Assembly (NCBI RefSeq): GCF_900156105.1
Contig: NZ_FTMS01000003.1
Coordinates: 62,001-126,000, forward strand
Reading direction: 5' to 3'
DNA length: 64,000 nt
Origin: Alkalispirochaeta americana
GTDB lineage: Bacteria; Spirochaetota; Spirochaetia; DSM-27196; Alkalispirochaetaceae
Below are positions 1 through 64,000 of this stretch, piece after piece (position 1 is the stretch's first letter; each line of letters starts with the position of its first letter). A program made the translations under genes and the position numbers. The notes under the pieces are model-generated. The model was not told where the DNA came from and searched no databases. It worked only from the letters and a program-made list of their open reading frames with translations.

Positions 1-5
1 CAAAA

Positions 6-1040
6 ATGGCGTTCCCGAAATTGCGGCTCCTTGCCCCGGCGACTCCCTCCTTTTCGTTGCCTGCCGGGCGGATTGGTTTCTTTACCCTGGATGAACGGGA
101 TATCCCGCTCCACGCGGCGGCCATTCTTTGTGCTGTTCTGGTGAACATGCTCCTGTTGTCCGTGTCGGTGGACAAGATCATTCTCTCCCGGATAATTCCC
201 TCGATTACTCTACCCGACGTTTCCGGGGTGGTTGTTCGCTCTCCCCTGAGCCGCGAAGAGAGCGATTTTTCCGTGATCGGAGAGGTTTTGGGGGTCGATA
301 CCGACGAGTTCTCGCAGCTTCAGGTTGAGACCTACCAGCTGCAACGAGGCGATACTCTGGGAGAGATCGCGCTTCGCCATAATCTCTCCATGGATACGCT
401 GATCAGTTTTAACCGCATCGAAGATGTGCGGCGGATTCAGGCGGGGGCCACCTTCCAGATTCCTGATCGGGACGGGCTTCTCTACACGGTGCGTCGGGGC
501 GATACCCTGGCCCGGGTTGCCGATCGGCAGGGATCATCGGTGAACGCCATTCTCGATGCCAACGATCTGCGTAGCGAGGTTCTTCAGGAAGGACAGGTTC
601 TCTTTGTGCCGGGAGCGCGCCTGAACGAGACGGAGCGCCGGATTATTCTGGGCGAGCTCTTCGCCTGGCCCATGCGGGGACGGATCAGCAGCGGTTTTGG
701 CATGAGACCCGATCCGTTCACAGGGCAACGGCGGTTTCACAACGGCCTTGATATCGTGAACTCCATGAGAACTCCCGTCCGGGCGGCTGCCTCGGGCAGG
801 GTCGTTCATGTCGAGAGCCAGATAGGCAACTACGGGCGCTTTGTTATTCTGCGCCATGCCGATGGGTTCCAGACGCTTTATGCGCATCTGGATAGTTATT
901 CGGTTCGGGTGGGGCAAAACGTTTCCCGGGGGCAACAGATTGGGGCCATGGGAAACTCCGGGCGAAGTACCGGTCCCCATCTGCACTTTTCTGTGATCCA
1001 TAACGGGCGATTTGTGAATCCCATGAGGTACCTGCACTGA
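6..1040 (+). CDS. LysM / M23-family murein endopeptidase
   Basis: Likely a membrane-anchored peptidoglycan DD-endopeptidase (LytM/NlpD type) acting on the cell wall from the periplasmic side. One hydrophobic segment lies near residues 35-58, so the N-terminus is cytoplasmic. Two LysM domains follow (about 108-150 and 158-205; both contain RGDTL). The C-terminal M23 domain spans about 225-340 and keeps the zinc-binding pattern HNGLD and the HLHF motif close to the C-terminus, so it is predicted to be active rather than an EnvC/NlpD-like activator. The window starts 5 bases upstream, so a longer N-terminus cannot be excluded. Family call is firm; exact substrate bond is inference. Confidence 0.9.
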   Translation: MAFPKLRLLAPATPSFSLPAGRIGFFTLDERDIPLHAAAILCAVLVNMLLLSVSVDKIILSRIIPSITLPDVSGVVVRSPLSREESDFSVIGEVLGVDTDEFSQLQVETYQLQRGDTLGEIALRHNLSMDTLISFNRIEDVRRIQAGATFQIPDRDGLLYTVRRGDTLARVADRQGSSVNAILDANDLRSEVLQEGQVLFVPGARLNETERRIILGELFAWPMRGRISSGFGMRPDPFTGQRRFHNGLDIVNSMRTPVRAAASGRVVHVESQIGNYGRFVILRHADGFQTLYAHLDSYSVRVGQNVSRGQQIGAMGNSGRSTGPHLHFSVIHNGRFVNPMRYLH

Positions 1041-1107
1041 CCTCGGAAGGACTGACCCCGAGATGATTGGCCACCCGAGAGGATTGCCCCCCGAGAGGAG
1101 TGAGAAG

Positions 1108-1182
1108 ATGAGAAAGACTGTTGTTGCCGTGACGCTTCTGCTGGCGCTATTCTCGTTCATCAACGCCTACTCTCTGATATAG
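1108..1182 (+). CDS. possible 24-residue membrane/signal-like peptide
   Basis: A very short reading frame preceded by a GAGGAG-like ribosome-binding site ending 7 bases before its ATG. The predicted peptide starts MRKT and continues as a hydrophobic stretch to a TAG stop (residues 5-20), which looks like a signal peptide or a single membrane helix. It could be a genuine small membrane peptide, the stump of a truncated secreted protein, or chance. I do not recognise it. It follows the murein endopeptidase by 67 bases in the same direction. Confidence 0.3.
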   Translation: MRKTVVAVTLLLALFSFINAYSLI

Positions 1183-1226
1183 CGCCGATAGAGCCTGGTC
1201 AACAGGGGGAGTCAGTTGGAAGAGGA

Positions 1227-1246
1227 GCCAGCCCCGCAGGGCTGGC
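1227..1246 (-). terminator. GC-rich hairpin downstream of secA
   Basis: Perfect 8-bp inverted repeat (GCCAGCCC / GGGCTGGC) with a 4-base loop, 9 bases past the secA stop codon. On the minus strand it is followed by a pyrimidine-rich run rather than a clean T-tract. It could also serve the short plus-strand frame ending at 1182. Confidence 0.5.
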
Positions 1247-1255
1247 CCGGAGAAG

Positions 1256-3991
1256 CTACTTGCCGTGGCAGTGTTTGTACTTCTTGCCGCTGCCGCAGGG
1301 GCAGAGGTCGTTTCTGCCCACCTTGGGCACGGTCCTGCGGACCTGGCTCTGGCGGGGAAGGCTTCCTTCCTGCGGAGCCGGCCCCCGGCCGCCTCCTGCC
1401 GGGCCTGATCCCAGGAGGCTGGTGCTGCTGTGTTGTGCCGTACCCTGGGCAACCCCTGCGGGACGGCGCTCTTCCATGCCCGTGGCCCTGATGGCAAACA
1501 TGAGCCGGGCAATTTTTGTCCTGATATCGGCCAGGAACTCGTCAAAGATGCGGAACCCCTCCAGCTTGTATTCCAGCAGGGGGTTTTTCTGGGCGTACCC
1601 CCGCAAATAGACCGCCTCGCGGAGCTCCTCCAGGTTTTCCAGATGCTCCTGCCAGCGCTGATCGATGGTGCGGATGTACTCGATGCGGATAATGTAGTTC
1701 AGCCGCTCCTGCCCCACGACCTCCTCTTTCTGGGCCAGCTCCTGGCGCATCTCCGTGAGGATAGTCTTGCGGAACGCCTCCTGATCCAATCCTGCGTAGT
1801 CTGGTGCTTCCCGGGGAGCAAAAAAGAGCAACTGCTCCTGGAGCAATCCCAGGAGATGCTGCGCCTGGGCCTCCTGAAGTGAGCCGCTTACGGGGTGTTC
1901 CTCAAGGATCTCTTCCAGGACATCCTCGGCGGTATTCATGATGCGCTGGATCAGCGCTGCGTCTTCCATGATGGCATCGCGCTGGCTGTAGACAACCTTG
2001 CGCTGTTCGTTCACCACATCGTCGTATTCAAGGAGGTGCTTCCTGATATCGAAGTTCCGCTCCTCTACCTTGTTCTGCGCCCGCTCGATGCTTTTGTTGA
2101 TCATGGAGTGGTTCAGCGGTTCACCCGGCTCAAGGCCCCGTTCCATGATGGACTTCAGGTTGAACCGGCCGCCGCCAAAGAGGCGCATCAGGTCGTCGTC
2201 CATGGAGAGAAAAAAGCGGGATTCGCCGGGATCGCCCTGGCGACCGCTTCGCCCCCGGAGCTGGTTATCGATCCGTCGTGATTCGTGACGTTCTGTTCCC
2301 AGGACAAAGAGCCCTCCCAGGGATTGCACTTCCTGGTAATCCTGGCGCCATTTTGCGCGCTCCCGGGCGATTGCCTGCTGGATCTCTTCGGGCGAGGCCT
2401 CTTCCGGAAGGGAGCGGCGGGCCCTGAACTCGGGGTTTCCTCCCAGTTTGATGTCCGTACCGCGACCAGCCATGTTGGTGGCGATGGTGATAGAGCCTTT
2501 GGCACCCGCCTCGGCAACAATGAGGGCTTCCCGGGCGTGGTTCTTGGCGTTCAGAACCTCGTGACGAACGCCCCGTTTTTTGAGCATCTGCGAGAGTTCT
2601 TCCGATTTCTCGATGGAGATTGTGCCGACCAGCACAGGCTGTCCCTTTTTGTGAAGCCGCTCCAGCTCGTCGCAAATGGCGTTGTATTTGTCCCGGGAGG
2701 AGACGTAGATCACGTCGTCCTGATCAATCCGCGCCACGGGGCGGTTTGTGGGGATCACCACCACGTCAAGGCCGTAGATGTTTCCGAACTCCTTGGCCTC
2801 GGTCTCGGCGGTTCCTGTCATGCCCGAGATCTTGTTGTACATACGGAAGAAGTTCTGGAAGGTGATCGTTGCAAGGGTGCGGTTGCGGGCGGCCACGCGG
2901 ATTCGTTCCTTGGCTTCGATCGCCTGGTGGAGCCCCTCGCTGTAGCGACGTCCGTGGAGAATTCGTCCGGTGAACTCGTCCACGATCTCCACCTTGCTGT
3001 CCTTTACAACGTACTGCTGATCCTTGTGAAAGAGGCGGTGCGCCCGCAGGGCCTGTGTGGCGTAGTGGATATACTCAAAGTTTTCCTGGTCGAAGATACT
3101 GCCGCTGATGATCTTGCGCCGTACCAGAAGCTCTTCCAGGTGGTTGAGCCCCTGATCGGTGAAGCTGATCTTGCGGGTCTTTTCCTCAACCTTGTAATCA
3201 CCCTGGGGCTCTTCGGGATAGTCTCCCGTCTCGGGGTCCTTGGCTGCTTCCTGGAGATCCAGAACAACCTGGTTGACCTCGCGAAACTTGCTGGTATCGT
3301 CGTTGGTCTGGCCCGAGATGATCAGGGGCGTTCGGGCTTCGTCGATCAGGATGGAGTCGATCTCGTCGATGATACAGTAGGTATGGCCCCGCTGGACCTT
3401 GCCGCTCTGGTCGTAGCGCATATTGTCCCGGAGGTAATCGAACCCGAACTCGTTATTTGTTCCGTAGGTGATGTCCTTGCGGTAGGCCACATGGCGGGCA
3501 TCGTTGTCCATGTCGGAAACGATGTACCCCACGGAGACCCCCAGGTATTCGAAGACGGGGCCCATCCAGGATGCGTCCCGTTCCGCCAGGTAGTCGTTCA
3601 CGGTAATTACATGAACGCCCTTGCCGGTGAGGCTGTTCAGATAGGCCGCCGAGACCGACGAGAGGGTCTTTCCTTCACCGGTCTTCATCTCCATGATCTT
3701 GCCCTGGTGGAGAACAATGGCTCCCAGGAGCTGAACATCGTAGGGACGTTCTCCCAGAACCCTGCGGGCGGCCTCGCGGGCCACGGCAAAGGCCTGGGGG
3801 AGGATATCGTCCAGGGAACGGCCCTCCTGAACCTCCTTTCGCCACTGGGCAGTGCAGCTGAGGATCTCCTCCCGGGAGAGTTTTTGGGCCCACGACTCCT
3901 GGGCATTGATGTTCCGCAAGATTGGCAGAAGCTTCTTGAGGTCCGCTTCCGATTTGGACCCGAATAGTATCTGGATGACTGTGTCGAGCAT
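1256..3991 (-). CDS. secA: Preprotein translocase ATPase SecA
   Basis: Motor ATPase that drives unfolded preproteins through SecYEG. The 911-residue length is normal. Walker A is MKTGEGKT at residues 102-109, the DEAD-like Walker B region reads [13 protein letters not shown], and the helicase-motif region [14 protein letters not shown] and the arginine-finger region [13 protein letters not shown] are intact. The C-terminus ends in the zinc-binding SEC-C motif [12 protein letters not shown], used for SecB/ribosome contact in many bacteria. The start ATG lies only 10 bases downstream of a good -10 box, with no Shine-Dalgarno, so the mRNA may be nearly leaderless. It is divergent from the lipoprotein gene at 4078. 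Confidence 0.98.
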
Positions 3992-4001
3992 AGCGTTTTA
4001 G

Positions 4002-4029
4002 ACTATACTGCAGGAACCTGAGCGGTCAA
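4002..4029 (-). promoter_or_regulatory. sigma70-type promoter of secA
   Basis: On the minus strand TTGACC (4029-4024) and TATAGT (4007-4002) are separated by 16 bases. Only 10 bases lie between the -10 box and the secA ATG, which predicts a 5' leader of about 4 bases. Confidence 0.6.
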
Positions 4030-4037
4030 GGACAGCG

Positions 4038-4067
4038 TTGACAGGTACAGCGGCCGGTCGGTACTAT
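4038..4067 (+). promoter_or_regulatory. sigma70-type promoter of lipoprotein gene
   Basis: Consensus TTGACA at 4038-4043 and TACTAT at 4062-4067, spaced by 18 bases. The ATG at 4078 begins 10 bases after the -10 box, the same distance as in the divergent secA promoter, again predicting an almost leaderless message. Confidence 0.6.
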
Positions 4068-4077
4068 TCCCCTCACC

Positions 4078-5289
4078 ATGGCTGATGCAACGCGCCCTTT
4101 CCCTGTTCTGTCCCTGACAGGCTTGTCTGCTCTTCTTCTATCACTTCTCTTCTCCCTTCTTTTCTCGGGGTGCGACGATTCTGCGGCGGTGATTCTTGAG
4201 CGGGAGGAGCGATTTCGGCTCGGCCTGGGGTTTCTGGAAGACGAGCTGGGGCTCTTTGGCAGAGACAACACGGTGCCCCAGCAACCCAATTCGGTGGTCA
4301 TGCGCGATGGCCTTGTTTTTGTGGGGAACGGCAGTGCCAACAAGATCATGGGCTTTACCTCCTTCGGCGATCTGGTTCGTCTGATCTATCAGCCCCGTGA
4401 CAACCCCCGGCCTGTAACATTATCCGAGGGTAACTTCGGCGAGGAATCGGGAACTCGCCGGGCCGTGCCGTTTCCTTTCGAGGGCCTTGGGCGGATCGCT
4501 GTGGATTCCCGCCGATTTCTCTACGCCGAGGATCGGATTCCCCGTAACCGGGCGATCTGGGACGAGGAGCTGGGGGTGCATTTAAATCGTCAGATCTTCC
4601 GGTTCGACAACAACGGCCAGATGGTTGATTACCTGGGGCAGGAGGGAATAGGAGGAACCCCCTTTCCCTTCATTCATGATCTGACCGTGACCAAACGGGA
4701 CGAGTTGGCCGTGATCACCCGGATCAAAGAGGGATTTATCTCCTTTTTTTATTCATCGGAAGGTGATTTTCTCACAGCTGTGGAGATTGGTCGGGACCGG
4801 TTGCCCCTGCCCTCGGAGGATGAAGGGTATATACCGGTTCTGAACGAGGTGGTTGCCGGAGTGGATGAGCCGCGCCTGTATGTGAAAATATCCTATTACC
4901 GGGCGCAAAAGGATGCTGCTGCGGGCAGGGATCACGGGATTGCCCTGGATCACGCCCGGGTCTATTGGATCGATCTGGTATCCGGGCGCTACGAAGGCTT
5001 TGTGGAACTGCCCCGGGGTAACGGTGAGGAGCATTTTGAGCTGACGGGAGTTGCCCGGGGAGAACATCTCTTTCTGCTCTCCCGGGAGAACCCCTCCAGG
5101 GTTCAGCTGGTGATCATGAACGACGAGGGGCGCGTCCTGCGACGGCGGTCTCTTGAGGTTTCCGAAGTGGATCTGACAGCACGAAGCTTTTATCTCTGTT
5201 ACGATGGGGTTCTTACCGCTCTTCTGGGCTATCACGACCAGGCCCAGGTAGTGTGGTGGCGGAGCGATCGGCTCTTGCCACAGCCCTGA
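4078..5289 (+). CDS. conserved secreted lipoprotein, unknown function
   Basis: 403 residues with a lipoprotein signal peptide: hydrophobic segment about 11-30 and lipobox LFSGC, so Cys32 would be lipidated. The mature part has stretches such as VFVGNGSANKIMGFTSFG, FLYAEDR and HARVYWIDLVSGRYEGF, reminiscent of strand-turn repeats in beta-propeller (NHL-like) proteins. From memory it resembles a spirochaetal family named after Leptospira LIC_12708, but this was not checked. No Shine-Dalgarno precedes the ATG and no other start gives a complete signal peptide. Its stop lies 24 bases before the NAD(P)HX-repair gene, so the two may be cotranscribed. Function unknown. Confidence 0.8.
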   Translation: MADATRPFPVLSLTGLSALLLSLLFSLLFSGCDDSAAVILEREERFRLGLGFLEDELGLFGRDNTVPQQPNSVVMRDGLVFVGNGSANKIMGFTSFGDLVRLIYQPRDNPRPVTLSEGNFGEESGTRRAVPFPFEGLGRIAVDSRRFLYAEDRIPRNRAIWDEELGVHLNRQIFRFDNNGQMVDYLGQEGIGGTPFPFIHDLTVTKRDELAVITRIKEGFISFFYSSEGDFLTAVEIGRDRLPLPSEDEGYIPVLNEVVAGVDEPRLYVKISYYRAQKDAAAGRDHGIALDHARVYWIDLVSGRYEGFVELPRGNGEEHFELTGVARGEHLFLLSRENPSRVQLVIMNDEGRVLRRRSLEVSEVDLTARSFYLCYDGVLTALLGYHDQAQVVWWRSDRLLPQP

Positions 5290-5313
5290 TAGTTTGCTGC
5301 GGGAGGTGTGCCC

Positions 5314-6867
5314 ATGCGCGAGCAGGATCTTCTGGTTTCCTCGGCCGTTATGGCGGGAATAGACGAGGCTGCCCGGGAAAAGCTGGGTATCCCCGGGGCG
5401 GTTCTTATGGAAAACGCCGGCCGGGGAGCCTGGGAGGTGCTCCGGCGGGTTCTTCACACAGAAAAGAACGATCTCTCCCCGGGGCCTCTTGTCTTCTGTG
5501 CAGGCCCGGGAAACAATGGAGGCGATGCCCTGGTGATGGCACGCTGGGCGCTCATGGAAGAGGAGTTCCCTCTGGCGGTGGTCACGTCCCGGGCCAGCCT
5601 GGGTGCTGCTGCGACGGCGCAGTGGGACATCCTGGAGCGTATGGGTGTCACCCGGCTGGTATGGGACGAAGAGCCTGTTCTGGTGAAGGAGCTTCTGGGC
5701 AGAGCCCGGATGATCGTGGACGGTCTGAGCGGAACGGGACTCGCCGGCGCACTTCGAGGGAGCCTCGTCTCGCTGGTGGAGGCCATGAACGCCTCGCCGG
5801 CCCCGATCGCTGCGGTCGATCTCCCGTCGGGTTTTCGCGATGGTCCCGATCCCGCAGACCCCCGGGTTCAGGCCGATGTGACCATTGTGACGGGATACCT
5901 CAAGCTGTCCCTTTTTACTCCCCTGGGACGGCCCGGGGCGGGGCGGCTGTTTCAGGTAGATCCGGGATTTCCTCCTGCCCTGGTGCGGGACGCCAGGGAT
6001 TCCGGAGATACCGACCGGTTTCAGGTGCGGCTGGTGAATCCTGAAGACCTTCCGGTTCCGCTTGTGCCTGCTGACGCCCACAAGGGTATGCGCGGCAGGG
6101 TGGGGGTGATCGGCGGTGCTCCCGGTACAGAGGGCGCGCCCCTCCTGGCAGGGTTGGGGGCTCTCTACGGCGGAGCCGGAATGGTGAGAATCTGCAGCGG
6201 GGGCGGCCAGGCAGCAGGCGGCTACGATCCCTCTCTTATGGTGAGCAGCGATACCCGGGAGAGCAGAAACGAGACGGTTGCCTGGGCGTCAGCCCTCGTG
6301 ATCGGCCCGGGGTGGACCGGTGCCAGCCGGGAGGACCTGCAGGAACTGCTCCAGGAAGCTCGGGAACGTTCCCTGCCTGTTGTGGCCGATGCCCAGGCTC
6401 TTCGCCTTCTGGGAGAGGATCTTCTTTCCGGGGGGGGCGGGGGGGATAGCTCCCGGGGGGGCGGGTTTCCCCTGATTCTGACTCCCCATCCGGGGGAACT
6501 CTCGGCGATGCTGGGCTGGTCTGTGCGGGATCTGGCGTGCAACCCCTGGGAAGGGCTTCGACGGACTGTGGAAACCTGTTCTGCTGTGGTTGTTCTGAAG
6601 GGAGCCGTCACCTTCGTTGCTGATCCTGGTGGTCAGATCACGCTTTTTGACGGCCGTTGTCCTGCGCTGGCAACGGCTGGAAGCGGTGATGTTCTGGCGG
6701 GGCTTGTCGGGGCCTTTTGTGCCGCAGGGATGGAGGCGAGCAAGGCTGCCCGGACCGCTGTGGCGATCCACCTCCGGGCAGGCCGACATCTGGCCTCGCA
6801 ACGAGGGTGGTTCACGGCCCGCGATCTGGCCCGTTCGCTGGGCACTTTTTCCGGAGGTCTTTCATGA
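5314..6867 (+). CDS. nnr: Bifunctional NAD(P)HX epimerase / ADP- or ATP-dependent dehydratase
   Basis: Metabolite-repair enzyme that reconverts hydrated NADH/NADPH to the active cofactor. The N-terminal YjeF_N epimerase domain (about 1-215) shows NAGRGAW, GPGNNGGDAL and the catalytic-region VDGLSGTGL followed by AVDLPSGF. The C-terminal carbohydrate-kinase-like dehydratase (about 245-505) shows HKGMRGRVGVIGG, LTPHPGEL, VVLKG and the ATP-site motif ATAGSGDVLAG. I chose the ATG at 5314 because GGAGG ends 7 bases upstream; a GTG two codons earlier overlaps that site. A G-rich insert (GGGGGDSSRGGG) in the dehydratase domain is unusual but in frame. The following gene overlaps by 4 bases (ATGA). 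Confidence 0.93.
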   Translation: MREQDLLVSSAVMAGIDEAAREKLGIPGAVLMENAGRGAWEVLRRVLHTEKNDLSPGPLVFCAGPGNNGGDALVMARWALMEEEFPLAVVTSRASLGAAATAQWDILERMGVTRLVWDEEPVLVKELLGRARMIVDGLSGTGLAGALRGSLVSLVEAMNASPAPIAAVDLPSGFRDGPDPADPRVQADVTIVTGYLKLSLFTPLGRPGAGRLFQVDPGFPPALVRDARDSGDTDRFQVRLVNPEDLPVPLVPADAHKGMRGRVGVIGGAPGTEGAPLLAGLGALYGGAGMVRICSGGGQAAGGYDPSLMVSSDTRESRNETVAWASALVIGPGWTGASREDLQELLQEARERSLPVVADAQALRLLGEDLLSGGGGGDSSRGGGFPLILTPHPGELSAMLGWSVRDLACNPWEGLRRTVETCSAVVVLKGAVTFVADPGGQITLFDGRCPALATAGSGDVLAGLVGAFCAAGMEASKAARTAVAIHLRAGRHLASQRGWFTARDLARSLGTFSGGLS

Positions 6868-7445
6868 AAGAGGACGATCCTCCGCTCTCTCCTGCTCCCT
6901 GGAGAAACGCGGGGTCCGAGGAACTGCATTTTCACTCCCGCCGGACCGAGATGGAGGCGTGCCGGTCTCGCCGATGGCAACCTCCCCAGGGCAGTTTTTT
7001 TCGCCGCAACCGGGGTCTCGCTATCGCCCTGATCGACGTGGTGGTGGTGATGATTCTCTTTTTCATCTATCTCTTCTTTCTTCGTCCCCTGGCTGGCCAG
7101 GTGCGTCTTGGAGAATATCGCCTTTCCGGGGAGACCTACCTGCTCGCCGAAGAAATTCTGGTGGTGGTGACGATCCGGAATTCCTCGGGCAGCCGCTCCG
7201 GTTCCGATGATCCCGAACCACGGGCCCGGGAACTCGAGGCCGGTGGTTTCCAGGAACCTCAGCCGGTGGTGACCGTTTCCTCCTCCGGTCAGAGGATCTC
7301 CGATCTGGCCCCCCGGGCGGGGCAGGAGCGAAGTATTCCTCTTCGTCTTGCCAGGGAAGACCTTGAGGATGAAGAATCTCTGGAGGTTCTGGTTGTCATC
7401 GGCCGGGATCAAACTGTGTTGTCCATGAAGATCTCCGGCGATTGA
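6864..7445 (+). CDS. single-pass membrane protein, unknown
   Basis: 193 residues, starting at an ATG that overlaps the previous stop as ATGA, with GGAGG 7 bases upstream; translational coupling is likely. A charged N-terminal tail (about 1-48) is followed by one transmembrane helix (about 50-72) and an exported or periplasmic domain of about 120 residues rich in beta-type sequence (VTIRNSSGS, VVTVSSSGQ, EVLVVIGRDQ). The extracytoplasmic part might be an Ig-like fold, but I do not recognise a named family. Confidence 0.75.
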   Translation: MKEDDPPLSPAPWRNAGSEELHFHSRRTEMEACRSRRWQPPQGSFFRRNRGLAIALIDVVVVMILFFIYLFFLRPLAGQVRLGEYRLSGETYLLAEEILVVVTIRNSSGSRSGSDDPEPRARELEAGGFQEPQPVVTVSSSGQRISDLAPRAGQERSIPLRLAREDLEDEESLEVLVVIGRDQTVLSMKISGD

Positions 7446-7502
7446 TCGATTCGACTCAGCGATTTGATTGACCGACAGCCAGGAACAGGGTATTTTTATA
7501 GT

Positions 7503-7916
7503 ATGTACCAAATTTACTTCCTCTCAATTCTTGCTAACGTAATAGCCGGAATCGTTCTTGCCTTTGACCGCATGGACGAGCGTATGCGCCTCCACGCAGT
7601 ATTTAATCCGGAAATGTTCAAGCACACCGGGTTTCGTCTTGCCATGGGGGTTATCGCCTTTGTGGTGGGTTTTCTGAAACTTCTCTCGGTGACCCCTGGT
7701 ACCCCGCCCGTTGTGGGTGATCTTTTTCCCGCTGTGGCAGGAATGCTCATGGGTTTTGCCCTCTGTTTCCAGTATTATCAGGAACGCACCGAGGTAACGA
7801 GTGCTGCCGTGGAATCCCTGGACAGAGTCTTTGGCCGGCATAGTGCAAACCTGGGAATGATCGGCGCTTTTTCCGGAGTGCTTCACTTCTTTCTCCATCG
7901 TGTGCTCTTTCTCTGA
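7503..7916 (+). CDS. small multi-pass membrane protein, unknown
   Basis: 137 residues with about four hydrophobic segments: near the N-terminus (YFLSILANVIAGIVLAF), the middle (LAMGVIAFVVGFLKLLS and DLFPAVAGMLMGFALCF) and the C-terminus (LGMIGAFSGVLHFFLH). An in-frame TTG start 13 codons upstream is possible; I prefer the ATG because the extra residues are not hydrophobic and lack a ribosome-binding site. It sits 57 bases after the previous membrane-protein gene in the same direction. No family assigned. Confidence 0.7.
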   Translation: MYQIYFLSILANVIAGIVLAFDRMDERMRLHAVFNPEMFKHTGFRLAMGVIAFVVGFLKLLSVTPGTPPVVGDLFPAVAGMLMGFALCFQYYQERTEVTSAAVESLDRVFGRHSANLGMIGAFSGVLHFFLHRVLFL

Positions 7917-7956
7917 ACAACGGGTCTTGAATACCGTGCTTCCGGAGAACCTGTAG

Positions 7957-8403
7957 ATGGGGTGTTGTGGACGTTCCGGACGGAAGCTCTTCCGTCAGGG
8001 CCGACTGGTAACGACTGCTGCCGTGGCGTATCAGGAGGGCCGTTTCTTTGCCGCCCAGCGCAAGGAGACGGGAGCCCAGCCCCTGCGGTGGGAGTTTCCG
8101 GGAGGCAAGTGCGACGAGGCAGACCCGGACGAACGCTCCTGTCTTGAACGGGAGTTTCGGGAGGAGTTCGGGGTTTCCGTTACCGTAGGAGACGAGGCAG
8201 GAAGTATCCCTTTCGATCACAAGGGCGTCTCCTACGTGCTGGTGGGCTATTGGGTGCAGATTCCCCCGGAACCGCTGATCCTGAGGGAGCATCTCCAGGC
8301 GGGGTGGTATACTCCCGGGGAGTTGCTTGAGCTGGATCTCTCCGATTCCGATCGTTCCCTGGTGAAAGAAATTCTCCCGTTGGTTGAATCCTCAAGGAGG
8401 TAG
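7957..8403 (+). CDS. Nudix hydrolase (MutT-like)
   Basis: 148 residues of Nudix fold: AVAYQEGRFFAAQRK, then WEFPGGK and a Nudix helix ending REFREEFG. The canonical G-x5-E-x7-REUXEEXGU box has one extra residue before the helix, so the first conserved Glu is displaced to an Asp/Glu-rich DEADPDER segment; the metal-binding EE pair is kept. The resemblance to MutT suggests hydrolysis of an oxidised nucleoside triphosphate, but substrate cannot be read from sequence. GGAG lies 9-12 bases before the ATG. The nitroreductase gene follows after 4 bases. Confidence 0.85.
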   Translation: MGCCGRSGRKLFRQGRLVTTAAVAYQEGRFFAAQRKETGAQPLRWEFPGGKCDEADPDERSCLEREFREEFGVSVTVGDEAGSIPFDHKGVSYVLVGYWVQIPPEPLILREHLQAGWYTPGELLELDLSDSDRSLVKEILPLVESSRR

Positions 8404-8407
8404 AGAT

Positions 8408-8968
8408 ATGGCGGAGATCGTACCGGAAATTCTCAGCCGCCGGGCCAGACGGGCCTACGGGCCGCGCACGCTTGAGAGGGATCTCCTGGAGAGACTCTTG
8501 GAAGCGGCGGTGCTTGCCCCCAGCTGCAACAACAAGCAACCCTGGCGGTTTCTGGTGTGCCACGACGATGACGCCCTGGAGCTTGCCCGGGGAGCTCTTC
8601 TTGGCGGAAACTACTGGGCCCGGGAAGCGCCGGTGCTGCTGGTGGTGACCACCCGGGACGATCTGGATTGCCAGTTGAGCGACAACAGGGAGTATGCTCT
8701 CTTTGATACGGGCCTGGCTGTGATGAACCTCATGCTTCAGGCAACACGGGAGGGGCTCTACGCGCACCCCATGGCGGGTTTTGACCCCCAGATCCTGCGG
8801 AACGCCTTTGCTATCGAGGAAGGAACCCGGATTGTCACAGTGGTGGCTCTGGGGTATCCCGGCGATGAAGGGACTCTGAACGAGAAGCATCGGAAGTCCG
8901 AGGACTCTCCCCGGGAGCGAAAGCCGCTGGTTGAGGTGGTGCAGTGGAACCGATGGGAGCCTCTCTAG
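8408..8968 (+). CDS. nitroreductase-family FMN oxidoreductase
   Basis: 186 residues. The N-terminal signature RRARRAYGPRTLERDLLERLLEAA followed by LAPSCNNKQPWRFLV (split here from a continuous stretch) is that of small nitroreductase-like flavoproteins, which bind FMN as dimers and use NAD(P)H. The C-terminal part EEGTRIVTVVALGYPGD is also typical. The start ATG has AAGGAGG at 8 bases upstream; an earlier in-frame ATG at 8384 lies inside the preceding gene and has no site. Physiological substrate unknown. Confidence 0.88.
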   Translation: MAEIVPEILSRRARRAYGPRTLERDLLERLLEAAVLAPSCNNKQPWRFLVCHDDDALELARGALLGGNYWAREAPVLLVVTTRDDLDCQLSDNREYALFDTGLAVMNLMLQATREGLYAHPMAGFDPQILRNAFAIEEGTRIVTVVALGYPGDEGTLNEKHRKSEDSPRERKPLVEVVQWNRWEPL

Positions 8969-9035
8969 CCGGGTTCGGTAGTGGGGCTCGGCCAGGCAAA
9001 TTGCCCTTTCGGGGCAGATATTTTATTCTCCGACC

Positions 9036-9374
9036 ATGATACCACAAATTATCGGTACAAAAAAATCAGCTGCTTTCCGGCGTTGCCTTCGTTTTTGCAA
9101 GGAGCGGGGTATCACCGTTCAGGAACGTGATCTCTATGCCCAGCCGCTTCAGCCAGGTGAGCTCGATACGATCGCTGCCGGGTGCGGAGGCATGGAAGCC
9201 CTGATCGATACAGACAGCAAATCCTACCGGCAACGGGGCTTTGCCTGGATGGACTACGACCCCCGGGAGGAGCTCCTGGAAGACCCGGGACTTCTTCGCC
9301 AGCCTCTGGTCCGATGTGATCGGGGGGTCTGTCTTGATCCCGGCGAGGCAGAACTCAAGAAACTCCTTCTTTGA
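9036..9374 (+). CDS. ArsC/Spx-fold protein lacking the catalytic cysteine
   Basis: 112 residues. Features of the ArsC-like thioredoxin-fold family: FCKERGITVQERDLY after the first helix, and a C-terminal RQPLVRCDRGVCLDPGEAELKKLL segment (in two parts) where the family has a xRPLVxxxxxxxxG motif. The position of the active-site Cys (C-x5-R) near residue 8-14 reads GTKKSAAFR, so the Arg-like residue is present but the cysteine is not. Arsenate reductase activity is therefore unlikely; a regulatory or structural role is possible. No clear Shine-Dalgarno. Confidence 0.7.
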   Translation: MIPQIIGTKKSAAFRRCLRFCKERGITVQERDLYAQPLQPGELDTIAAGCGGMEALIDTDSKSYRQRGFAWMDYDPREELLEDPGLLRQPLVRCDRGVCLDPGEAELKKLLL

Positions 9375-9420
9375 ACTGTCCGGGGAACTGTCCGGGGAAC
9401 TGTCCGGGGAACTGTCCGGG
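9373..9420 (+). repeat. four perfect 12-bp tandem repeats
   Basis: The unit GAACTGTCCGGG occurs four times without mismatch, starting on the last base of the previous stop codon and ending 44 bases before the chorismate mutase start. A multiple of 3, it would be length-variable without frameshift if translated. It is intergenic here. Confidence 0.95.
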
Positions 9421-9464
9421 CGCTGCACCGTCTTTCCCGAAACCAGCTCTCTTGTTATGATAGA

Positions 9465-9806
9465 GTGGTGAGTGATAGCGACGTGAGTGAGAAAGCCCCC
9501 CTTTGTGATCAGGTCCCCCGGGAGCTTGGAGAATACCGGGCTTCTATCGACAACCTCGATGCGGCCCTGGTGCATCTTCTGGCCGAACGGTTCCGTGTGA
9601 CCCGCAAAGTAGGTGAATTGAAGCGCCAGGAAGCGCTTCCCCCGGCAGACGAAGGCCGGGAGGAGCGGCAACTGCTGCGTCTGAAGGAGATTGCCACCAC
9701 CGCCGGGCTGGACCCGACCGTGGTGGATCTGATTTTCCCGGCCCTTATGTCGGAGGTTCGCCGACGGCATCAGGAATTGCGCGGCGACGGTCCCCGGCCA
9801 TTGTGA
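9465..9806 (+). CDS. chorismate mutase, AroQ class
   Basis: 113 residues of all-helical AroQ type II chorismate mutase (chorismate to prephenate, Phe/Tyr pathway). Conserved pattern: YRASIDNLDAALVHLLAERF, then TRKVGELK (substrate-binding Arg and Lys) and, at the C-terminus, VVDLIFPALMSEVRRRHQE. No fused dehydratase or dehydrogenase domain is present. The start is a GTG (9465 or 9468) without an obvious ribosome-binding site, so the N-terminus is uncertain by a few residues; an alternative GTG lies at the VSEK position. Confidence 0.85.
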   Translation: MVSDSDVSEKAPLCDQVPRELGEYRASIDNLDAALVHLLAERFRVTRKVGELKRQEALPPADEGREERQLLRLKEIATTAGLDPTVVDLIFPALMSEVRRRHQELRGDGPRPL

Positions 9807-9820
9807 AGGCTCCTTCGCCT

Positions 9821-9860
9821 CCCAGGGGGCCTCAGGGGGCTTCAGGGGGCTTCAGGTCGC
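9821..9860. repeat. short 10-bp imperfect tandem repeat
   Basis: Three to four copies of a unit close to TTCAGGGGGC in the gap between the chorismate mutase and wrbA stops. Both genes converge here, so it may also contribute to transcription termination, but no clear hairpin is visible. Confidence 0.6.
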
Positions 9861-9896
9861 CTAGAGGGGGCGTTTCCGGGCAGTCTCGGGCAAGTC

Positions 9897-10502
9897 TCAG
9901 GCCAGCTTGCCTGCGATTCGAGCCACGTAATCCCCCTGGAAGCGAGCTCCCGCCAGTTCAACCTCGCTGGGCATGCGACTGCCGTCAGCTCCGGTAATGG
10001 TTGATGCTCCGTAGGGAGACCCGCCGTTCATGGCGTCGATCTGCATCTGCTCCTGGAACGTATAGGGCAGCCCGGCCAGAATCATGCCGTGGTGGAGGAG
10101 GGTTATGTGGGTGGAGAGAATGGTTGATTCTGCCCCGCCGTGCTGGGATCCGGTAGAGGTGATCACGCTTCCCACCTTTCCGACAAGCGCCCCCTTGACC
10201 CAGAGCGGGCCTGTGGAGTCCAGGAACATCCTCATTTGCCCCGGCATATTGCCGAAACGGGTGGGCACACCGAAGATGATTCCGTCGGCATCGGTCAGGT
10301 CCTGGTGAGTTACCTCTTCAACGTGGGAGAAGGCTTTTTGCGCATCCACCGCCCCCATGGCAGCCAGAATATCCTCTCCCAGCAGTTCCGGCACCCGGCG
10401 AATTTTCACCTCGGCTCCTGCGGCCTCGGCTCCTTCTGCTGCGGCCTGGGCCATGGCGTACATATGACCATAGGTGGAATAAAAAACAACAAGAACTTTC
10501 AT
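9897..10502 (-). CDS. wrbA: NAD(P)H:quinone oxidoreductase, WrbA family
   Basis: Flavodoxin-like FMN enzyme reducing quinones by two electrons, protecting against quinone redox cycling. 201 residues, the usual length. Motifs: FMN phosphate loop [11 protein letters not shown] near the N-terminus, [19 protein letters not shown] in the middle, [17 protein letters not shown] and the WrbA-specific [14 protein letters not shown]. The start ATG is preceded by AAGGAGA. It is divergent from the MATE exporter gene. Confidence 0.95.
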
Positions 10503-10524
10503 GTTTGTCTCTCCTTATGTCGTC

Positions 10525-10553
10525 AAGATAGGCCACCCGGGGAGGGTGGTCAA
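10525..10553 (-). promoter_or_regulatory. sigma70-type promoter of wrbA
   Basis: Minus-strand TTGACC (10553-10548) and TATCTT (10530-10525) with an ideal 17-base spacer, 22 bases upstream of the wrbA ATG. No comparable hexamer pair was found for the divergent MATE gene, apart from a TAATAT at 10573-10578. Confidence 0.6.
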
Positions 10554-10621
10554 GGAAAGAAGACAAAAAAAGTAATATTTTAAGGAGCCATAGTGGACAG
10601 CGAACCAAAGGAGAAAAGCTC

Positions 10622-12049
10622 ATGAAAAGGCCTGACGTATTGCACGATCCTGTAGGGCCAGCCCTGGTCCGCCTGGTGATTCCCATGGTGGCCGGAGCCC
10701 TGGGGATTGTGCTCTTTAATGTGGTTGATACCTTCTTTGTGGGTCGTTTGGGGGCTTTGGAGCTGGCTGCCATGAGCTATACCTTCCCTATCGTGATTGT
10801 GGCAGGGAGTATCGCTTCGGGGCTCGGTGTAGGCGCATCGGCCTGCGTCTCCCGGGCCTATGGTGCCGGTGATCTCCCCCAGGCCCGACGGCTTACCCTT
10901 CACGCCCATCTTCTTTCGCTGGCGGTGATACTGGTTCTGGCAGCGCTGGGGCTTGTCACAATCAAGCCGTTCTTTACCTTCCTGGGGGCCGAGGAAAAGC
11001 TGCTCGGGCTCATAGGGGATTATATGTTCGTCTGGTATCTGGGCATGCCCTTCATGATGCTCCCCATGGTGGGGCAGAACATCCTCCAGGCCCTGGGTGA
11101 CAGCAAAACTCCCAGCGCGGTAATCGTTTTTTCGGTGGTGCTCAACATGGTTCTGGATCCTCTGCTGATTTTTGGTGCGGGGCCGGTGCCTGCTCTGGGA
11201 ATCCAGGGAGCTGCCATTGCCACGGTCATTGCCCGGGGAAGCACCATGGTGGCAGTCCTCTGGATTCTTGGGAGCTCCAGAAAAATGTTCCCCCACCGGG
11301 CCGAGCGGTCGGGATTCCTGATCAGTTCCCGGCGAATACTCTTTGTGGGGCTTCCGGCGTCGCTTACAAACCTGGCCTTGCCAATCTCCATGGGAGTGGT
11401 GACCCGCCTGATCTCGCCTTTTGGAGCCGAGGCGATCGCGGGTTTTGGCGTGGCCACGCGGCTGGAGTCGTTTTCTCTGGTTTTCACCATGGCTCTGGCC
11501 ATGGTCTTTACCCCCTTTGTGGGGCAAAATCTGGGGGCCGGGAAGGTCCATCGGGCCCGAGAGGGATATCGGGTGGCGGTGATACTCTCCCTGGTCTGGG
11601 GGGTAGTGGTCGCTCTGGTCTTCGGAGTTGCCGGGCGGCCTATCGCTGGAATTTTTACTGATACCGGGGAGGTTGTGGTTGCCACCACGGGATATCTGCG
11701 CACTCTGGCTCCCACCTTTGGTCTTCTGGGGGTTGTCATGGTCACATCGGCGGCTTTTAACGGGTTGCACCGGCCCTTTGCTGCTGCAGCGGTGGCCTTC
11801 ATGAGGCTTGTAGGGCTGTATCTGCCGTTGGCGCTTATCGGGCGTAGTCTGGGAGGGCTTCAAGGGCTGTTTTGGGGGCTGGCCGGGGCAAACGGAATTG
11901 CCGGGGTTGCGGCGGTTCTCATTTTCCGGCGGGCATCGCGCACCTTTCCGGTTCCGAACAAAAGGAAGTGCAACGACGATAGAGTGTTTTGTTCACCCCG
12001 AAATCCTGGTAAATCCTTGTTTTCCATCGGTGATTGTGGCAAATTATAG
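10622..12049 (+). CDS. MATE-family multidrug/Na+ antiporter
   Basis: 475 residues with about twelve hydrophobic helices in two similar halves. Typical MATE segments are seen: PALVRLVIPMVAGAL at helix 1, VDTFFVGRLG, and the second-half equivalent starting at FVGLPASLTNLALP, with QNLGAGK in the loop of the second half. Exports cationic compounds in exchange for Na+ or H+. The C-terminal 35 residues after the last helix are hydrophilic and longer than usual. A AAGGAG-like site sits 7-12 bases before the ATG. Substrate not predictable. Confidence 0.93.
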   Translation: MKRPDVLHDPVGPALVRLVIPMVAGALGIVLFNVVDTFFVGRLGALELAAMSYTFPIVIVAGSIASGLGVGASACVSRAYGAGDLPQARRLTLHAHLLSLAVILVLAALGLVTIKPFFTFLGAEEKLLGLIGDYMFVWYLGMPFMMLPMVGQNILQALGDSKTPSAVIVFSVVLNMVLDPLLIFGAGPVPALGIQGAAIATVIARGSTMVAVLWILGSSRKMFPHRAERSGFLISSRRILFVGLPASLTNLALPISMGVVTRLISPFGAEAIAGFGVATRLESFSLVFTMALAMVFTPFVGQNLGAGKVHRAREGYRVAVILSLVWGVVVALVFGVAGRPIAGIFTDTGEVVVATTGYLRTLAPTFGLLGVVMVTSAAFNGLHRPFAAAAVAFMRLVGLYLPLALIGRSLGGLQGLFWGLAGANGIAGVAAVLIFRRASRTFPVPNKRKCNDDRVFCSPRNPGKSLFSIGDCGKL

Positions 12050-12099
12050 GAACCGCCGGTGGAGATGTGTCTCTGCCTGGTTAAAAAGTGTGGAGCCCG

Positions 12100-15000
12100 A
12101 TGCATCAAAGAGTATCTCGCCCGAAAAAACGGAAGTCTTTCTCCAGATGGGGTCGGCTCCGCCCTGTCTTTCTCCTCGCTCTGTTGGTGCTGTTCCCCTT
12201 TTACGCACTCCCGGCCCGGGAAGGGGCTCACAGGGCTCTCATTGTATCTCTGGACAGCAACTGGCCACCCTTTTCCTTTCTCGATTCCCAGGGCAACCCC
12301 CGGGGGGTGCTGGTAGATATCTGGAGGACCCTGGAGGAGCCTCTGGGAAGGCCTGTGGAGTTCCATTTCGGGTCCTGGCCCGAGAGCCTCTCCTGGGTCC
12401 TGGAAGGAAGTGCCCATGTTCAGGGGGGGCTCCTGCGCTCGCCGGGGCGGGAAACGTTTTTTGAGTTTTCCTCGCCCCTGCTGCCTCTCAAGGGGTATCT
12501 CTTTGTAGCGGCCGAGGCGATGCCCCTGACGATGCAGGATCTGGCCGGTCGGCTTGTGGGGGTAACACGGGGTTCCTTCGAGGAATATTACATGGAGCGG
12601 TCCTACTCCCAGGTGCCTCTCCGCCGTTTCGACAATAACGATTATATGGTTCAGGCTGCTCTCCGGGGGGAGTTGGTGGCCTTTGTCGCGGATTTTCCCG
12701 TGGCAAACTACCTTCTGGACCGGTATAACGCGGTTACCGCCTTCTATCCCGTCCATGGCCTCTATTCCCGATCGCTTCGGGCGGGGGTGCGCAGGGGCGA
12801 GCCCGAGTTACGGGCCCGGATCGATGCGGCTCTGGCTGCGCTGGGCGAAGAGGAGTTGCGGAGGCTTACCCAGCGGTGGCTTCGCAGCGAGACCAGAGAG
12901 GTCCTGCCCCGCTGGTTCTGGCCTTTTGTGGGAGCCGGTGGCCTGGCCGTTCTCCTGGGATCCCTGGCGCTGTATAATGCGGTTCTTCGCCGCCAGAGGA
13001 GGCACCTGCTCCAGGAGGTCCAGCGGAGGACGGGAGCCGTCCGGGAGAGCGAGGAGCTCTTCAGAACCCTCTCTGATCACGCTGCCGCCGGAATATTTAT
13101 CCTGAGGGGGAGCAAACTGGTGGTGGTGAACCCCGCCATGGTGCGTATTTTCGGCTATTCCCGGGAAGATATGCTCTCTATGGAGGCGCTGGAGCTGGTG
13201 CACCCCGATCAGCGGGAGCTGCTCCGCAATCGCGTTCGTTCCCGCCACGACCAGAAGCTGGTGGCTTTCCGCTATGAGGTGAAGGGACGAACCAGGTCAG
13301 GAGAAACTGTCTGGGTGGAACTCACCGCCGGAAAGGCTTCCTATCAGGGAAAAACCGCCAGCATAGGCACGATCTTTGATATCACTGCCCGGAAACGAGC
13401 CGAGGAGCGAATCCAGGAAGACGAGTACCGGCTACGATCGATCCTGGAAAACCTGCCGGGCTTTGTCTATCAGCTTCTGCGCAACCCCGACGGGTCCATT
13501 GAGTATCCCTTTGCCAGCGACGGACTGCGCTCCTTCGGGGTGACCCCCGAGGAGCTTCAGGCAGATCCCCAGGCGCTCCGGCGCATGATTCCCCGCGATG
13601 ATTACCGGAAACTGCTTCGCGAGAGCGAACGGGCTGCCAGAACCATGGGGCAGTTCCAGTGCCAGTACCGTCTGATTCTGCCCGATGGAACGGTGCGGTG
13701 GGTTGAAGCCCAGGATTCCCCCCGGCAGATGGCCGATGGCAGAGTCCTCTGGACCGGTCTGGCCGTGGATATAACACGAAGGAAACGGCTGGAGCAGCTT
13801 CTTCAGGAGAGTGAGGAGAAGTTCCGCACCATCGTGGAGAACGCCAACGATATCATTTACAGCGTCACGGCCAAGGGAATTTTTACCTACGTATCACCCA
13901 ACTGGGTAGAGCTTTTGGGGCACGATGCAGCCGACGTTCTGGGGAGGTCCCTGACGGATTTTGTTCATCCCCAGGATTTTGAGCGGTTCTGGGAGTTCCT
14001 GGATCGGGTTTTCCACACCCGACAAAAGCAGAGTGGCGTGGAGTACCGAATTCGTCACAGTGACGGCTCCTGGCGCTGGCATACTTCCAACGCCTCGCCC
14101 TATTTTGACGCAGCCGGGCGGGTTGCGGAGCTCCACGGAATTGCCCGGGATATCACCGAGGCAAAGGAAGCTCAAGAGGCTCGGGAGGAAGCGGTGGCGC
14201 TTCTCCACCGGGTATCGCAGAACGTGCCGGGTGTTATCTTCAAGCTCCGCCAGGAGCCGGACGGAAGGCGTTCTGCGCCCTACGTGAGCTGGCGCGTGAA
14301 GGATATTTTCGGGGCTGCTCCGGAAGACCTTCAGCAGGATGCAGGCAGATTTTTTGATGCTGTCCACCCCGAGGATCGTTCCCTGGTAGAGGAGGGGCTG
14401 CAGGCAGCTCTGGAACAGGGGGTCCCCTGGCTTCAGGAGTTCCGCATCAGGACCGCATCGGGGAGCTACCGCTGGCATCAGGGCCAGGCATCCTGCGAAC
14501 GAAGCGCCGACGGCGGGGCAGGCTGGTACGGGTATATTGGCGACGTCCAGGAGCGCCGCGATGCCCAGGAACGGTTTTCTTATCTGGCTTTGCACGACGC
14601 GCTCACGGGTCTGGCAAACCGCATTCTCTTTTCCGACCGGGTAGAAACTGCCCTGGCTGCAGCACGGCGTGAGGGTGAGTCTCTGGCGTTGCTCTTTCTG
14701 GATATGGATTCCTTCAAGCCTGTGAACGATACCCTGGGGCATGCCGTGGGAGATGCGTTGCTTCAGGAGGTGGCCCGCCGGATAGAGAATACCCTGCGGG
14801 AATCGGACACGGCTGCCCGTATCGGGGGGGATGAGTTTCTTCTGCTTCTTCGGAGAGTTGACCGCCGGGGGGCGTTGCGGGTGGCCGAGAAGGTTCGTCA
14901 GGCCGTGCAGGAGCCCTGTACGATCGGTGACCATGTGGTGTCGGTAACGTCCAGTATCGGGATTGCTCTCTTTCCCGATCACGGCGAATCTCTGACAGAA

Positions 15001-15102
15001 CTTTCGGCCAGCGCCGACAAGGCGATGTACCGTTCAAAAAGAGAGGGCCGGGATACAGCAGCGCTGTACGATCCTGCTCTGGATTCCTCCGAGGCGGGCT
15101 AG
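12100..15102 (+). CDS. periplasmic-sensor PAS/GGDEF diguanylate cyclase
   Basis: Makes c-di-GMP in response to a periplasmic and cytosolic input. Order: N-terminal hydrophobic segment (about 22-42); periplasmic solute-binding domain of SBP_bac_3 type (about 47-270, including SNWPPFSFLDSQGNPRGVLVD); transmembrane helix (about 276-298); four PAS domains joined by R-K-R-A/L-E linkers (about 310-840); GGDEF domain (about 845-990). The active-site loop is intact (RIGGDEFL), and RESD five residues upstream forms an I-site, implying product inhibition. No EAL domain. The ATG at 12100 has GGAG 4 bases before it; a GTG 12 bases upstream is an alternative. Ligand unknown. Confidence 0.93.
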   Translation: MHQRVSRPKKRKSFSRWGRLRPVFLLALLVLFPFYALPAREGAHRALIVSLDSNWPPFSFLDSQGNPRGVLVDIWRTLEEPLGRPVEFHFGSWPESLSWVLEGSAHVQGGLLRSPGRETFFEFSSPLLPLKGYLFVAAEAMPLTMQDLAGRLVGVTRGSFEEYYMERSYSQVPLRRFDNNDYMVQAALRGELVAFVADFPVANYLLDRYNAVTAFYPVHGLYSRSLRAGVRRGEPELRARIDAALAALGEEELRRLTQRWLRSETREVLPRWFWPFVGAGGLAVLLGSLALYNAVLRRQRRHLLQEVQRRTGAVRESEELFRTLSDHAAAGIFILRGSKLVVVNPAMVRIFGYSREDMLSMEALELVHPDQRELLRNRVRSRHDQKLVAFRYEVKGRTRSGETVWVELTAGKASYQGKTASIGTIFDITARKRAEERIQEDEYRLRSILENLPGFVYQLLRNPDGSIEYPFASDGLRSFGVTPEELQADPQALRRMIPRDDYRKLLRESERAARTMGQFQCQYRLILPDGTVRWVEAQDSPRQMADGRVLWTGLAVDITRRKRLEQLLQESEEKFRTIVENANDIIYSVTAKGIFTYVSPNWVELLGHDAADVLGRSLTDFVHPQDFERFWEFLDRVFHTRQKQSGVEYRIRHSDGSWRWHTSNASPYFDAAGRVAELHGIARDITEAKEAQEAREEAVALLHRVSQNVPGVIFKLRQEPDGRRSAPYVSWRVKDIFGAAPEDLQQDAGRFFDAVHPEDRSLVEEGLQAALEQGVPWLQEFRIRTASGSYRWHQGQASCERSADGGAGWYGYIGDVQERRDAQERFSYLALHDALTGLANRILFSDRVETALAAARREGESLALLFLDMDSFKPVNDTLGHAVGDALLQEVARRIENTLRESDTAARIGGDEFLLLLRRVDRRGALRVAEKVRQAVQEPCTIGDHVVSVTSSIGIALFPDHGESLTELSASADKAMYRSKREGRDTAALYDPALDSSEAG

Positions 15103-15159
15103 CGGTATTGTGTGCCGGGACGTCCAGGGCTATTCTTTAAAGAAAGGGGTATCCCGGGC

Positions 15160-16101
15160 ATGACGATCCTTGTAGCGGGAGGGGCGGGGTTTATCGGCTC
15201 GCATCTCTGCGAGCGCCTTCTGGGGCTGGGTCACGACGTGGTTTGCGCAGACAACTTCTCCACCGGGTTCCGGCAGAATCTGGACCATCTCCGGGCGCAG
15301 TCAGCCTTCACCCTGGTGGAGCAGGACATGACAGACCCGGCGAGCTCGCTTCCCGCGAGTGATATGATCATGAACCTGGCCTGTCCCGCCTCGCCCCGAC
15401 AGTACCAGCTGGACCCTCTGGGAACCCTTCGGGCCAATCTTCTGGGGACGATGAACCTTCTGGAGCTTGCAGGCCGCTGGCGCGCCCCCTTTTTTCAGGC
15501 CTCCACCAGCGAGGTCTATGGCGACCCCGGAGTTCATCCCCAGAGCGAGCTGTATTGGGGGAACGTGAACCCCCTGGGCAGCCGGGCCTGTTATAACGAG
15601 GGGAAGCGCTGCGCCGAGACTCTCTGTGTTAATTACCATCGCCATCGGGGCCAGCCTCTGGCGATTGCCCGGATCTTCAACACCTACGGGCCGCGCATGG
15701 ATCCCGACGATGGCCGGGTTATCTCATCCTTTATCGTGCAGGCTCTGCGGAACGAGCCCATCGAGCTCTTTGGCGGTGGCCACCAGACCCGGTCCTTTTG
15801 CTACATCGATGATCTGCTGGAGGGGATTCTGGCCTGCGCCTTTTCGGTGGAGGCCTTCTCCGGTCCGGTGAACCTGGGAAACCCCCAGGAGACATCCATC
15901 CGGGCCGTGGCCGAAGAGATTATCGAACTCACCAACAGCCGGTCTCGCCTGATCATGCGACCCATGCCCGAAGACGATCCCCGCCGGCGCTGCCCCGATA
16001 TCTCCCTGGCGCGGCACCTCTACCGGTGGGAACCCCGGACGGCCCTCACCGCAGGGCTTCTGAAGACGATCTCCTGGTTCGATGGGGTCCTCTCCCGGTA
16101 G
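15160..16101 (+). CDS. NAD-dependent UDP-glucuronate decarboxylase-like epimerase (UXS type)
   Basis: Extended short-chain dehydrogenase acting on a nucleotide sugar; the closest remembered family is UXS, which converts UDP-glucuronate to UDP-xylose. The glycine-rich NAD motif is GGAGFIGSHL at residues 7-16. The catalytic triad region has YNEGKRCAE (YxxxK), and the UXS-like stretch ARIFNTYGPRMDPDDGRVIS is close to family consensus. 313 residues is normal. I chose the ATG at 15160 since NAD motif follows immediately and a purine-rich AAAGGGG site precedes it; a GTG-like earlier start would add an unusual leader. Converges on the lipoprotein gene at 16152. A decayed partial copy lies at 22978-23053. 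Confidence 0.85.
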   Translation: MTILVAGGAGFIGSHLCERLLGLGHDVVCADNFSTGFRQNLDHLRAQSAFTLVEQDMTDPASSLPASDMIMNLACPASPRQYQLDPLGTLRANLLGTMNLLELAGRWRAPFFQASTSEVYGDPGVHPQSELYWGNVNPLGSRACYNEGKRCAETLCVNYHRHRGQPLAIARIFNTYGPRMDPDDGRVISSFIVQALRNEPIELFGGGHQTRSFCYIDDLLEGILACAFSVEAFSGPVNLGNPQETSIRAVAEEIIELTNSRSRLIMRPMPEDDPRRRCPDISLARHLYRWEPRTALTAGLLKTISWFDGVLSR

Positions 16102-16113
16102 GTGCCTGCCGGG

Positions 16114-16147
16114 GGGTCAGGGCAGGCCCGTTTGCCCGCCCTGACCC
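16114..16147. terminator. bidirectional hairpin between convergent genes
   Basis: Perfect 10-bp inverted repeat GGGTCAGGGC / GCCCTGACCC with a 14-base loop. It lies between the epimerase stop (16101) and the stop of the minus-strand lipoprotein gene (16152). A related, less regular element (GGGGCAGGCC... CCGCCCTGACCC) lies at about 18970-18997 next to the stop of the second lipoprotein, consistent with duplication of the whole 3' end. Confidence 0.65.
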
Positions 16148-16151
16148 GGGG

Positions 16152-18761
16152 TTAGTCGCTGATCCACCAAGTATCAACAAAGTCACTGGTGTTGAGGATG
16201 AGGGGGGCTCCCTCGGAGAGCATGAAGGGGTCTGAAAGGGCGGCATCACCGTAACTCGTTGTCTCCTCCCGCTCGCTCCAGCTGGTCAGAAGTATTCGCC
16301 ATTCCTTGCCGGGAGCAAGGCCCGTCAGGGCTCCAGGCTCAAACTGGGGGCGATCTCCTTCTTTGGCTTGCAGGGTTTCGCCGTCTTTCTGGAGGAGCTG
16401 GACGTTCCCATCTCCGTACCAGCCATCGAAATCCTCGGATGTTTGTCCTGAGCCCCACCCAGACCCCTGATGCGCATAGCCATCGGCATCAATGAGATCG
16501 TAGTAAACGATGGTGCCTGTGCCGAAGATTGTATCCAGGGTCTCGGAGGATATCACCAGATTGGCGACCCACTGGCCCTGCAGGAAGACATCCCTGCCGG
16601 GCATGGTGAAGGTCGGGGGATCACCCTCGCCATCCCATTCAATGAGGGCCATGGGGCTGTCTGTTCCGACTTCCTGCCACCCCAGAAAGGAGCTTGAGTC
16701 CGGTAGCGGCACCACGTGAGGAATGGTCACGGGTTCTCCCTGGCTGTGGAACCGGGGAGGATGGTTTGTGCTCGTGTAGAGAGACATTCCCCAGTTCTCA
16801 TCGGCAAGCCCGGGGTCGTAGAAGACGATATAGGTCTCTTCGGGCCCGGCAAAGCCCCGGATCACTCGGGAGGGAAGGAGATCAGTCAGGGGAGGATCTG
16901 TTATGAAGCCCGATCCAGTATAAAAATAACGTGCTGCGGCACCATCATGTCTAAGATTTGAGTGCCAAAACCAGCTGCTGTCCTGAATTCCCGCACGGTT
17001 GCGGAGATCCTCATTCTGAAAGATCTTTGCATCAAGAATAGCCAGCTCTTCTTCCGAAGGAAGGAACCAGTCGGAGAAACCTCCCCCCGCGTAGTTCCGG
17101 GCTTCCAGGGCCGCGTAATCTCCTGTACCTCCCTGGGCTGCGATGACCGCAGTGGTATTGTGCCGTCCCAGTCCCGATGCTTGTCCTATCTCTTCCATAT
17201 ACTCGAGGTTTTCGAGGTCTCCTGTCTCGATGCCACTCCTCAGCCAGGGAAGCGGGGCAATCTGCTCCAGAGAGATTTCCAGATAGCGCCATCCCACCAG
17301 GTTGCTGGTGCGGTTGGATTCGTGCATGGGGTCGCTATCATCATCGGTGTCAAAAAACACGAGTCCCCCGGCGGGGCCTATCTTCCCGATTACCTCGTTA
17401 TCGTTGGTCCATTGGGCGGTGAGGGTGATATCGCCAGTAATCGTCAGGGAATCCCCGGGTTGGTACTCATCATCGCCCTCAAGCCAGCCCAGGAAACGCT
17501 GGGTGATTCCCGAACCCTCGTGGCCTGTCAGGCCGGGGCCGCGCAGGGCCTGGGGTTGCAGTATCTCGTGAGGGTCGGCGTCGGCCATCAGATAAACCGG
17601 GCCCGGGGGCGCCCCGCTGGAGCCATCGCCCCCCAGATAGGTCACGGTGAAGACCCCGCCAGCCTCGAAGGGCTCCGGGGTCTCTGCTCCCTGGGACTCG
17701 CCGTAGGTGTTATAGGCAACCACGCGATAGTGCCAGGATGAGTCGGGAGGGACCCGGTCGGTATAGAGGGAACTGTTGGAGGGTAATGAGCCAGCTCCGG
17801 GAAGGGCCGTGGCGAACTCGTCCGCACCGGCCTCCTTGCGGTAGATTCGGTACCCCAGGGCGGTGTTGGCCGTTCTGGTCCAGGAAAGATGAACGGCCCA
17901 GCCTTCGTCGGGGTCAAAAGCTCCTTGAGTTGCCTGAAGATCCTCCGGTGCCGAGGGGGGGAGCCCGATGCGCCCGGTGATATCCAGAGTCTTCTCCGAG
18001 CGTCGGCCGTCGTAGATGTGGATGATATCGCGGTAGGTCGCCACGGGGATGCCGTTTCTCTGCAGGGGGATCACGATGCGGTAGAAGCCGCTCTCCAGGA
18101 GGCTGTCGGGGCCGGTCTGGTGGTAGCGCAGGGTTCCTGCCCCGGAGTCAAAATCAATGTTTGCTGTGGGAATATGGATCGGTTCGTCAGGGGTCTGGCC
18201 CGGTCTGAGCCGCTGTAGAGAAGGCGTGGGGACTCCTGCATCGTTGTGGTATCCGGTGATCAGCCCGGGAGGGTCCCAGGAGAGTTCTATCTCCACGGAG
18301 CCTTCTCCGTCTTCGGTCCTGGCAGCCTGGAGATCGGCGGTCCAGGTGACGATCTGGCCTGCAATGATATTGACCTCCCCGGAGGCCCCAAAGGTTTCCA
18401 CCTCGGTGTCATCGGGAAAATAGCCCCGGAGCGAGATGTTCCAGGTTCCTGGGGGGATGCCCGGCAGGGAGATCTCCGAGACAGAGAGATCTAGCGCTTC
18501 AAGCTCTTCCTGATCCGGGTCATCTGGGGTAAGGGTAAGATCAAAGCGCAGGTCTTCAGGAGATGCCTCCGGGGGAAGCACCGTGGCAGCGCCCACGGGA
18601 AAGGTGATGATCAGGGTGCCTGTGGCACCGGTCCCGCCCCGCAGTGCCGGTGAGCGATCGTTGTCTGACTTTTCAAAAGGTGAGAGTACGGCGCTACAGG
18701 CAGCTACACAGACCAGGGAACACAGGACATATACTTTAACGTTTTTGTACCAAGAGACCAT
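16152..18761 (-). CDS. mosaic lipoprotein 1: shared N-module, Fn3, InlB-like and DUF1566-like domains
   Basis: 869-residue predicted surface or periplasmic lipoprotein; lipobox VAAC gives Cys22. Layout: shared family module (about 22-270, containing SPFEKSDND, a duplicated beta-rich core and HIYDGRRSEK), fibronectin type III-like domain (about 280-375), InlB B-repeat-like segment (VTYLGGDGS... TLTAQW), DUF1566/Lcl-like domain (about 440-610: GGLVFFD, WRYLEIS, GFSDWFLPSEEEL), a further InlB-like piece (IVFYDPGL), then a C-terminal module of about 115 residues (LVISSETLDTIFGTG to the end) shared with paralogues 2 and 3. AGGAGG precedes the ATG by 6 bases. Function unknown; adhesion is only a guess from the module types. 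Confidence 0.88.
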   Translation of the reverse strand: MVSWYKNVKVYVLCSLVCVAACSAVLSPFEKSDNDRSPALRGGTGATGTLIITFPVGAATVLPPEASPEDLRFDLTLTPDDPDQEELEALDLSVSEISLPGIPPGTWNISLRGYFPDDTEVETFGASGEVNIIAGQIVTWTADLQAARTEDGEGSVEIELSWDPPGLITGYHNDAGVPTPSLQRLRPGQTPDEPIHIPTANIDFDSGAGTLRYHQTGPDSLLESGFYRIVIPLQRNGIPVATYRDIIHIYDGRRSEKTLDITGRIGLPPSAPEDLQATQGAFDPDEGWAVHLSWTRTANTALGYRIYRKEAGADEFATALPGAGSLPSNSSLYTDRVPPDSSWHYRVVAYNTYGESQGAETPEPFEAGGVFTVTYLGGDGSSGAPPGPVYLMADADPHEILQPQALRGPGLTGHEGSGITQRFLGWLEGDDEYQPGDSLTITGDITLTAQWTNDNEVIGKIGPAGGLVFFDTDDDSDPMHESNRTSNLVGWRYLEISLEQIAPLPWLRSGIETGDLENLEYMEEIGQASGLGRHNTTAVIAAQGGTGDYAALEARNYAGGGFSDWFLPSEEELAILDAKIFQNEDLRNRAGIQDSSWFWHSNLRHDGAAARYFYTGSGFITDPPLTDLLPSRVIRGFAGPEETYIVFYDPGLADENWGMSLYTSTNHPPRFHSQGEPVTIPHVVPLPDSSSFLGWQEVGTDSPMALIEWDGEGDPPTFTMPGRDVFLQGQWVANLVISSETLDTIFGTGTIVYYDLIDADGYAHQGSGWGSGQTSEDFDGWYGDGNVQLLQKDGETLQAKEGDRPQFEPGALTGLAPGKEWRILLTSWSEREETTSYGDAALSDPFMLSEGAPLILNTSDFVDTWWISD

Positions 18762-18809
18762 AAGGTTCCTCCTGGGCCTCGATATACTTTTTAAAAGGCC
18801 TTACTCGAT

Positions 18810-18854
18810 AGTATAGCGCATGAGGGGAGAATATACTGTATTTTTGTATTCATA
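18810..18854 (-). promoter_or_regulatory. family promoter and operator-like palindrome of mosaic lipoprotein 1
   Basis: A minus-strand TATACT (18815-18810) lies 48 bases upstream of the ATG. It is preceded by an AT-rich, partly palindromic site (18829-18854) homologous to the perfect one before paralogue 2. Immediately upstream, 18855-18900 still encodes in the minus frame a remnant of the C-terminal tail of a kamA copy (TKPEISAITK followed by a stop), matching TKTEISAKTK in the remnant at 22.7 kb. Confidence 0.5.
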
Positions 18855-19001
18855 ATTTGGTTATGGCAGAGATTTCCGGCTTGGTGCCGGCCTCGGGGTC
18901 GTCCCCGAAGGGAAAAAAAGCGGGAGGGTGCTCGAACACAAAAGGCAGGGGTTTTGAGCTACCCTCCCCGGGGCAGGCCGGGGGCCCGCCCTGACCCGGT
19001 G

Positions 19002-22000
19002 TTAGCTGTCCCAGTCCCAGGCCACAAAGTCATTGTCATCAAGAGTGATGGTGCCTCCCTCGGAGAGCGTGAAGGGCTGCGAGAGGTTTGCTCTTCTGAA
19101 TGCTGATGCAGGGCCTCTGTCGGGCCAGTTGGTCAGAAGTATGCGCCATTCCTTGCCGGGAGCAAGGCCCGTCAGGGCTTCCGGCTCAAACTGGGGTCGG
19201 GTACCCGTCGTCTTCACCACGTTCGTCACACCGTCTTTCTCGAGGAGCTGGACGTTTTCATCTTCGTACCAGGTATCGAAATTCCAGGGTGATGTTCCTG
19301 AGCCCCACCCAGACCCCTCATGGTCATAGGATTCGGCATCAATGAGATCGTAGTAAAAGGTGGTGCCTGTAGGAAATATTGTATCAAGCGTCCCGGAGGA
19401 TATCACCAGTTCCGTGGTTTTTTCTTCGATGATGTCAGAATACTGGTTCCACCCGTCGGCTTCCTTGTAGGCGGTCTCGGAACCTGCGGGCACCAGGATG
19501 CTCCCGGTTCCGCCTGCGATGGGGGAACCCTGGAACAGGTCAACCCCAGCGGTGGTTATCCCGTCGGGAGCCTCCCAGCGGTTTACTATGACGGTTTCGA
19601 GGTTGGCCATGAGGGTGAAAGCCTCTGCTCCGACAGACTCAACACTGGCGGGTATAAGGAGTTCCGTGTTCTCGAAGGTGTTTTCTGCAAAGGCACCGAC
19701 CCCGATAGTTGTAACCGACTCGGGAATTGTGAGCTGACCCGAGAAGCCGCTACCACTTGGGCTAAAGGCAGTACTGCCAATTGTTACAAGATTTTCTCCC
19801 AGGGTAAGAGTTCCGTCAAAAGCTCCCCTCAGGGCCTGATTGCCCACAGAGATAACCGAATCTGGTACGACCAGATCGCCTGTGAATCCGGTTCCAACAA
19901 AGGCGAATGCTCCAATTGACTGAATTCCTTCATTCAGGGTGAGGGCCCCGGTGAATCCGGCGTTCGAAAAAGCGCTGATCGCTACAGAGGTTAAGGTGCC
20001 GGGAATCTCCAGATTTCCTGTGAAGTTGTTAGTCCTGAAAGCACCATTGGCAAGTCCGGTGAGCCCCGAAGGTAGCGTGAGAGTACCGTCGAATTTGGAA
20101 TCTTCGAAGGCAGAGATCCCAATGGTTGTAACCGAAATGGGGATCTCCAGGCTTCCCGTGAATCCGGTGGCCTGGAAGGCATTGTCCGGGATCGATGTGA
20201 GCACGAGGCTTTCCAGATTGAGAGTGCCGGTGAATCCGGAGCTCTGAAAGGCTCTGGGACCCATGGAGGCAATCGAACCGGGGATCGTCAGCCCTCCTGT
20301 GAACTGGTTTCCCCTAAAGGAGTCGGATCCAATGGTTTCGAGGTTTTCTCCCAGGGTCAGGGTTCCATCAAATCCAGCGGTCCGGAAGGCGGCATTTCCA
20401 ACGGTTGTAACTGCATCGGGAATCACCAGGTTGCCCGTGAAGTTGGTGTTCATGAAGGCTTGCCCTCCAATGGTCTGAACCGACTCGGGAATTACCAGAG
20501 TGCCCGTGAGTCCGGTATCGGCGAAGGTGGTTATTTCGATCGACGTGAGCGAGAGGTTTTCCAGATTGAGGGGGCCGGTAAATCCGGCGGTACGAAAGGC
20601 ACTCGCACCAATAAAGGCAACCGAACCGGGGATCGTCAGCCCTCCTGTGAACTGGTTGTTCCTGAAGGCCTCAGGTCCAATGGTTTCGAGGTTTTCCCCC
20701 AGGGTCAGGGACCCATCGAACCCGGCGTTCTGGAACGCGGCGTTTCCAACGGTTGTGACCGAATCGGAGATTACCAGGCTACCCGTGAAATTGGCGTTCT
20801 GGAAGGCTTGCACACCAATGGTCTGAACCGACTCGGGAATTACCAGAGTTCCTGTGAACCCGGTATCGGTGAAGGTGTTCGCCTCGATCGACGTGAGCGA
20901 GAGGTTTTCCAGATTGAGGGGGCCGGTGAATCCGGCCTCCTGAAAAACTCTCGTGCCCATGGAGGTAATCGAACCGGGGATCGTCAGCCCTCCTGTGAAC
21001 TGGTTGTCCCTGAAGGCTCCCACCTCAATGGTTTCGAGGTTTTCTCCCAGGGTAAGGGAACCACCGAATCCAGCGTTCCGGAAGGCGTTATCCTTGATGG
21101 TTGTAACCGAGTCGGGGATCACCAGGTTTCCCGTGAAGTTATTGGTGTTGAACGCAAGACGGCCGATCTCTGTGACCGAATCGGCGATAGTAAGGGTGCC
21201 AGTGATCTGTTTGCCTTCAAAGGCCGAAGCAGCAATCGTCCTGACCGTTCTCGTAACCCCACCCACCTCTGCAGCGGGGGGTATAATCACGTCATCCTCA
21301 GCTGCACCGGTGTAGCCCGTCAGGATCAGGTAGTCCGAGTGAACAGTAAAAAGGAAATCACCCTCATTTCCTTCGGGATTTGCCGAAAGAACAGGGGATG
21401 CCAGTGGAGAAGAGGTTCCGTAGCTGTTTGCAGCGATCACTCGGTATTGATAGGTGTCGTCCAGATCAGCGGGTTCGAAGGTGTCGCTGAAGAAGGATGT
21501 ATCTCGCGGAAGGTCGGTGGCCCCGTCAAGAACTTCGAAGGCCCCATCGTTTACCCGGCGGTAGATTCGGTAGCTCAGGGCAGTGTTGGCTGTTCTGGTC
21601 CAGGAGAGCCCCACCGTCCATTCTTCTTCGGTCTCGTCAAAACTCACCGGTGAGAGTTGAAGATTCTCCGGGGCCGAGGGCGGGGTCCCGATCAGCGGAG
21701 TGATCTCCAGATCCTTTTCCGAGCGTCGTCCGTCGTAGATATGGATCACGTCGCGATAGGTTCCCACGGCATAGGTCTGGCCGGTCTCGCTGTCGTGCCG
21801 TTCCAGGGGAATCGCGATGCGGTAGAAGCCGCTTGGCAGGTTATCCTGTTCGTAGGTAAGGGTGCCCTGGTCTGCGTCGAAGGTGATGGTGATCCCTTCA
21901 TCGGCGGGATCGATATAAAAGGGGGGCTCCCGGTCTTCCGGGGCTTGCCCTGGCACGAGCAACTGCAGCGAGGGTGTCAGTGCGTCTGCGTCGTCTTCGT

Positions 22001-22565
22001 AGTTCGTAACGCGTGAAGTCCCGGGATTTCCGGGAAATAACTCCGGGTTCCAGGAGAGTTCGATCCTCACCGAACCCTCTCCTTCATCGGACTGGATGGC
22101 CAGCAGCTGGGCCACCCACGTGGTGGGGAGACCTGCGGTGATTTCGATCGGGTCCTGGGAGGACGCGCCGAAAGCGTAGACATTAGGGATGACCCCCTCC
22201 AGGGGTGTTCCCTCGGGGAAGTAGCCCCGAAGCGAAATATTCCAGGTCCCCTCGGGGATGCCCGGCAACGAGAGTTCTCCGGCGGGCAGCTCCTGTACCT
22301 CGATAGGTTCCTGAGCGGGGTCAGCGGGGGTGAGGGTGAGATTGAACTCCAGGTCATCCGGGGCTACCTCGGGGGGAAGGACCGTGGAAATTCCGGTCTG
22401 ATTAAAGATGATCTCCAGGGTGCCTGTTCTGTCTGCTCCCGGGCGAGATGGCATGGCGCTGTCTTGTTCAGATTTCTCGAAAGGGGACAGAATCGCGCTG
22501 CAGGCAGCGATACAGACAAGGGAAAAGAGCGAATAGACTCTCGGATTCTTGTGCCAGGTGGTCAT
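19002..22565 (-). CDS. mosaic lipoprotein 2: shared N-module, Fn3 and about 24 BspA-type LRRs
   Basis: 1187 residues; lipobox IAAC gives Cys19-22. The shared N-terminal module and Fn3-like domain occupy about 22-405. LRR_5/BspA-type repeats of about 23 residues follow (about 430-1030, consensus LTIPxSVTTIGxxAFxxxxFTG); I count about 24. They show a higher-order period of five LRRs (116 residues). The C-terminal module of about 115 residues is the one in paralogues 1 and 3. Such LRRs occur in surface proteins of oral and free-living spirochaetes and Bacteroidetes (BspA, LrrA), where some bind host or bacterial surfaces; here the role is unknown. Start ATG has GGGAGGA 6 bases upstream. Confidence 0.9.
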   Translation of the reverse strand: MTTWHKNPRVYSLFSLVCIAACSAILSPFEKSEQDSAMPSRPGADRTGTLEIIFNQTGISTVLPPEVAPDDLEFNLTLTPADPAQEPIEVQELPAGELSLPGIPEGTWNISLRGYFPEGTPLEGVIPNVYAFGASSQDPIEITAGLPTTWVAQLLAIQSDEGEGSVRIELSWNPELFPGNPGTSRVTNYEDDADALTPSLQLLVPGQAPEDREPPFYIDPADEGITITFDADQGTLTYEQDNLPSGFYRIAIPLERHDSETGQTYAVGTYRDVIHIYDGRRSEKDLEITPLIGTPPSAPENLQLSPVSFDETEEEWTVGLSWTRTANTALSYRIYRRVNDGAFEVLDGATDLPRDTSFFSDTFEPADLDDTYQYRVIAANSYGTSSPLASPVLSANPEGNEGDFLFTVHSDYLILTGYTGAAEDDVIIPPAAEVGGVTRTVRTIAASAFEGKQITGTLTIADSVTEIGRLAFNTNNFTGNLVIPDSVTTIKDNAFRNAGFGGSLTLGENLETIEVGAFRDNQFTGGLTIPGSITSMGTRVFQEAGFTGPLNLENLSLTSIEANTFTDTGFTGTLVIPESVQTIGVQAFQNANFTGSLVISDSVTTVGNAAFQNAGFDGSLTLGENLETIGPEAFRNNQFTGGLTIPGSVAFIGASAFRTAGFTGPLNLENLSLTSIEITTFADTGLTGTLVIPESVQTIGGQAFMNTNFTGNLVIPDAVTTVGNAAFRTAGFDGTLTLGENLETIGSDSFRGNQFTGGLTIPGSIASMGPRAFQSSGFTGTLNLESLVLTSIPDNAFQATGFTGSLEIPISVTTIGISAFEDSKFDGTLTLPSGLTGLANGAFRTNNFTGNLEIPGTLTSVAISAFSNAGFTGALTLNEGIQSIGAFAFVGTGFTGDLVVPDSVISVGNQALRGAFDGTLTLGENLVTIGSTAFSPSGSGFSGQLTIPESVTTIGVGAFAENTFENTELLIPASVESVGAEAFTLMANLETVIVNRWEAPDGITTAGVDLFQGSPIAGGTGSILVPAGSETAYKEADGWNQYSDIIEEKTTELVISSGTLDTIFPTGTTFYYDLIDAESYDHEGSGWGSGTSPWNFDTWYEDENVQLLEKDGVTNVVKTTGTRPQFEPEALTGLAPGKEWRILLTNWPDRGPASAFRRANLSQPFTLSEGGTITLDDNDFVAWDWDS
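20110..21150 (-). repeat. 348-bp super-repeat inside mosaic lipoprotein 2
   Basis: About three copies of a 348-bp unit encoding five LRRs recur at about 20340, 20689 and 21037 (seen in the repeated sequence GAGGTTTTCTCCCAGGGT and the surrounding repeat order). It indicates growth by multi-LRR duplication, not by single LRRs. Confidence 0.8.
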
Positions 22566-22613
22566 GAGATTCCTCCCGGGCCTTGGTGTGCTTTTTTACA
22601 GGCCTCACCTGAA

Positions 22614-22658
22614 AGTATAGCCCGAAGAGAGAATATATACTGTATTTTGGTATATATT
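22614..22658 (-). promoter_or_regulatory. promoter of mosaic lipoprotein 2 with a perfect 9-bp palindrome
   Basis: Minus-strand TATACT at 22619-22614, 48 bases upstream of the ATG, as in paralogues 1 and 3. At 22632-22658 a perfect inverted repeat AATATATAC-9 bases-GTATATATT overlaps the expected -35 region. Since no good -35 hexamer is visible, the palindrome could bind an activator or repressor. Confidence 0.55.
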
Positions 22659-22689
22659 ATTTGGTTTTGGCAGAGATTTCCGTCTTGGT

Positions 22690-22978
22690 GTTGGCCCCGG
22701 AATCGATCTTCCCGGTGATGGGCTTGTCGGGGTAGCGGAACCACCTGCCGTCCAGGCTCTGTAGATGGTGCCAGCCGGGTTCTTTTTTGCTCAGGCTTTC
22801 GGGGTAGAGGGGGGATCTTTTCACCGCCCCGGGCAAATCCACGGCAAAGGCGGGCCGGCCGATCCCCGAGAGACGCCGCCGCAGGAGCCGTGAAGTATCG
22901 CCGAAAGCAATGAGGGCAGTGCATCGCGCAGGTATCGGTGATAAGGAAGAGGGCCCGGTCGCGGTATCGGGGCTTCCC
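22690..22978 (-). pseudogene. internally deleted, frameshifted remnant of a kamA copy
   Basis: On the minus strand, 22978-22880 encodes YRDRALFLITDTCAM followed by HCPHCFRR, matching the radical-SAM Cys cluster of the intact kamA at 26281-27405. After a gap of about 180 codons and a frame change, 22874-22690 encodes the C-terminus (VDLPG, PLYPESLSKKEPGWHHL, SLDGRWFRYPD) plus a tail absent from the intact gene (ITGKIDSGANTKTEISAKTK then a stop). Nucleotide similarity to the intact gene is high across both parts. The deletion and frame change make an active enzyme impossible. It abuts the epimerase remnant. Confidence 0.85.
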
Positions 22979-23053
22979 GGCTTCTCAACACCTGCGGCCG
23001 AGAGTGGTTCCCAACGATGGCCGGGTTGCTTCGTCCTGTATCATGCAGGCTCG
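22978..23053 (+). pseudogene. 76-bp remnant of the nucleotide-sugar epimerase gene
   Basis: The plus strand matches the intact epimerase gene at about 15675-15748 nearly throughout: LLNTCG for IFNTYG in one frame and, after a one-base deletion, NDGRVASSCIMQA for DDGRVISSFIVQA in another. It sits 22 bases before the stop of mosaic lipoprotein 3, the same relative place and orientation as the intact gene next to mosaic lipoprotein 1. So the lipoprotein was duplicated together with its convergent neighbour. Confidence 0.75.
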
Positions 23054-23074
23054 AAGCCCTCCCGGCCGTGGTGG

Positions 23075-24604
23075 TTAGCTGCCCCAGCCCCAGGTCTCAA
23101 AGTCATTGTCATCAAGAGTGATGGTGCCTCCTTCGGAGAGCGTGAAAGGCTGCGAGAGGGCTGCTTTTTTGAATGCTGATGTAGCGCCTCTGTCGGGCCA
23201 GTTGGTCAGAAGTATCCGCCATTGCTTGTCCGGGGCAAGGCCCGTCAGGGCTCCCGGCTCAAACTGGGGGCGATTTCCTTCTTTGGCTTGCACGGTTTCG
23301 CTGTCTTTCTGGAGGAGCTGGACGTTCCCATCTCCGTACCAGGTATTGAAATTCCCGGGTGATGTTCCTGAGCCCCACCCAGACCCCTGATGCGCATAGA
23401 CATCGGCATCAATGAGATCGTAGTAAACGGTGGTGTCTGTGCCGAAGATTGTATCCAGGGTCTCGGAGGATATCACCAGGTAACTCCACTGGCCAGCCTC
23501 GACAAGCTCCGGGGTCTCTGCTCCCTGGGACTCGCCGTAGGTGTTATAGGCAACCACGCGGTAGTGCCAGGAGGAGTCGGGATCGATCCAGTCGGTATAG
23601 AGGGAACTGTTGGTGGGCAATGAGTCAGCTCCGGGAAGGGCGGTGCCAAACTGGTCGTCACCTTCGGCTTTGCGGTAGATCCGGTAGCCCAGGGCAGTGT
23701 TAGCCGTTCTGGTCCAGGAAAGGTTGGCAGCCCAGGCGCCTTCTGAACCCTCATCCGGATTAAACTCCCCCAGTTCGACCAGAAGGTTCTCCGGTGCCGA
23801 GGGAGGGAGCCCGATGCGCTCGGTGATATCCAGAGTCTTCTCCGAGTGTCGGCCGTCGTAGATGTGGATGATATCGCGGTAGGTCGCCACGGGGATGCCC
23901 TGCCTCCGCAGGGGGATCACGATGCGGTAGAAGCCGCTCTCCAGGAGGCTGTCGGGGCCGGTCTGGTGGTAGCGCAGGGTTCCTGCCCCGGGGTTAAAAT
24001 CAATGTTTGCTGTGGGGATATGAATCGCCGCGTGAGTCTCGCCCGATATGATCCGCTGTAGCGAGGGAGCGGGGATTCCCGCATCGTTGTGGTATCCGGT
24101 GATCAGCTCGGGAGGGTTCCAGAAGAGTTCTATCTCTACGGAGCCTTCTCCGTCTTCGGTCCTGGCAGCCTGGAGATCGGCGGTCCAGGTGACGATCTGG
24201 CCTGCAATGATATTGACCTCCCCGGAGGCCCCAAAGGTTTCCACCTCGGTATTATCAGGAAAATAGCCCCGGAGCGAAATATTCCAGGTCCCCTCGGGGA
24301 TGCCCGGCAGGGAGATATCCGAGGCGGAGAGATCTAGCGCTTCAAGCTCTTCCTGATCCGGGTCATCTGGGGTAAGGGTAAGATCAAAGCGCAGGTCTTC
24401 AGGAGATACCTCCGGGGGGAGCACCGTGGCAGCGCCCACGGGAAAGGTGATGATCAGGGTGCCTGTGGCACCGGTTCCGCCCCGTAGTGTCGGTGAGCGA
24501 TCGTTGTCTGACTTTTCAAAAGGTGAGAGTACGGCGCTGCAGGCAGCTACACAGACCAGGGAACACAGGAGATATACTTTAACGTTTTTGTACCAGGTGG
24601 TCAT
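23075..24604 (-). CDS. mosaic lipoprotein 3: shared N-module and C-module only
   Basis: 509 residues; lipobox VAAC gives Cys22. It is very close to mosaic lipoprotein 1 over the N-terminal 375 residues (same SPFEKSDNDRSP, same Fn3-like domain) and over the C-terminal 115 (LVISSETLDTIFGTD onward), but lacks the InlB-like and DUF1566-like part between them. It therefore looks like a deletion derivative or the minimal ancestral form. AGGAGGAA-type site (GGGAGGA) precedes the ATG by 6 bases. Function unknown. Confidence 0.88.
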   Translation of the reverse strand: MTTWYKNVKVYLLCSLVCVAACSAVLSPFEKSDNDRSPTLRGGTGATGTLIITFPVGAATVLPPEVSPEDLRFDLTLTPDDPDQEELEALDLSASDISLPGIPEGTWNISLRGYFPDNTEVETFGASGEVNIIAGQIVTWTADLQAARTEDGEGSVEIELFWNPPELITGYHNDAGIPAPSLQRIISGETHAAIHIPTANIDFNPGAGTLRYHQTGPDSLLESGFYRIVIPLRRQGIPVATYRDIIHIYDGRHSEKTLDITERIGLPPSAPENLLVELGEFNPDEGSEGAWAANLSWTRTANTALGYRIYRKAEGDDQFGTALPGADSLPTNSSLYTDWIDPDSSWHYRVVAYNTYGESQGAETPELVEAGQWSYLVISSETLDTIFGTDTTVYYDLIDADVYAHQGSGWGSGTSPGNFNTWYGDGNVQLLQKDSETVQAKEGNRPQFEPGALTGLAPDKQWRILLTNWPDRGATSAFKKAALSQPFTLSEGGTITLDDNDFETWGWGS

Positions 24605-24652
24605 AAGGTTCCTCCCGCGCCTTGCTATACTTTTTAGAAGGCCTTAACCGAC

Positions 24653-24690
24653 AGTATAGCGTAGGGGAGGCGAAAATACCGTATTCTGCT
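24653..24690 (-). promoter_or_regulatory. family promoter of mosaic lipoprotein 3
   Basis: Minus-strand TATACT (24658-24653), again 48 bases from the ATG. The upstream AT-rich site is recognisable (AAATACCGTATTCTGCTATAA) but its two arms no longer match, so any operator present in paralogue 2 has decayed here. Confidence 0.45.
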
Positions 24691-24780
24691 ATAAAGAATC
24701 CCAAATATTCTGCGTGGCCGTTGATTTTGCACCGGCGAGGCAGGATTGGTTATACTGAATAATCTGATCATGGAGGGCTC

Positions 24781-26199
24781 ATGGTTTCCTTTGTTATTCC
24801 CACGCGTAATCGTCCTGCGACGCTTGCCGGAAGCACCGCAAGCCTCCTGTCGTGGCTTGCCACATGCCCTGATGAGCCTCTCCCCCTGCTCATCCTGGAC
24901 GACAGTGATCAGGCCCGGAGCCTGGAAGAGAACCGGGCCCTGGCACAGACTCTGGCCGACTCGTCTCCGTCGGGGCAGGGGGTGTTCTATCTCGGCCCAA
25001 AGGAACGCCGTCGCCTGGTCTCGGCACTGGCTCAGGGCGACCCGGAGCGGGAAGCGCTTCTCGGCTTTGCCTGCCTCAGGAGGGACGGAGAACTCGCCAT
25101 CTCGAGCCCCGGCCGAAACCGCAACTGTGCCGTGCTGGCTTGGGCGGGCAGAAAGATCCTCTCTTTGGATGATGACGCACGGTTCTGCTTCTCCCGCCTG
25201 TCGGTGAGAGACCTTGAGTCTCCTGCCGAGTATAGCGCCTGTGTAGTACCTGCCATGGATGATCTGGCGGGGTATCTGGAACCCTTTCCCGGAGATCCCC
25301 TGAGGGAAATGGTGGAATCGCTCCAGGGCAGACAGGTTCCTCTGGTGATGACCGGTATGGCGGGGAACCGCTGGTTCAGCAGGCCTCAGCATTTTCTGAC
25401 CCTCCACGAACCCCTGCGGGACCGGGTATACCTGCCAAAAAAGAGTTACACCCGTTCGCGGCCCGCTCCCTTCGCATTCTTCCAGTATCCCCGGGGAAAA
25501 GCCAGCGAGAATTCTTTTCTGGTAACCTGTTGCCACGGGGCGGACGCCGGGATTCTGCTCCCTCCCTTTCCCCCTCAGGGGCACGCCGATGACTCGGTCT
25601 TTGGTGTGCTGGTGCGGTTTTGTTATCCCGGGAGTGTTACCCGGCACATGCCCTTCTGCGTGCACCACGATCTTGGCGATCCTCAGCCCTTCGCTGACCG
25701 GGCCTGGTACGAGACGGGCCTGACAACAGCGCTTCTCACTCGCCTGGTTTTGCAGTACCTGATAAAACGTGTCCCACCAGATCTGATCGGGGCTCCACAG
25801 CGGATTGTCTGGTTGGGGGAGCTGATGTGTGCGCTGGCAGAGATGCCGCTTGAGGATTGGCAGGACCTGGTGCACGAACTCTTTCTGCTTTTTGCAATGG
25901 CAGAGCGGGAAAAATTTGGCGAACTTCTTGATCGGTACCGGGGAGAACCCTCGTGGTGGGCCCGGGATGTGGAGGACTACACGGAGCGGTTGATCCAGCA
26001 GGGGGCTGCTCCCGAAGGCGCCTTGCCCCGGGAGTATCGCGATGCCGGGCTATCTCTGGGGCAGGGTCTGGAGCAGTACCGGGCCTTTTGTCGCTCCTAC
26101 GGGCAGCTTATGATGATTTGGCCCCGGGTTTGGGAGGATGCCTGCTCCAGGGTGGCAGAGCCCGGGCTTGAGCTTCCGGGGGCCTCCGGGGCGAGGTAA
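24781..26199 (+). CDS. GT2-like glycosyltransferase, large unusual form
   Basis: 472 residues. The N-terminus MVSFVIPTRNRPATL is that of family 2 (GT-A) glycosyltransferases, and the metal/nucleotide-binding acidic motif appears as SLDDDARF at about residue 130. The C-terminal half (about 240-470) contains CHGADAGILLPPF, HADDSVFG and FCVHHDLGDP, the last two reminiscent of the acceptor/catalytic-base region, then a helical tail. No membrane segment. GGAGGG precedes the ATG by 4-9 bases. The only plus-strand gene inside the lipoprotein cluster; it might glycosylate a cell-surface product, possibly a cluster member, but this is inference. Confidence 0.7.
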   Translation: MVSFVIPTRNRPATLAGSTASLLSWLATCPDEPLPLLILDDSDQARSLEENRALAQTLADSSPSGQGVFYLGPKERRRLVSALAQGDPEREALLGFACLRRDGELAISSPGRNRNCAVLAWAGRKILSLDDDARFCFSRLSVRDLESPAEYSACVVPAMDDLAGYLEPFPGDPLREMVESLQGRQVPLVMTGMAGNRWFSRPQHFLTLHEPLRDRVYLPKKSYTRSRPAPFAFFQYPRGKASENSFLVTCCHGADAGILLPPFPPQGHADDSVFGVLVRFCYPGSVTRHMPFCVHHDLGDPQPFADRAWYETGLTTALLTRLVLQYLIKRVPPDLIGAPQRIVWLGELMCALAEMPLEDWQDLVHELFLLFAMAEREKFGELLDRYRGEPSWWARDVEDYTERLIQQGAAPEGALPREYRDAGLSLGQGLEQYRAFCRSYGQLMMIWPRVWEDACSRVAEPGLELPGASGAR

Positions 26200-26280
26200 G
26201 CCCCCGGGGAAGGCTCCGCACTCCTGGTCTCCCGCAGGAGGCGGGTACTGGTTCCGAATTTGCAGGGGATGAACTAAACC

Positions 26281-27405
26281 TCAGGAAGGAGCCTCATCGG
26301 GGTAGCGAAACCATCTGCCGTCCAGACTTTGCAGGTGATACCAGCCGGGTTCTTTCCTGCTCAGGCTTTCGGGGTAGAGGGGGATTTTCCCTCCCCCCTG
26401 GGGCAGATCCACGGCGAAAACGGGGAGGGCGATCCCCGAGAGGCGCATGCGCAGGCACCGGAAGATCTCCATGGCTTCTCCCAGGGGAACCCGGAAGTGA
26501 GCCGTTCCCGGGGCCAGATCTCCCTGAAAGAGATAGTAGGGGGTAACCCGTCGTGCCACCAGCCCCTGGAAGAGCTCTTCCAGGGTGTCAGGGTGATCGT
26601 TCACCCCCCGGAGAAGCACCGTCTGGTTAAAGAGGGGGATTCCCGAATCAACCAGAGATTCCACAGCCTGTGTGCTCTGGGGTGTTATTTCCCGGGGGTG
26701 GTTGAACTGGGTAACCACCACCAGTGGTGCCCACCGCCGCAGGAGCCGCGAAAGTTCCGGTGTGATTCTCCCGGGAAGCACCACGGGAACGCGCGAGGCA
26801 ACCCGGAAGACCAGATCGGGCCGGGCTTCACGGAACGTCGAGAGAAGTGTCTCCAGGTCTTCGTTGTGCAGGGTCAGGGGATCTCCGCCCGAGAGGATTA
26901 TTTCCCGTAGTGAGGGGGTCGCTCCTGCGTAGGCGGCGGCCAGGATGATCTCTTCCCTGGTGGCACCACCCTGACGTTTTCCTGTGAAATGCCGGCGGAA
27001 GCAGTGTCGGCAGTACATGGCGCAGGTATCGGTGGCAAGAAAGAGAGCCCGATCGCGGTAGCGGTGAATCAGGCGGGGCCGGGGGGTGTGGCTTTCCTCG
27101 TGAAGGGGATCGTCCTGTTCCCAGGGGCGCTGCTCGAACTCTTGTCGTCGGGGAACGCACTGCCTGCGGAGGGGGTCATCGGGGCTGTCCGTGCAGAGAT
27201 TCAGGTAATACGAGGGGATGCGCAGGGAGAGGCCGGCGCCGTCTGCATCGGGTTCAGGAGAGGATGCGAAGTAGCCTTCCTCTTCCCCGGTGAGGGAAAA
27301 GAACCGACGGAGTTCCCCGGGCGATGTGAGCGCCCGGGCAAGGTCTTGAATCCAGGGGGGGGAGGACATGGTCTTTGTGTACCATGTCCCGCAGGAGGCG
27401 GGCAA
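26281..27405 (-). CDS. KamA-family radical SAM lysine 2,3-aminomutase
   Basis: Radical SAM, PLP-dependent aminomutase (lysine 2,3-aminomutase or the EpmB type that makes beta-lysine for EF-P). The cluster-binding motif CAMYCRHC (C-x3-C-x2-C) lies at residues 128-135, preceded by YRDRALFLATDT. The conserved GGDPL, FNHPREITP and C-terminal PLYPESLSRKEPGWYHL are present. The start is probably TTG at 27405 because AGGAGGT lies 9 bases upstream; the alternative ATG at 27369 lacks a site. The gene follows mosaic lipoprotein 4 by 38 bases and is likely cotranscribed. No efp gene is in the window, so lysine metabolism and EF-P modification are both open. Confidence 0.88.
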   Translation of the reverse strand: MPASCGTWYTKTMSSPPWIQDLARALTSPGELRRFFSLTGEEEGYFASSPEPDADGAGLSLRIPSYYLNLCTDSPDDPLRRQCVPRRQEFEQRPWEQDDPLHEESHTPRPRLIHRYRDRALFLATDTCAMYCRHCFRRHFTGKRQGGATREEIILAAAYAGATPSLREIILSGGDPLTLHNEDLETLLSTFREARPDLVFRVASRVPVVLPGRITPELSRLLRRWAPLVVVTQFNHPREITPQSTQAVESLVDSGIPLFNQTVLLRGVNDHPDTLEELFQGLVARRVTPYYLFQGDLAPGTAHFRVPLGEAMEIFRCLRMRLSGIALPVFAVDLPQGGGKIPLYPESLSRKEPGWYHLQSLDGRWFRYPDEAPS

Positions 27406-27443
27406 CCGTGGTGCACCTCCTGCGGTTTTTTCCGTGAAGAACG

Positions 27444-30400
27444 TTACTCCTGTTCCTCTATAGTGTATTCATTCCACCCGTCGGCATCGGTATAGTCCGG
27501 CCCCCTTCCCTCAGGAACCTTGATGGTTCCGGAACCAAGATCAAGCAGGCTGCCCATGAAGAAATCATACTTTCCTTCAACGGGGGTTCCCGTAGCCTCC
27601 GGAGGCGCTGGTGCGTTCACCGTGACGGATCCGAGGTCTTCCATGCCGGCAAAGGCTCTTAAGCCAATAGAGATAACCGTTTCAGGGATGGTCAGATTGC
27701 CTGTGAAACTGTTGTTCTTGAATGCCCAACTCGCGATGGTTGCCAGGTTGCTTTCGGTGGTTTCCAGGGTAAGGTTTCCATCAAAGCCGACGTCCTGGAA
27801 GGCGCGAATTCCTATCGTCGTAACCGAATCGGGGATGGTTAGATCGCCCCTGAAGTTGGTGGATCTGAAGGCACTTGATCCAATAGTCTCGAGGCTGTCG
27901 TGCAGGGTGAGCGTGCCTTCGTTGAAATTGTTGCTCCCGGAGTTAGACTCGAACATGTTGTCGGGGATCGCTGTGATGTTCCCGGGAATCGTTAGATCAC
28001 CTGTGAAGCCTGTCGCCCAAGAAAAGATGCTTGTCTCGATGGTGACAAGGCCTGTTCCCAGTTCGAGGGGTCCGTCGAAGGTGGCATATCTGAAGGCACT
28101 GTTACCGATGTGTGTGACCGAGTTGGGGATCGTGAGGCCATTTGTAAAGCGGGAACTCTCGAAGGCGGAGCTTTGTATCGTGAGAAGGCCTTCATTCAGG
28201 GTAAGGTCTCCTTCGAATTCGATACCCAGGAAGGCGCTACCCCCGATAGCTGTAACCGAAGCCGGGATGGTCAGATCGCCTGTGAAGTTGTTGCTCTCGA
28301 ATGCCCAACTCGCGATGGTCGCCAGGTTGCTTTCGGTGGTTTCCAGGGTAAGGTTTCCATCAAAGCCGACGCCCTGGAAGGCGCCAATTCCTATCTCCGT
28401 AACCGAATCGGGGATGGTTAGATTGCCCCTGAAGTTGGTGTATCTGAAGGCCCTTAATCCAATAGTCTCGAGGTTGTCGTGCAGGGTGAGCGTGCCTTCG
28501 TTGAAATTGTTGCTCCCGGATTTAGACTCGAACATGCTGTTGGGGATCGCTGTGATGTTCCCGGGAATCGTTAGATCACCTGTGAAGCCTGTAGCGTGAT
28601 AAAAGATGCTTGCCTCGATGGTGACAAGGCCTGTTCCCAGTTCGAGGGGTCCGGCGAAGGTGGCCTCTTTGAAGGCATTGCTACCGATGTGTGTGACCGA
28701 GTTGGGGATCGTGAGGCCATTTGTAAAGCTGGAACTCTCGAAGGCGGAGCTTTGTATCGTGAGAAGGCCTTCATTCAGGGTAAGGTCTCCTTCGAAATTG
28801 ATACCCAAGAAGGCGCTAACCCCGATATCTGTAACCGAAGTCGGGATTGTAAGGTCGCCTGTGAAGCCCGTGCCCTGGAAGGCCCTTAATCCAATAGTTT
28901 CGAGGTTGCTTTCGGTGGATCCCAGGATGAGTGTGCCCCCAAATCCGGCGTCTGTGAAGGCCCTGCTTCCAATGGTCACCACCGAGTCGGGGATTGTCAG
29001 GTCGCCTGTGAACGCGTTCACTTCGAATGCCCAAGATCCGATGGTTTCGAGGTTGCTGTCTACCGTCCCCAGGGTGAGGGTGCCGCCGTTAAAACCTGCA
29101 GACCCGAAGGCTAGGTTGCCGATGGAGGTGACCGAATCGGGGATTATCAGGTTGCCCGCGAAGGCGTTGTTACTGAATGCCGAAGATCCGATGGTTTCGA
29201 GGTTGCTTTTGGTGGTTTCCAGGGTGAGGGTGCCGTCAAAACCTGCAGACCCGAAGGCTAGGTTGCCGATGGAGGTGACCGAATCGGGGATTGTCAGGTT
29301 GCCCGCGAAGGCGTTGTTACTGAATGCCGAAGATCCGATGGTTTCGAGGTTGCTTTCGGTGGTTCCCAGGATGAGGTAGCTCCCGTCAAATCCTGCGTTT
29401 TTGAAGGCGTTGTCTCCAATGGTCACCACTGAGTCGGGGATTTCCAAGTCGCCTGTGAAGGTGTTATTCTCGAATGCCTCGGCTCCAATCTCCGTGATCG
29501 AATCGGGGATCGTGAGCCTTTCCGTGATTTCCTTGTTCTTAAACGCACCGGGACCAATCTTTGTGACCGGTCTGTTCTCACCGTTCACCTCCAGTGCGCC
29601 GGGTATCACAACATCAACCGAGGGGGCGCCGGTGTAGGCCAGGAGGACCAGGCGGTCCGGGTAGACCAGGAAGGTAAAATCTCCGTCTGTTGCCTGCAAG
29701 TCACCCGGCACGGCTGGTGAGTCCAGAGGTTGGGCGTTGCCGTAGGTATTCCGGGCGACCAGCCGGTACTGATAGGAATTGATACTCGTGCTTTGGGTGG
29801 TATTGAAGGAGCTGGTGGTCCGCGGGAGCTCTTCTGCGCCGGCCAGGAGCTCAAAATCACCCTCGTTTTCGCTCCGGTATACCCGGTAGCCTTCGGCGGT
29901 GACGGATCTGGCCCAGGAGAGCCCCACCGTCCATTCTCCTTCGGTCTCGTTAAAACTCACCGGCGAGACCTGAAGGTCCTCCGGTTTTGAGGGCGGGGTT
30001 CCGATCCGGTCGGTGATATCCAGGTCCTTCTTCTCCGAGCGCAGGCTGTCGTAGATGTGGATCACGTCGCGGTAGGTTCCCACGGAGAAGGTCTCATTGG
30101 TGTCGGCATCGTGCCGTTCCAGGGTGATCACGATGCGGTAGAAGCCGCTCTGGAGGTCTTCCTGGTGATAGGTGAGGGTTCCGTTTTCCGCATGAAAGGC
30201 GATATCGATATTCGCATCGGCATCGTCGATGTACACTGGGTCCTCAGGGGTCCCGCCCGGTATGAGCCTCTGCAACGAGGGTGAGGGATTGCTGTCGTCG
30301 TCCAGGTAGTTTGTGACACGCAGGACCTCGGGAAATAATTCAGGGTTCCAGGTGAGTTTGATCAGCACGGAGCCCGTTGCCTCCTGGAGTGCCCGGAGCT

Positions 30401-30863
30401 GGGCCTGCCAGTAGGTTGGTTCGCCTGCATAGATAGCCACAGGATCCGCAGAAGATGCACCGAAGGCGTAGACCTGGGGGGTGACCCCCTCCAGGGGAGT
30501 GTCCTCAGGGAAGTAGCCCCGGAGCGAGATGTTCCAGGTCCCCTCGGGGATGCCCGGCAGGGAGATCCCCGAGGCGGAGAAGCCCACTCCCTCAATAGAT
30601 TCCTGAGCGGGGTCATCTGTCTCAACAGGGGTAAGGGTAAGATTAAAGAGCAGATCTTCTGGAGATACGCCCGGGGGAAGCACCGTGGCAGCGCCCACGG
30701 GGAAGGTGATAATCAGGGTGCCTGTGGCACCGGTTCCGCCTCGCGTTGCCGGAGGGCGATCACCTTCAGATTTCTCGAAGGGTGAGAGAAGGGCGCTACA
30801 GGCAGCAAGGCATATCAGGGACGCCACCAGACAGCCTTTCAGGCATCTTATCAGGGTCAGCAT
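27444..30863 (-). CDS. mosaic lipoprotein 4: shared N-module, Fn3 and BspA-type LRRs
   Basis: About 1139 residues; lipobox LAAC with Cys22 from the chosen start. The shared module (SPFEKSEGDRPP, beta-rich core, HIYDSLRSEK) and Fn3-like domain span about 22-400. A long run of BspA/LRR_5 repeats follows to near the C-terminus, with a short ending (VPEGRGPDYTDADGW) instead of the C-module of paralogues 1-3. I chose the ATG at 30863 because AAGGAGT lies 7 bases upstream; a further upstream ATG at 30896 lies within a hairpin. It contains a 579-bp tandem duplication. Followed at 38 bases by kamA. Function unknown. Confidence 0.88.
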   Translation of the reverse strand: MLTLIRCLKGCLVASLICLAACSALLSPFEKSEGDRPPATRGGTGATGTLIITFPVGAATVLPPGVSPEDLLFNLTLTPVETDDPAQESIEGVGFSASGISLPGIPEGTWNISLRGYFPEDTPLEGVTPQVYAFGASSADPVAIYAGEPTYWQAQLRALQEATGSVLIKLTWNPELFPEVLRVTNYLDDDSNPSPSLQRLIPGGTPEDPVYIDDADANIDIAFHAENGTLTYHQEDLQSGFYRIVITLERHDADTNETFSVGTYRDVIHIYDSLRSEKKDLDITDRIGTPPSKPEDLQVSPVSFNETEGEWTVGLSWARSVTAEGYRVYRSENEGDFELLAGAEELPRTTSSFNTTQSTSINSYQYRLVARNTYGNAQPLDSPAVPGDLQATDGDFTFLVYPDRLVLLAYTGAPSVDVVIPGALEVNGENRPVTKIGPGAFKNKEITERLTIPDSITEIGAEAFENNTFTGDLEIPDSVVTIGDNAFKNAGFDGSYLILGTTESNLETIGSSAFSNNAFAGNLTIPDSVTSIGNLAFGSAGFDGTLTLETTKSNLETIGSSAFSNNAFAGNLIIPDSVTSIGNLAFGSAGFNGGTLTLGTVDSNLETIGSWAFEVNAFTGDLTIPDSVVTIGSRAFTDAGFGGTLILGSTESNLETIGLRAFQGTGFTGDLTIPTSVTDIGVSAFLGINFEGDLTLNEGLLTIQSSAFESSSFTNGLTIPNSVTHIGSNAFKEATFAGPLELGTGLVTIEASIFYHATGFTGDLTIPGNITAIPNSMFESKSGSNNFNEGTLTLHDNLETIGLRAFRYTNFRGNLTIPDSVTEIGIGAFQGVGFDGNLTLETTESNLATIASWAFESNNFTGDLTIPASVTAIGGSAFLGIEFEGDLTLNEGLLTIQSSAFESSRFTNGLTIPNSVTHIGNSAFRYATFDGPLELGTGLVTIETSIFSWATGFTGDLTIPGNITAIPDNMFESNSGSNNFNEGTLTLHDSLETIGSSAFRSTNFRGDLTIPDSVTTIGIRAFQDVGFDGNLTLETTESNLATIASWAFKNNSFTGNLTIPETVISIGLRAFAGMEDLGSVTVNAPAPPEATGTPVEGKYDFFMGSLLDLGSGTIKVPEGRGPDYTDADGWNEYTIEEQE
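27690..28847 (-). repeat. two tandem 579-bp copies within mosaic lipoprotein 4
   Basis: Segments about 27690-28268 and 28269-28847 are near-identical at an offset of exactly 579 bases (193 codons, about eight LRRs); for example GTTGAAATTG at 27921 recurs at 28500 with its surroundings. Exact offset and high identity suggest a recent duplication. A separate two-LRR (147-bp) pair lies at about 29041-29334. Confidence 0.85.
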
Positions 30864-30880
30864 GAGATAACTCCTTTGGA

Positions 30881-30908
30881 CCCCGGCGAAGGTCATGCTT
30901 CGCCGGGG
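30881..30908 (-). terminator. perfect 11-bp hairpin between mosaic lipoproteins 5 and 4
   Basis: CCCCGGCGAAG and CTTCGCCGGGG are separated by 6 bases, between the stop of paralogue 5 (30947) and the start of paralogue 4 (30863). There is no T-tract on the minus strand. It could attenuate transcription into paralogue 4 or protect the upstream message; both are guesses. Confidence 0.45.
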
Positions 30909-30946
30909 AGGGGCAACCCTGTAGCCGGGGGGCTGCGGGGTGCGGA

Positions 30947-33900
30947 TTATTGCGACTCTATTCTAGCTGCATATTCAGCCCACCCGTCGGCAGTTTGGTA
31001 GGTCGCTACCGAAGCCTCCGGAACAAAAATGTTACTGCTTTCTGTATCCGCAATTGGAGTTTCCGCAAAAATACCGGTTCCGGCGTCTGGCGGATCTTCC
31101 CGCATCACCGTGACAGTTGCGAGCGCCGACCAGCTCCGGAACGTGCTACCTCCGATGTTGGTAACCCGCGCAGGGATGGTTATCTCAGTGATCTGGGTGC
31201 TGGCGTTCTGGAAGGCTCTCACGTTAATCTCCAGATCAGAACCGCCTTCAAATGTCAGACTTTGGAACCCTGGGCTTACGATATCTCGGAAAGCGTCGCT
31301 CCAGATACGAGTAACCGAACCGGGGATCGTCACGCTTGTGAAACCGGTGCCTCGGAAAGCGCTGGTAGAAATATCCGTAAGGTTTCCCAGAGTGAGCGTT
31401 CCGTCGAAGCCGGACTCTTGAAAGGCGGCGATTCCAATTGTCACCGGATCGGGGGTCGTTACGGGGATCGTCAGGTCGCCGGTGAAGCTGTTGTTCCCGA
31501 AGGCTTGTTGTCCGATGGAGGTGACCGAATCGGGGATCGTCAGGCCGCCTGTGAAGTTGTTACCCTGGAAGGCACCGTTTCCAACCGTTTCAAGGCTCGT
31601 TCCCAGGGTCAGGGTTGCTCCATCGAAGGATCCGTTGAAGGCGTTCTCTCCGATGATCTTGACCGAGTTGGGGATCGTCAGCTCGCCGGTGAAGTTGCTG
31701 ACCCGGAAGGCCTCGCTTCCAATCGTTTCCAGTTTGCTGTTTTCAGTACCCAGGGTGAGGATCGCTTCGCTGGGGCCAAATTGCGGGGTGTTAAAAAAGG
31801 CCCTGTCTCCGATTGTTGTAACCGAATCGGGGATCGTCAAATTGCCTCTCAACCTGGTTGACTCGAAGGCGCTGGCTCCAATCGTTTGAAGGCTCGTGCC
31901 CAGGGTGAGATTGCCATGCATAAAGGCCATGTCGTTAACATTATCTGGTTGAAAGGCTCCCTCCCCGATAGTGATAACCGAGTCGGGGATCACCAGGTTG
32001 CCGTAGAATCTGTTGTCCCGGAAGGCGCTGGCCCCGATCGTTTCCAGTTTGCTGTGTTCAGTACCCAGGGTGAGGGTGTGCCTAAAATCCGGATCATCAT
32101 TTCTGAAGCTGTTGTCACGGAAGGCTTCTGCCCCGATCGTGATAACCGAATCGGGGATCACCAGATCGCCCGAGATGCCGAGCTCAAAGAAAGCCTTCTC
32201 TCCGATGGAGGTGACTGTACCGGGGATTTCCAGAGGGCCCCGCAAGTTGGTGCCCTCGAAAGCCCTGTTCCCGATGGTTTCGAGGGCGCTTTCGGTGGTT
32301 CCCAGAGAGATGTACCGGTGGGAGTGTCCTGTGAACTCTCTATTCAGGAAGGCGCTGTCCCCGATCGTGATAACCGAATCGGGGATTGTCAGATTGCCTG
32401 CGAAGGGTCTGGTTGCGTTATCTAAGAAGGCGCTGTTCCCGATGGTTTTCAGCCCTGTTCCCAGAGAGAGACTTCCCCCTGTGAAAGTCGCCCACCGGAA
32501 TGCCTCTTGTTCGATAGTAATAACCGAATCGGGGATTGTCAGATCGCCCGTGAAGATGACGAACTGGAAGGATCTTGTTCCAATTGTTTCCATCCCTGTG
32601 CCCAGGGTGAGATTTCCTCCGAATTCAATACTCCGGAAGGCATCGTGCCCGATCGTGGTAACCGAATCGGGGATTGTCAGATTGCCCGTGAACCCGGTGC
32701 CCTGGAATGCCGTAGCCCCGATGGTTCCGAGGTTGCTTCCGGTGGTTCCCAGGGTGAGGGTTCCATCAAAACCAGCAGAACGGAAGGCATCTAGCCCGAT
32801 CGTGGTAACCGAATCGGGGATGGTCAGGTTGCCTGTGAAGTTGCTGTCCCTGAATGCCGAAGCCCCGATGGTGTCGAGGTTGCTTTCGGTGGTTTCCAGG
32901 GTGAGGGGGCCATCAAAACCTGCAGAACTGAAAGCGCTGCCGCCGATGGAGGTGACCGAGTCAGGGATTATCAGGCCGCCCGCGAAGTTGTTTTCTATGA
33001 ATGCCCCAGCTCCGATGGTTCCGAGGTTGCTTCCGGTGGTTCCCAGGGTGAGGTTGCCTTCATCAAAACCTGCAGAACGGAAGGCGTTGATGCCGATGGA
33101 GGTGACCGAATCGGGGATTATCAGGTCGCCTGTGAAGTTGTTGTCACGGAAAGCTGCCGCACCGATCTCCGTGATCGAATCGGGGATTGTGAGGGTTCCC
33201 CCGATCTCCTTATTCAAAAATGCCTGGGCAGCTATTTTTTTGACTGTCCTTTCTACTCCTCCTATCGTTGCAGTCGCGGGAATCTCCACGTCCGCTTCGG
33301 GGTCGCTGCCTATGTATTCCGACAGGATCAGGTAGTCCGAATGAATGTGAAAGGTAAAATCCCCTTCTATTGCCTGCAAGTCACCCGGTACGGTTGGTGA
33401 GTCCAGAGGTTGGGCGTTGCCGTAGGTATTCCGGGCGACCAGCCGGTACTGATAGGAGTCGATACTCGTGCTTTGGGTGGTTTCGAAGGAGCTGGTGGTC
33501 CGCGGGAGGTTGTCTGCCAGGAGCTCAAAAGCACCCCCGTCTTCGCTCCGGTATATCCGGTAGCTTTCGGCGGTGACGGATCTGGTCCAGGAGAGCCCCA
33601 CCGTCCATTCTTCTTCGGTCTCGTCAAAACTCACCGGCGAGACCTGAAGGTTCTCCGGGGCCGAGGGCGGGATCCCGATCAGCGGGGTGATATCCAGGGT
33701 CTTCTCCGAGCGCAGACTGTCGTAGATGTGGATCACGTCGCGGTAGGTTCCCACGGAGAAGGTCTCATTGGTGTCGGCATCGTGCCGTTCCAGGGTGATC
33801 ACGATGCGGTGGAAGCCGCTTTCCAGGCCACTCTCCTCATAGATGAGGGTTCCTGCGTCCCCGTTGAAGGTGATGGTTTGGGGATCAATATGAACTGGTT

Positions 33901-34504
33901 CCTGGTGGGTCCCGCCTGGTATGAGTCGCTGTAGCGAGGGCGAGGGCTCGGCAGAGTCATCCATCCACTCTGTGACGAGTTCGGAATCGTTCCAGAAGAG
34001 CTCGATTTTTACCGATCCCTCACCCTCGTCTGTCTGGAGAGCCAGAAGTTGGGCTGACCACTGGGTGGGAACGCCCTGGAGGATTGTCACATCCTCGGTG
34101 GCGCTGAAGGCGTGGACCTCGGGGGTAACTCCTTCCGGGGGTGTTCCCTCGGGAAAATAGCCCCGAAGCGATACGCTCCAGGTTCCGGGGAAGATCCCCG
34201 GTACAAAGAGTTCCGACTCGGAGAGTCCCTCCAGGTCGATTTCCTCCTGACCAGGAATATCTATGGGGTTCAGGGTAAGGTCGAATTTAAGATCCGCCGG
34301 GAACACCTCGGGGGGGAGGACCGTGGAAATTCCGGTCTGATTAAAGATGATCTCCAGGGTGCCCGTGTGGTCGGCACCGGGGTGGGACGCCGTGGCGCGG
34401 TCCTGGTCTGATTTCTCGAAGGGTGAGAGAAGGGCGCTGCAGGCCGCGAGGCATATCAGGGGAACGATCAGGCCGAGGCTGGCTCTTTTTAAACGGTTCG
34501 CCAT
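30947..34504 (-). CDS. mosaic lipoprotein 5: shared N-module, Fn3 and about 25-30 BspA-type LRRs
   Basis: 1185 residues; lipobox LAAC gives a lipidated Cys near residue 22. Layout as paralogue 4: shared module (SPFEKSDQDR, HIYDSLRSEK), Fn3-like domain to about 395, then LRR_5 repeats (LTIPDSVTTIG type) to about 1140, ending VPEASVATYQTADGW. N-terminal sequence and lipobox flanks vary more than in 1-3 (MANRLKRAS), and the upstream sequence lacks the family promoter, so it may depend on the gene before it, 84 bases away. AAAAGGAGT precedes the ATG by 7 bases. Confidence 0.88.
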   Translation of the reverse strand: MANRLKRASLGLIVPLICLAACSALLSPFEKSDQDRATASHPGADHTGTLEIIFNQTGISTVLPPEVFPADLKFDLTLNPIDIPGQEEIDLEGLSESELFVPGIFPGTWSVSLRGYFPEGTPPEGVTPEVHAFSATEDVTILQGVPTQWSAQLLALQTDEGEGSVKIELFWNDSELVTEWMDDSAEPSPSLQRLIPGGTHQEPVHIDPQTITFNGDAGTLIYEESGLESGFHRIVITLERHDADTNETFSVGTYRDVIHIYDSLRSEKTLDITPLIGIPPSAPENLQVSPVSFDETEEEWTVGLSWTRSVTAESYRIYRSEDGGAFELLADNLPRTTSSFETTQSTSIDSYQYRLVARNTYGNAQPLDSPTVPGDLQAIEGDFTFHIHSDYLILSEYIGSDPEADVEIPATATIGGVERTVKKIAAQAFLNKEIGGTLTIPDSITEIGAAAFRDNNFTGDLIIPDSVTSIGINAFRSAGFDEGNLTLGTTGSNLGTIGAGAFIENNFAGGLIIPDSVTSIGGSAFSSAGFDGPLTLETTESNLDTIGASAFRDSNFTGNLTIPDSVTTIGLDAFRSAGFDGTLTLGTTGSNLGTIGATAFQGTGFTGNLTIPDSVTTIGHDAFRSIEFGGNLTLGTGMETIGTRSFQFVIFTGDLTIPDSVITIEQEAFRWATFTGGSLSLGTGLKTIGNSAFLDNATRPFAGNLTIPDSVITIGDSAFLNREFTGHSHRYISLGTTESALETIGNRAFEGTNLRGPLEIPGTVTSIGEKAFFELGISGDLVIPDSVITIGAEAFRDNSFRNDDPDFRHTLTLGTEHSKLETIGASAFRDNRFYGNLVIPDSVITIGEGAFQPDNVNDMAFMHGNLTLGTSLQTIGASAFESTRLRGNLTIPDSVTTIGDRAFFNTPQFGPSEAILTLGTENSKLETIGSEAFRVSNFTGELTIPNSVKIIGENAFNGSFDGATLTLGTSLETVGNGAFQGNNFTGGLTIPDSVTSIGQQAFGNNSFTGDLTIPVTTPDPVTIGIAAFQESGFDGTLTLGNLTDISTSAFRGTGFTSVTIPGSVTRIWSDAFRDIVSPGFQSLTFEGGSDLEINVRAFQNASTQITEITIPARVTNIGGSTFRSWSALATVTVMREDPPDAGTGIFAETPIADTESSNIFVPEASVATYQTADGWAEYAARIESQ

Positions 34505-34555
34505 GGGGGGACTCCTTTTTTCCCCCGGTGAGGTCTGCTCCGCCGGAGGGGGAAC

Positions 34556-34580
34556 CCCGCAGGCCCGGCGGGCCTGCGGG
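34556..34580 (-). terminator. 12-bp perfect hairpin after the repeat lipoprotein gene
   Basis: CCCGCAGGCCCG-1 base-CGGGCCTGCGGG, 9 bases past the stop of the gene at 34589. On the minus strand it is followed by CCCC(T)CC rather than T residues, so a weak or regulatory terminator is possible. It separates that gene from mosaic lipoprotein 5. Confidence 0.5.
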
Positions 34581-34588
34581 ACAGAGGG

Positions 34589-35506
34589 TTAGTCGGATAT
34601 AGCGGTGAAGGTGAAGCGGTGGCTGTAGAGTGCTCCCGCTTTCTCTACCACCAGATCCACGGTGTTCTGGCCCAGCTTGATAACGTCGCTAATATCACTT
34701 TCGGGGATAGTGATGGTGTTTGAATTATCCCAGCCCTCCATGTCGTTCACCGTCCATTCGTAGGAGTCGTAGCCGGTGGGAGCGGTGAAGGTGAGCTCGG
34801 TGATCTCGTCGATGTTCACCTCGGTATCGGCGGTGAGTTCAATTTCCTCGTCTTCGGGGTTCACCAGGATGGCCTCTATAACCAGCTCACCCAGGATCGT
34901 CTCGATTGCGGTGAAGGTGAAGGTTCCGTGGTAGACCTCGCCGCCGAGTTCCACCTCCAGGTCCACGGTGTTCAGGCCCGGGAAGATAACGTCGCTAATA
35001 TCACTTTCGGAGATGGTGATGGTGTTTGAATTACCCCAGTCCTCCATGTTGTTCACCGTCCAGTTATAGGAGTCGTAGCCCTCGGGAGCGGTGAAGGTGA
35101 GTTCGGAGATCTCGTCGAGGTTCACCTCGGCATCGGCATCAAGCGTGATCTGCTCGTCTTCGGGGTTCACCAGGATGGCCTCTATAACCAGCTCACCCAG
35201 GATCGTCTCGATTGCGGTGAAGGTGAACGTTCCGTGGTAGACTTCGCCGCCGAGTTCCACCTCCAGGTCCACGGTGTTCAGGCCCGGGAAGATAACGTCG
35301 CTAATCTCACTTTCGGAGATGGTGATGGTGTTTGAATTATCCCAGCCCTCCATGTTGTTCACCGTCCATTCGTAGGAGTCGTAGCCCTCGGGAGCGGTGA
35401 AGGTGAGTTCGGAGATCTCGTCGAGGTTCACCTCGGCATCGGCGGTGAGTTCAATTTCCTCGTCTTCGGGGTTCACCAGGTTGGCCGTAATCTCGATACT
35501 TCCATC
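34589..35506 (-). repeat. three tandem 306-bp coding repeats
   Basis: Three copies with an exact 306-base period: the string CTCGTCTTCGGGGTTCACC starts at about 34847, 35153 and 35459 in the plus-strand reading. The most C-terminal copy has diverged most at its end. Confidence 0.9.
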
Positions 35507-36175
35507 TGAAGGATCGTCGGGTTCGCTCAGGCCGTATCGGGCGTTAAGAAATTCCAGGTACTGATTGAGAGTTTTGTCCAGGTCCAGATTTACCGTGCGG
35601 TTCTCCCCCGACCGCACCGTGGTGGTGCGGAAGCTATAGCGGGAGTCTTCTTGTCCCTCTCCAACCAACTCTTCAAGGCTGTGAACTTCGGCTACCACCA
35701 GATAGGAACTATCGGGATTCAGGTTGCTGAAGAGGATGGTTCCGCCTGCTGATGACTCGTAACCCAGAAGCTCGGCAAATCCCTGAAACTGCGAGGCCAG
35801 GGCCGAGGTGCCCAGCGAGATGGATCCCAGAGAACCCGGAGATGAATCGGCTCCCTCGAAATCTTCCTCGTCAAAGGAAGCTTCCCAGAGCCCAAAGATA
35901 TGCTCCATGTTCCCTTCGGGATCCTGGCGAATAAAGGCCTCCTCGATCACGTAGACCAGGAGCAGGTACGCCGGTTCACCCACGGTATCGCTGGCCGTCA
36001 CCTGTTCCCCCGATGAGGGGGCCTGAATACGCAGGGAGATCGAGCCACGGGATTCATCGGGGGTCCAGTAGCACCCTCCGAGAGCCAGGAAAATCAGAAA
36101 AAACCAGGCCACGCCCAGGAAGAACGACGAATGCAGAGAAGGGCACGCCGAAAAAAGGGCATTTTTTGTCTTCAT
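34589..36175 (-). CDS. repeat lipoprotein with three 102-residue C-terminal repeats
   Basis: 528 residues, not homologous in its N-terminus to the five mosaic lipoproteins. The signal peptide ends in the lipobox ALGGC followed by YWTPDESRG. The mature N-terminal half (about 40-220) is unrecognised; acidic patches are frequent. The C-terminal half consists of three repeats of 102 residues, each containing LVNPEDE, LTFTAPEGYDSY, WTVNNMEGW and FTFTAIE, which read like an Ig-fold or bacterial cell-adhesion module. The start ATG (36175) is chosen as the first M of a standard signal peptide; an ATG 4 codons upstream is possible. Function unknown. Confidence 0.8.
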   Translation of the reverse strand: MKTKNALFSACPSLHSSFFLGVAWFFLIFLALGGCYWTPDESRGSISLRIQAPSSGEQVTASDTVGEPAYLLLVYVIEEAFIRQDPEGNMEHIFGLWEASFDEEDFEGADSSPGSLGSISLGTSALASQFQGFAELLGYESSAGGTILFSNLNPDSSYLVVAEVHSLEELVGEGQEDSRYSFRTTTVRSGENRTVNLDLDKTLNQYLEFLNARYGLSEPDDPSDGSIEITANLVNPEDEEIELTADAEVNLDEISELTFTAPEGYDSYEWTVNNMEGWDNSNTITISESEISDVIFPGLNTVDLEVELGGEVYHGTFTFTAIETILGELVIEAILVNPEDEQITLDADAEVNLDEISELTFTAPEGYDSYNWTVNNMEDWGNSNTITISESDISDVIFPGLNTVDLEVELGGEVYHGTFTFTAIETILGELVIEAILVNPEDEEIELTADTEVNIDEITELTFTAPTGYDSYEWTVNDMEGWDNSNTITIPESDISDVIKLGQNTVDLVVEKAGALYSHRFTFTAISD

Positions 36176-36327
36176 AAATATAATCATACCCCCCCGAGGC
36201 CAGTATATCCAGCGTGGCGGCATTTTTGTCAAAGTTTCTTTTCGTTTTCTGTTAGTTTCCCCTGCTCGGATTCCCCTGCTCGGAGCGGGTGAGGGCGTCA
36301 GGACGATGATCCGGGCTATCAGGCGCG

Positions 36328-36357
36328 TTGGGAAAAATGCTCGGAGCGGGGTATAAT
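36328..36357 (+). promoter_or_regulatory. promoter of small lipoprotein gene
   Basis: Perfect TATAAT at 36352-36357, with TTGGGA at 36328-36333 and an 18-base spacer, 42 bases upstream of the ATG at 36400. Confidence 0.65.
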
Positions 36358-36399
36358 TTCCATTGTGTACGAAAGGTTATTCAAAAAGGAGAAAAACGA

Positions 36400-36738
36400 A
36401 TGATGAGAAAAATGCTGAGTATCTGTCTGGCCCTGCTGGTCCTTCCTCTTGCTCTGGGGGCCTTCGCCGGGTGCGGTGGCGGTGGTGACTCCCTGGCCGG
36501 GACCTACGTCTGCACCGAGCACTGGAACGAAGGCATGGTGGGGAGAATCACCTTTGAGTTCCGCTCGGACGGTACCGTGAAGATGGCCCCCCTGGGAGGA
36601 GAGGGCACCTACGAGATTACGAACGGAACCGTGACAGTGGTGAATGATCTCATGGAAGACGGTGTGACACTGCAAATCCAGGACAATACCCTGAGGATCG
36701 AGAATCCCCTGGGAGATGTGGTTTACACCAAGCAGTAG
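36400..36738 (+). CDS. small lipoprotein, unknown
   Basis: 112 residues. A hydrophobic signal segment (LSICLALLVLPLALGAF) is followed by a FAGC lipobox and GGGG, then a beta-rich domain (GTYVCTEHW, ITFEFRSDGTVKM, GEGTYEITNGTVTVV) that recalls small lipocalin-like or FKBP-free spirochaetal lipoproteins in which GTY...TFxFxxDGTV repeats occur. AAGGAG lies 8 bases before the ATG and a consensus promoter upstream. It converges on treY with only 37 bases between. Function unknown. Confidence 0.82.
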   Translation: MMRKMLSICLALLVLPLALGAFAGCGGGGDSLAGTYVCTEHWNEGMVGRITFEFRSDGTVKMAPLGGEGTYEITNGTVTVVNDLMEDGVTLQIQDNTLRIENPLGDVVYTKQ

Positions 36739-36775
36739 AGGCCGGTCCAGTGAGAGAAATCCCGTCCGGGAGGGG

Positions 36776-39703
36776 CTATCGCGTTGTGACGTCTGAGAGG
36801 TCCTCCCGAAGGGAGATCGCTGCAACGGGGAAGTTTTCCAGCAGGGCAGCAACAGAGCATAGGGCCGATTGCTTGTCCAGAGAACGTTCCCGGGATGTGC
36901 AGAGGTCTTGTGTGATCCAGCGTTTCTCCTGAAGAAGGGGAGCGCAGTCCACAGCGGTGTCGTGCCACCGCTCTGGAGGAACGAGTGGCAGTTCCGCTCC
37001 TTCCGTCAGGGGCACCGTGAGGCGGGGACATACCACAAGGAGAGCGCTGTCGCGCCATCGTCGGGCAAAAGCCAGGATGTGTTCTGCCCAGGTGCCGGAG
37101 GTTTCCAGGGGCAGATATTCCCCCAAGGCAAAGAGGTCCGGGTTCTGACGCCGCAAGTTGAGCAATGCCGCCACGACCAGCTGCTTGGGTGCGCCGGAAC
37201 GCCATTGATGAAGTGCTGCAGCACATCCCCGGGGCGTGAAGGACAGATCGTCGAGTATCTGCTGGTGGGACGAAAAATCCACGGGGCGCCGATTGTCGGG
37301 GTCCACCAGGGAGAAATCCCATCCCGTGGTTCCCTGGTAGATGTCGGGCACACCGGGAACGGTGAGGGTGAGCGTTTTCTGTGTCAGGCTGTTGATTGCG
37401 CCGGGGACCATGATCGAGGTGATGAACTCTTCCAGAAATCTCATGATCGTCGGGCTGCGGTGAGGCGCGATGAGACTCTCGATGAGCCGATCAAGGGCTT
37501 CCTCGTAGTTTTCATTGGGCGAGGTCCAGCTGGTATGCAGTTTTGCTTCCCGGGCTGCTTTACGCATGTAGGCTGTAATCCGGTTTCGATATTCCTCGTG
37601 TCCCCGGTAATCGGGGCTTGTCATATCCAGGGGCCAGGTTCCCGCGAGGGTTTGTAAAAGGAGATACTGATCGTGACGGGATGGTGCAGGGGTTTGTTCC
37701 TGGGAGCTCTCCGGAGTGGTTCCCGCCGCTTCGGTGATCCGTGTTACCCAGGATTGCCAGGCTCCGGGTACCTCGCTGAGCACGTTCAGGCGGGCCCGGG
37801 TATCCTCCCCCCGTTTATGGTCATGAGTCGCTGTGGCTACCATTCCAAAGGGATGGGACTGAAGGCGGTCTGTGTTTCCATAGTGAAAGGCCTGCACGGA
37901 CAGATAGAACCGGTCGGGCTCAGCCCCCACCTCGTTTCGGGCAACGAAACGGCTGTCCCGGTAGAATGCTGTGTCTTCAAAGGATTTGGCCATCACGGGA
38001 GCGGTGAATTGCTGCACCTTCATGGCCAGTTCCAGGATCTCGCGCCGGCGGAAAGATTTCGGGTAGGTCTTGAGGATGTCCAGGGTCAGGACGTCCTGGA
38101 TAAAACTGTATGCGCTGGTATCGGCCTGGGTGCTCTCTTTTCGCGCGATAGCAACGGCCCATTCGATATCGCGGCGATCCTGTTCCGAGATGCCCGAGGC
38201 GTCCACATAGCTCCGGTACACAGGAAAACGGGCGACGATGTCCATCAAGGCTGTTCGCAAGGCGAGTCTGGACAGATCCCGGGTGTGACGACTGCTCTTT
38301 GCCAGCCGGCTGAGCCGGTTGGCCAGAACGTTGAGTTCGCTTGCCAGGGTTTCCTGCATCGTCCGGTATTTTGCCTGCAGTACGAGAGAGGGGAAATCGC
38401 GGGGTTCTCCGGTGAAGTGCTGGTATATTTCTGTCAGAGGGGTTTCCCCGGCAGGATCGGTGAGCACTCCGGCGACAGCGGTCATGTGTTCGTATCCTGT
38501 GCTGCCACTGACTTCCCAGGATTTCCGCAGTTTTTCGTGGTGGGCGAGAATCTTTTCCACCACCACGTATACCGGGTGGCGCAAGGCGCCTTCCAGGTGA
38601 GGGCCGGAAGGAGAGATCGAGCTGTCCCGGTCTGCTGGTTCCCTCTGGCGTGATGAGGCGGCCATCAACCGGTAGGCGGCTGCTTTCTGGAGGCGGCTCA
38701 GGTATTCACGAGGGTCCAGAAGGCCATCGACATGATCCAGGCGCAGGCCCTGGATGGAACCCTCCTGGATGAAGCGGAGCATGAGCTGGTGGGTGATTTC
38801 GAAGACCTCGGGCCGCTCCATGCGTATGGCAGCCAGATCGTTGATGTCAAAAAACCGGCGGTAGTTAATTTCATTCGCCGCCATGCGCCAGTAGGCCAGG
38901 CGGTAGGCCTGGCGCTCAAGGAGCCGGTGGAGGCGGGTGCCTTGCCAGTCCCGGCAGATCTCGGTGAGTTCTGCTGCAAGATCGCTGTTCTCCTGGAGAA
39001 GGCGCGCCAGAGTAGCCGAAAGCTCCCGGCTGCGGCGGATTTTCAGGGCCATGCGCTGGGGAGATTTGCCTCCGTCGGCGAGGCTGGCGAAGCCCTTTGC
39101 CAGTTCTTGCAGGCTCCTCCTCCCGGAGTCTGCCAGGGCTTGCAGGACAATGCTGTAATCCCGGGGTGACAAGGGGAAGCGGTGTTGATAGTAGTGTACG
39201 CTGAAGGTCCCCGCCTGGGTATCGAGGCAGAGTTCAAGTTCGCCCTTGTCCAGGACTGTGCCGTATTGGGCTCCCAGAATGGGTATGAGAACTTTGCCGC
39301 GCAGGGACTGTTCCGATGGTTTCCAGTCAATGTCGAAGAATTGTGCATAGGGAGAGCTCTCCCCCCATTCAAGAACGTCGAGCCACCAGGCGTTGTCAGA
39401 AAAGCCCACTCCCATATGGTTGGGGACAAAATCGACAATGAGACCCATGTTGTGATGATGAAGGGCCTCGGTGAGGAGGGCAAACCCTTCCTCACCGCCG
39501 TACTCTTCGTTGAGGCTGTTGTGATCCACAATATCGTAGCCATGGGTTGATCCGGATCGGGCCGTTAGAAAGGGGGATGTGTAAAGATGACTGATCCCCA
39601 AACGGGCCAGGTACGGGACAAGTTCTGCCGCAACGGCAAAGGAGACATCCCGGGAAAGCTGCAATCGATAGGTTGCCCGGGGATAGGGGAGGGGCAGGCT
39701 CAT
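36776..39703 (-). CDS. treY: maltooligosyl trehalose synthase (TreY)
   Basis: GH13 isomerase that converts the reducing-end alpha-1,4 link of a maltodextrin to the alpha,alpha-1,1 link of trehalose. 975 residues, a normal TreY size. N-terminal ATYRLQLSRDVSF and YLARLGISHLYTSPFL, followed by GYDIVDHNSLN and VDFVPNHMGVG, are diagnostic; LRLDHVDGL carries the catalytic Asp. GGAGG lies 4-8 bases before the ATG, inside treZ, and the start overlaps the treZ stop by ATGA. Third gene of glgX-treZ-treY: debranching, trehalosyl-chain formation and release. Longer upstream starts are implausible. Confidence 0.95.
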   Translation of the reverse strand: MSLPLPYPRATYRLQLSRDVSFAVAAELVPYLARLGISHLYTSPFLTARSGSTHGYDIVDHNSLNEEYGGEEGFALLTEALHHHNMGLIVDFVPNHMGVGFSDNAWWLDVLEWGESSPYAQFFDIDWKPSEQSLRGKVLIPILGAQYGTVLDKGELELCLDTQAGTFSVHYYQHRFPLSPRDYSIVLQALADSGRRSLQELAKGFASLADGGKSPQRMALKIRRSRELSATLARLLQENSDLAAELTEICRDWQGTRLHRLLERQAYRLAYWRMAANEINYRRFFDINDLAAIRMERPEVFEITHQLMLRFIQEGSIQGLRLDHVDGLLDPREYLSRLQKAAAYRLMAASSRQREPADRDSSISPSGPHLEGALRHPVYVVVEKILAHHEKLRKSWEVSGSTGYEHMTAVAGVLTDPAGETPLTEIYQHFTGEPRDFPSLVLQAKYRTMQETLASELNVLANRLSRLAKSSRHTRDLSRLALRTALMDIVARFPVYRSYVDASGISEQDRRDIEWAVAIARKESTQADTSAYSFIQDVLTLDILKTYPKSFRRREILELAMKVQQFTAPVMAKSFEDTAFYRDSRFVARNEVGAEPDRFYLSVQAFHYGNTDRLQSHPFGMVATATHDHKRGEDTRARLNVLSEVPGAWQSWVTRITEAAGTTPESSQEQTPAPSRHDQYLLLQTLAGTWPLDMTSPDYRGHEEYRNRITAYMRKAAREAKLHTSWTSPNENYEEALDRLIESLIAPHRSPTIMRFLEEFITSIMVPGAINSLTQKTLTLTVPGVPDIYQGTTGWDFSLVDPDNRRPVDFSSHQQILDDLSFTPRGCAAALHQWRSGAPKQLVVAALLNLRRQNPDLFALGEYLPLETSGTWAEHILAFARRWRDSALLVVCPRLTVPLTEGAELPLVPPERWHDTAVDCAPLLQEKRWITQDLCTSRERSLDKQSALCSVAALLENFPVAAISLREDLSDVTTR

Positions 39704-41451
39704 GGGGTCCTCCAGAAGACAATACAACTCCAGGGGGGCATGTGTCCGTTATCGGGCCAGCCCTGATCTGGAAGGCGAAAGATCTCCCCCGGCAGGGGAT
39801 TGTCTTGTTCGATAAAGAGATTCTCGGGAAGCGGGCGGGCTCTGTTGTGTAGATTGAGGTGCATACCCCAGGAGGGATCCCAGAGGACTGTTGCAGCGGT
39901 TTCTCCTCCGCCGGTAGCCCTTCCTGCCTTGAGGTGAGGCAATAGGGGAACAAGGTGCTCCCGACGGAGGGTCAGGAGCTTCCGGTGCAGGTGAAGCCAC
40001 TGCCCGTTTTCTGGTCCCGGGGGGTGTTGCAAACGGCTTGCCTGCCAGGTGCCGGGTGCTCCGGGGTCGGGCAGGTCCTCCAGTCCGAACTCGCTGCGAC
40101 GGCCTGTTTTTACCGCTTCTGCCAGGTCTGCGCTGAAGTCACAGAAAAACTGGAAGGGTGTGGAGCATCCCCAGGGTTCGCCCATGAAGAGCAGGGGGAT
40201 TTGAGGAGCCAGGAGGAGAACGGCCGTTGCTGCCTCAAGTGCTTCCTTTGGGGCAAGGGTGACCAGGCGTTCTCCAAAGGCTCGATTGCCGATCTGGTCA
40301 TGATTTTGCAGAAAGGCGATGAATCGTGCAGGGGGCAACGTCGTGGGACCGTGTCGTATGAATCCGCCTGCCAGGGCTTGGAGAAGCAGTTTTTCCGGAT
40401 CGTTCTGGTATTCGCTATAGTAGCCGTGATCCTCCCGGGTGAGCAAAACATGAAAGACATGGTGTATGTCATCGTTCCATTGTCCATCATATTCCGGGGC
40501 ATATCCCGGGGGTGAATCTGTTTCCTGGAGGTATAGCGCTTCATTTTGATCATTTTCGAGTACCAGGAAGATGGTTCGTTTCTGCTCTTGTGAGGCATGG
40601 AGGTCCCGGGAGAAGCTGCTGAGAAAGTGCTCTTCCGATGGATCGTGGATAGCGTGGACTGCGTCAAGACGGAGGCCGTCAAACCCCATGTCTCGAGTCC
40701 AGTAGATGCCGTTCTCCAGGAAGAACCGGCGTACTTCGGGCACGGTGAAATCAATCGCGGCGCCCCAGGGTGTCTGTTGGTCGGTTGTGAAAAATTGGGG
40801 CGCGTAGAGGTGCAGATAGTTCCCCTCCGGACCGAAGTGGTTGTAGACAACATCCAGCCACAGGGAGAGTCCGGCCCGGTGTGCAGCCTCTGCGAGGTGT
40901 TTCAGTTCTGCCGGTGTGCCGTAGGTTGTGTCTGGTGCAAAGGGCAGGACGCCGTCGTATCCCCAGTTCCGTTTTCCCGGAAAGTCTGCCAGGGGCATTA
41001 GTTCCAGGGCGGTAATACCAAGAGCCGCCAGTTCAGGAAGACGCTCTTCCAGCGCGGCGAAGGTGCCCTCGGGGGTTGCGGTGCCCACGTGGACTTCGTA
41101 GAAGACCAGCTCTTCCCAGGTTCGCCGTGAAAACGATGGAGCCCGGGAGTTCGGGGCAACCAGCAGGCTGGGGCCGTGGACGTCCTGAAGCTGCTGGCGG
41201 GATGCGGGGTCCGGGACCAGATGCTCGCCGTTGATGCGAAACAGGTAGGGTGTCCCTTCCGGACGTTCCAGGGCCGTGCTGCGCCACCATCCTCTCTCCT
41301 GGCAACTCATGGGGTAGCAGCTCCGTGGGGCGCTGCCTGCCGGATTCGGGCCAGGGTCTTCAAGGATAAGCTCTACCCGGGAAGCTGCGGGTGCCCAGAG
41401 GCGGAACTCCACACCCTGATCTGTCCATCGAGGACCGAAGTGGTACGTCAT
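39700..41451 (-). CDS. treZ: maltooligosyl trehalose trehalohydrolase (TreZ)
   Basis: GH13 hydrolase that releases free trehalose from the maltooligosyl trehalose made by TreY. About 583 residues: N-terminal Ig-like CBM48 domain (FGPRWTDQGVEFRLWAPAA), catalytic barrel with ELMPLADFPGKRNWGYDG, the nucleophile region GLRLDAVHAI, the acid-base region VLENDQNE and the third Asp region FLQNHDQIGN. The start ATG overlaps the glgX stop as ATGA; an in-frame ATG 12 bases upstream, with better-spaced GGGAG, could add four residues. Confidence 0.95.
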   Translation of the reverse strand: MTYHFGPRWTDQGVEFRLWAPAASRVELILEDPGPNPAGSAPRSCYPMSCQERGWWRSTALERPEGTPYLFRINGEHLVPDPASRQQLQDVHGPSLLVAPNSRAPSFSRRTWEELVFYEVHVGTATPEGTFAALEERLPELAALGITALELMPLADFPGKRNWGYDGVLPFAPDTTYGTPAELKHLAEAAHRAGLSLWLDVVYNHFGPEGNYLHLYAPQFFTTDQQTPWGAAIDFTVPEVRRFFLENGIYWTRDMGFDGLRLDAVHAIHDPSEEHFLSSFSRDLHASQEQKRTIFLVLENDQNEALYLQETDSPPGYAPEYDGQWNDDIHHVFHVLLTREDHGYYSEYQNDPEKLLLQALAGGFIRHGPTTLPPARFIAFLQNHDQIGNRAFGERLVTLAPKEALEAATAVLLLAPQIPLLFMGEPWGCSTPFQFFCDFSADLAEAVKTGRRSEFGLEDLPDPGAPGTWQASRLQHPPGPENGQWLHLHRKLLTLRREHLVPLLPHLKAGRATGGGETAATVLWDPSWGMHLNLHNRARPLPENLFIEQDNPLPGEIFRLPDQGWPDNGHMPPWSCIVFWRTP

Positions 41452-43574
41452 GGTTTCTCCCATTGCAAGAGTACTGCCGAGCGCTCAGAGAGGGTATACG
41501 TGCCTCTCCGTGCGGTGCAGGTTCCGGTGCATAGTGTCTCACGCCAGCGTCCTGAGGGGGGGAGTGTGGGAGCTTTGAACCGTATGGGTTCATGGCCGCT
41601 GTGCAAGACCATCAGGAAGGTGTCGTCCGGTTCCGGCTCTCCCTCCTCGGTAAGGAAACGGTTGCCCGCTTCGCCGCTGATGAGCGCGATAAGGGTATGG
41701 AGATTGTCGTTCTTCCAGTCTTGGTCTGTCATTTCCCGGCCTGAAGGGCTCAGCCAGGTGATGTCCTTGACCTCTGTCCCGGGAATAAGACCTCCATGAA
41801 AAAATCGCGACCGTCGAAAGACGATATGGTCCCGTCGCAGGGCTATGAGTTGTCGGGTGAAGGCCAGAAGATCGGTGTTTTTTGCGTCCTGATCGTCCCA
41901 GGGTATCCAGCTCAGGGTATTGTCCTGGCAGTAGGGGTTGTTGTTCCCTTCCTGGGTGCGTCCGAGTTCGTCTCCTGCGGTGATCATGGGGACGCCGCTG
42001 CTGAGAAGGAGAGTCGTCAGCATGTTCCGCATCTGGCGATTGCGCAGGTCCAGGATCTCCGGGTCGTCAGTGGGGCCCTCAACGCCGCAGTTCCAGCTGT
42101 TGTTGGAATCCGAGCCGTCGCGGTTCTCTTCCCCGTTTGCTTCGTTGTGCTTGTGGTTGTAGCTCACAAGATCCCGGAGGGTAAACCCGTCGTGGGCGGT
42201 GATAAAATTGATGCTGGCCCAGGGACGGCGTCCCCGGCGGTTATACATGTCGCTGGAACCGGAGATGCAGGAGGCCAGTGTTCCCAGGAGTCCCGGGTCG
42301 CCCTTCCAGAAGCGCCGTACCGTGTCGCGATACCGGTCGTTCCATTCACTCCATCCTGGAGGGAAATTGCCGACCTGGTATCCGTCCGGTCCGGTATCCC
42401 AGGGTTCGGCGATGAGTTTTACCCCGGACAGTGCAGGATCTTGCGCAACGATGTCGAGGAAGGCGCTGTTTTCGCGGTATTCCCCCGAGACCCGTGCAAG
42501 GGTTGTGGCCAGGTCAAACCGGAACCCGTCGACATGCATGTCCTCTGTCCAGTATCTCAGGGAGTCCGTGACCATCCGCAATACCTGGGGATGTCGCAAC
42601 TCCAGGGCGTTGCCTGTTCCCGTGAAGTCATTGTAATAGCGGTGGTCGTCGTTCATGAGATAGTAGTAGGAGAGATTGTCGATTCCGCGAAGCGATAGCG
42701 TCGGGCCCAGGTGGTTTCCTTCTGCGGTATGGTTATACACAACGTCCAGAATGACTTCGATTCCCCGATCGTGCATGACCTGAACAAAGTTTTTGAAATC
42801 CCGGATATCGCCGTCATGGAGGTATGCCGGTTCCGGAGCGAAAAAGGCTATGGAGTTGTACCCCCAGAAGTTGGTTAGTCCCTGTTCTTCCAGGTGGCGA
42901 TCTCGAAGAAAGGCGTGCACTGGCAATAACTCCACGGCGTTTATGCCCAGGTCTTCCAGGTAGTCGGGAATGGTTGGATGAGCCAGGGCTGAGAAGGTGC
43001 CCCGTGTCGCTTCGGGAATGTCGGGATGGCCCATGGTATAGCCACGGGGATGCATTTCGTATATCACCGAGCGGTCCCGGGGGACTGCCGGTTTCGGGTT
43101 GCGGCCCCAGGTGAAGGCCGTGTCAACGACAACACTCTTTGGCACAAAGGGTGCGCTATCCCGTTCATCGAAGGAGAGATCTTCCTCTTCCGATCCCACG
43201 ACGTATCCGAAGAGGGCGTCATCCCATATGAGCGAGCCCGAGAGTTCGCGGGCATAGGGGTCGATGAGGAGCTTGTGGTGATTAAAGCGGTGGCCAGCCG
43301 GTGGATCGTAGGGGCCGTATACCCGGTAGCCGTAGCGCTGACCGGGTCGGACATCAGGCAGGTAGCCGTGCCATATTTCGTGGGTGAACTCCGGGAGTGT
43401 GATCCGTCCTGTTTCCTGGTTGCCTGAAGGGTCAAAGAGGCATAGTTCCACCCCTTCGGCGTGGGCGGAGAATAAGGCAAAGTTGGTGCCGCTTCCGTCC
43501 CAGGTTGCTCCCAGGGGATAGGGTCTGCCGGGCCACAGCCGGATGTCTCTGTGTTGGTTCGTGCCTTTTGCCAT
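41448..43574 (-). CDS. glgX: glycogen debranching enzyme (GlgX/TreX)
   Basis: GH13 isoamylase-type enzyme that hydrolyses alpha-1,6 branches in glycogen, supplying linear maltodextrin to TreY/TreZ. 708 residues. Signatures: RPYPLGATWDGSGTNFALFS, VIYEMHPRGYT, LLPVHAFLRD, catalytic Asp in VDGFRFDLATTL, Glu in LIAEPWDTG, third Asp in ITAHDGFTLRDL. I chose the ATG at 43574, with AAGGAT 5-10 bases upstream; the longer frame begins 10 residues earlier. First gene of the trehalose operon, 71 bases after the WYL regulator gene, same strand. Confidence 0.95.
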   Translation of the reverse strand: MAKGTNQHRDIRLWPGRPYPLGATWDGSGTNFALFSAHAEGVELCLFDPSGNQETGRITLPEFTHEIWHGYLPDVRPGQRYGYRVYGPYDPPAGHRFNHHKLLIDPYARELSGSLIWDDALFGYVVGSEEEDLSFDERDSAPFVPKSVVVDTAFTWGRNPKPAVPRDRSVIYEMHPRGYTMGHPDIPEATRGTFSALAHPTIPDYLEDLGINAVELLPVHAFLRDRHLEEQGLTNFWGYNSIAFFAPEPAYLHDGDIRDFKNFVQVMHDRGIEVILDVVYNHTAEGNHLGPTLSLRGIDNLSYYYLMNDDHRYYNDFTGTGNALELRHPQVLRMVTDSLRYWTEDMHVDGFRFDLATTLARVSGEYRENSAFLDIVAQDPALSGVKLIAEPWDTGPDGYQVGNFPPGWSEWNDRYRDTVRRFWKGDPGLLGTLASCISGSSDMYNRRGRRPWASINFITAHDGFTLRDLVSYNHKHNEANGEENRDGSDSNNSWNCGVEGPTDDPEILDLRNRQMRNMLTTLLLSSGVPMITAGDELGRTQEGNNNPYCQDNTLSWIPWDDQDAKNTDLLAFTRQLIALRRDHIVFRRSRFFHGGLIPGTEVKDITWLSPSGREMTDQDWKNDNLHTLIALISGEAGNRFLTEEGEPEPDDTFLMVLHSGHEPIRFKAPTLPPSGRWRETLCTGTCTARRGTYTLSERSAVLLQWEKP

Positions 43575-43591
43575 TATCCTTCTAATATAGG

Positions 43592-43634
43592 GCCTGATCG
43601 GCACAGAAGAAAGGGATATTATGCCGAATCAGGC
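43592..43634. promoter_or_regulatory. inverted repeat upstream of glgX
   Basis: GCCTGATCGGCA (43592-43603) and TGCCGAATCAGGC (43622-43634) form an imperfect 12-13 base dyad with an 18-base spacer in the 71-base gap between the WYL-regulator stop and the glgX start. It may be the regulator's operator or a terminator for the regulator message. Confidence 0.4.
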
Positions 43635-43645
43635 GTTCCCGGGCG

Positions 43646-44644
43646 TCAGCTACTACGAGGGGTATAGCGTTCTGCCGTCCCGGCAAACCATTGTCGGGCG
43701 CGTTTCCGCAGTTCTGGTGGTTCCAGGATTTCTGCGGCGGGTCCCCACTGGGATACCCAGAAAAGCACTTGGGACTGCTGGTTTGTGCGGAATCTCACGA
43801 TGATGGCGTGGTCGTGAAGATGCTCCACTTTCTGATCCCAGTGCCACTGGCGTTCCGGGATCATTTGTGCCACTTCTCCGTCAAACCGGATGGCGATGTC
43901 CACGGTCTCCTCGTTGATAAAGACTCCGAAGGAAGGGTCGATGTACTCCTCGATGCGAAATCCCTGGGGGCGGGTAAAGATATCGTTCCGCAATCGCGCT
44001 TTCTTGATCCGGAAGAGAGCGTAGATCCGCACGGTTTGATGGTGGTGGGACCAACCCAGAAGATACCATTCGCCCCGGTGTCCCACCAGGTGCAGTGGAT
44101 CCACGATACGAACCACGCTCTCGTCGCGGCCCGGGGCCTGGTAGTGGATCGCGATGGTGCGGTTTTGGTGGAGGCCTTCTCGCACGGGCTCCCATACGGT
44201 TGGGTCTATCCGGGTGACGGGATCGGAGATGACAGAAACGTGGGCGATGAGATCACGGGAACTGACGCTGACCTTCGCCGGCAGGAGGGTGGTGAGGCGC
44301 TCGAAGACGGACCGGAGTTCGTCGTAGTAGGGGCTGTTACGGTATCCTTCCAGGGCGCGATCCCCTACCATGAGCGCCAGGAGGTCTCCCTCGGTGAGGC
44401 TGATCGCCGGAAGTTGCCAGGTCTTGTTGGTATAGCAGTAGCCGTGACGGGAGGGGTCGTACTCGATGGGGGCTCCGCGGTCGCGCATTTTTTCGATGTC
44501 CCGCTGGATTGTCCGCGTGGTGACTTCTTCGCCGTATTCTTCTTTCAGGCTCCGGGCGATATCGGCGGCAGAGGGATAGTCCTGTCTGTGCCGGAGACGG
44601 GAATCGATATAGCTGGTTCGTCGGGTGATAGCTCGGTAGCTCAT
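43646..44644 (-). CDS. HTH / WYL-domain transcriptional regulator
   Basis: 332 residues. N-terminal winged helix-turn-helix (about 10-70: RRTSYIDSRLRHRQDYPSAADIARSL, RTIQRDIEKMRDRGAPIEYD, in two parts) of the DeoR/YafY type; central and C-terminal WYL domain with GEWYLLGWSHHH and the following RIYALFRIKKARL. WYL proteins sense nucleotides or other ligands and often regulate stress, phage or metabolic operons. It precedes glgX-treZ-treY on the same strand, so control of trehalose synthesis is plausible but not shown. ATG at 44644 is the likely start; GTG at 44659 is possible. Confidence 0.9.
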   Translation of the reverse strand: MSYRAITRRTSYIDSRLRHRQDYPSAADIARSLKEEYGEEVTTRTIQRDIEKMRDRGAPIEYDPSRHGYCYTNKTWQLPAISLTEGDLLALMVGDRALEGYRNSPYYDELRSVFERLTTLLPAKVSVSSRDLIAHVSVISDPVTRIDPTVWEPVREGLHQNRTIAIHYQAPGRDESVVRIVDPLHLVGHRGEWYLLGWSHHHQTVRIYALFRIKKARLRNDIFTRPQGFRIEEYIDPSFGVFINEETVDIAIRFDGEVAQMIPERQWHWDQKVEHLHDHAIIVRFRTNQQSQVLFWVSQWGPAAEILEPPELRKRARQWFAGTAERYTPRSS

Positions 44645-44924
44645 GGTCGTAGTATCCACGGAAATGTCTTTTTATTCAAATTTATCGGGTGTTGGTTGCT
44701 TCCCGAGAGGGTCTGCAATTGAGGCAGCCCGGAAAAGGGTCTGCCCTTGCCACTATGGCAGAGCGGAAGTCCTGCGCCAGGATGACCGGAAGATGACCGG
44801 AAACAGGTGAGCTTTCTACAGGGTTCTTTGTGTGAAGTGCGTGAGAAAGATATGCGCCAAATGCCTGGCTGCTTTCATGATGAAACGGTGAAGATCCGAA
44901 GAAATGGCTGGAAAACGTAATGGT

Positions 44925-44996
44925 TGGGCGATACTGGATTTGAACCAGTGACTTCTACCGTGTGAAGGTAGCACTCTCCCACTGAGTTAATCGCCC
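44925..44996 (-). tRNA. tRNA-Val (CAC)
   Basis: 72 nucleotides fold as a standard cloverleaf: acceptor GGGCGAU/AUCGCCC, D stem ACUC/GAGU, anticodon stem CUACC/GGUAG with loop UUCACAC (anticodon CAC), T stem ACUGG/CCAGU with loop UUCAAAU. The discriminator is A and CCA is not encoded directly after it (the genomic sequence continues ACCA). The D stem has an A-U closing pair instead of the common G-C. Confidence 0.96.
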
Positions 44997-45219
44997 GCGA
45001 CGAAACGATGCTGAGCCCTTGTGAGGCAGTCACCAACGTTCTTTTCCTGAAGATATACGGTTTATTCCGTTCTGGCAACCCCTCAGAAGGCGCCGTGAAG
45101 TACGATTTCCGGGCTCGGCTTCCGAGCTTTCCGGGACGGAAAATTTTCCGCCGGAAAGGCTCCTGCGGTTGCCCGATTGTCCTGGAATCGCTATGCTTGT
45201 ACAAGGGAAGGATTTCACC

Positions 45220-45750
45220 ATGCACGACGAAACGGGGTTGTACTACTGGCACGACGAAAACCGGCTGGTGCTTTTTCTTACCGGCAGGGTTACGGCCAAC
45301 GAGGCTTTCTCGCTCTATCAGCATATCGAGCCCTGGCTTGCCGAGCATCCTGGCAGTGTGCTTGTCGCGGATATGGACGGTACCAGCTACATCGACAGCA
45401 CAACTATCGGAACCCTGATCCGTCTGCATAAAGAGATGAAACGGGAGGGCGGGTCCTTCAGTCTTTGTAATCTTTCGCCACCTGTGGAGGAGATCATCCG
45501 CAAGACAAAGCTCCTGAACTATTTTCAGGTTCTGCAGGACGAGGAGTTGCGTAGCCTGGAGCACGAGCTTTTTGATCGAATGCCCCGTCGTTCCGCCACC
45601 GATGTGGATAGCTGTTTTGTGCTGGAGGCGCACAATGATCTCTGCCAGGTGGTTCCCGAGTTGCTGCCCCGGTTCGAGCGTCTCATGGCGATTCTGGCGG
45701 CCGAAGCAGGTTGTCCGGGCGGAGAATCCCCGGGAGCTGCTCGAGTCTGA
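45220..45750 (+). CDS. STAS-domain protein, anti-sigma-factor antagonist type
   Basis: 176 residues. The N-terminal STAS domain (about 5-110) ends with the signature VADMDGTSYIDSTTIGTLIRLHKEMK (two pieces), which places the phosphorylatable Ser in IDST as in SpoIIAA/RsbV. The C-terminal extension (about 120-176) is helical and unrecognised. The ATG at 45220 has AAGGA 7-11 bases upstream; an in-frame ATG 27 bases before it is possible. No kinase or sigma factor lies nearby. Convergent with the glycine-cleavage gene. Confidence 0.88.
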   Translation: MHDETGLYYWHDENRLVLFLTGRVTANEAFSLYQHIEPWLAEHPGSVLVADMDGTSYIDSTTIGTLIRLHKEMKREGGSFSLCNLSPPVEEIIRKTKLLNYFQVLQDEELRSLEHELFDRMPRRSATDVDSCFVLEAHNDLCQVVPELLPRFERLMAILAAEAGCPGGESPGAARV

Positions 45751-45782
45751 CTTCCTTCCGCTACTGGTTTTTCCTGTTCTGT

Positions 45783-45840
45783 CTGATACCTGACGGCTGA
45801 TACCTGACATCTGACGGTTGATACCTGACGGCTGATAGCG
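45783..45840. repeat. 14-bp imperfect tandem repeats
   Basis: Four copies of a unit near CTGATACCTGACGG, two of them interrupted or shortened, in the 144-base gap between the STAS stop and the gcvTP stop. It is followed by the 6-bp palindrome TGCACC-TG-GGTGCA (45851-45864). No coding role visible. Confidence 0.7.
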
Positions 45841-45894
45841 GACAACCCGATGCACCTGGGTGCACCGGGCTGCCGGGCTGACAATCGGAGGTGA

Positions 45895-48800
45895 CTACTG
45901 GCAACTGCAGATCAGGTGCCGATCCCCCTGGACATTATCTACCCGCCCCACGGGGGGCCAGAACTTGTTCTCCCGGCACCAGGGAGCGGGGTAGACCGCC
46001 TCTTCTCGGGTATAGGGCCTGTCCCAGGGGACTGCAATATCTGCTGCTGTGTGGGGGGCATTCCGCAGGGGGCTCTCGTCAAGGCTGATCTCCCCCCGGG
46101 CGATGGCCTCAATTTCCCGGGTGATGCTGATCATGGCGTCGCAGAAGCGGTCCAGTTCCTCCAGGGATTCGCTCTCGGTGGGTTCCACCATGAGTGTGCC
46201 CTGAACAGGCCAGGACATGGTTGGTGCGTGGAAGCCGTAGTCGGCCAGCCGTTTTGCCACGTCTGCTACGGTGACGCCCGTTTCCCGCTCCAGCCTCCTG
46301 AAATCAAGAATGCATTCGTGGGCCACGCGCCCGCCGGGGCCGGTATAGGCCAGGTCAAGGTATGGGGCCAGGCGGGAGGCGATGTAGTTGGCGCTCAGAA
46401 TTGCCTGTTCTGTGGCGGCCCGGAGGCCTTCTCCGCCAAGCATGGCGATGTAGGCGTAGGGGATGGGCAAAATTGAGGCGCTTCCTGCGGGAGCTGCCAC
46501 CACAACTCCCGTGGGGCCTGGAGAGTCCAGGGTGCCGGGGAGAAAGGGTGTAAGGTGCGCCGCTGTGAGAACAGGCCCCACTCCGGGCCCTCCTCCGCCG
46601 TGGGGGATCGCGAAGGTCTTGTGGAGGTTCAGGTGGCACACGTCGGCCCCGATCGCTCCGGGGCTGGTGAGGCCCACCTGGGCGTTCATGTTGGCCCCGT
46701 CCAGATATACTTGCCCTCCCTGACGGTGGACGATCTCCAGGGCGGTCACGATGTCCTCTTCGAAGATTCCGCAGGTTGAAGGGTAGGTGACCATCAGAGC
46801 TGCCAGATTATCCCTGTGGAGAAGGGCTTTCTCTTCCAGGTCCGTGAGATCGATTCGCCCCTGGGGAGTGCTTTTTACTACCACCACCTCCATTCCTGCC
46901 ATGGCGGCGCTGGCGGGGTTGGTTCCATGGGCGGAATCGGGGACCAGACAGACCCTGCGGTTCGCATCACCACGGCTGAGATGCCAGGAGCGGATGATCA
47001 TGAGCCCCGTGAATTCTCCGTGAGCACCGCTGTTGGGTTGCAGAGTGCAGCCGTCAAAGCCGGTGATCTCGCAGAGCCAGGCCGAGAGTTCCTTCATGAG
47101 CAGCCGGTACCCTTCGGCTTGTCCCGGAGGGGCGTAGGGGTGGAGCGAGGAGAACTCCCTCCAGGTGATGGGCATCATTGCTGCCGTGGGGTTGAGTTTC
47201 ATGGTGCAGCTTCCCAAAGGAATCATGGATTGAGCCAGGGAGAGATCGCGACTGCGAAGTCGGGTGAGGTAGCGCAGAAGCGCCGTCTCGCTGCGGTGTT
47301 GCCGGAAAACGGCTTGTTCCAGGTAGGGGGTGCGCCGCTCAAGCCAGGGGTGGGGACGCCAGGAGGTTTCTCCCAGGATTGTCTCCAGGGAGTCTTCGCT
47401 GAGGGTTACTCCCAGGGCCCGGAGAAGACGCAGGATTTCCTCGGGGGTGCTGCGCTCGTCCAGGGTTATGCCGATTCCCCGGGGAAGTTCCCGCAGGTTA
47501 AACCCCGCAGCTTCTGCCGAGGCGAGAAGGGCGCTTCGGGCAGGGCCCTCCACCAGAAGTGTCACGGTGTCAAAGATGGTGCCGGGTAGTACGGGGGTTC
47601 CCTTGCGGTGCAGGGCCTCCCGCAGGGCGTTGGCCAGCAGACAGACGCGTCGGGCGATTGTGCCCAGGCCTTCCGGGCCGTGGTAGATCGCGTAGAAGGC
47701 TGCCAGGATCGCCGGCAGAACCTGGGCGGTGCAGATGTTGCTGGTGGCCTTGTCGCGGCGGATGTGCTGCTCCCGGGTCTGGAGGGCCAGACGAAGGGCA
47801 GGGTTGCCCCCCTGGTCGAGGCTTTCTCCAACCAGGCGCCCCGGCATGAGTCGTTTAAGCTGTTCCCGGGTCGCCAGAAAGGCTGCGTGAGGTCCTCCAA
47901 AGCCCAGGGGTACGCCGAAGCGTTGGGTATTCCCCAGGACGATGTCCGCTCCCCAGGCGCCGGGGGGCGCGAGGAGGGTAAGGGCCAGAAGGTCCGTCGC
48001 CACGATCAGAAGTGCGCCTGCCTGATGAAGACGTTCTGCCAGAGAGGTTCTGTCCCGGGCGATCCCCAGGGTGTCGGGGTATTGGATGATTCCTGCGAAG
48101 GTGGTTTCCCGGGGTTCCCACTCTTCCGGGGGAGTTTCCTGAAGCTCAACCCCCAGGGGAGCTGCCCGCAATCGCAGGTGGGCGATCGTCTGGGGATGAA
48201 GGGCGGGATCTACAAGCAGTGTTTTTCTTGCTTCCTTTCCCCGGTGGTGGCGCAGGGCCATGGTCATCGCCTCGGCTGCCGCCGTGGCCTCGTCCAGAAG
48301 CGATGCGTTGGAGATGTCCATCGCGGTGAGGCTCACGATCATGGTCTGGTAGCTCATAAGTGCTTCCAGGCGGCCCTGGGATATCTCGGCCTGATAGGGG
48401 GTGTATTGGGTGTACCAGCCCGGGTCTTCCAGGACGTTTCGCTGGATCACCGGAGGGGTGATGGTGTCGGCGTATCCCTGGCCGACGAGGCTTCTCAAGG
48501 GATGGTTTCGGGAGGCGATCTCTTGCAGTCGTGCCAGTACCTGGTCTTCCGTGAGGGCTCGGGGAAGATTCAGGGGCCTTTTGAGGCGGATTTCGGCGGG
48601 GATCGTCTCGTTCAGGAGCTCTTCCATTGAGGCAACGCCGAGTTGGTTCAGCATGGTCTGCTGATCTTTTCGGGAGGGGCCAACATGGCGGCAGGAAAAC
48701 TCCCCGCTCCGTTCCAGCAGGTCCGCCGCAGCCGGTTGAGGCTGGTAGGAGGGGCGGTAGAAGGGGCCCCGGTGCTGACGTGCCCCCAGGGAACGGTTTC

Positions 48801-49830
48801 GCACTTCCAGAACGAGCGGCTCCTGCGCCGATACCTCCCGGTCCACCAGGGCGTTGGCGATGAATACCCCCAGCGAGGGGGCCTTCCCGCCGGAGGTGAC
48901 AACCCCCCGGGGTGTTCCGTCCCGGTCCAGGATGGGGCACCCCGGGCGGGGCACCCCGGCGTCTTCCAGGATGAGCCTCCGCAGGGTGCGGGCAGGGCCC
49001 TCTTCCCGGCGGCGAAGGATCGCTTCCCGGCCCAGGAAGGGATGGTCCAGATCGCAGGCCCAGAGGAGCCGGGCCTCCACGGGAGTGATTTCCCGGGTGA
49101 GCTCCTGTCCGTAGAGCGGAAATCCTGCTTCCAGCCTCAGGCTGTCCCGGGCTGCCAGACCCGCCGGGAGGAGCCGAATACCCGCAGCTCCGGCGGTTTT
49201 CAGAAGATCCTTCCAGAGGGAAGGGGCCTGGTCCCGGGGCAGGATGATCTCGAAGCCGTCCTCGCCGGTGTATCCCGTGCGGGCAATAATGAGGTCTCCC
49301 TCCCGGTGGCATCCAAAACGGGCGATACCGGAGATGTCAGTCCGGGGAAGAAACCGGGCAAGGATCGCCTCGGCCCGGGGTCCTTGAAGGGCGATCATTC
49401 CTGTCTGGTCCGAATGATCCTCCCAGGAGTCCAGGTGCCGGTTCAGCCAGGCCGTATCCTCGGCGCGCCGCGAGGCGTTGCCCACCAGAAGGAAGGAAGG
49501 CTCGGTTTTTTCGTCACGGCGGTAGACAAAAAGATCGTCGATGATCCCGCCTTCCTCATCGCAGAGCAGCCCGTAGGTGCTGGATCCCGATGACAGGGCC
49601 GAGACGCGGGCCGTGAGAAGGCGGTCAAGCTTTTCCCCTGCATCGGCTCCGGTCACGACAAAGCGGGTCATGTGGGAGATATCGAAGAGGCCCGCCGAGG
49701 AGCGGGTGGTCTGGTGTTCTTCGATCGCCCCGGCGGTGTAATGGAGGGGCATTTCCCATCCGGCGAAGGGGGCAAAACGGGCTCCGGCTTTCTGGTGTTC
49801 TTCATAGAGACTGGTTTTTTCTGTGCGCAT
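45895..49830 (-). CDS. gcvTP: GcvT-GcvP fusion, glycine cleavage system T and P proteins
   Basis: Single 1311-residue chain. Residues 1-360 are aminomethyltransferase GcvT (FAGWEMPLHY, FDISHMTRF, GIIDDLFVYR with the folate-site Asp98/99, RTGYTGEDGFEI). Residues about 378-1311 are glycine decarboxylase GcvP (CRHVGPSRKDQQ, YTQYTPYQAEISQGRLE, HLNLHKTFAIPHGGGG with PLP Lys1071). The two halves are joined by a short proline-rich linker without a stop or frame change. No GcvH is encoded between or near them. The start ATG at 49830 has GGAGG 4-8 bases upstream; an earlier in-frame start at 50040 would translate the riboswitch and is rejected. Degrades glycine to CO2, ammonia and methylene-THF. Confidence 0.95.
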   Translation of the reverse strand: MRTEKTSLYEEHQKAGARFAPFAGWEMPLHYTAGAIEEHQTTRSSAGLFDISHMTRFVVTGADAGEKLDRLLTARVSALSSGSSTYGLLCDEEGGIIDDLFVYRRDEKTEPSFLLVGNASRRAEDTAWLNRHLDSWEDHSDQTGMIALQGPRAEAILARFLPRTDISGIARFGCHREGDLIIARTGYTGEDGFEIILPRDQAPSLWKDLLKTAGAAGIRLLPAGLAARDSLRLEAGFPLYGQELTREITPVEARLLWACDLDHPFLGREAILRRREEGPARTLRRLILEDAGVPRPGCPILDRDGTPRGVVTSGGKAPSLGVFIANALVDREVSAQEPLVLEVRNRSLGARQHRGPFYRPSYQPQPAAADLLERSGEFSCRHVGPSRKDQQTMLNQLGVASMEELLNETIPAEIRLKRPLNLPRALTEDQVLARLQEIASRNHPLRSLVGQGYADTITPPVIQRNVLEDPGWYTQYTPYQAEISQGRLEALMSYQTMIVSLTAMDISNASLLDEATAAAEAMTMALRHHRGKEARKTLLVDPALHPQTIAHLRLRAAPLGVELQETPPEEWEPRETTFAGIIQYPDTLGIARDRTSLAERLHQAGALLIVATDLLALTLLAPPGAWGADIVLGNTQRFGVPLGFGGPHAAFLATREQLKRLMPGRLVGESLDQGGNPALRLALQTREQHIRRDKATSNICTAQVLPAILAAFYAIYHGPEGLGTIARRVCLLANALREALHRKGTPVLPGTIFDTVTLLVEGPARSALLASAEAAGFNLRELPRGIGITLDERSTPEEILRLLRALGVTLSEDSLETILGETSWRPHPWLERRTPYLEQAVFRQHRSETALLRYLTRLRSRDLSLAQSMIPLGSCTMKLNPTAAMMPITWREFSSLHPYAPPGQAEGYRLLMKELSAWLCEITGFDGCTLQPNSGAHGEFTGLMIIRSWHLSRGDANRRVCLVPDSAHGTNPASAAMAGMEVVVVKSTPQGRIDLTDLEEKALLHRDNLAALMVTYPSTCGIFEEDIVTALEIVHRQGGQVYLDGANMNAQVGLTSPGAIGADVCHLNLHKTFAIPHGGGGPGVGPVLTAAHLTPFLPGTLDSPGPTGVVVAAPAGSASILPIPYAYIAMLGGEGLRAATEQAILSANYIASRLAPYLDLAYTGPGGRVAHECILDFRRLERETGVTVADVAKRLADYGFHAPTMSWPVQGTLMVEPTESESLEELDRFCDAMISITREIEAIARGEISLDESPLRNAPHTAADIAVPWDRPYTREEAVYPAPWCRENKFWPPVGRVDNVQGDRHLICSCQ

Positions 49831-49852
49831 AGATCCTCCACTGCGCCGAAAA

Positions 49853-50066
49853 CCCTGTCCCGTAACCTGAGAGATTATCCTGCCCCGGCTGACGCTGGTG
49901 TCATGCTGCGGCAGGTCCCCTTCGGTGCGCCCCCGCAGGGGCGGCTCTCCAGAGCGGTTGATGCGCCTCTGCCGATCCTTTCTGCCTGAGAGTTTCGGTG
50001 TCGGTTCCGGCTGGACCGACCCTTGCCCCTTCGGCGGCACCAGGAGTGCGCTCTCTCGGCAGACGC
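49853..50066 (-). promoter_or_regulatory. tandem glycine riboswitch
   Basis: On the minus strand two type-I glycine aptamers lie in series. The first (about 50066-49975) has CTGCCGAGAG pairing with CTCTCAGGCAG and the conserved core GCCGAAGGGGCAA; the second (about 49972-49855) has GGCAGAGG, CACCGAAGGGG and ATCTCTCAGG. The ribosome-binding site GGAGG and the ATG at 49830 follow 15-25 bases after the second. Glycine binding normally switches such genes on, fitting a glycine-degrading enzyme. Confidence 0.93.
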
Positions 50067-50088
50067 GCTGGTATTGACCTTCACTGAA

Positions 50089-50117
50089 AGATTAGGCGCT
50101 CCCGGGCGTCTTGTCAA
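50089..50117 (-). promoter_or_regulatory. sigma70-type promoter of the glycine riboswitch-gcvTP unit
   Basis: Consensus TTGACA (50117-50112) and TAATCT (50094-50089) with a 17-base spacer. The transcript would start near 50082 and enter the first aptamer about 16 bases later. Confidence 0.8.
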
Positions 50118-50124
50118 CGAAGAT

Positions 50125-50240
50125 GGCCCTGGCGCCCGGGCAAAGCGGCCCCCGGCCCCCGGGCAGAGCGCCCCCGGGCAGAGCGCCCCCGGCCCCCGGC
50201 ACAGATGCCCCCGGCACCCCGGCAGAGAGAACCCCGGCCG
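50125..50240. repeat. GC-rich low-complexity repeat
   Basis: Irregular copies of GCCCCCGGGCAGAGC and shorter CCCCCGG units fill the gap between the gcvTP promoter and the stop of the beta-barrel gene. No hairpin with a T-tract and no gene seen. Confidence 0.65.
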
Positions 50241-50288
50241 AGAAGTCGCGATAAAGACGATCCGCCGAAGACGACCCGCGAAGGGCGA

Positions 50289-51728
50289 TTACATCTGGGC
50301 TCCGATGGTAAAACTGAAGACCACGTCGGGATCAACCAGATTGGCCGCCACGTCAAATCCCATGGCAGGAATCGCCACCTCCCGGAGGTAGACCCGAAAC
50401 CCGCCTCCGGGACCGGCAAAGTACTGGCGGCTGTGGCCCGAGGCGTCGAAGGTACCCGCTTCCCAGTAGTGAGAGAGCACGAAGGCTCCCCAGGAGCGGT
50501 TCAGCAGGGGAACCTCGGCAAAAATAGCCGTCCCGGCCCATTCGTCAGCCACGGTTTTCTGGTAGGGCAGGGTTCGGTAGCCGTCGCGGGCAGAGACCTC
50601 GGCCTGTTCTCCCAGGGGCATATCTCCGATCCCCCCCGAGAGAAGAAGCCTCAGGCGGCCGCCCCGGGATGGCAGGAGCGGGAGGGCCAGTTCGGCCTTG
50701 GCCGAGGTCTCCCACCCCAGGTCATCGATATCGCCCGAGTGATTCTCCCCTGTTACCAGCGATGCTTCCAGGCTGGCCTTGGGGCCCAGGCGCAGGACTC
50801 CCCTGGGACGGGTTGCGTTATAGTCCAGAAAGACCGAGGGGACTACAAAGAGACCCTCCTCGGGAGGCTGTGTATTTTTCCGGCCCCGGAAGGATGAGAT
50901 ATCCCGGTCTGTCAGGCGCAGACCCGCTCCGGCGCGGATATCCCGGGTAAAGCGGTAACCCAGACGCCCCGACAGATGCTGCTCCCGCAGGGTGTAATCC
51001 CTGAGGCGGGTGTCGTCGGGGAGGCGATGATCCTCCTCGGTTTCCATCATGCCGGTAGTGAGCGAGCCGAACCAGTTGCTCCCGGCGATAGAGGGGTCTG
51101 TGTAAATAAGTATCCCGTTGAACCCTTCCGTTCCGGCTATGGCCACAGTGATCAGCTGCTTGTTGAGCCCCAGAAGGTTGCTTTCCAGCAGGATGAGCCC
51201 TCCCGTTGCGGCGGATCCGTCGGTGGCAAAGAAAGGAATCGGCACCAGGGTAACCTTTTCGCGCAGGGTGATCACCAGATCGACCCGTGCCGGATCGGTC
51301 CCGGAGGGTGCTGCGGTTGCGGGCGAGGGTTCCCCCGGGGCCGGGCGGGTGGTGAGGGTGACCTCGGAAAAGATCCCCGTATCAAGGAGGATCTCCTCAA
51401 GATCGGTGAGGGTCCTGGCCGTTAGGGGGTCTCCCCGCTCCAGGGGGATCTCCTGAAGGACCACTGCCTCCCGGGTCTTTCTGAGCCCCTCCAGGATGAT
51501 TTCTTCGAGCAGGGGGGGGCTGGCCTCGCCGAAGGCCGGCGCAAGGGGCAGGCCCGCGAGAATCGCCCAGACCAGGACGGTCCTGGAAAAGCTGATCCTC
51601 CGGGAGTGGCGGGGCAGGGTCTGCCGGTCCCGGGAACCTCCTGGGGGGGGGCTCTCTCCCGGGTCGATTGCTCCCGGGGCACTGCTGCCCCGGCTGTGGA
51701 TGAAAGGCATTGCCACAGGATGTTTCAC
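50289..51728 (-). CDS. outer-membrane beta-barrel with one POTRA domain (BamA/TamA-like)
   Basis: 479 residues. An unusual hydrophilic leader of about 45 residues precedes a signal-type hydrophobic segment (about 46-70: RTVLVWAILAGLPLAPAFG), then one POTRA-like domain (about 72-165, from PLLEEIILEGLRKT to VTLTTRPAPG) and a barrel of about 300 residues with alternating-hydrophobic strands ending in a C-terminal aromatic/hydrophobic VVFSFTIGAQM. It is short compared with BamA or TamA and has only one POTRA. GTG start with AAGGAG 6 bases upstream. Directly downstream (39 bases) of the OmpA-repeat giant; both may act at the outer membrane. Exact role unknown. Confidence 0.8.
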   Translation of the reverse strand: MKHPVAMPFIHSRGSSAPGAIDPGESPPPGGSRDRQTLPRHSRRISFSRTVLVWAILAGLPLAPAFGEASPPLLEEIILEGLRKTREAVVLQEIPLERGDPLTARTLTDLEEILLDTGIFSEVTLTTRPAPGEPSPATAAPSGTDPARVDLVITLREKVTLVPIPFFATDGSAATGGLILLESNLLGLNKQLITVAIAGTEGFNGILIYTDPSIAGSNWFGSLTTGMMETEEDHRLPDDTRLRDYTLREQHLSGRLGYRFTRDIRAGAGLRLTDRDISSFRGRKNTQPPEEGLFVVPSVFLDYNATRPRGVLRLGPKASLEASLVTGENHSGDIDDLGWETSAKAELALPLLPSRGGRLRLLLSGGIGDMPLGEQAEVSARDGYRTLPYQKTVADEWAGTAIFAEVPLLNRSWGAFVLSHYWEAGTFDASGHSRQYFAGPGGGFRVYLREVAIPAMGFDVAANLVDPDVVFSFTIGAQM

Positions 51729-51767
51729 AACGTTCTCCTTGCTCCGGTGCTCTCACGACCCTGTGTT

Positions 51768-54700
51768 CTAGCGAATGAGCACAAAGTCGACCCGACGATT
51801 TTGCCAGCGGTTTTCCAGATCACTGTGGGGGACTACCGGCTCGGTTCCGCCCCTGCCCACGATAGTGATGCGATCGGTATCCATGCCCCTGCTCACCAGG
51901 GCGTCCCGCACCGAGGCGGCCCGCGATCGCGAAAGGGGTGTCAGAGTCTCTCGCTCTTCCCGTTCCGTGCCGGTGATATTTACGGCGTGGCCCTCTACCT
52001 GGATACGGTAGGTCTGGTAGCGGTCGAAGATCTCCACCAGCCGATCCAGGACCTCGATGTTTTTTGCCCCCGTGTCGGTGGCGGGGTTGATCTGCAACCT
52101 CGGACTGTTGGGCTCGAAGGTAATATTTGCGATCTGGATAAGCAAGCGGTCGCCGTCACGGACCACCAGAATGTCTACGGGAATGATCCCCGTGACGGTG
52201 CTCTCATTTCCGGCCCGGTCGGTTACGGAAAAGCGGTAGGGGTAGTCCTCGGCGCTTCGTACCAGCTCACCCGAGGCGCTGCGGCCGTCCCAGATCAGGC
52301 GTTCCCGGGGAGAGCCGGTGCCACGGAACTCCTGGAAGGGGCGCTGGTTACGGTCCAGAATCTCAAACCGCCAGGATTCGATCCCGCTGGCGTCGCGGGC
52401 CGAGAGAAGGATCGTGAGCTCATCGTTTATACCATCGTTGTCGGGCGAGAAGGGAAGCCCCTCAAGCTCGGCGGATATGTCCGGTGGCGTGGTGTCCACC
52501 ACCACCGTGGGTGAGATTACCTGGGGAAAGGTGCCGTTTCGCAGGGCCAGGCGGTAGCGAACCCGGTAGGTGCCGTCCTGGATCGTTCCGTCCTCGCGGG
52601 TTCCGTCCCAGCGGAGGGTCTCCCGGGGGAGAACCTGGTCGGAGCGGAGAGTTCGTACCACCCGGTCTTGCTCGTCAAGGATTTCCACCAGCCGGTACGC
52701 GGCTCCCTCGACACGGCTTGTTATGGTGCCGATGGAGAGCTCCCGGGACTCTTCCCGGGGACCCCGGGGGGCAAAAATGCGCCGGTCCAGGGTGACAAAG
52801 AGGCGTGCCGGTACGGTATCAACCTCGATCAGGGGGATCTCTCCCCGGGTGGTGTTTCCTGCCGCGTCGGTGCCGGAGATCTCATAGCGGTAGATTCCGT
52901 CGGGAACCTGGTTGCCCGCGGCGTCGGTGCCGTCCCAGGTGAAGGAATCGGCCTGGCTGCTCCAGGTGAAACGACGGATCTGTTCGCCCTGATCATCGAG
53001 GATTCGGCCCTCCCAACCCTCGGCAGGGTCGCTTGTCTGAGTAACGGTGATGCGATCCCGCTGGCTTCCCTGGCCGGGAGCAAAGACTGTGTGGTCTGCG
53101 GAGAGGGAGAGTTCGGGTGGTGTGATATCCAGGGTCACGGTCTCGCTTCGGGCCTCGGGCCGGTTTCCATGGCGGTACAGGAGGGTGAGGGTCGCCTGAT
53201 AGGTTCCCTCATCGGCGGGGCCTTCGGGGGTTGTGCCGTCCCAGAGAAAATCCTCGGGCAGAGAGGTCCCGCTGCGCTGGACTACCGGCCTGGCTGTGGC
53301 GGTATCGGTTATGGTAAAGGTGTATTGCTCCAGTCCCCGGGCATCACCCTTGCGATAAGAGAAGGTGATGGTGTCGTGGACGCCGTTTCCGTTGGGGCTG
53401 AAGGCGCGCCGCCCGGCGTAGAGATCAAGGGGTGTTTCGGCGGTATATACCTCGAAGGGAATCTGGCCTGTTCCGCCGGTATTTCCGGCAAGATCCGTGG
53501 CAGCGAGTTCGTAGGTGTAGAGCCCGTCGGGAACCCGCCGGCGTTCCTGGTCCAGGCCGGAGAAAACCAGTTCCTCCGGGGCGTGGCCTGTCCATTCCCA
53601 TTGCCGGATGATTCGGCCCTCTTCGTCCCGAAGGGTGCCTGTCCATCGGTCTTCCCGGGAGGTTTCCTGGGAGATTATGAGTTCGTCCAGGCGACCGTCG
53701 CCATCGGGAGAAATGATCTCCGACGAGAACTGCGCTGTTGCCTCGGGCGGTATCCGGTCGACCAGGACTGTCCTGATCGATCTGACTCGGGGATGAGCGC
53801 CGGTGGCAAAGCGTACGGCCAGTTCTCCCCGGTATTCACCATCGGGCACAGGATTCCCCTGGTCGTTGCGGCCATCCCAGACAAAGGGTTCCAGAGCGCC
53901 CGTGCCGTCCACGGTGCGGACCGATTGATCCTCCTGGCCGGGCTGACCCTGGCCAGGAAGAATTCGCAGGGTCCATCGGGTGATGCCATCTTCGATATTG
54001 GATCGGGGCAGGAGTGTTACCGTCTCGCGCCCGCCGCGCCCGTTGGGGCTGAAGGCGGGGTGGCTGAGACGAAGCTGTATCTCCACATCCCTGGTATCGG
54101 TACGGAAGGGAGGAGTGCGCAGGGTCAGGGAGTTTCCGGCAGCGTCGGTGGCGCTTACGCCGTAGCGGTAGGTGCCGTCGGGTACCACCTGGCCGTCCTG
54201 ATCGGTGCCGTCCCAGGAGAAATCCTGAAGTTCGCCCGAGGTTTCCCAGGTTCGAAGCTTTCTTCCCTGGGTGTCTTCGATCCAGCGGGTCCAGAGGGAT
54301 TCCCGGGAAGAGCTCTGGAGGATCGGCATGGTATCCTTGGCGTCATCTCCGCCGGGTGAGAAGGCTCGCTCGTCGTCGCCCAGGGTGACTGTGGCTTGGG
54401 GAGGAACCGTGTCCACCTCAAAGGGAGCGCTCAGGGCTGCGGGACGGTTGCCATGGCGGTATTCCACCACCAGGCGCACCCGGTAGGTGCCGTCGGGCAC
54501 GAACTCGCCCGTGGTGCCGCGACCGTCCCAGCGGTAGCTTTCGTCGGGTGCTCCCGCACCGTCGATGCGGGCCATGAGGGTTTCTTCCCCGTCAAGAACT
54601 TCCAGGAAAAACCGTTCTGCTCCGCGAGGGTCCTCAATGTGAGGGAGGAGATCCATCGTCGGATGAGGGCCCCGGGTTCCGGGGGCAAAGGCGTCCCGGG

Positions 54701-57098
54701 AGGTGGAGACAAAAACCGGGGTCTCTCTGGTGTCCAGGGTAAAGGTAATGGCCCGGCTGTTGGCGCGGTTTCCCGCCCGGTCCTGACCGGTGAGGATGTA
54801 GCGGTACTCGCCGTCGGGGAGGGGCGTTCCCTGACCACTGCGGCCGTCCCAGAGGAGTCGCTCTGCGGGGCGTCCTTCCCAGCGGAAGGTTCGTGTTACT
54901 TCGCCGTAGGCGTTTTCGATGCGCCCTTCCCACCACAGGGCTTCTTCGGTGTCCTGAATGAAGGCGATCGTGTCCTTGCGGCCGTTTCCGTTGGGCGAGA
55001 AGATATCGTCTTCGGCCACCACCGAGAGCCGGGGCGGGGTAATGTCCAGCACGAAGGAGGGGGATGCTGTCCGGGGTTCGCTGCCGTTTCGATAGAGCAG
55101 GGTAAGTCTGGCCTGATAGGTGCCCTCTTCCAGGGCACGGCCCCGGTCATCGCGACCATCGAAGATCCAGCGCGAAGGAACCTGCTCCCCGCCTGCCATG
55201 GTCCGCCGGGAGCGGCCTGTTTCATCGAGGATCTCCAGCGTATGGGTGCGGATTCCCTCCCGGATGGGTATATCCGGGGTAAGAATGATCTCGTCCTGAC
55301 GGCCGTTCCCGTTGGGGGAGAAATGGCTCAGGTTTACGGCGAGTCCGATAGGGGTTGGAACGGTATCGACGATGATGTTTTCCAGCTGTCCCTTTCCGGT
55401 ATTCATGGCCCGGTCCGTGGCGGTTGCCTGGTACCAGTAGACGCCGTCGGGGACAATTGATCCCGAGGAATCCCGGCCGTCCCAGACGAAGGGCTCCAGG
55501 TCGGTCTCATGAAACTCTTTCTCCAGGATAACCGTGTCGGAGGCGTCAAGAATCTGAACGGTCCAGAGATCTTCCCGGGAGCTGGTCTGGTTGATCGTAA
55601 CGGTGTCCTGCCCACCGATTCCGCCGGGGGCAAAGATGAGCTCGTCCGTGTCTTCCGGGGGAATGATGGTTACCTCGGGAGGGGTGGTGTCCACCACAAT
55701 CGGTTTCTCCCGCGATACGGCGCGGTTGGCGTTGTCGTCCGTGGCTTCCACGGTGAAGGTGTATTCGCCATCGGGGGCGACTCCGCCGGCGTCGGTTCGC
55801 CCGTCCCAGCGTATTCGGGCCGGGACGGCCACGCCGGTCCGGACATACAGGATGCGGTCCAGGAAGGATTGAAACCCGACGTTTTCAGGGCGCTGTTCTG
55901 CGTTTTCGATGGTGCGGATCACCGTTCCCTGATCGTCGCGGACCACAAAGGCCCAGGACATGACGTAGCGTTCGTCGGTGATCTCCACCGGCAGAAGCAG
56001 TTCGTCGGCCAGGCCATCGTTGTTGGGGGAGATATACTGCGTTTCGGGGTAGTCCAGAACAATTTTCGGGGGAGTCCGGTCTACCACGCCAAAGGCTACG
56101 TTTACTCCCGTCGAGGCGGCCCAGAGGTCGTCGTAGAGGGGTGCCCAGGCAGCATGGGCTGCGATCTCGCTTTGTTGCCACAGAGGAGCGGGGCTGTCTC
56201 CGGGAGTTGTTCGGGTTGGGTTTGCTCCGGTTTGGAAGCGCGCGGTGAGGCCGATCGAGGGGAGCAGGGATCCCGAGGTTCGGTCGCTGTCGTCCTGTTC
56301 GGCCAGGTCGATCTCCCATCCCAGGGTGAGGGAAAAACGGTCCCGGAAGGTGGCGCGTGAGCTGATCCGGTAGATCAGGTTCTGGAAGCTCGGGGCCTGA
56401 AGGCCCGTGTGGCCCTCCCATCGGATGTCATCGTCGGCGTAGAGCGTTGCATGGATATCGGCTGCGGGGGTAAAGGGTGCGGGAGTTCCTGAATAGTCCG
56501 AGTCCGGTTCGGGGCTGAGACCGATTTGGGTGAGAGCTGCTCCCCATCGCAGGTCCCGCAGCGGGCCGTGATCGCCCAGGTGGTGGATCATGCCCAGGCT
56601 CAGCCCTCCGCCGAAGGCGGTGCTGTTCCCCTGGTGGGCGAGTTGCCCGCTTATTCCGATGCCGGCTTGTACAGTGGGGTAGAGTTCCTTGGCGGCGCTG
56701 AAGTTCAGGGCGCCCCGTTGCCCCAGGTGCAGGTCTTCTGCCTCGATTGAGAGGTATTGCAGGGATCCTGTGAAGACGGCGTAGGGTGTAGGGACCGTCA
56801 GGGCCAGATGGAGGCTCCCGCCTTCCCAGGAGCCGTCGCCGGCCAGGGAGGTGTGGCCTGCATCAAGGTGTATCCGCTGTTTCCGGGCCGATACGGCAGG
56901 GTTTATCACGTCGCCGCTGCCCGATTGATCGGTGGCGGTGCTGGCGCCCCCGGCAAGGAAGAGGGGCGACCAGAGACGCTGCATGGCCTCGCTTCCCGGG
57001 GAGGGATCGTAGGCAAAGGCCGTGCCGTGAGCGAGAAGGAAAGAACCAGAAACCAGGGCCAGGAGTGCGCCGTGCCGGAGGCGGGAGATTATCTTCAT
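51768..57098 (-). CDS. giant protein with barrel-like N-domain, twelve FlgD/Ig-like repeats and OmpA domain
   Basis: 1776 residues with a standard signal peptide (residues 1-29). The N-terminal part (about 30-340) has beta-barrel-like strands (GSLHLALTVPTPYAVFTGSLQYLSIE, split). Twelve repeats of about 105 residues follow (about 345-1620), each containing an FSPNGNG/D-type motif, WDGR/T and PDGTYRY before a VDTTPP-like junction. Neighbouring repeats alternate between TDRAGN-type and LLYRHGNRP-type. The C-terminal OmpA domain (about 1650-1776: VEGHAVNITGT, LSRSRAASVRDALVSRG, GRGGTEPVVPHSDLENRWQNRRV) should bind peptidoglycan. GGGAG precedes the ATG closely. An envelope tether or surface-exposed repeat fibre is likely; function unknown. 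Confidence 0.85.
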   Translation of the reverse strand: MKIISRLRHGALLALVSGSFLLAHGTAFAYDPSPGSEAMQRLWSPLFLAGGASTATDQSGSGDVINPAVSARKQRIHLDAGHTSLAGDGSWEGGSLHLALTVPTPYAVFTGSLQYLSIEAEDLHLGQRGALNFSAAKELYPTVQAGIGISGQLAHQGNSTAFGGGLSLGMIHHLGDHGPLRDLRWGAALTQIGLSPEPDSDYSGTPAPFTPAADIHATLYADDDIRWEGHTGLQAPSFQNLIYRISSRATFRDRFSLTLGWEIDLAEQDDSDRTSGSLLPSIGLTARFQTGANPTRTTPGDSPAPLWQQSEIAAHAAWAPLYDDLWAASTGVNVAFGVVDRTPPKIVLDYPETQYISPNNDGLADELLLPVEITDERYVMSWAFVVRDDQGTVIRTIENAEQRPENVGFQSFLDRILYVRTGVAVPARIRWDGRTDAGGVAPDGEYTFTVEATDDNANRAVSREKPIVVDTTPPEVTIIPPEDTDELIFAPGGIGGQDTVTINQTSSREDLWTVQILDASDTVILEKEFHETDLEPFVWDGRDSSGSIVPDGVYWYQATATDRAMNTGKGQLENIIVDTVPTPIGLAVNLSHFSPNGNGRQDEIILTPDIPIREGIRTHTLEILDETGRSRRTMAGGEQVPSRWIFDGRDDRGRALEEGTYQARLTLLYRNGSEPRTASPSFVLDITPPRLSVVAEDDIFSPNGNGRKDTIAFIQDTEEALWWEGRIENAYGEVTRTFRWEGRPAERLLWDGRSGQGTPLPDGEYRYILTGQDRAGNRANSRAITFTLDTRETPVFVSTSRDAFAPGTRGPHPTMDLLPHIEDPRGAERFFLEVLDGEETLMARIDGAGAPDESYRWDGRGTTGEFVPDGTYRVRLVVEYRHGNRPAALSAPFEVDTVPPQATVTLGDDERAFSPGGDDAKDTMPILQSSSRESLWTRWIEDTQGRKLRTWETSGELQDFSWDGTDQDGQVVPDGTYRYGVSATDAAGNSLTLRTPPFRTDTRDVEIQLRLSHPAFSPNGRGGRETVTLLPRSNIEDGITRWTLRILPGQGQPGQEDQSVRTVDGTGALEPFVWDGRNDQGNPVPDGEYRGELAVRFATGAHPRVRSIRTVLVDRIPPEATAQFSSEIISPDGDGRLDELIISQETSREDRWTGTLRDEEGRIIRQWEWTGHAPEELVFSGLDQERRRVPDGLYTYELAATDLAGNTGGTGQIPFEVYTAETPLDLYAGRRAFSPNGNGVHDTITFSYRKGDARGLEQYTFTITDTATARPVVQRSGTSLPEDFLWDGTTPEGPADEGTYQATLTLLYRHGNRPEARSETVTLDITPPELSLSADHTVFAPGQGSQRDRITVTQTSDPAEGWEGRILDDQGEQIRRFTWSSQADSFTWDGTDAAGNQVPDGIYRYEISGTDAAGNTTRGEIPLIEVDTVPARLFVTLDRRIFAPRGPREESRELSIGTITSRVEGAAYRLVEILDEQDRVVRTLRSDQVLPRETLRWDGTREDGTIQDGTYRVRYRLALRNGTFPQVISPTVVVDTTPPDISAELEGLPFSPDNDGINDELTILLSARDASGIESWRFEILDRNQRPFQEFRGTGSPRERLIWDGRSASGELVRSAEDYPYRFSVTDRAGNESTVTGIIPVDILVVRDGDRLLIQIANITFEPNSPRLQINPATDTGAKNIEVLDRLVEIFDRYQTYRIQVEGHAVNITGTEREERETLTPLSRSRAASVRDALVSRGMDTDRITIVGRGGTEPVVPHSDLENRWQNRRVDFVLIR

Positions 57099-57181
57099 AC
57101 TCCCTTCAGTGTACCTCAGGATGGAAAAGATATCACCTGTTCCCCGGGATAATTCGCCCCCGGGATATGCTTCCGGGAGCG

Positions 57182-58096
57182 TTATATCTGAAAGTCCCCT
57201 GTTCGGGATTTTTCCCGCCGGGTCTGAAACTCTCCGGCACGGCTATAGATTCTGCTGAAGGGAGGAACCGAACTGGTGATCCAGACGTTTCCGCCGATGA
57301 TCGAGTTGTGGCCGATGGTGGTCTCCCCGCCGAGGATCGTTGCTCCCGCGTAGATTGTTACGTTGTCCTCGATAGTGGGATGGCGCTTTTTGTTGGCGTC
57401 CCGCTTGTGAACGCTCAAGGCACCGATAGTCACGCCCTGGTAGACCTTTACATGGGCTCCGATGATGGTGCTCTCTCCCACCACGACGCCCGTGGCGTGG
57501 TCGATGAAAAAGGAATCCCCGATGGTTGCTCCGGGGTGAATATCAATTCCTGTGCGGCCGTGGATCTCCTCGCTCATCATGCGCGGAATCAGGGGAACCT
57601 CCCGAATCCAGAGTTCGTGGGCCAGGCGGTGTGCCATGATAGCCTCCAGCCCCGGGTAGGCCAGGATGATCTCCTCTGTGGAACGTGCCGCCGGATCTCC
57701 TTCCAGGGCTGCCTGCACATCCAGCCGCAGACGGCGCCGGATCTCGGGGACTTCCTCAAGAAAAGAAAAGGTAATCTTCTGGGCTTCGTGCCGGTAGGGC
57801 TCGGTGTCTTCCGTTTCGTGGCAGATTCCCTGGTGAAAGCAGAGACTGCGGAAGATCTCTTCCGAGAGGCGCCCTGCCAGGGATCCTACCCGCTCGGCCA
57901 CGAGGAAACGAGCGTTGTGCCGGGCGATATGCTCTTCGCTCTGGAAACCCGGGAAGATCAAGGCCTGCAGGTCGTTCAGGATGCGGCGGATACTTGGCCG
58001 GGAGGGCAGATTGGGGCCGTCGATATGGTTGATCGCCCCCACGGTATCGTAGGAATCGACGATCGCTGAAATGATTGGAGTCAGGTCGTCACGCAT
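57182..58096 (-). CDS. cysE: serine O-acetyltransferase
   Basis: 304 residues. Acetylates L-serine with acetyl-CoA as the first step of cysteine synthesis. The left-handed beta-helix shows GIDIHPGATIGDSFFIDHATGVVVGE and VKVYQGVTIGALS (family consensus), then NVTIYAGATILGG and VWITSSVP. The N-terminal helical extension (about 1-165) is longer than in CysE of E. coli, as in the SrpH/EpsC-like group. ATG at 58096 chosen; a longer frame begins 17 residues earlier without a ribosome-binding site. No cysK nearby. Confidence 0.93.
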   Translation of the reverse strand: MRDDLTPIISAIVDSYDTVGAINHIDGPNLPSRPSIRRILNDLQALIFPGFQSEEHIARHNARFLVAERVGSLAGRLSEEIFRSLCFHQGICHETEDTEPYRHEAQKITFSFLEEVPEIRRRLRLDVQAALEGDPAARSTEEIILAYPGLEAIMAHRLAHELWIREVPLIPRMMSEEIHGRTGIDIHPGATIGDSFFIDHATGVVVGESTIIGAHVKVYQGVTIGALSVHKRDANKKRHPTIEDNVTIYAGATILGGETTIGHNSIIGGNVWITSSVPPFSRIYSRAGEFQTRREKSRTGDFQI

Positions 58097-58252
58097 AGTC
58101 TCTATTATTATGGATTTGATCGGTTTTGTGTAGCCGTGGATGGCCAATCACACAGGGTCAATCACACAGGGTCAATCACGAAGGGGTGAAAGGCGAAGGA
58201 CCAATCCCCGATGACCAGGATGGGAGCCCTCTGGCCTGCGAGACCTCTGGCC

Positions 58253-59722
58253 CTAACGGGCCGAAAGAATATGCTCGTCCAGCCAGCGGGCGTAGTCCAG
58301 AAGGTCCTTCAGGGTCTTGCGTTTTCCTGCCGGGAGATCAGGCAGGGCCATGAGGTTGTGAAGCTTTTTTCTGAAGCTCCCGAAATCCAGGGCATTGCGG
58401 TATTCCGGGGCCAGAAGCCGTCGGGCGCAGTGACTTTGCCATCGCTGAAGTTCCTCAGAAGTGAGTTCCTGGGGATAGCTTCTGCCCAGATACCGCCGTA
58501 GCATTTCAGGCCCCCGAGGGTCCGTGAAGGTCGGCGGGGCCGTTGCCAGCTCAGATGGAGTGGTTTGGTGTATCCGGCGGAAGGTTTCCTGGTCGGCATC
58601 CCCAAAGAATCCGCCGCTGTATATTCCCAAATCAGGATCGGTGTAGCCCTGTTCCCCCGGGGTGTCCCCGCTGGCGGAGTCTCTTTGATAGACCGCCCTG
58701 ATCTTCGTGGCCAGATCTTCTTTGCCCGCCAGGGCCGATGCGTTGCGCCGTATTTCTTCCAGACAAAGCCCCAGGGCTTGGGCCCGGTCTCCGGTGAGGG
58801 TGGAGAGGGGTGCCACCGCCGGTACGCGGTTGAGCTGAACCCCCAGCAGGGGTATCCGTTCTTCTCCTGCCAGCTCCTCCCGGCTGGAGAAGACCCTGCG
58901 GCGAATCTCCTCCCTGGAAAGATCCCAGAGTGGCGAGGGATCAAACCTCAGATCAAAGAGGATGATCTGGTTCGGGTTGTCGGGGCTCACCGTGAGGGGC
59001 CAGACCACGGAGGAGCATCCTCCGGGCCGCGTCAGGAGCGAATCGGCCAGGACAAGCGGTTCGGGATGCTCCAGATTCAGGACGCGCCGGACCTGATCTT
59101 TTTTGCGGAGTGTCAAATAATAGGAGAAGAGGCGGGGTTGCTTCTCCTTGATCAGCCGGGCCAGGGCAATGGTGGCCCGCACATCGCTCAAGGCGTCGTG
59201 AGCATCGTCGTGGGAGATCCCGTTGGCTCGGGTGAGTTCCTCCAGCTTGAACACCGGCGTCCCCGCCTCGTCGGTGGTCCATTGGACTCCTTCGGGGCGC
59301 AGATCGTGGGCGAGGCGTATCAGGGGCAATATATCCCATCGACTGTTGCCCTGGGCATATTCCCGCCGGTAGGGGTCGTGGAAGGTTCGGTAGAAGAGGT
59401 TCCGGAGGAACTCGTCGTCAAAGCGGATCGAGTTGTACCCGGCGGTGCATGTGCCGGGTACGCTCAGAATCCGGTTGATCTCCCGGGCCAGTTCGGCCTC
59501 CACCAGGCCATTCTCGGCGGTTTGCCTGGGCGTGATTCCCGTGAGCAGACACGCCTCGGGATCGGGCAGGTAATCGGGACTTATGCGCCCGTAGAGGATC
59601 GAGGGCTCTTCCAGCTCCTGGAGATCGTAGTCGGTGCGGATCGCAGCAAACTGGGCGATCCGGTCCCAACGGGGATCCCGGCCAAAGGTTTCCAGGTCGT
59701 ACCAGAGAAATGTCTGTGCCAC
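58253..59722 (-). CDS. sbcB: exodeoxyribonuclease I
   Basis: 489 residues; 3'-5' single-strand DNA exonuclease of the DnaQ superfamily. The Exo I motif is [13 protein letters not shown] (D and E of the DEDD site), Exo [20 protein letters not shown], and Exo [24 protein letters not shown] (split). [17 protein letters not shown] matches the E. coli protein closely. The SH3-like and C-terminal helical domains follow ([12 protein letters not shown] near the end). GTG start at 59722, no clear Shine-Dalgarno. This family is mostly gammaproteobacterial, so transfer is possible. Upstream gene ends 123 bases away. Confidence 0.9.
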
Positions 59723-59845
59723 CTGCCGATGGTAGCCCGGAGAGAGAGGCCTTCACAACCCGGCGGGATTTCTTCCGGAGGTTTTTTTTCAAGGAAGCTC
59801 CCGTCGGGGCGTCCGAGTCTGCCGGGCCACCCGAAGCTGCCGCGA

Positions 59846-60406
59846 CTAGCGGCGACCGCTTCGAAGGATGGAGCGAATCAGGCGCATCACCATGCGGCTT
59901 ACGCCATAGCTGATCTCCCGCTCTACGCCCCGGCGAAACGTGGCCTGGGGAGAGCGGTAACCTCTGCGACCACGGCCGCCTCGGTAGGTGTTTCCGAAGA
60001 GATCCTGCCGGGCTCCCGACGCGGGAGAGGTTGCTTGTCCCGCGTGCGCTCCGGTCGGGCCCGATTGAGAATAATCCGGTTCCGATGTGCCGGTCTGAAA
60101 CTGGGAGTCTCCTATGCGGGTGTAGCTGGTCATCTGTTTCCACTGGTTGTCGGTGTTTTCCAGAAAGGAAAGAAAGATCCCTTCCGCACGATCCCGGGGC
60201 AGCCGCTGGTCCACTGCGGCATACATGCCCGTGTCGTCACCGTACTCCAGGAAAAATCCCTGCTCTATCAGGGATGTCTGAACAAAATGGGTGTCGTCGT
60301 AGAGCATGATCAGCGTGTTTTTCCCTGCCATGGTTTGTTCAAAGACCTCTCTCACCAGCTCGGGGGTCGCCTCGTCCCAGGTTTCGTTCGCCGTTTGCAG
60401 TGTCAT
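59846..60406 (-). CDS. conserved-type hypothetical protein
   Basis: 186 residues. The N-terminal 110 residues are acidic and possibly folded ([54 protein letters not shown]), followed by a low-complexity, Gly/Ser/Gln/Arg-rich linker (about 115-160) and a basic amphipathic C-terminus ([19 protein letters not shown]). No signal peptide or membrane segment. GGAGG lies 6-10 bases upstream of the chosen ATG. I do not recognise the family. Divergent from clpB, 267 bases away. Confidence 0.75.
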
Positions 60407-60673
60407 TATGTCCTCCTCCGGAAAGAGCTGTTTTGGCACGCCCTGCCTGGTGATGCGGATCTTCCTCCTGGAGAGATCCCGGCAGAGCGGTGCTGGCTCG
60501 TTCCGACTCAACCGCACCCCGGTCTCTGCGTGCTGCAGAAATCGGCGGCTGGTCTGTACAGGTACTCTTATCACTGTAGTATTGTGGCGACAGGTGCTTT
60601 TTGCAAACTCTCTTCAAATCTTGTCTTTTACCGGTTGAATGCGGGCGGAGCTGGCGATATCTTTTTACGCGAT

Positions 60674-63283
60674 ATGAACAACGACGGAATGACTCTGAAA
60701 GCCCAGGCTGCGGTGCAGGATGCTGCAGCCATAGCAAACCGGAACGATCACGGAACGCTCGAGGCGATACACCTGGCCCGGGCTCTTGCCGCGCAGGAAC
60801 AGGGCATTGTGGGAGCTATCCTGCAACGACTCGAGGTCCCCCTGGGGCCCTTCATCCGCCAGATCGACGAGGAGATTCAGAAGATGCCCCGGGTAACGGG
60901 GGACCACGGTCAGCTTCACCCCTCACCAGCCCTGGGTCGCATCTTTGCCAAGGCTGAGGCAATGCCCCGGGAGATGGGGGATCGCTACGTCTCGACCGAG
61001 CATTTCCTGATTGCGATTCTGGAGTCTTCCGACAAGGCCGCAACGCTCTTTACCGCTGCCGGGGTGACGGCCAAGGCGGTTCGGGAGGTGCTTCAGGATC
61101 TTCGCGGCGGCGAGACCGTGGACAATCAGGACCCCGAGGGAAAAATGCAGGTCCTGGAAAAATACTGCAAGGATCTTACCGCTCTGGCTCGTCAGGAGAA
61201 GCTGGACCCGGTCATCGGCCGTGATGAGGAGATCCGTCGGGTCATGCAGGTTCTCTCACGGCGTACAAAAAACAACCCTGTCCTGATCGGCGAGCCGGGA
61301 GTGGGAAAAACGGCTATCGCCGAGGGGCTGGCACGGCGAATCGTGGCAGGGGACGTTCCCGAATCGTTGCGAAACAAAAAGATACTTGCTCTTGATCTGG
61401 GGGCGCTTCTTGCGGGGACCAAGTTCCGGGGCGAGTTCGAGGAACGCCTGAAGGGAGTAATCGAGGAGATCTCCAAGTCCAGGGGGCAGATCATTCTCTT
61501 TATCGATGAGCTCCATACTCTCATGGGCGCCGGAGCGGCCGAGGGATCCATGGACGCCAGCAACCTCCTGAAACCCGCCCTTGCCCGGGGAGAACTTCGA
61601 ACCATCGGAGCCACCACCCTGGACGAGTACCGCAAACACATAGAAAAAGACGCAGCCTTCGAACGACGTTTTCAGACGGTTTATACCGAAGAACCCAGCG
61701 TGGAGAACGCCGTGGCGATCCTGCGGGGCCTCAAGGAACGCTACGAGGTTCATCACGGGGTCCGGATTCTCGACGATGCCCTGGTGGCGGCGGCGACCCT
61801 CTCGGATCGTTACATCACAAACCGCTTTCTCCCGGACAAGGCGATCGATCTGGTGGACGAGGCCGCTAGCCGCATGAAAATGGAGATCGAGAGTCAGCCC
61901 ACGGAGCTGGATCAGCTGGACCGGCGGATATTGCAACTTGATATCGAGGCCCAGGCTCTTAAAACCGAGACCAGCGAGAGCGGTCGTGAACGTCTTGTGA
62001 AGGTGGAAGAGGAGGTGGCCGAACTGCGTCATCGCCGGGACGAGATGCACCTGCGGTGGAAAAACGAGAAGGACGTGATCGACCGGATTCGCGATTTGAA
62101 GGTTCGCCTGGAGCAGCTCTCAATCGAGGAGACCCAGCACGAACGGGAAGGAAATCTTGCCAAGGCCGCCGAGATCAAGCACGGCACGATTCCCCAGCTC
62201 AATCAGGAGATCCAGCGCCTCAGTGACCGCCTGCGCGAGCTTCAGAGCGAGGAGTCCCTTCTGCGGGAAGAAGTCACCCACGAAGATATCGCCCGGGTCG
62301 TCTCGTCCTGGACGGGTATCCCCGTGAGCAAGATGATGTCCAGCGAGGTCCAAAAGTTGCTTCAGCTTGAATCGATCCTGGAAGAGCGTGTTGTGGGGCA
62401 ACCCCGGGCGATCGAGGCGGTAAGTGATGCGATCCGGCGCAACAAGAGCGGTATTGGTGATGAGAACCGCCCCACGGGAACGTTCCTCTTTCTGGGGCCG
62501 ACGGGGGTGGGCAAGACCGAGCTGGCCAAGACGATCGCCTCGTTTCTCTTCGATGATGAACGGGCTCTTACCCGGATTGATATGAGCGAGTATATGGAGC
62601 GCCACGCCGTGAGTCGTCTTATCGGGGCTCCTCCGGGATATGTGGGCTACGACCAGGGGGGGCAGCTCACCGAGGTGGTTCGGCGCAGGCCCTATTCGGT
62701 GTTGCTCTTCGACGAGGTTGAGAAGGCCCACCCCGATGTGTTCAATATCTTTTTGCAGCTTCTCGACGAGGGGCGACTCACTGACGGTCAGGGGCGGCTG
62801 GTAGATTTCCGTCACACCATCGTGATCATGACCAGCAACGTTGGCAGCGATCTTATTCTTGCCGCCGATGACCTCGATTCCATCACCGATCAGGTCCAGG
62901 ACCGGCTTCGGCAGGTTTTTAAACCCGAGTTTCTCAACCGCCTCGACGAGGTGATCACCTTCAGGAGACTCGATCAGAATCACATTCGGCGTATCGTTTC
63001 GCTGGAGCTGGAACGTTTGAACCGGCGTGTGGCAGACCGGGGAATTTCCATCGAGTTTACCCCCCAGGCGCTAACCCGTCTTGCTGCTATCGGCTACGAT
63101 CCTGCCTATGGAGCCCGGCCCCTGAAACGGGCGGTCCAGCAGTACATCCAGAATCCTCTGGCCAAGCGGCTTCTGGGGGAGTCCTTTTCCCAGGGAGGGG
63201 TGGTCCTGGTGGACGCGGTCCCGGGGGAGGGGGCTCCTGTCAGGGGGGAGGAGGCCTTCTCCTTTGCCCTTCGGCCTGCCTGA
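60674..63283 (+). CDS. clpB: ClpB disaggregase (AAA+ chaperone)
   Basis: 869 residues. Rescues aggregated proteins with DnaK. Layout: Clp N domain (about 1-145, two ClpN repeats), AAA1 with GEPGVGKT at 206-213 and [15 protein letters not shown], coiled-coil middle domain (about 410-530: heavy ELR/REE repeats), AAA2 with [12 protein letters not shown] and [16 protein letters not shown], and the C-terminal D2-small domain with [21 protein letters not shown] domain presence separates it from ClpA/ClpC. Candidate starts: ATG at 60674 (used) or 60689. No CIRCE or heat-shock promoter is apparent upstream. Confidence 0.97.
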
Positions 63284-63308
63284 GCTGGTCCGGGAGCCTC
63301 GTGAGTGC

Positions 63309-63334
63309 CCCGGGAGCTTCTGGAAGCTCCCGGG
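63309..63334 (+). terminator. hairpin terminator after clpB
   Basis: Perfect 12-bp inverted repeat CCCGGGAGCTTC-TG-GAAGCTCCCGGG, 26 bases past the clpB stop, followed by AGTTTG rather than a T-run; it also partly screens argH from clpB read-through. Confidence 0.7.
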
Positions 63335-63373
63335 AGTTTGACCCGCCCGGCGTTGCTGGAGTACTCTCGCGTT

Positions 63374-64000
63374 ATGGCAAAACTCTGGGAAAAAGGCTAC
63401 AGCCTTGACGATGCGGTGGAGTGTTTCACCGTGGGACGGGACTATCTGCTGGATTTGAACTTGATAACCGCCGACGCCGTGGCGAGCATCGCCCATGTGC
63501 GGATGCTTGCCTCTACGGGACTGCTTGAGAACGACCAAGCCCGAGCCCTGGAGGAGGAGCTCCGGCAGATCGCCCGCGACGGAGTTGCCGGAAAGGTAAG
63601 GATCTCCCGGGAGGACGAGGACTGTCATACCGTCCTGGAGGCGCTCCTGACGGAACGCCTGGGAGACGCGGGCAAACGGGTTCACACCGGGCGAAGCCGG
63701 AACGATCAGGTCACGGTTGCCACCAGGCTCTTCTCCCGGGAATCGCTTCTGACGATTACCACAGACACGATAACCCTCGTTGAACGGCTTCTTGACCGGG
63801 CCCGGGAGGAAAGCTCCACGGTTATGCCCGGCAGAACTCACCTGCAGATCGCCATGCTCTCCACCTTCGGCCTCTGGCTTGCTTCCTGGGCGGAACAGCT
63901 CCTGGATGATCTGGAACTCCTCGAGACAGCGGCTCGTCTGAACGACCGGTCTCCTCTGGGGTCAGCCGCAAGTTACGGAGTTCCCCTGCCGCTGGACCGG
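63374..64000 (+). CDS. argH: argininosuccinate lyase, 5' part
   Basis: Starts at ATG 63374 and runs off the window after 209 codons. Early sequence WEKGYSLDDAVECFTVGRD and LITADAVASIAHVRML, then REDEDCHTVLEALLTERLGDAGKRVHTGRSRNDQV (conserved substrate-binding region, split here) and MPGRTHLQIAMLSTFGLWL, identify the fumarase/aspartase superfamily ArgH: argininosuccinate to arginine and fumarate. The catalytic GSSAMPxKxN loop lies beyond the edge. 90 bases after the clpB stop, behind a terminator hairpin. Confidence 0.93.
   Translation, partial: MAKLWEKGYSLDDAVECFTVGRDYLLDLNLITADAVASIAHVRMLASTGLLENDQARALEEELRQIARDGVAGKVRISREDEDCHTVLEALLTERLGDAGKRVHTGRSRNDQVTVATRLFSRESLLTITTDTITLVERLLDRAREESSTVMPGRTHLQIAMLSTFGLWLASWAEQLLDDLELLETAARLNDRSPLGSAASYGVPLPLDR

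Follow-up and report, generated by a model that had tools for sequence, protein, structure and literature searches.

How do neighbouring lipoprotein genes come to share one front part and yet end in different ways? The question is raised by a cluster in Alkalispirochaeta americana, an alkaline-lake spirochaete, which we analysed in a window of 64,000 nucleotides (contig NZ_FTMS01000003.1, positions 62,001 to 126,000) from a genome of 3.3 Mb in 65 contigs. Five ORFs with stop-free translations lie here, all on the minus strand, and we resolved their composition from translations, alignments and profile matches. P1 (16152..18761, 869 aa) combines an N-module with an InlB-like, a DUF1566-like and a further InlB-like block and ends in a C-module. 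In P2 (19002..22565, 1187 aa) the N-module is followed by an LRR_5 array and a C-module, and in P3 (23075..24604, 509 aa) a comparison of the junctions shows the N-module joined straight to the C-module. P4 (27444..30896, with the start probably at the ATG at 30863) and P5 (30947..34504, 1185 aa) carry an N-module and an LRR_5 array without the C-module. This is the scheme of endings that the original prediction had described. We consider it likely that the cluster is a locally amplified group of recombining envelope lipoproteins, each built of a lipid anchor, a stalk and an exchangeable head, that diversified by duplication, deletion and gene conversion.

The arrangement of the locus carries traces of how it grew. 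An epimerase and a diguanylate cyclase gene flank the cluster on one side; on the other stands a CYWTP lipoprotein gene (34589..36232, minus strand), whose sequence holds three PKD-like repeats of ~95 residues, followed by three amylase/isoamylase-like genes of the alpha-amylase family (36776-43604). Alignment reveals two leaders, one common to P1-P3 and another to P4-P5. The leader of P1 (18762..18842, minus strand) contains TATACT and GGAGGAA motifs and recurs before P3 and, in weaker form, before P2; the block of 89% identity between P1 and P3 begins 81 nt upstream of the start codon in both. Directly after P4 lies an intact radical-SAM/lysine-2,3-aminomutase-like gene (26281..27405, minus strand; Radical_SAM and LAM_C over cut-off), and between P3 and P2 a scar of the same gene (22723..22969, minus strand; 81% nucleotide identity) consists of two joined pieces, codons ~115-142 and ~313-371. 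Since the remnant between P3 and P2 matches the gene after P4, the duplicated unit was probably a lipoprotein gene together with an aminomutase gene. Two further minus-strand ORFs were rejected as genes: 22562-22924 contains the aminomutase remnant, and 24634-25875 lies opposite a glycosyltransferase-like gene on the plus strand (24781-26199).

The shared front part is an N-module of ~370 residues, made up of a lipobox cysteine, a pair of beta-sandwich domains and a putative Fn3 domain; in P1 it occupies 17658..18761 (minus strand, residues 1-368) and aligns to P3 at 91% nucleotide identity. All five proteins keep the motif AACSAxLSPFEKS behind a signal peptide, in which a hydrophobic stretch runs into AAC-SA, so that the predicted lipobox context and lipoprotein character recur in each of them and acylation of the cysteine is predicted. 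The N-modules align over their full length, with 53-86% amino acid identity to P1 and a mean column identity of 69%, which bears out the common module. Its Fn3-like part was recovered by Pfam only in a homologue (L074), where PF00041 passed the cut-off at 30.0 bits over residues 256-341; other homologues fell just below it and P1-P5 gave no PF00041 match. A structural model of P3 of modest quality (mean pLDDT 65.6) places a signal helix before consecutive stretches rich in beta-strands, and a Foldseek search of this model against PDB returned multi-domain Fn3/Ig proteins. The N-module profile searched against PDB sequences matched an ephrin receptor, other Fn3 proteins and a PEGA-domain protein at E-values of 0.009-0.03, matches so weak even at best (0.009) that we take them as a lead only. 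On these models and profiles, the first two domains are best read as putative PEGA/Ig-like beta-sandwiches. Pfam and NCBIfam placed no model over the first ~250 residues of any scanned protein, apart from one weak local match below cut-off, and the module thus lacks a nameable family, as had been anticipated.

The endings are of several kinds. LRR_5 arrays were found in P2, P4 and P5 with E-values of 3e-73 to 9e-97 (244-320 bits against a cut-off of 27.7), and the profile matched neither P1 nor P3. In P1, one InlB-type repeat passed the NCBIfam cut-off (TIGR02543, 22.2 bits against 20.95) and PF09479 scored below its own. The DUF1566-like block of P1 gave no PF07603 match in the Pfam scan, being too divergent, and homologues with the same N-module and domain order matched Lcl_C/DUF1566 with E-values of 4e-9 and 1e-8; the cut-off of 34.9 bits was passed by L040 with 37.2 bits and by L074 with 35.6.

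The C-module, first put at about 115 residues, measures ~135 by alignment. Among the five proteins it is present in P1 (16152..16559), P2 (19002..19409; 85% nucleotide identity to P3) and P3 (23075..23479) only, on the minus strand in each case and with 69-73% amino acid identity to P3. Structure prediction, which had been proposed for both modules, gave the Fn3/Ig-like matches described above for the P3 model; for the C-module it produced a weak model (mean pLDDT 57.6), and this low-confidence model had no significant match among PDB folds, nor did the C-module profile match any PDB sequence. Two other genomes of the genus (G002 and G006) encode C-module relatives within CYWTP-type lipoproteins, at the place taken by the PKD-like repeats in the CYWTP gene of the window, and the C-module therefore joins two unrelated lipoprotein N-termini.

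Exchange among the five genes is recorded in their sequences at several points. P3 corresponds to P1 with exactly 361 codons missing (16575..17657, minus strand), and a GGC stands at both edges of the segment and matches at the junction. The suggestion that P3 is P1 without its middle is accurate for this deletion and fails in the P3 C-module, whose 3' half is P2-like behind a P1-like 5' half (max-chi2 permutation p 2e-4). The C-module dS is 0.23 for P1/P3 and 0.26 for P2/P3. The N-module dS of P1/P3 is 0.13-0.33, and the flanking orthologues of the window species and A. alkalica have a dS of 0.62-0.80. The P4/P5 pair shows a 15-fold contrast in N-module dS, from 0.96-1.00 in the first two thirds to 0.06 in the last, Fn3-side third. 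The homogenised tract of P4 (approximately 29673..30173, minus strand) spans the end of the second domain and the Fn3 domain and stops at the LRR junction, and nucleotide identity within it is 86-95% against ~55-75% on either side. Because the P1/P3 and P4/P5 tracts fall below the dS of the species split, this pattern looks like gene conversion that postdates the split. Max-chi2 triplet tests on the N-module (500 permutations, with results at the permutation floor, p 0.002) turn P4 towards P5 at alignment column ~780, and one A. alkalica N-module is P2-like to column ~503 and P1-like beyond it. Breakpoints, dS and the deletion junction together provide strong statistical evidence of recombination between paralogues, in agreement with the proposed module shuffling. 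The N-module had been cast as the common anchor; it is indeed common to all five, but it is itself mosaic and hence not inert.

A second cluster allows a comparison between two species, namely that of the window genome and A. alkalica DSM 8900. In A. alkalica the cluster is spread over three unjoined contigs, each ending inside the repeats, and gene order was taken from the flanking genes. A P5-like gene adjoins the CYWTP gene (the best match of P5 is a 1201-aa ORF on contig C21), a P1-type tail lies beside the epimerase, and the P1 middle and C-module have an orthologue on contig C47 (78% nucleotide identity by BLAST). Between the epimerase and the diguanylate cyclase sit two additional members that the window genome lacks at this position; the head of one contains LCCL, CHB_HEX_C_1 and InlB-type repeats, and that of the other a short LRR_5 array. 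Copy number, position and heads therefore differ, so that the variation expected in relatives is present between species. The five proteins did not prove to be one fixed family that lacks variation and a common N-module.

Duplication, in-frame deletion, conversion tracts and head exchange are thus written into the cluster itself, and the mechanism that we propose builds on them. The stalk would be the N-module, that is, the acylated cysteine, the two PEGA/Ig-like beta-sandwich domains and the Fn3 domain, and the heads would be the LRR_5 arrays, the InlB/DUF1566 blocks and the C-module. New combinations would come from tandem duplications, from deletions that keep the frame and from gene conversion between long direct repeats of near-identical sequence, presumably through RecA-type homologous recombination. 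We infer that the proteins are acylated and surface-exposed, that their recombination depends on RecA, and that the stalks present binding or enzymatic heads at the surface; for the heads themselves, binding to polymers, to surfaces or to other cells is the most likely function, and the adhesin or interaction role suggested at first is likewise putative.

Much of the divergence is old, given that dS is near or above 1 across the whole N-module for P2/P5 and P2/P3, and the LRR arrays hold internal tandem duplications. Both would suit a history of old paralogues shaped by point mutation and changes in repeat number, with no exchange between copies and with endings that are old gains and losses. 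Such a history does not account for a 15-fold fall in dS within P4/P5, or for a nearest relative that changes along the N-module and again along the C-module; judged by the dS and breakpoint tests it appears already contradicted unless the assembly is wrong, and we hold it to be very unlikely. Long direct repeats are prone to assembly collapse and chimeras; the window contig runs unbroken here, and the A. alkalica contigs end within the repeats. A different role for the proteins, as periplasmic or inner-membrane structural or sensory lipoproteins or as scaffolds for polymer degradation in which swapping tunes substrate binding, would fit the alpha-amylase family genes next door, and PEGA/Fn3/Ig-type stalks are frequent in polysaccharide-binding proteins. 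A. alkalica, however, keeps its cluster with no amylase gene between the CYWTP and WYL genes, and spirochaete lipoproteins are frequently surface-exposed, as in Borrelia, on which PMC4891356 cites Schulze and Zuckert (2006). We regard this role as unlikely.

Surface lipoproteins with cassette-like parts also bring to mind programmed variation, in which a diversity-generating retroelement (DGR), a site-specific recombinase or silent cassettes of the vls/tprK type would rewrite one expressed copy. The vlsE family of Borrelia and the tprK family of Treponema pallidum recombine by gene conversion among envelope-protein paralogues, and in this the cluster resembles them; it differs in having neither a single expression site nor truncated silent donors, in exchanging whole heads instead of short variable regions, and in belonging to a free-living host. 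P1-P5 are all full-length genes, each with its own start, lipobox and stop, which leaves no silent cassettes, and the breakpoints are scattered instead of falling at one site. The DGR lipoproteins of Treponema denticola (TvpA type) likewise carry a variable or exchangeable head, and their C-type-lectin-fold FGE payloads are DGR targets (PMC4891356); an FGE domain also stands behind the N-module, as in L096 elsewhere in the window genome. A DGR was nonetheless rejected for this cluster, where variation proceeds by homologous exchange: the search of the genome for reverse transcriptases gave one match, on another contig, which reads as a group II intron ORF/maturase, and none near the cluster. 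We hold programmed variation to be highly improbable here.

Among other known systems, BspA-type LRR_5 proteins (PF13306; BspA of Tannerella, LrrA of Treponema denticola) resemble P2, P4 and P5, which carry long LRR_5 arrays on a spirochaete lipoprotein, but BspA is not defined by the N-module found here, and in the cluster the array is one of several heads behind that shared module. The DUF1566-like domain of P1 and several homologues, often placed after InlB-type repeats, recalls Lcl_C/DUF1566 (PF07603) of the Legionella collagen-like adhesin Lcl; the cluster proteins, however, have no collagen repeat, and P1 itself lies below Pfam detection.

The reading of the cluster as recombining anchor-stalk-head lipoproteins describes evolution of a well-supported but ordinary kind, and the more interesting result is how widespread the unnamed N-module is. 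All genome searches with N-module profiles were made within Spirochaetota, and we do not claim that the module is specific to spirochaetes. A contig scan with the first N-module profile found A. alkalica only, owing to narrow peptide patterns, and the wider reach comes from profile searches: the first profile matched in 2 of 8 genomes of the family, an N-module profile in 12 of 46 genomes of the order, and a profile that includes Fn3, some of whose matches are consequently to Fn3 only, in 184 of 395 genomes of the class. A profile restricted to the first two domains matched in 68 of 296 sampled Spirochaetota genomes, 19 of them outside the class. The window genome holds eight copies, five of them in the cluster, and the module starts at a lipobox-like cysteine in all 26 homologous ORFs inspected. 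A literature search found no description of the N-module or of the cluster. By these profile matches, the N-module is best read as an unnamed Spirochaetota-wide lipoprotein N-terminal family and not as a local invention, which makes the window cluster one local expansion of it.

For annotators this would supply a missing family, and for experimenters a portable part, with a lipobox before it and diverse heads after it. The choice of outward-facing lipoproteins and the evolution of surface repertoires in spirochaetes have been largely worked out in Borrelia only, and the cluster adds paralogue recombination, of a kind usually ascribed to host immunity, in a free-living, non-pathogenic genus. 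More tentatively, the first two domains could form a spirochaete surface-display platform, a spacer or sorting unit for many unrelated heads swapped like cartridges; we see this as possible, short of probable. The heads concerned would include LRR, lectin-like, protease, beta-helix and RHS-like types. Across the phylum, the payloads behind the N-module comprise InlB with Lcl_C, beta-helix (for some a label read by eye from repeats; one has a Chlam_PMP match), BNR, M28 peptidase and Big_5, as well as FGE-sulfatase, laminin-G, clostripain, FG-GAP and SpvB/RHS domains.

Beside the cluster of five lipoproteins that share the ~370-residue N-module lies a further lipoprotein gene (34589-36232, minus strand), whose product starts with CYWTP and carries three PKD-like repeats of ~95 residues each, 87-88% identical to one another in DNA. 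In many other spirochaete lipoproteins, PKD-like units resembling these repeats come after the N-module. Between the CYWTP gene and a WYL regulator, the window holds three alpha-amylase/isoamylase-type genes (36776-43604), and comparison with locus L029 of the sister species Alkalispirochaeta alkalica revealed the CYWTP and WYL genes to be nearly adjoining there; the amylase block was therefore either inserted in the window genome or lost from A. alkalica. A tRNA-Val (cac; 44925-44996) falls inside the minus-strand ORF 44875-45855, which makes this ORF doubtful as a real gene.

Elsewhere in the window genome, an additional N-module lipoprotein combines an FGE-sulfatase domain with a DUF1566-like end (L096, contig C17), and two more, of 369 and 485 aa, stand in tandem (L097, contig C12); A. 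alkalica has a counterpart of the former (L098) and a pair matching the latter (L100). In another sampled spirochaete (G471, contig C46), an ORF of 2824 aa (L103) starts with the N-module and continues, by Pfam, into SpvB/RHS/TcdB-middle-type sequence.
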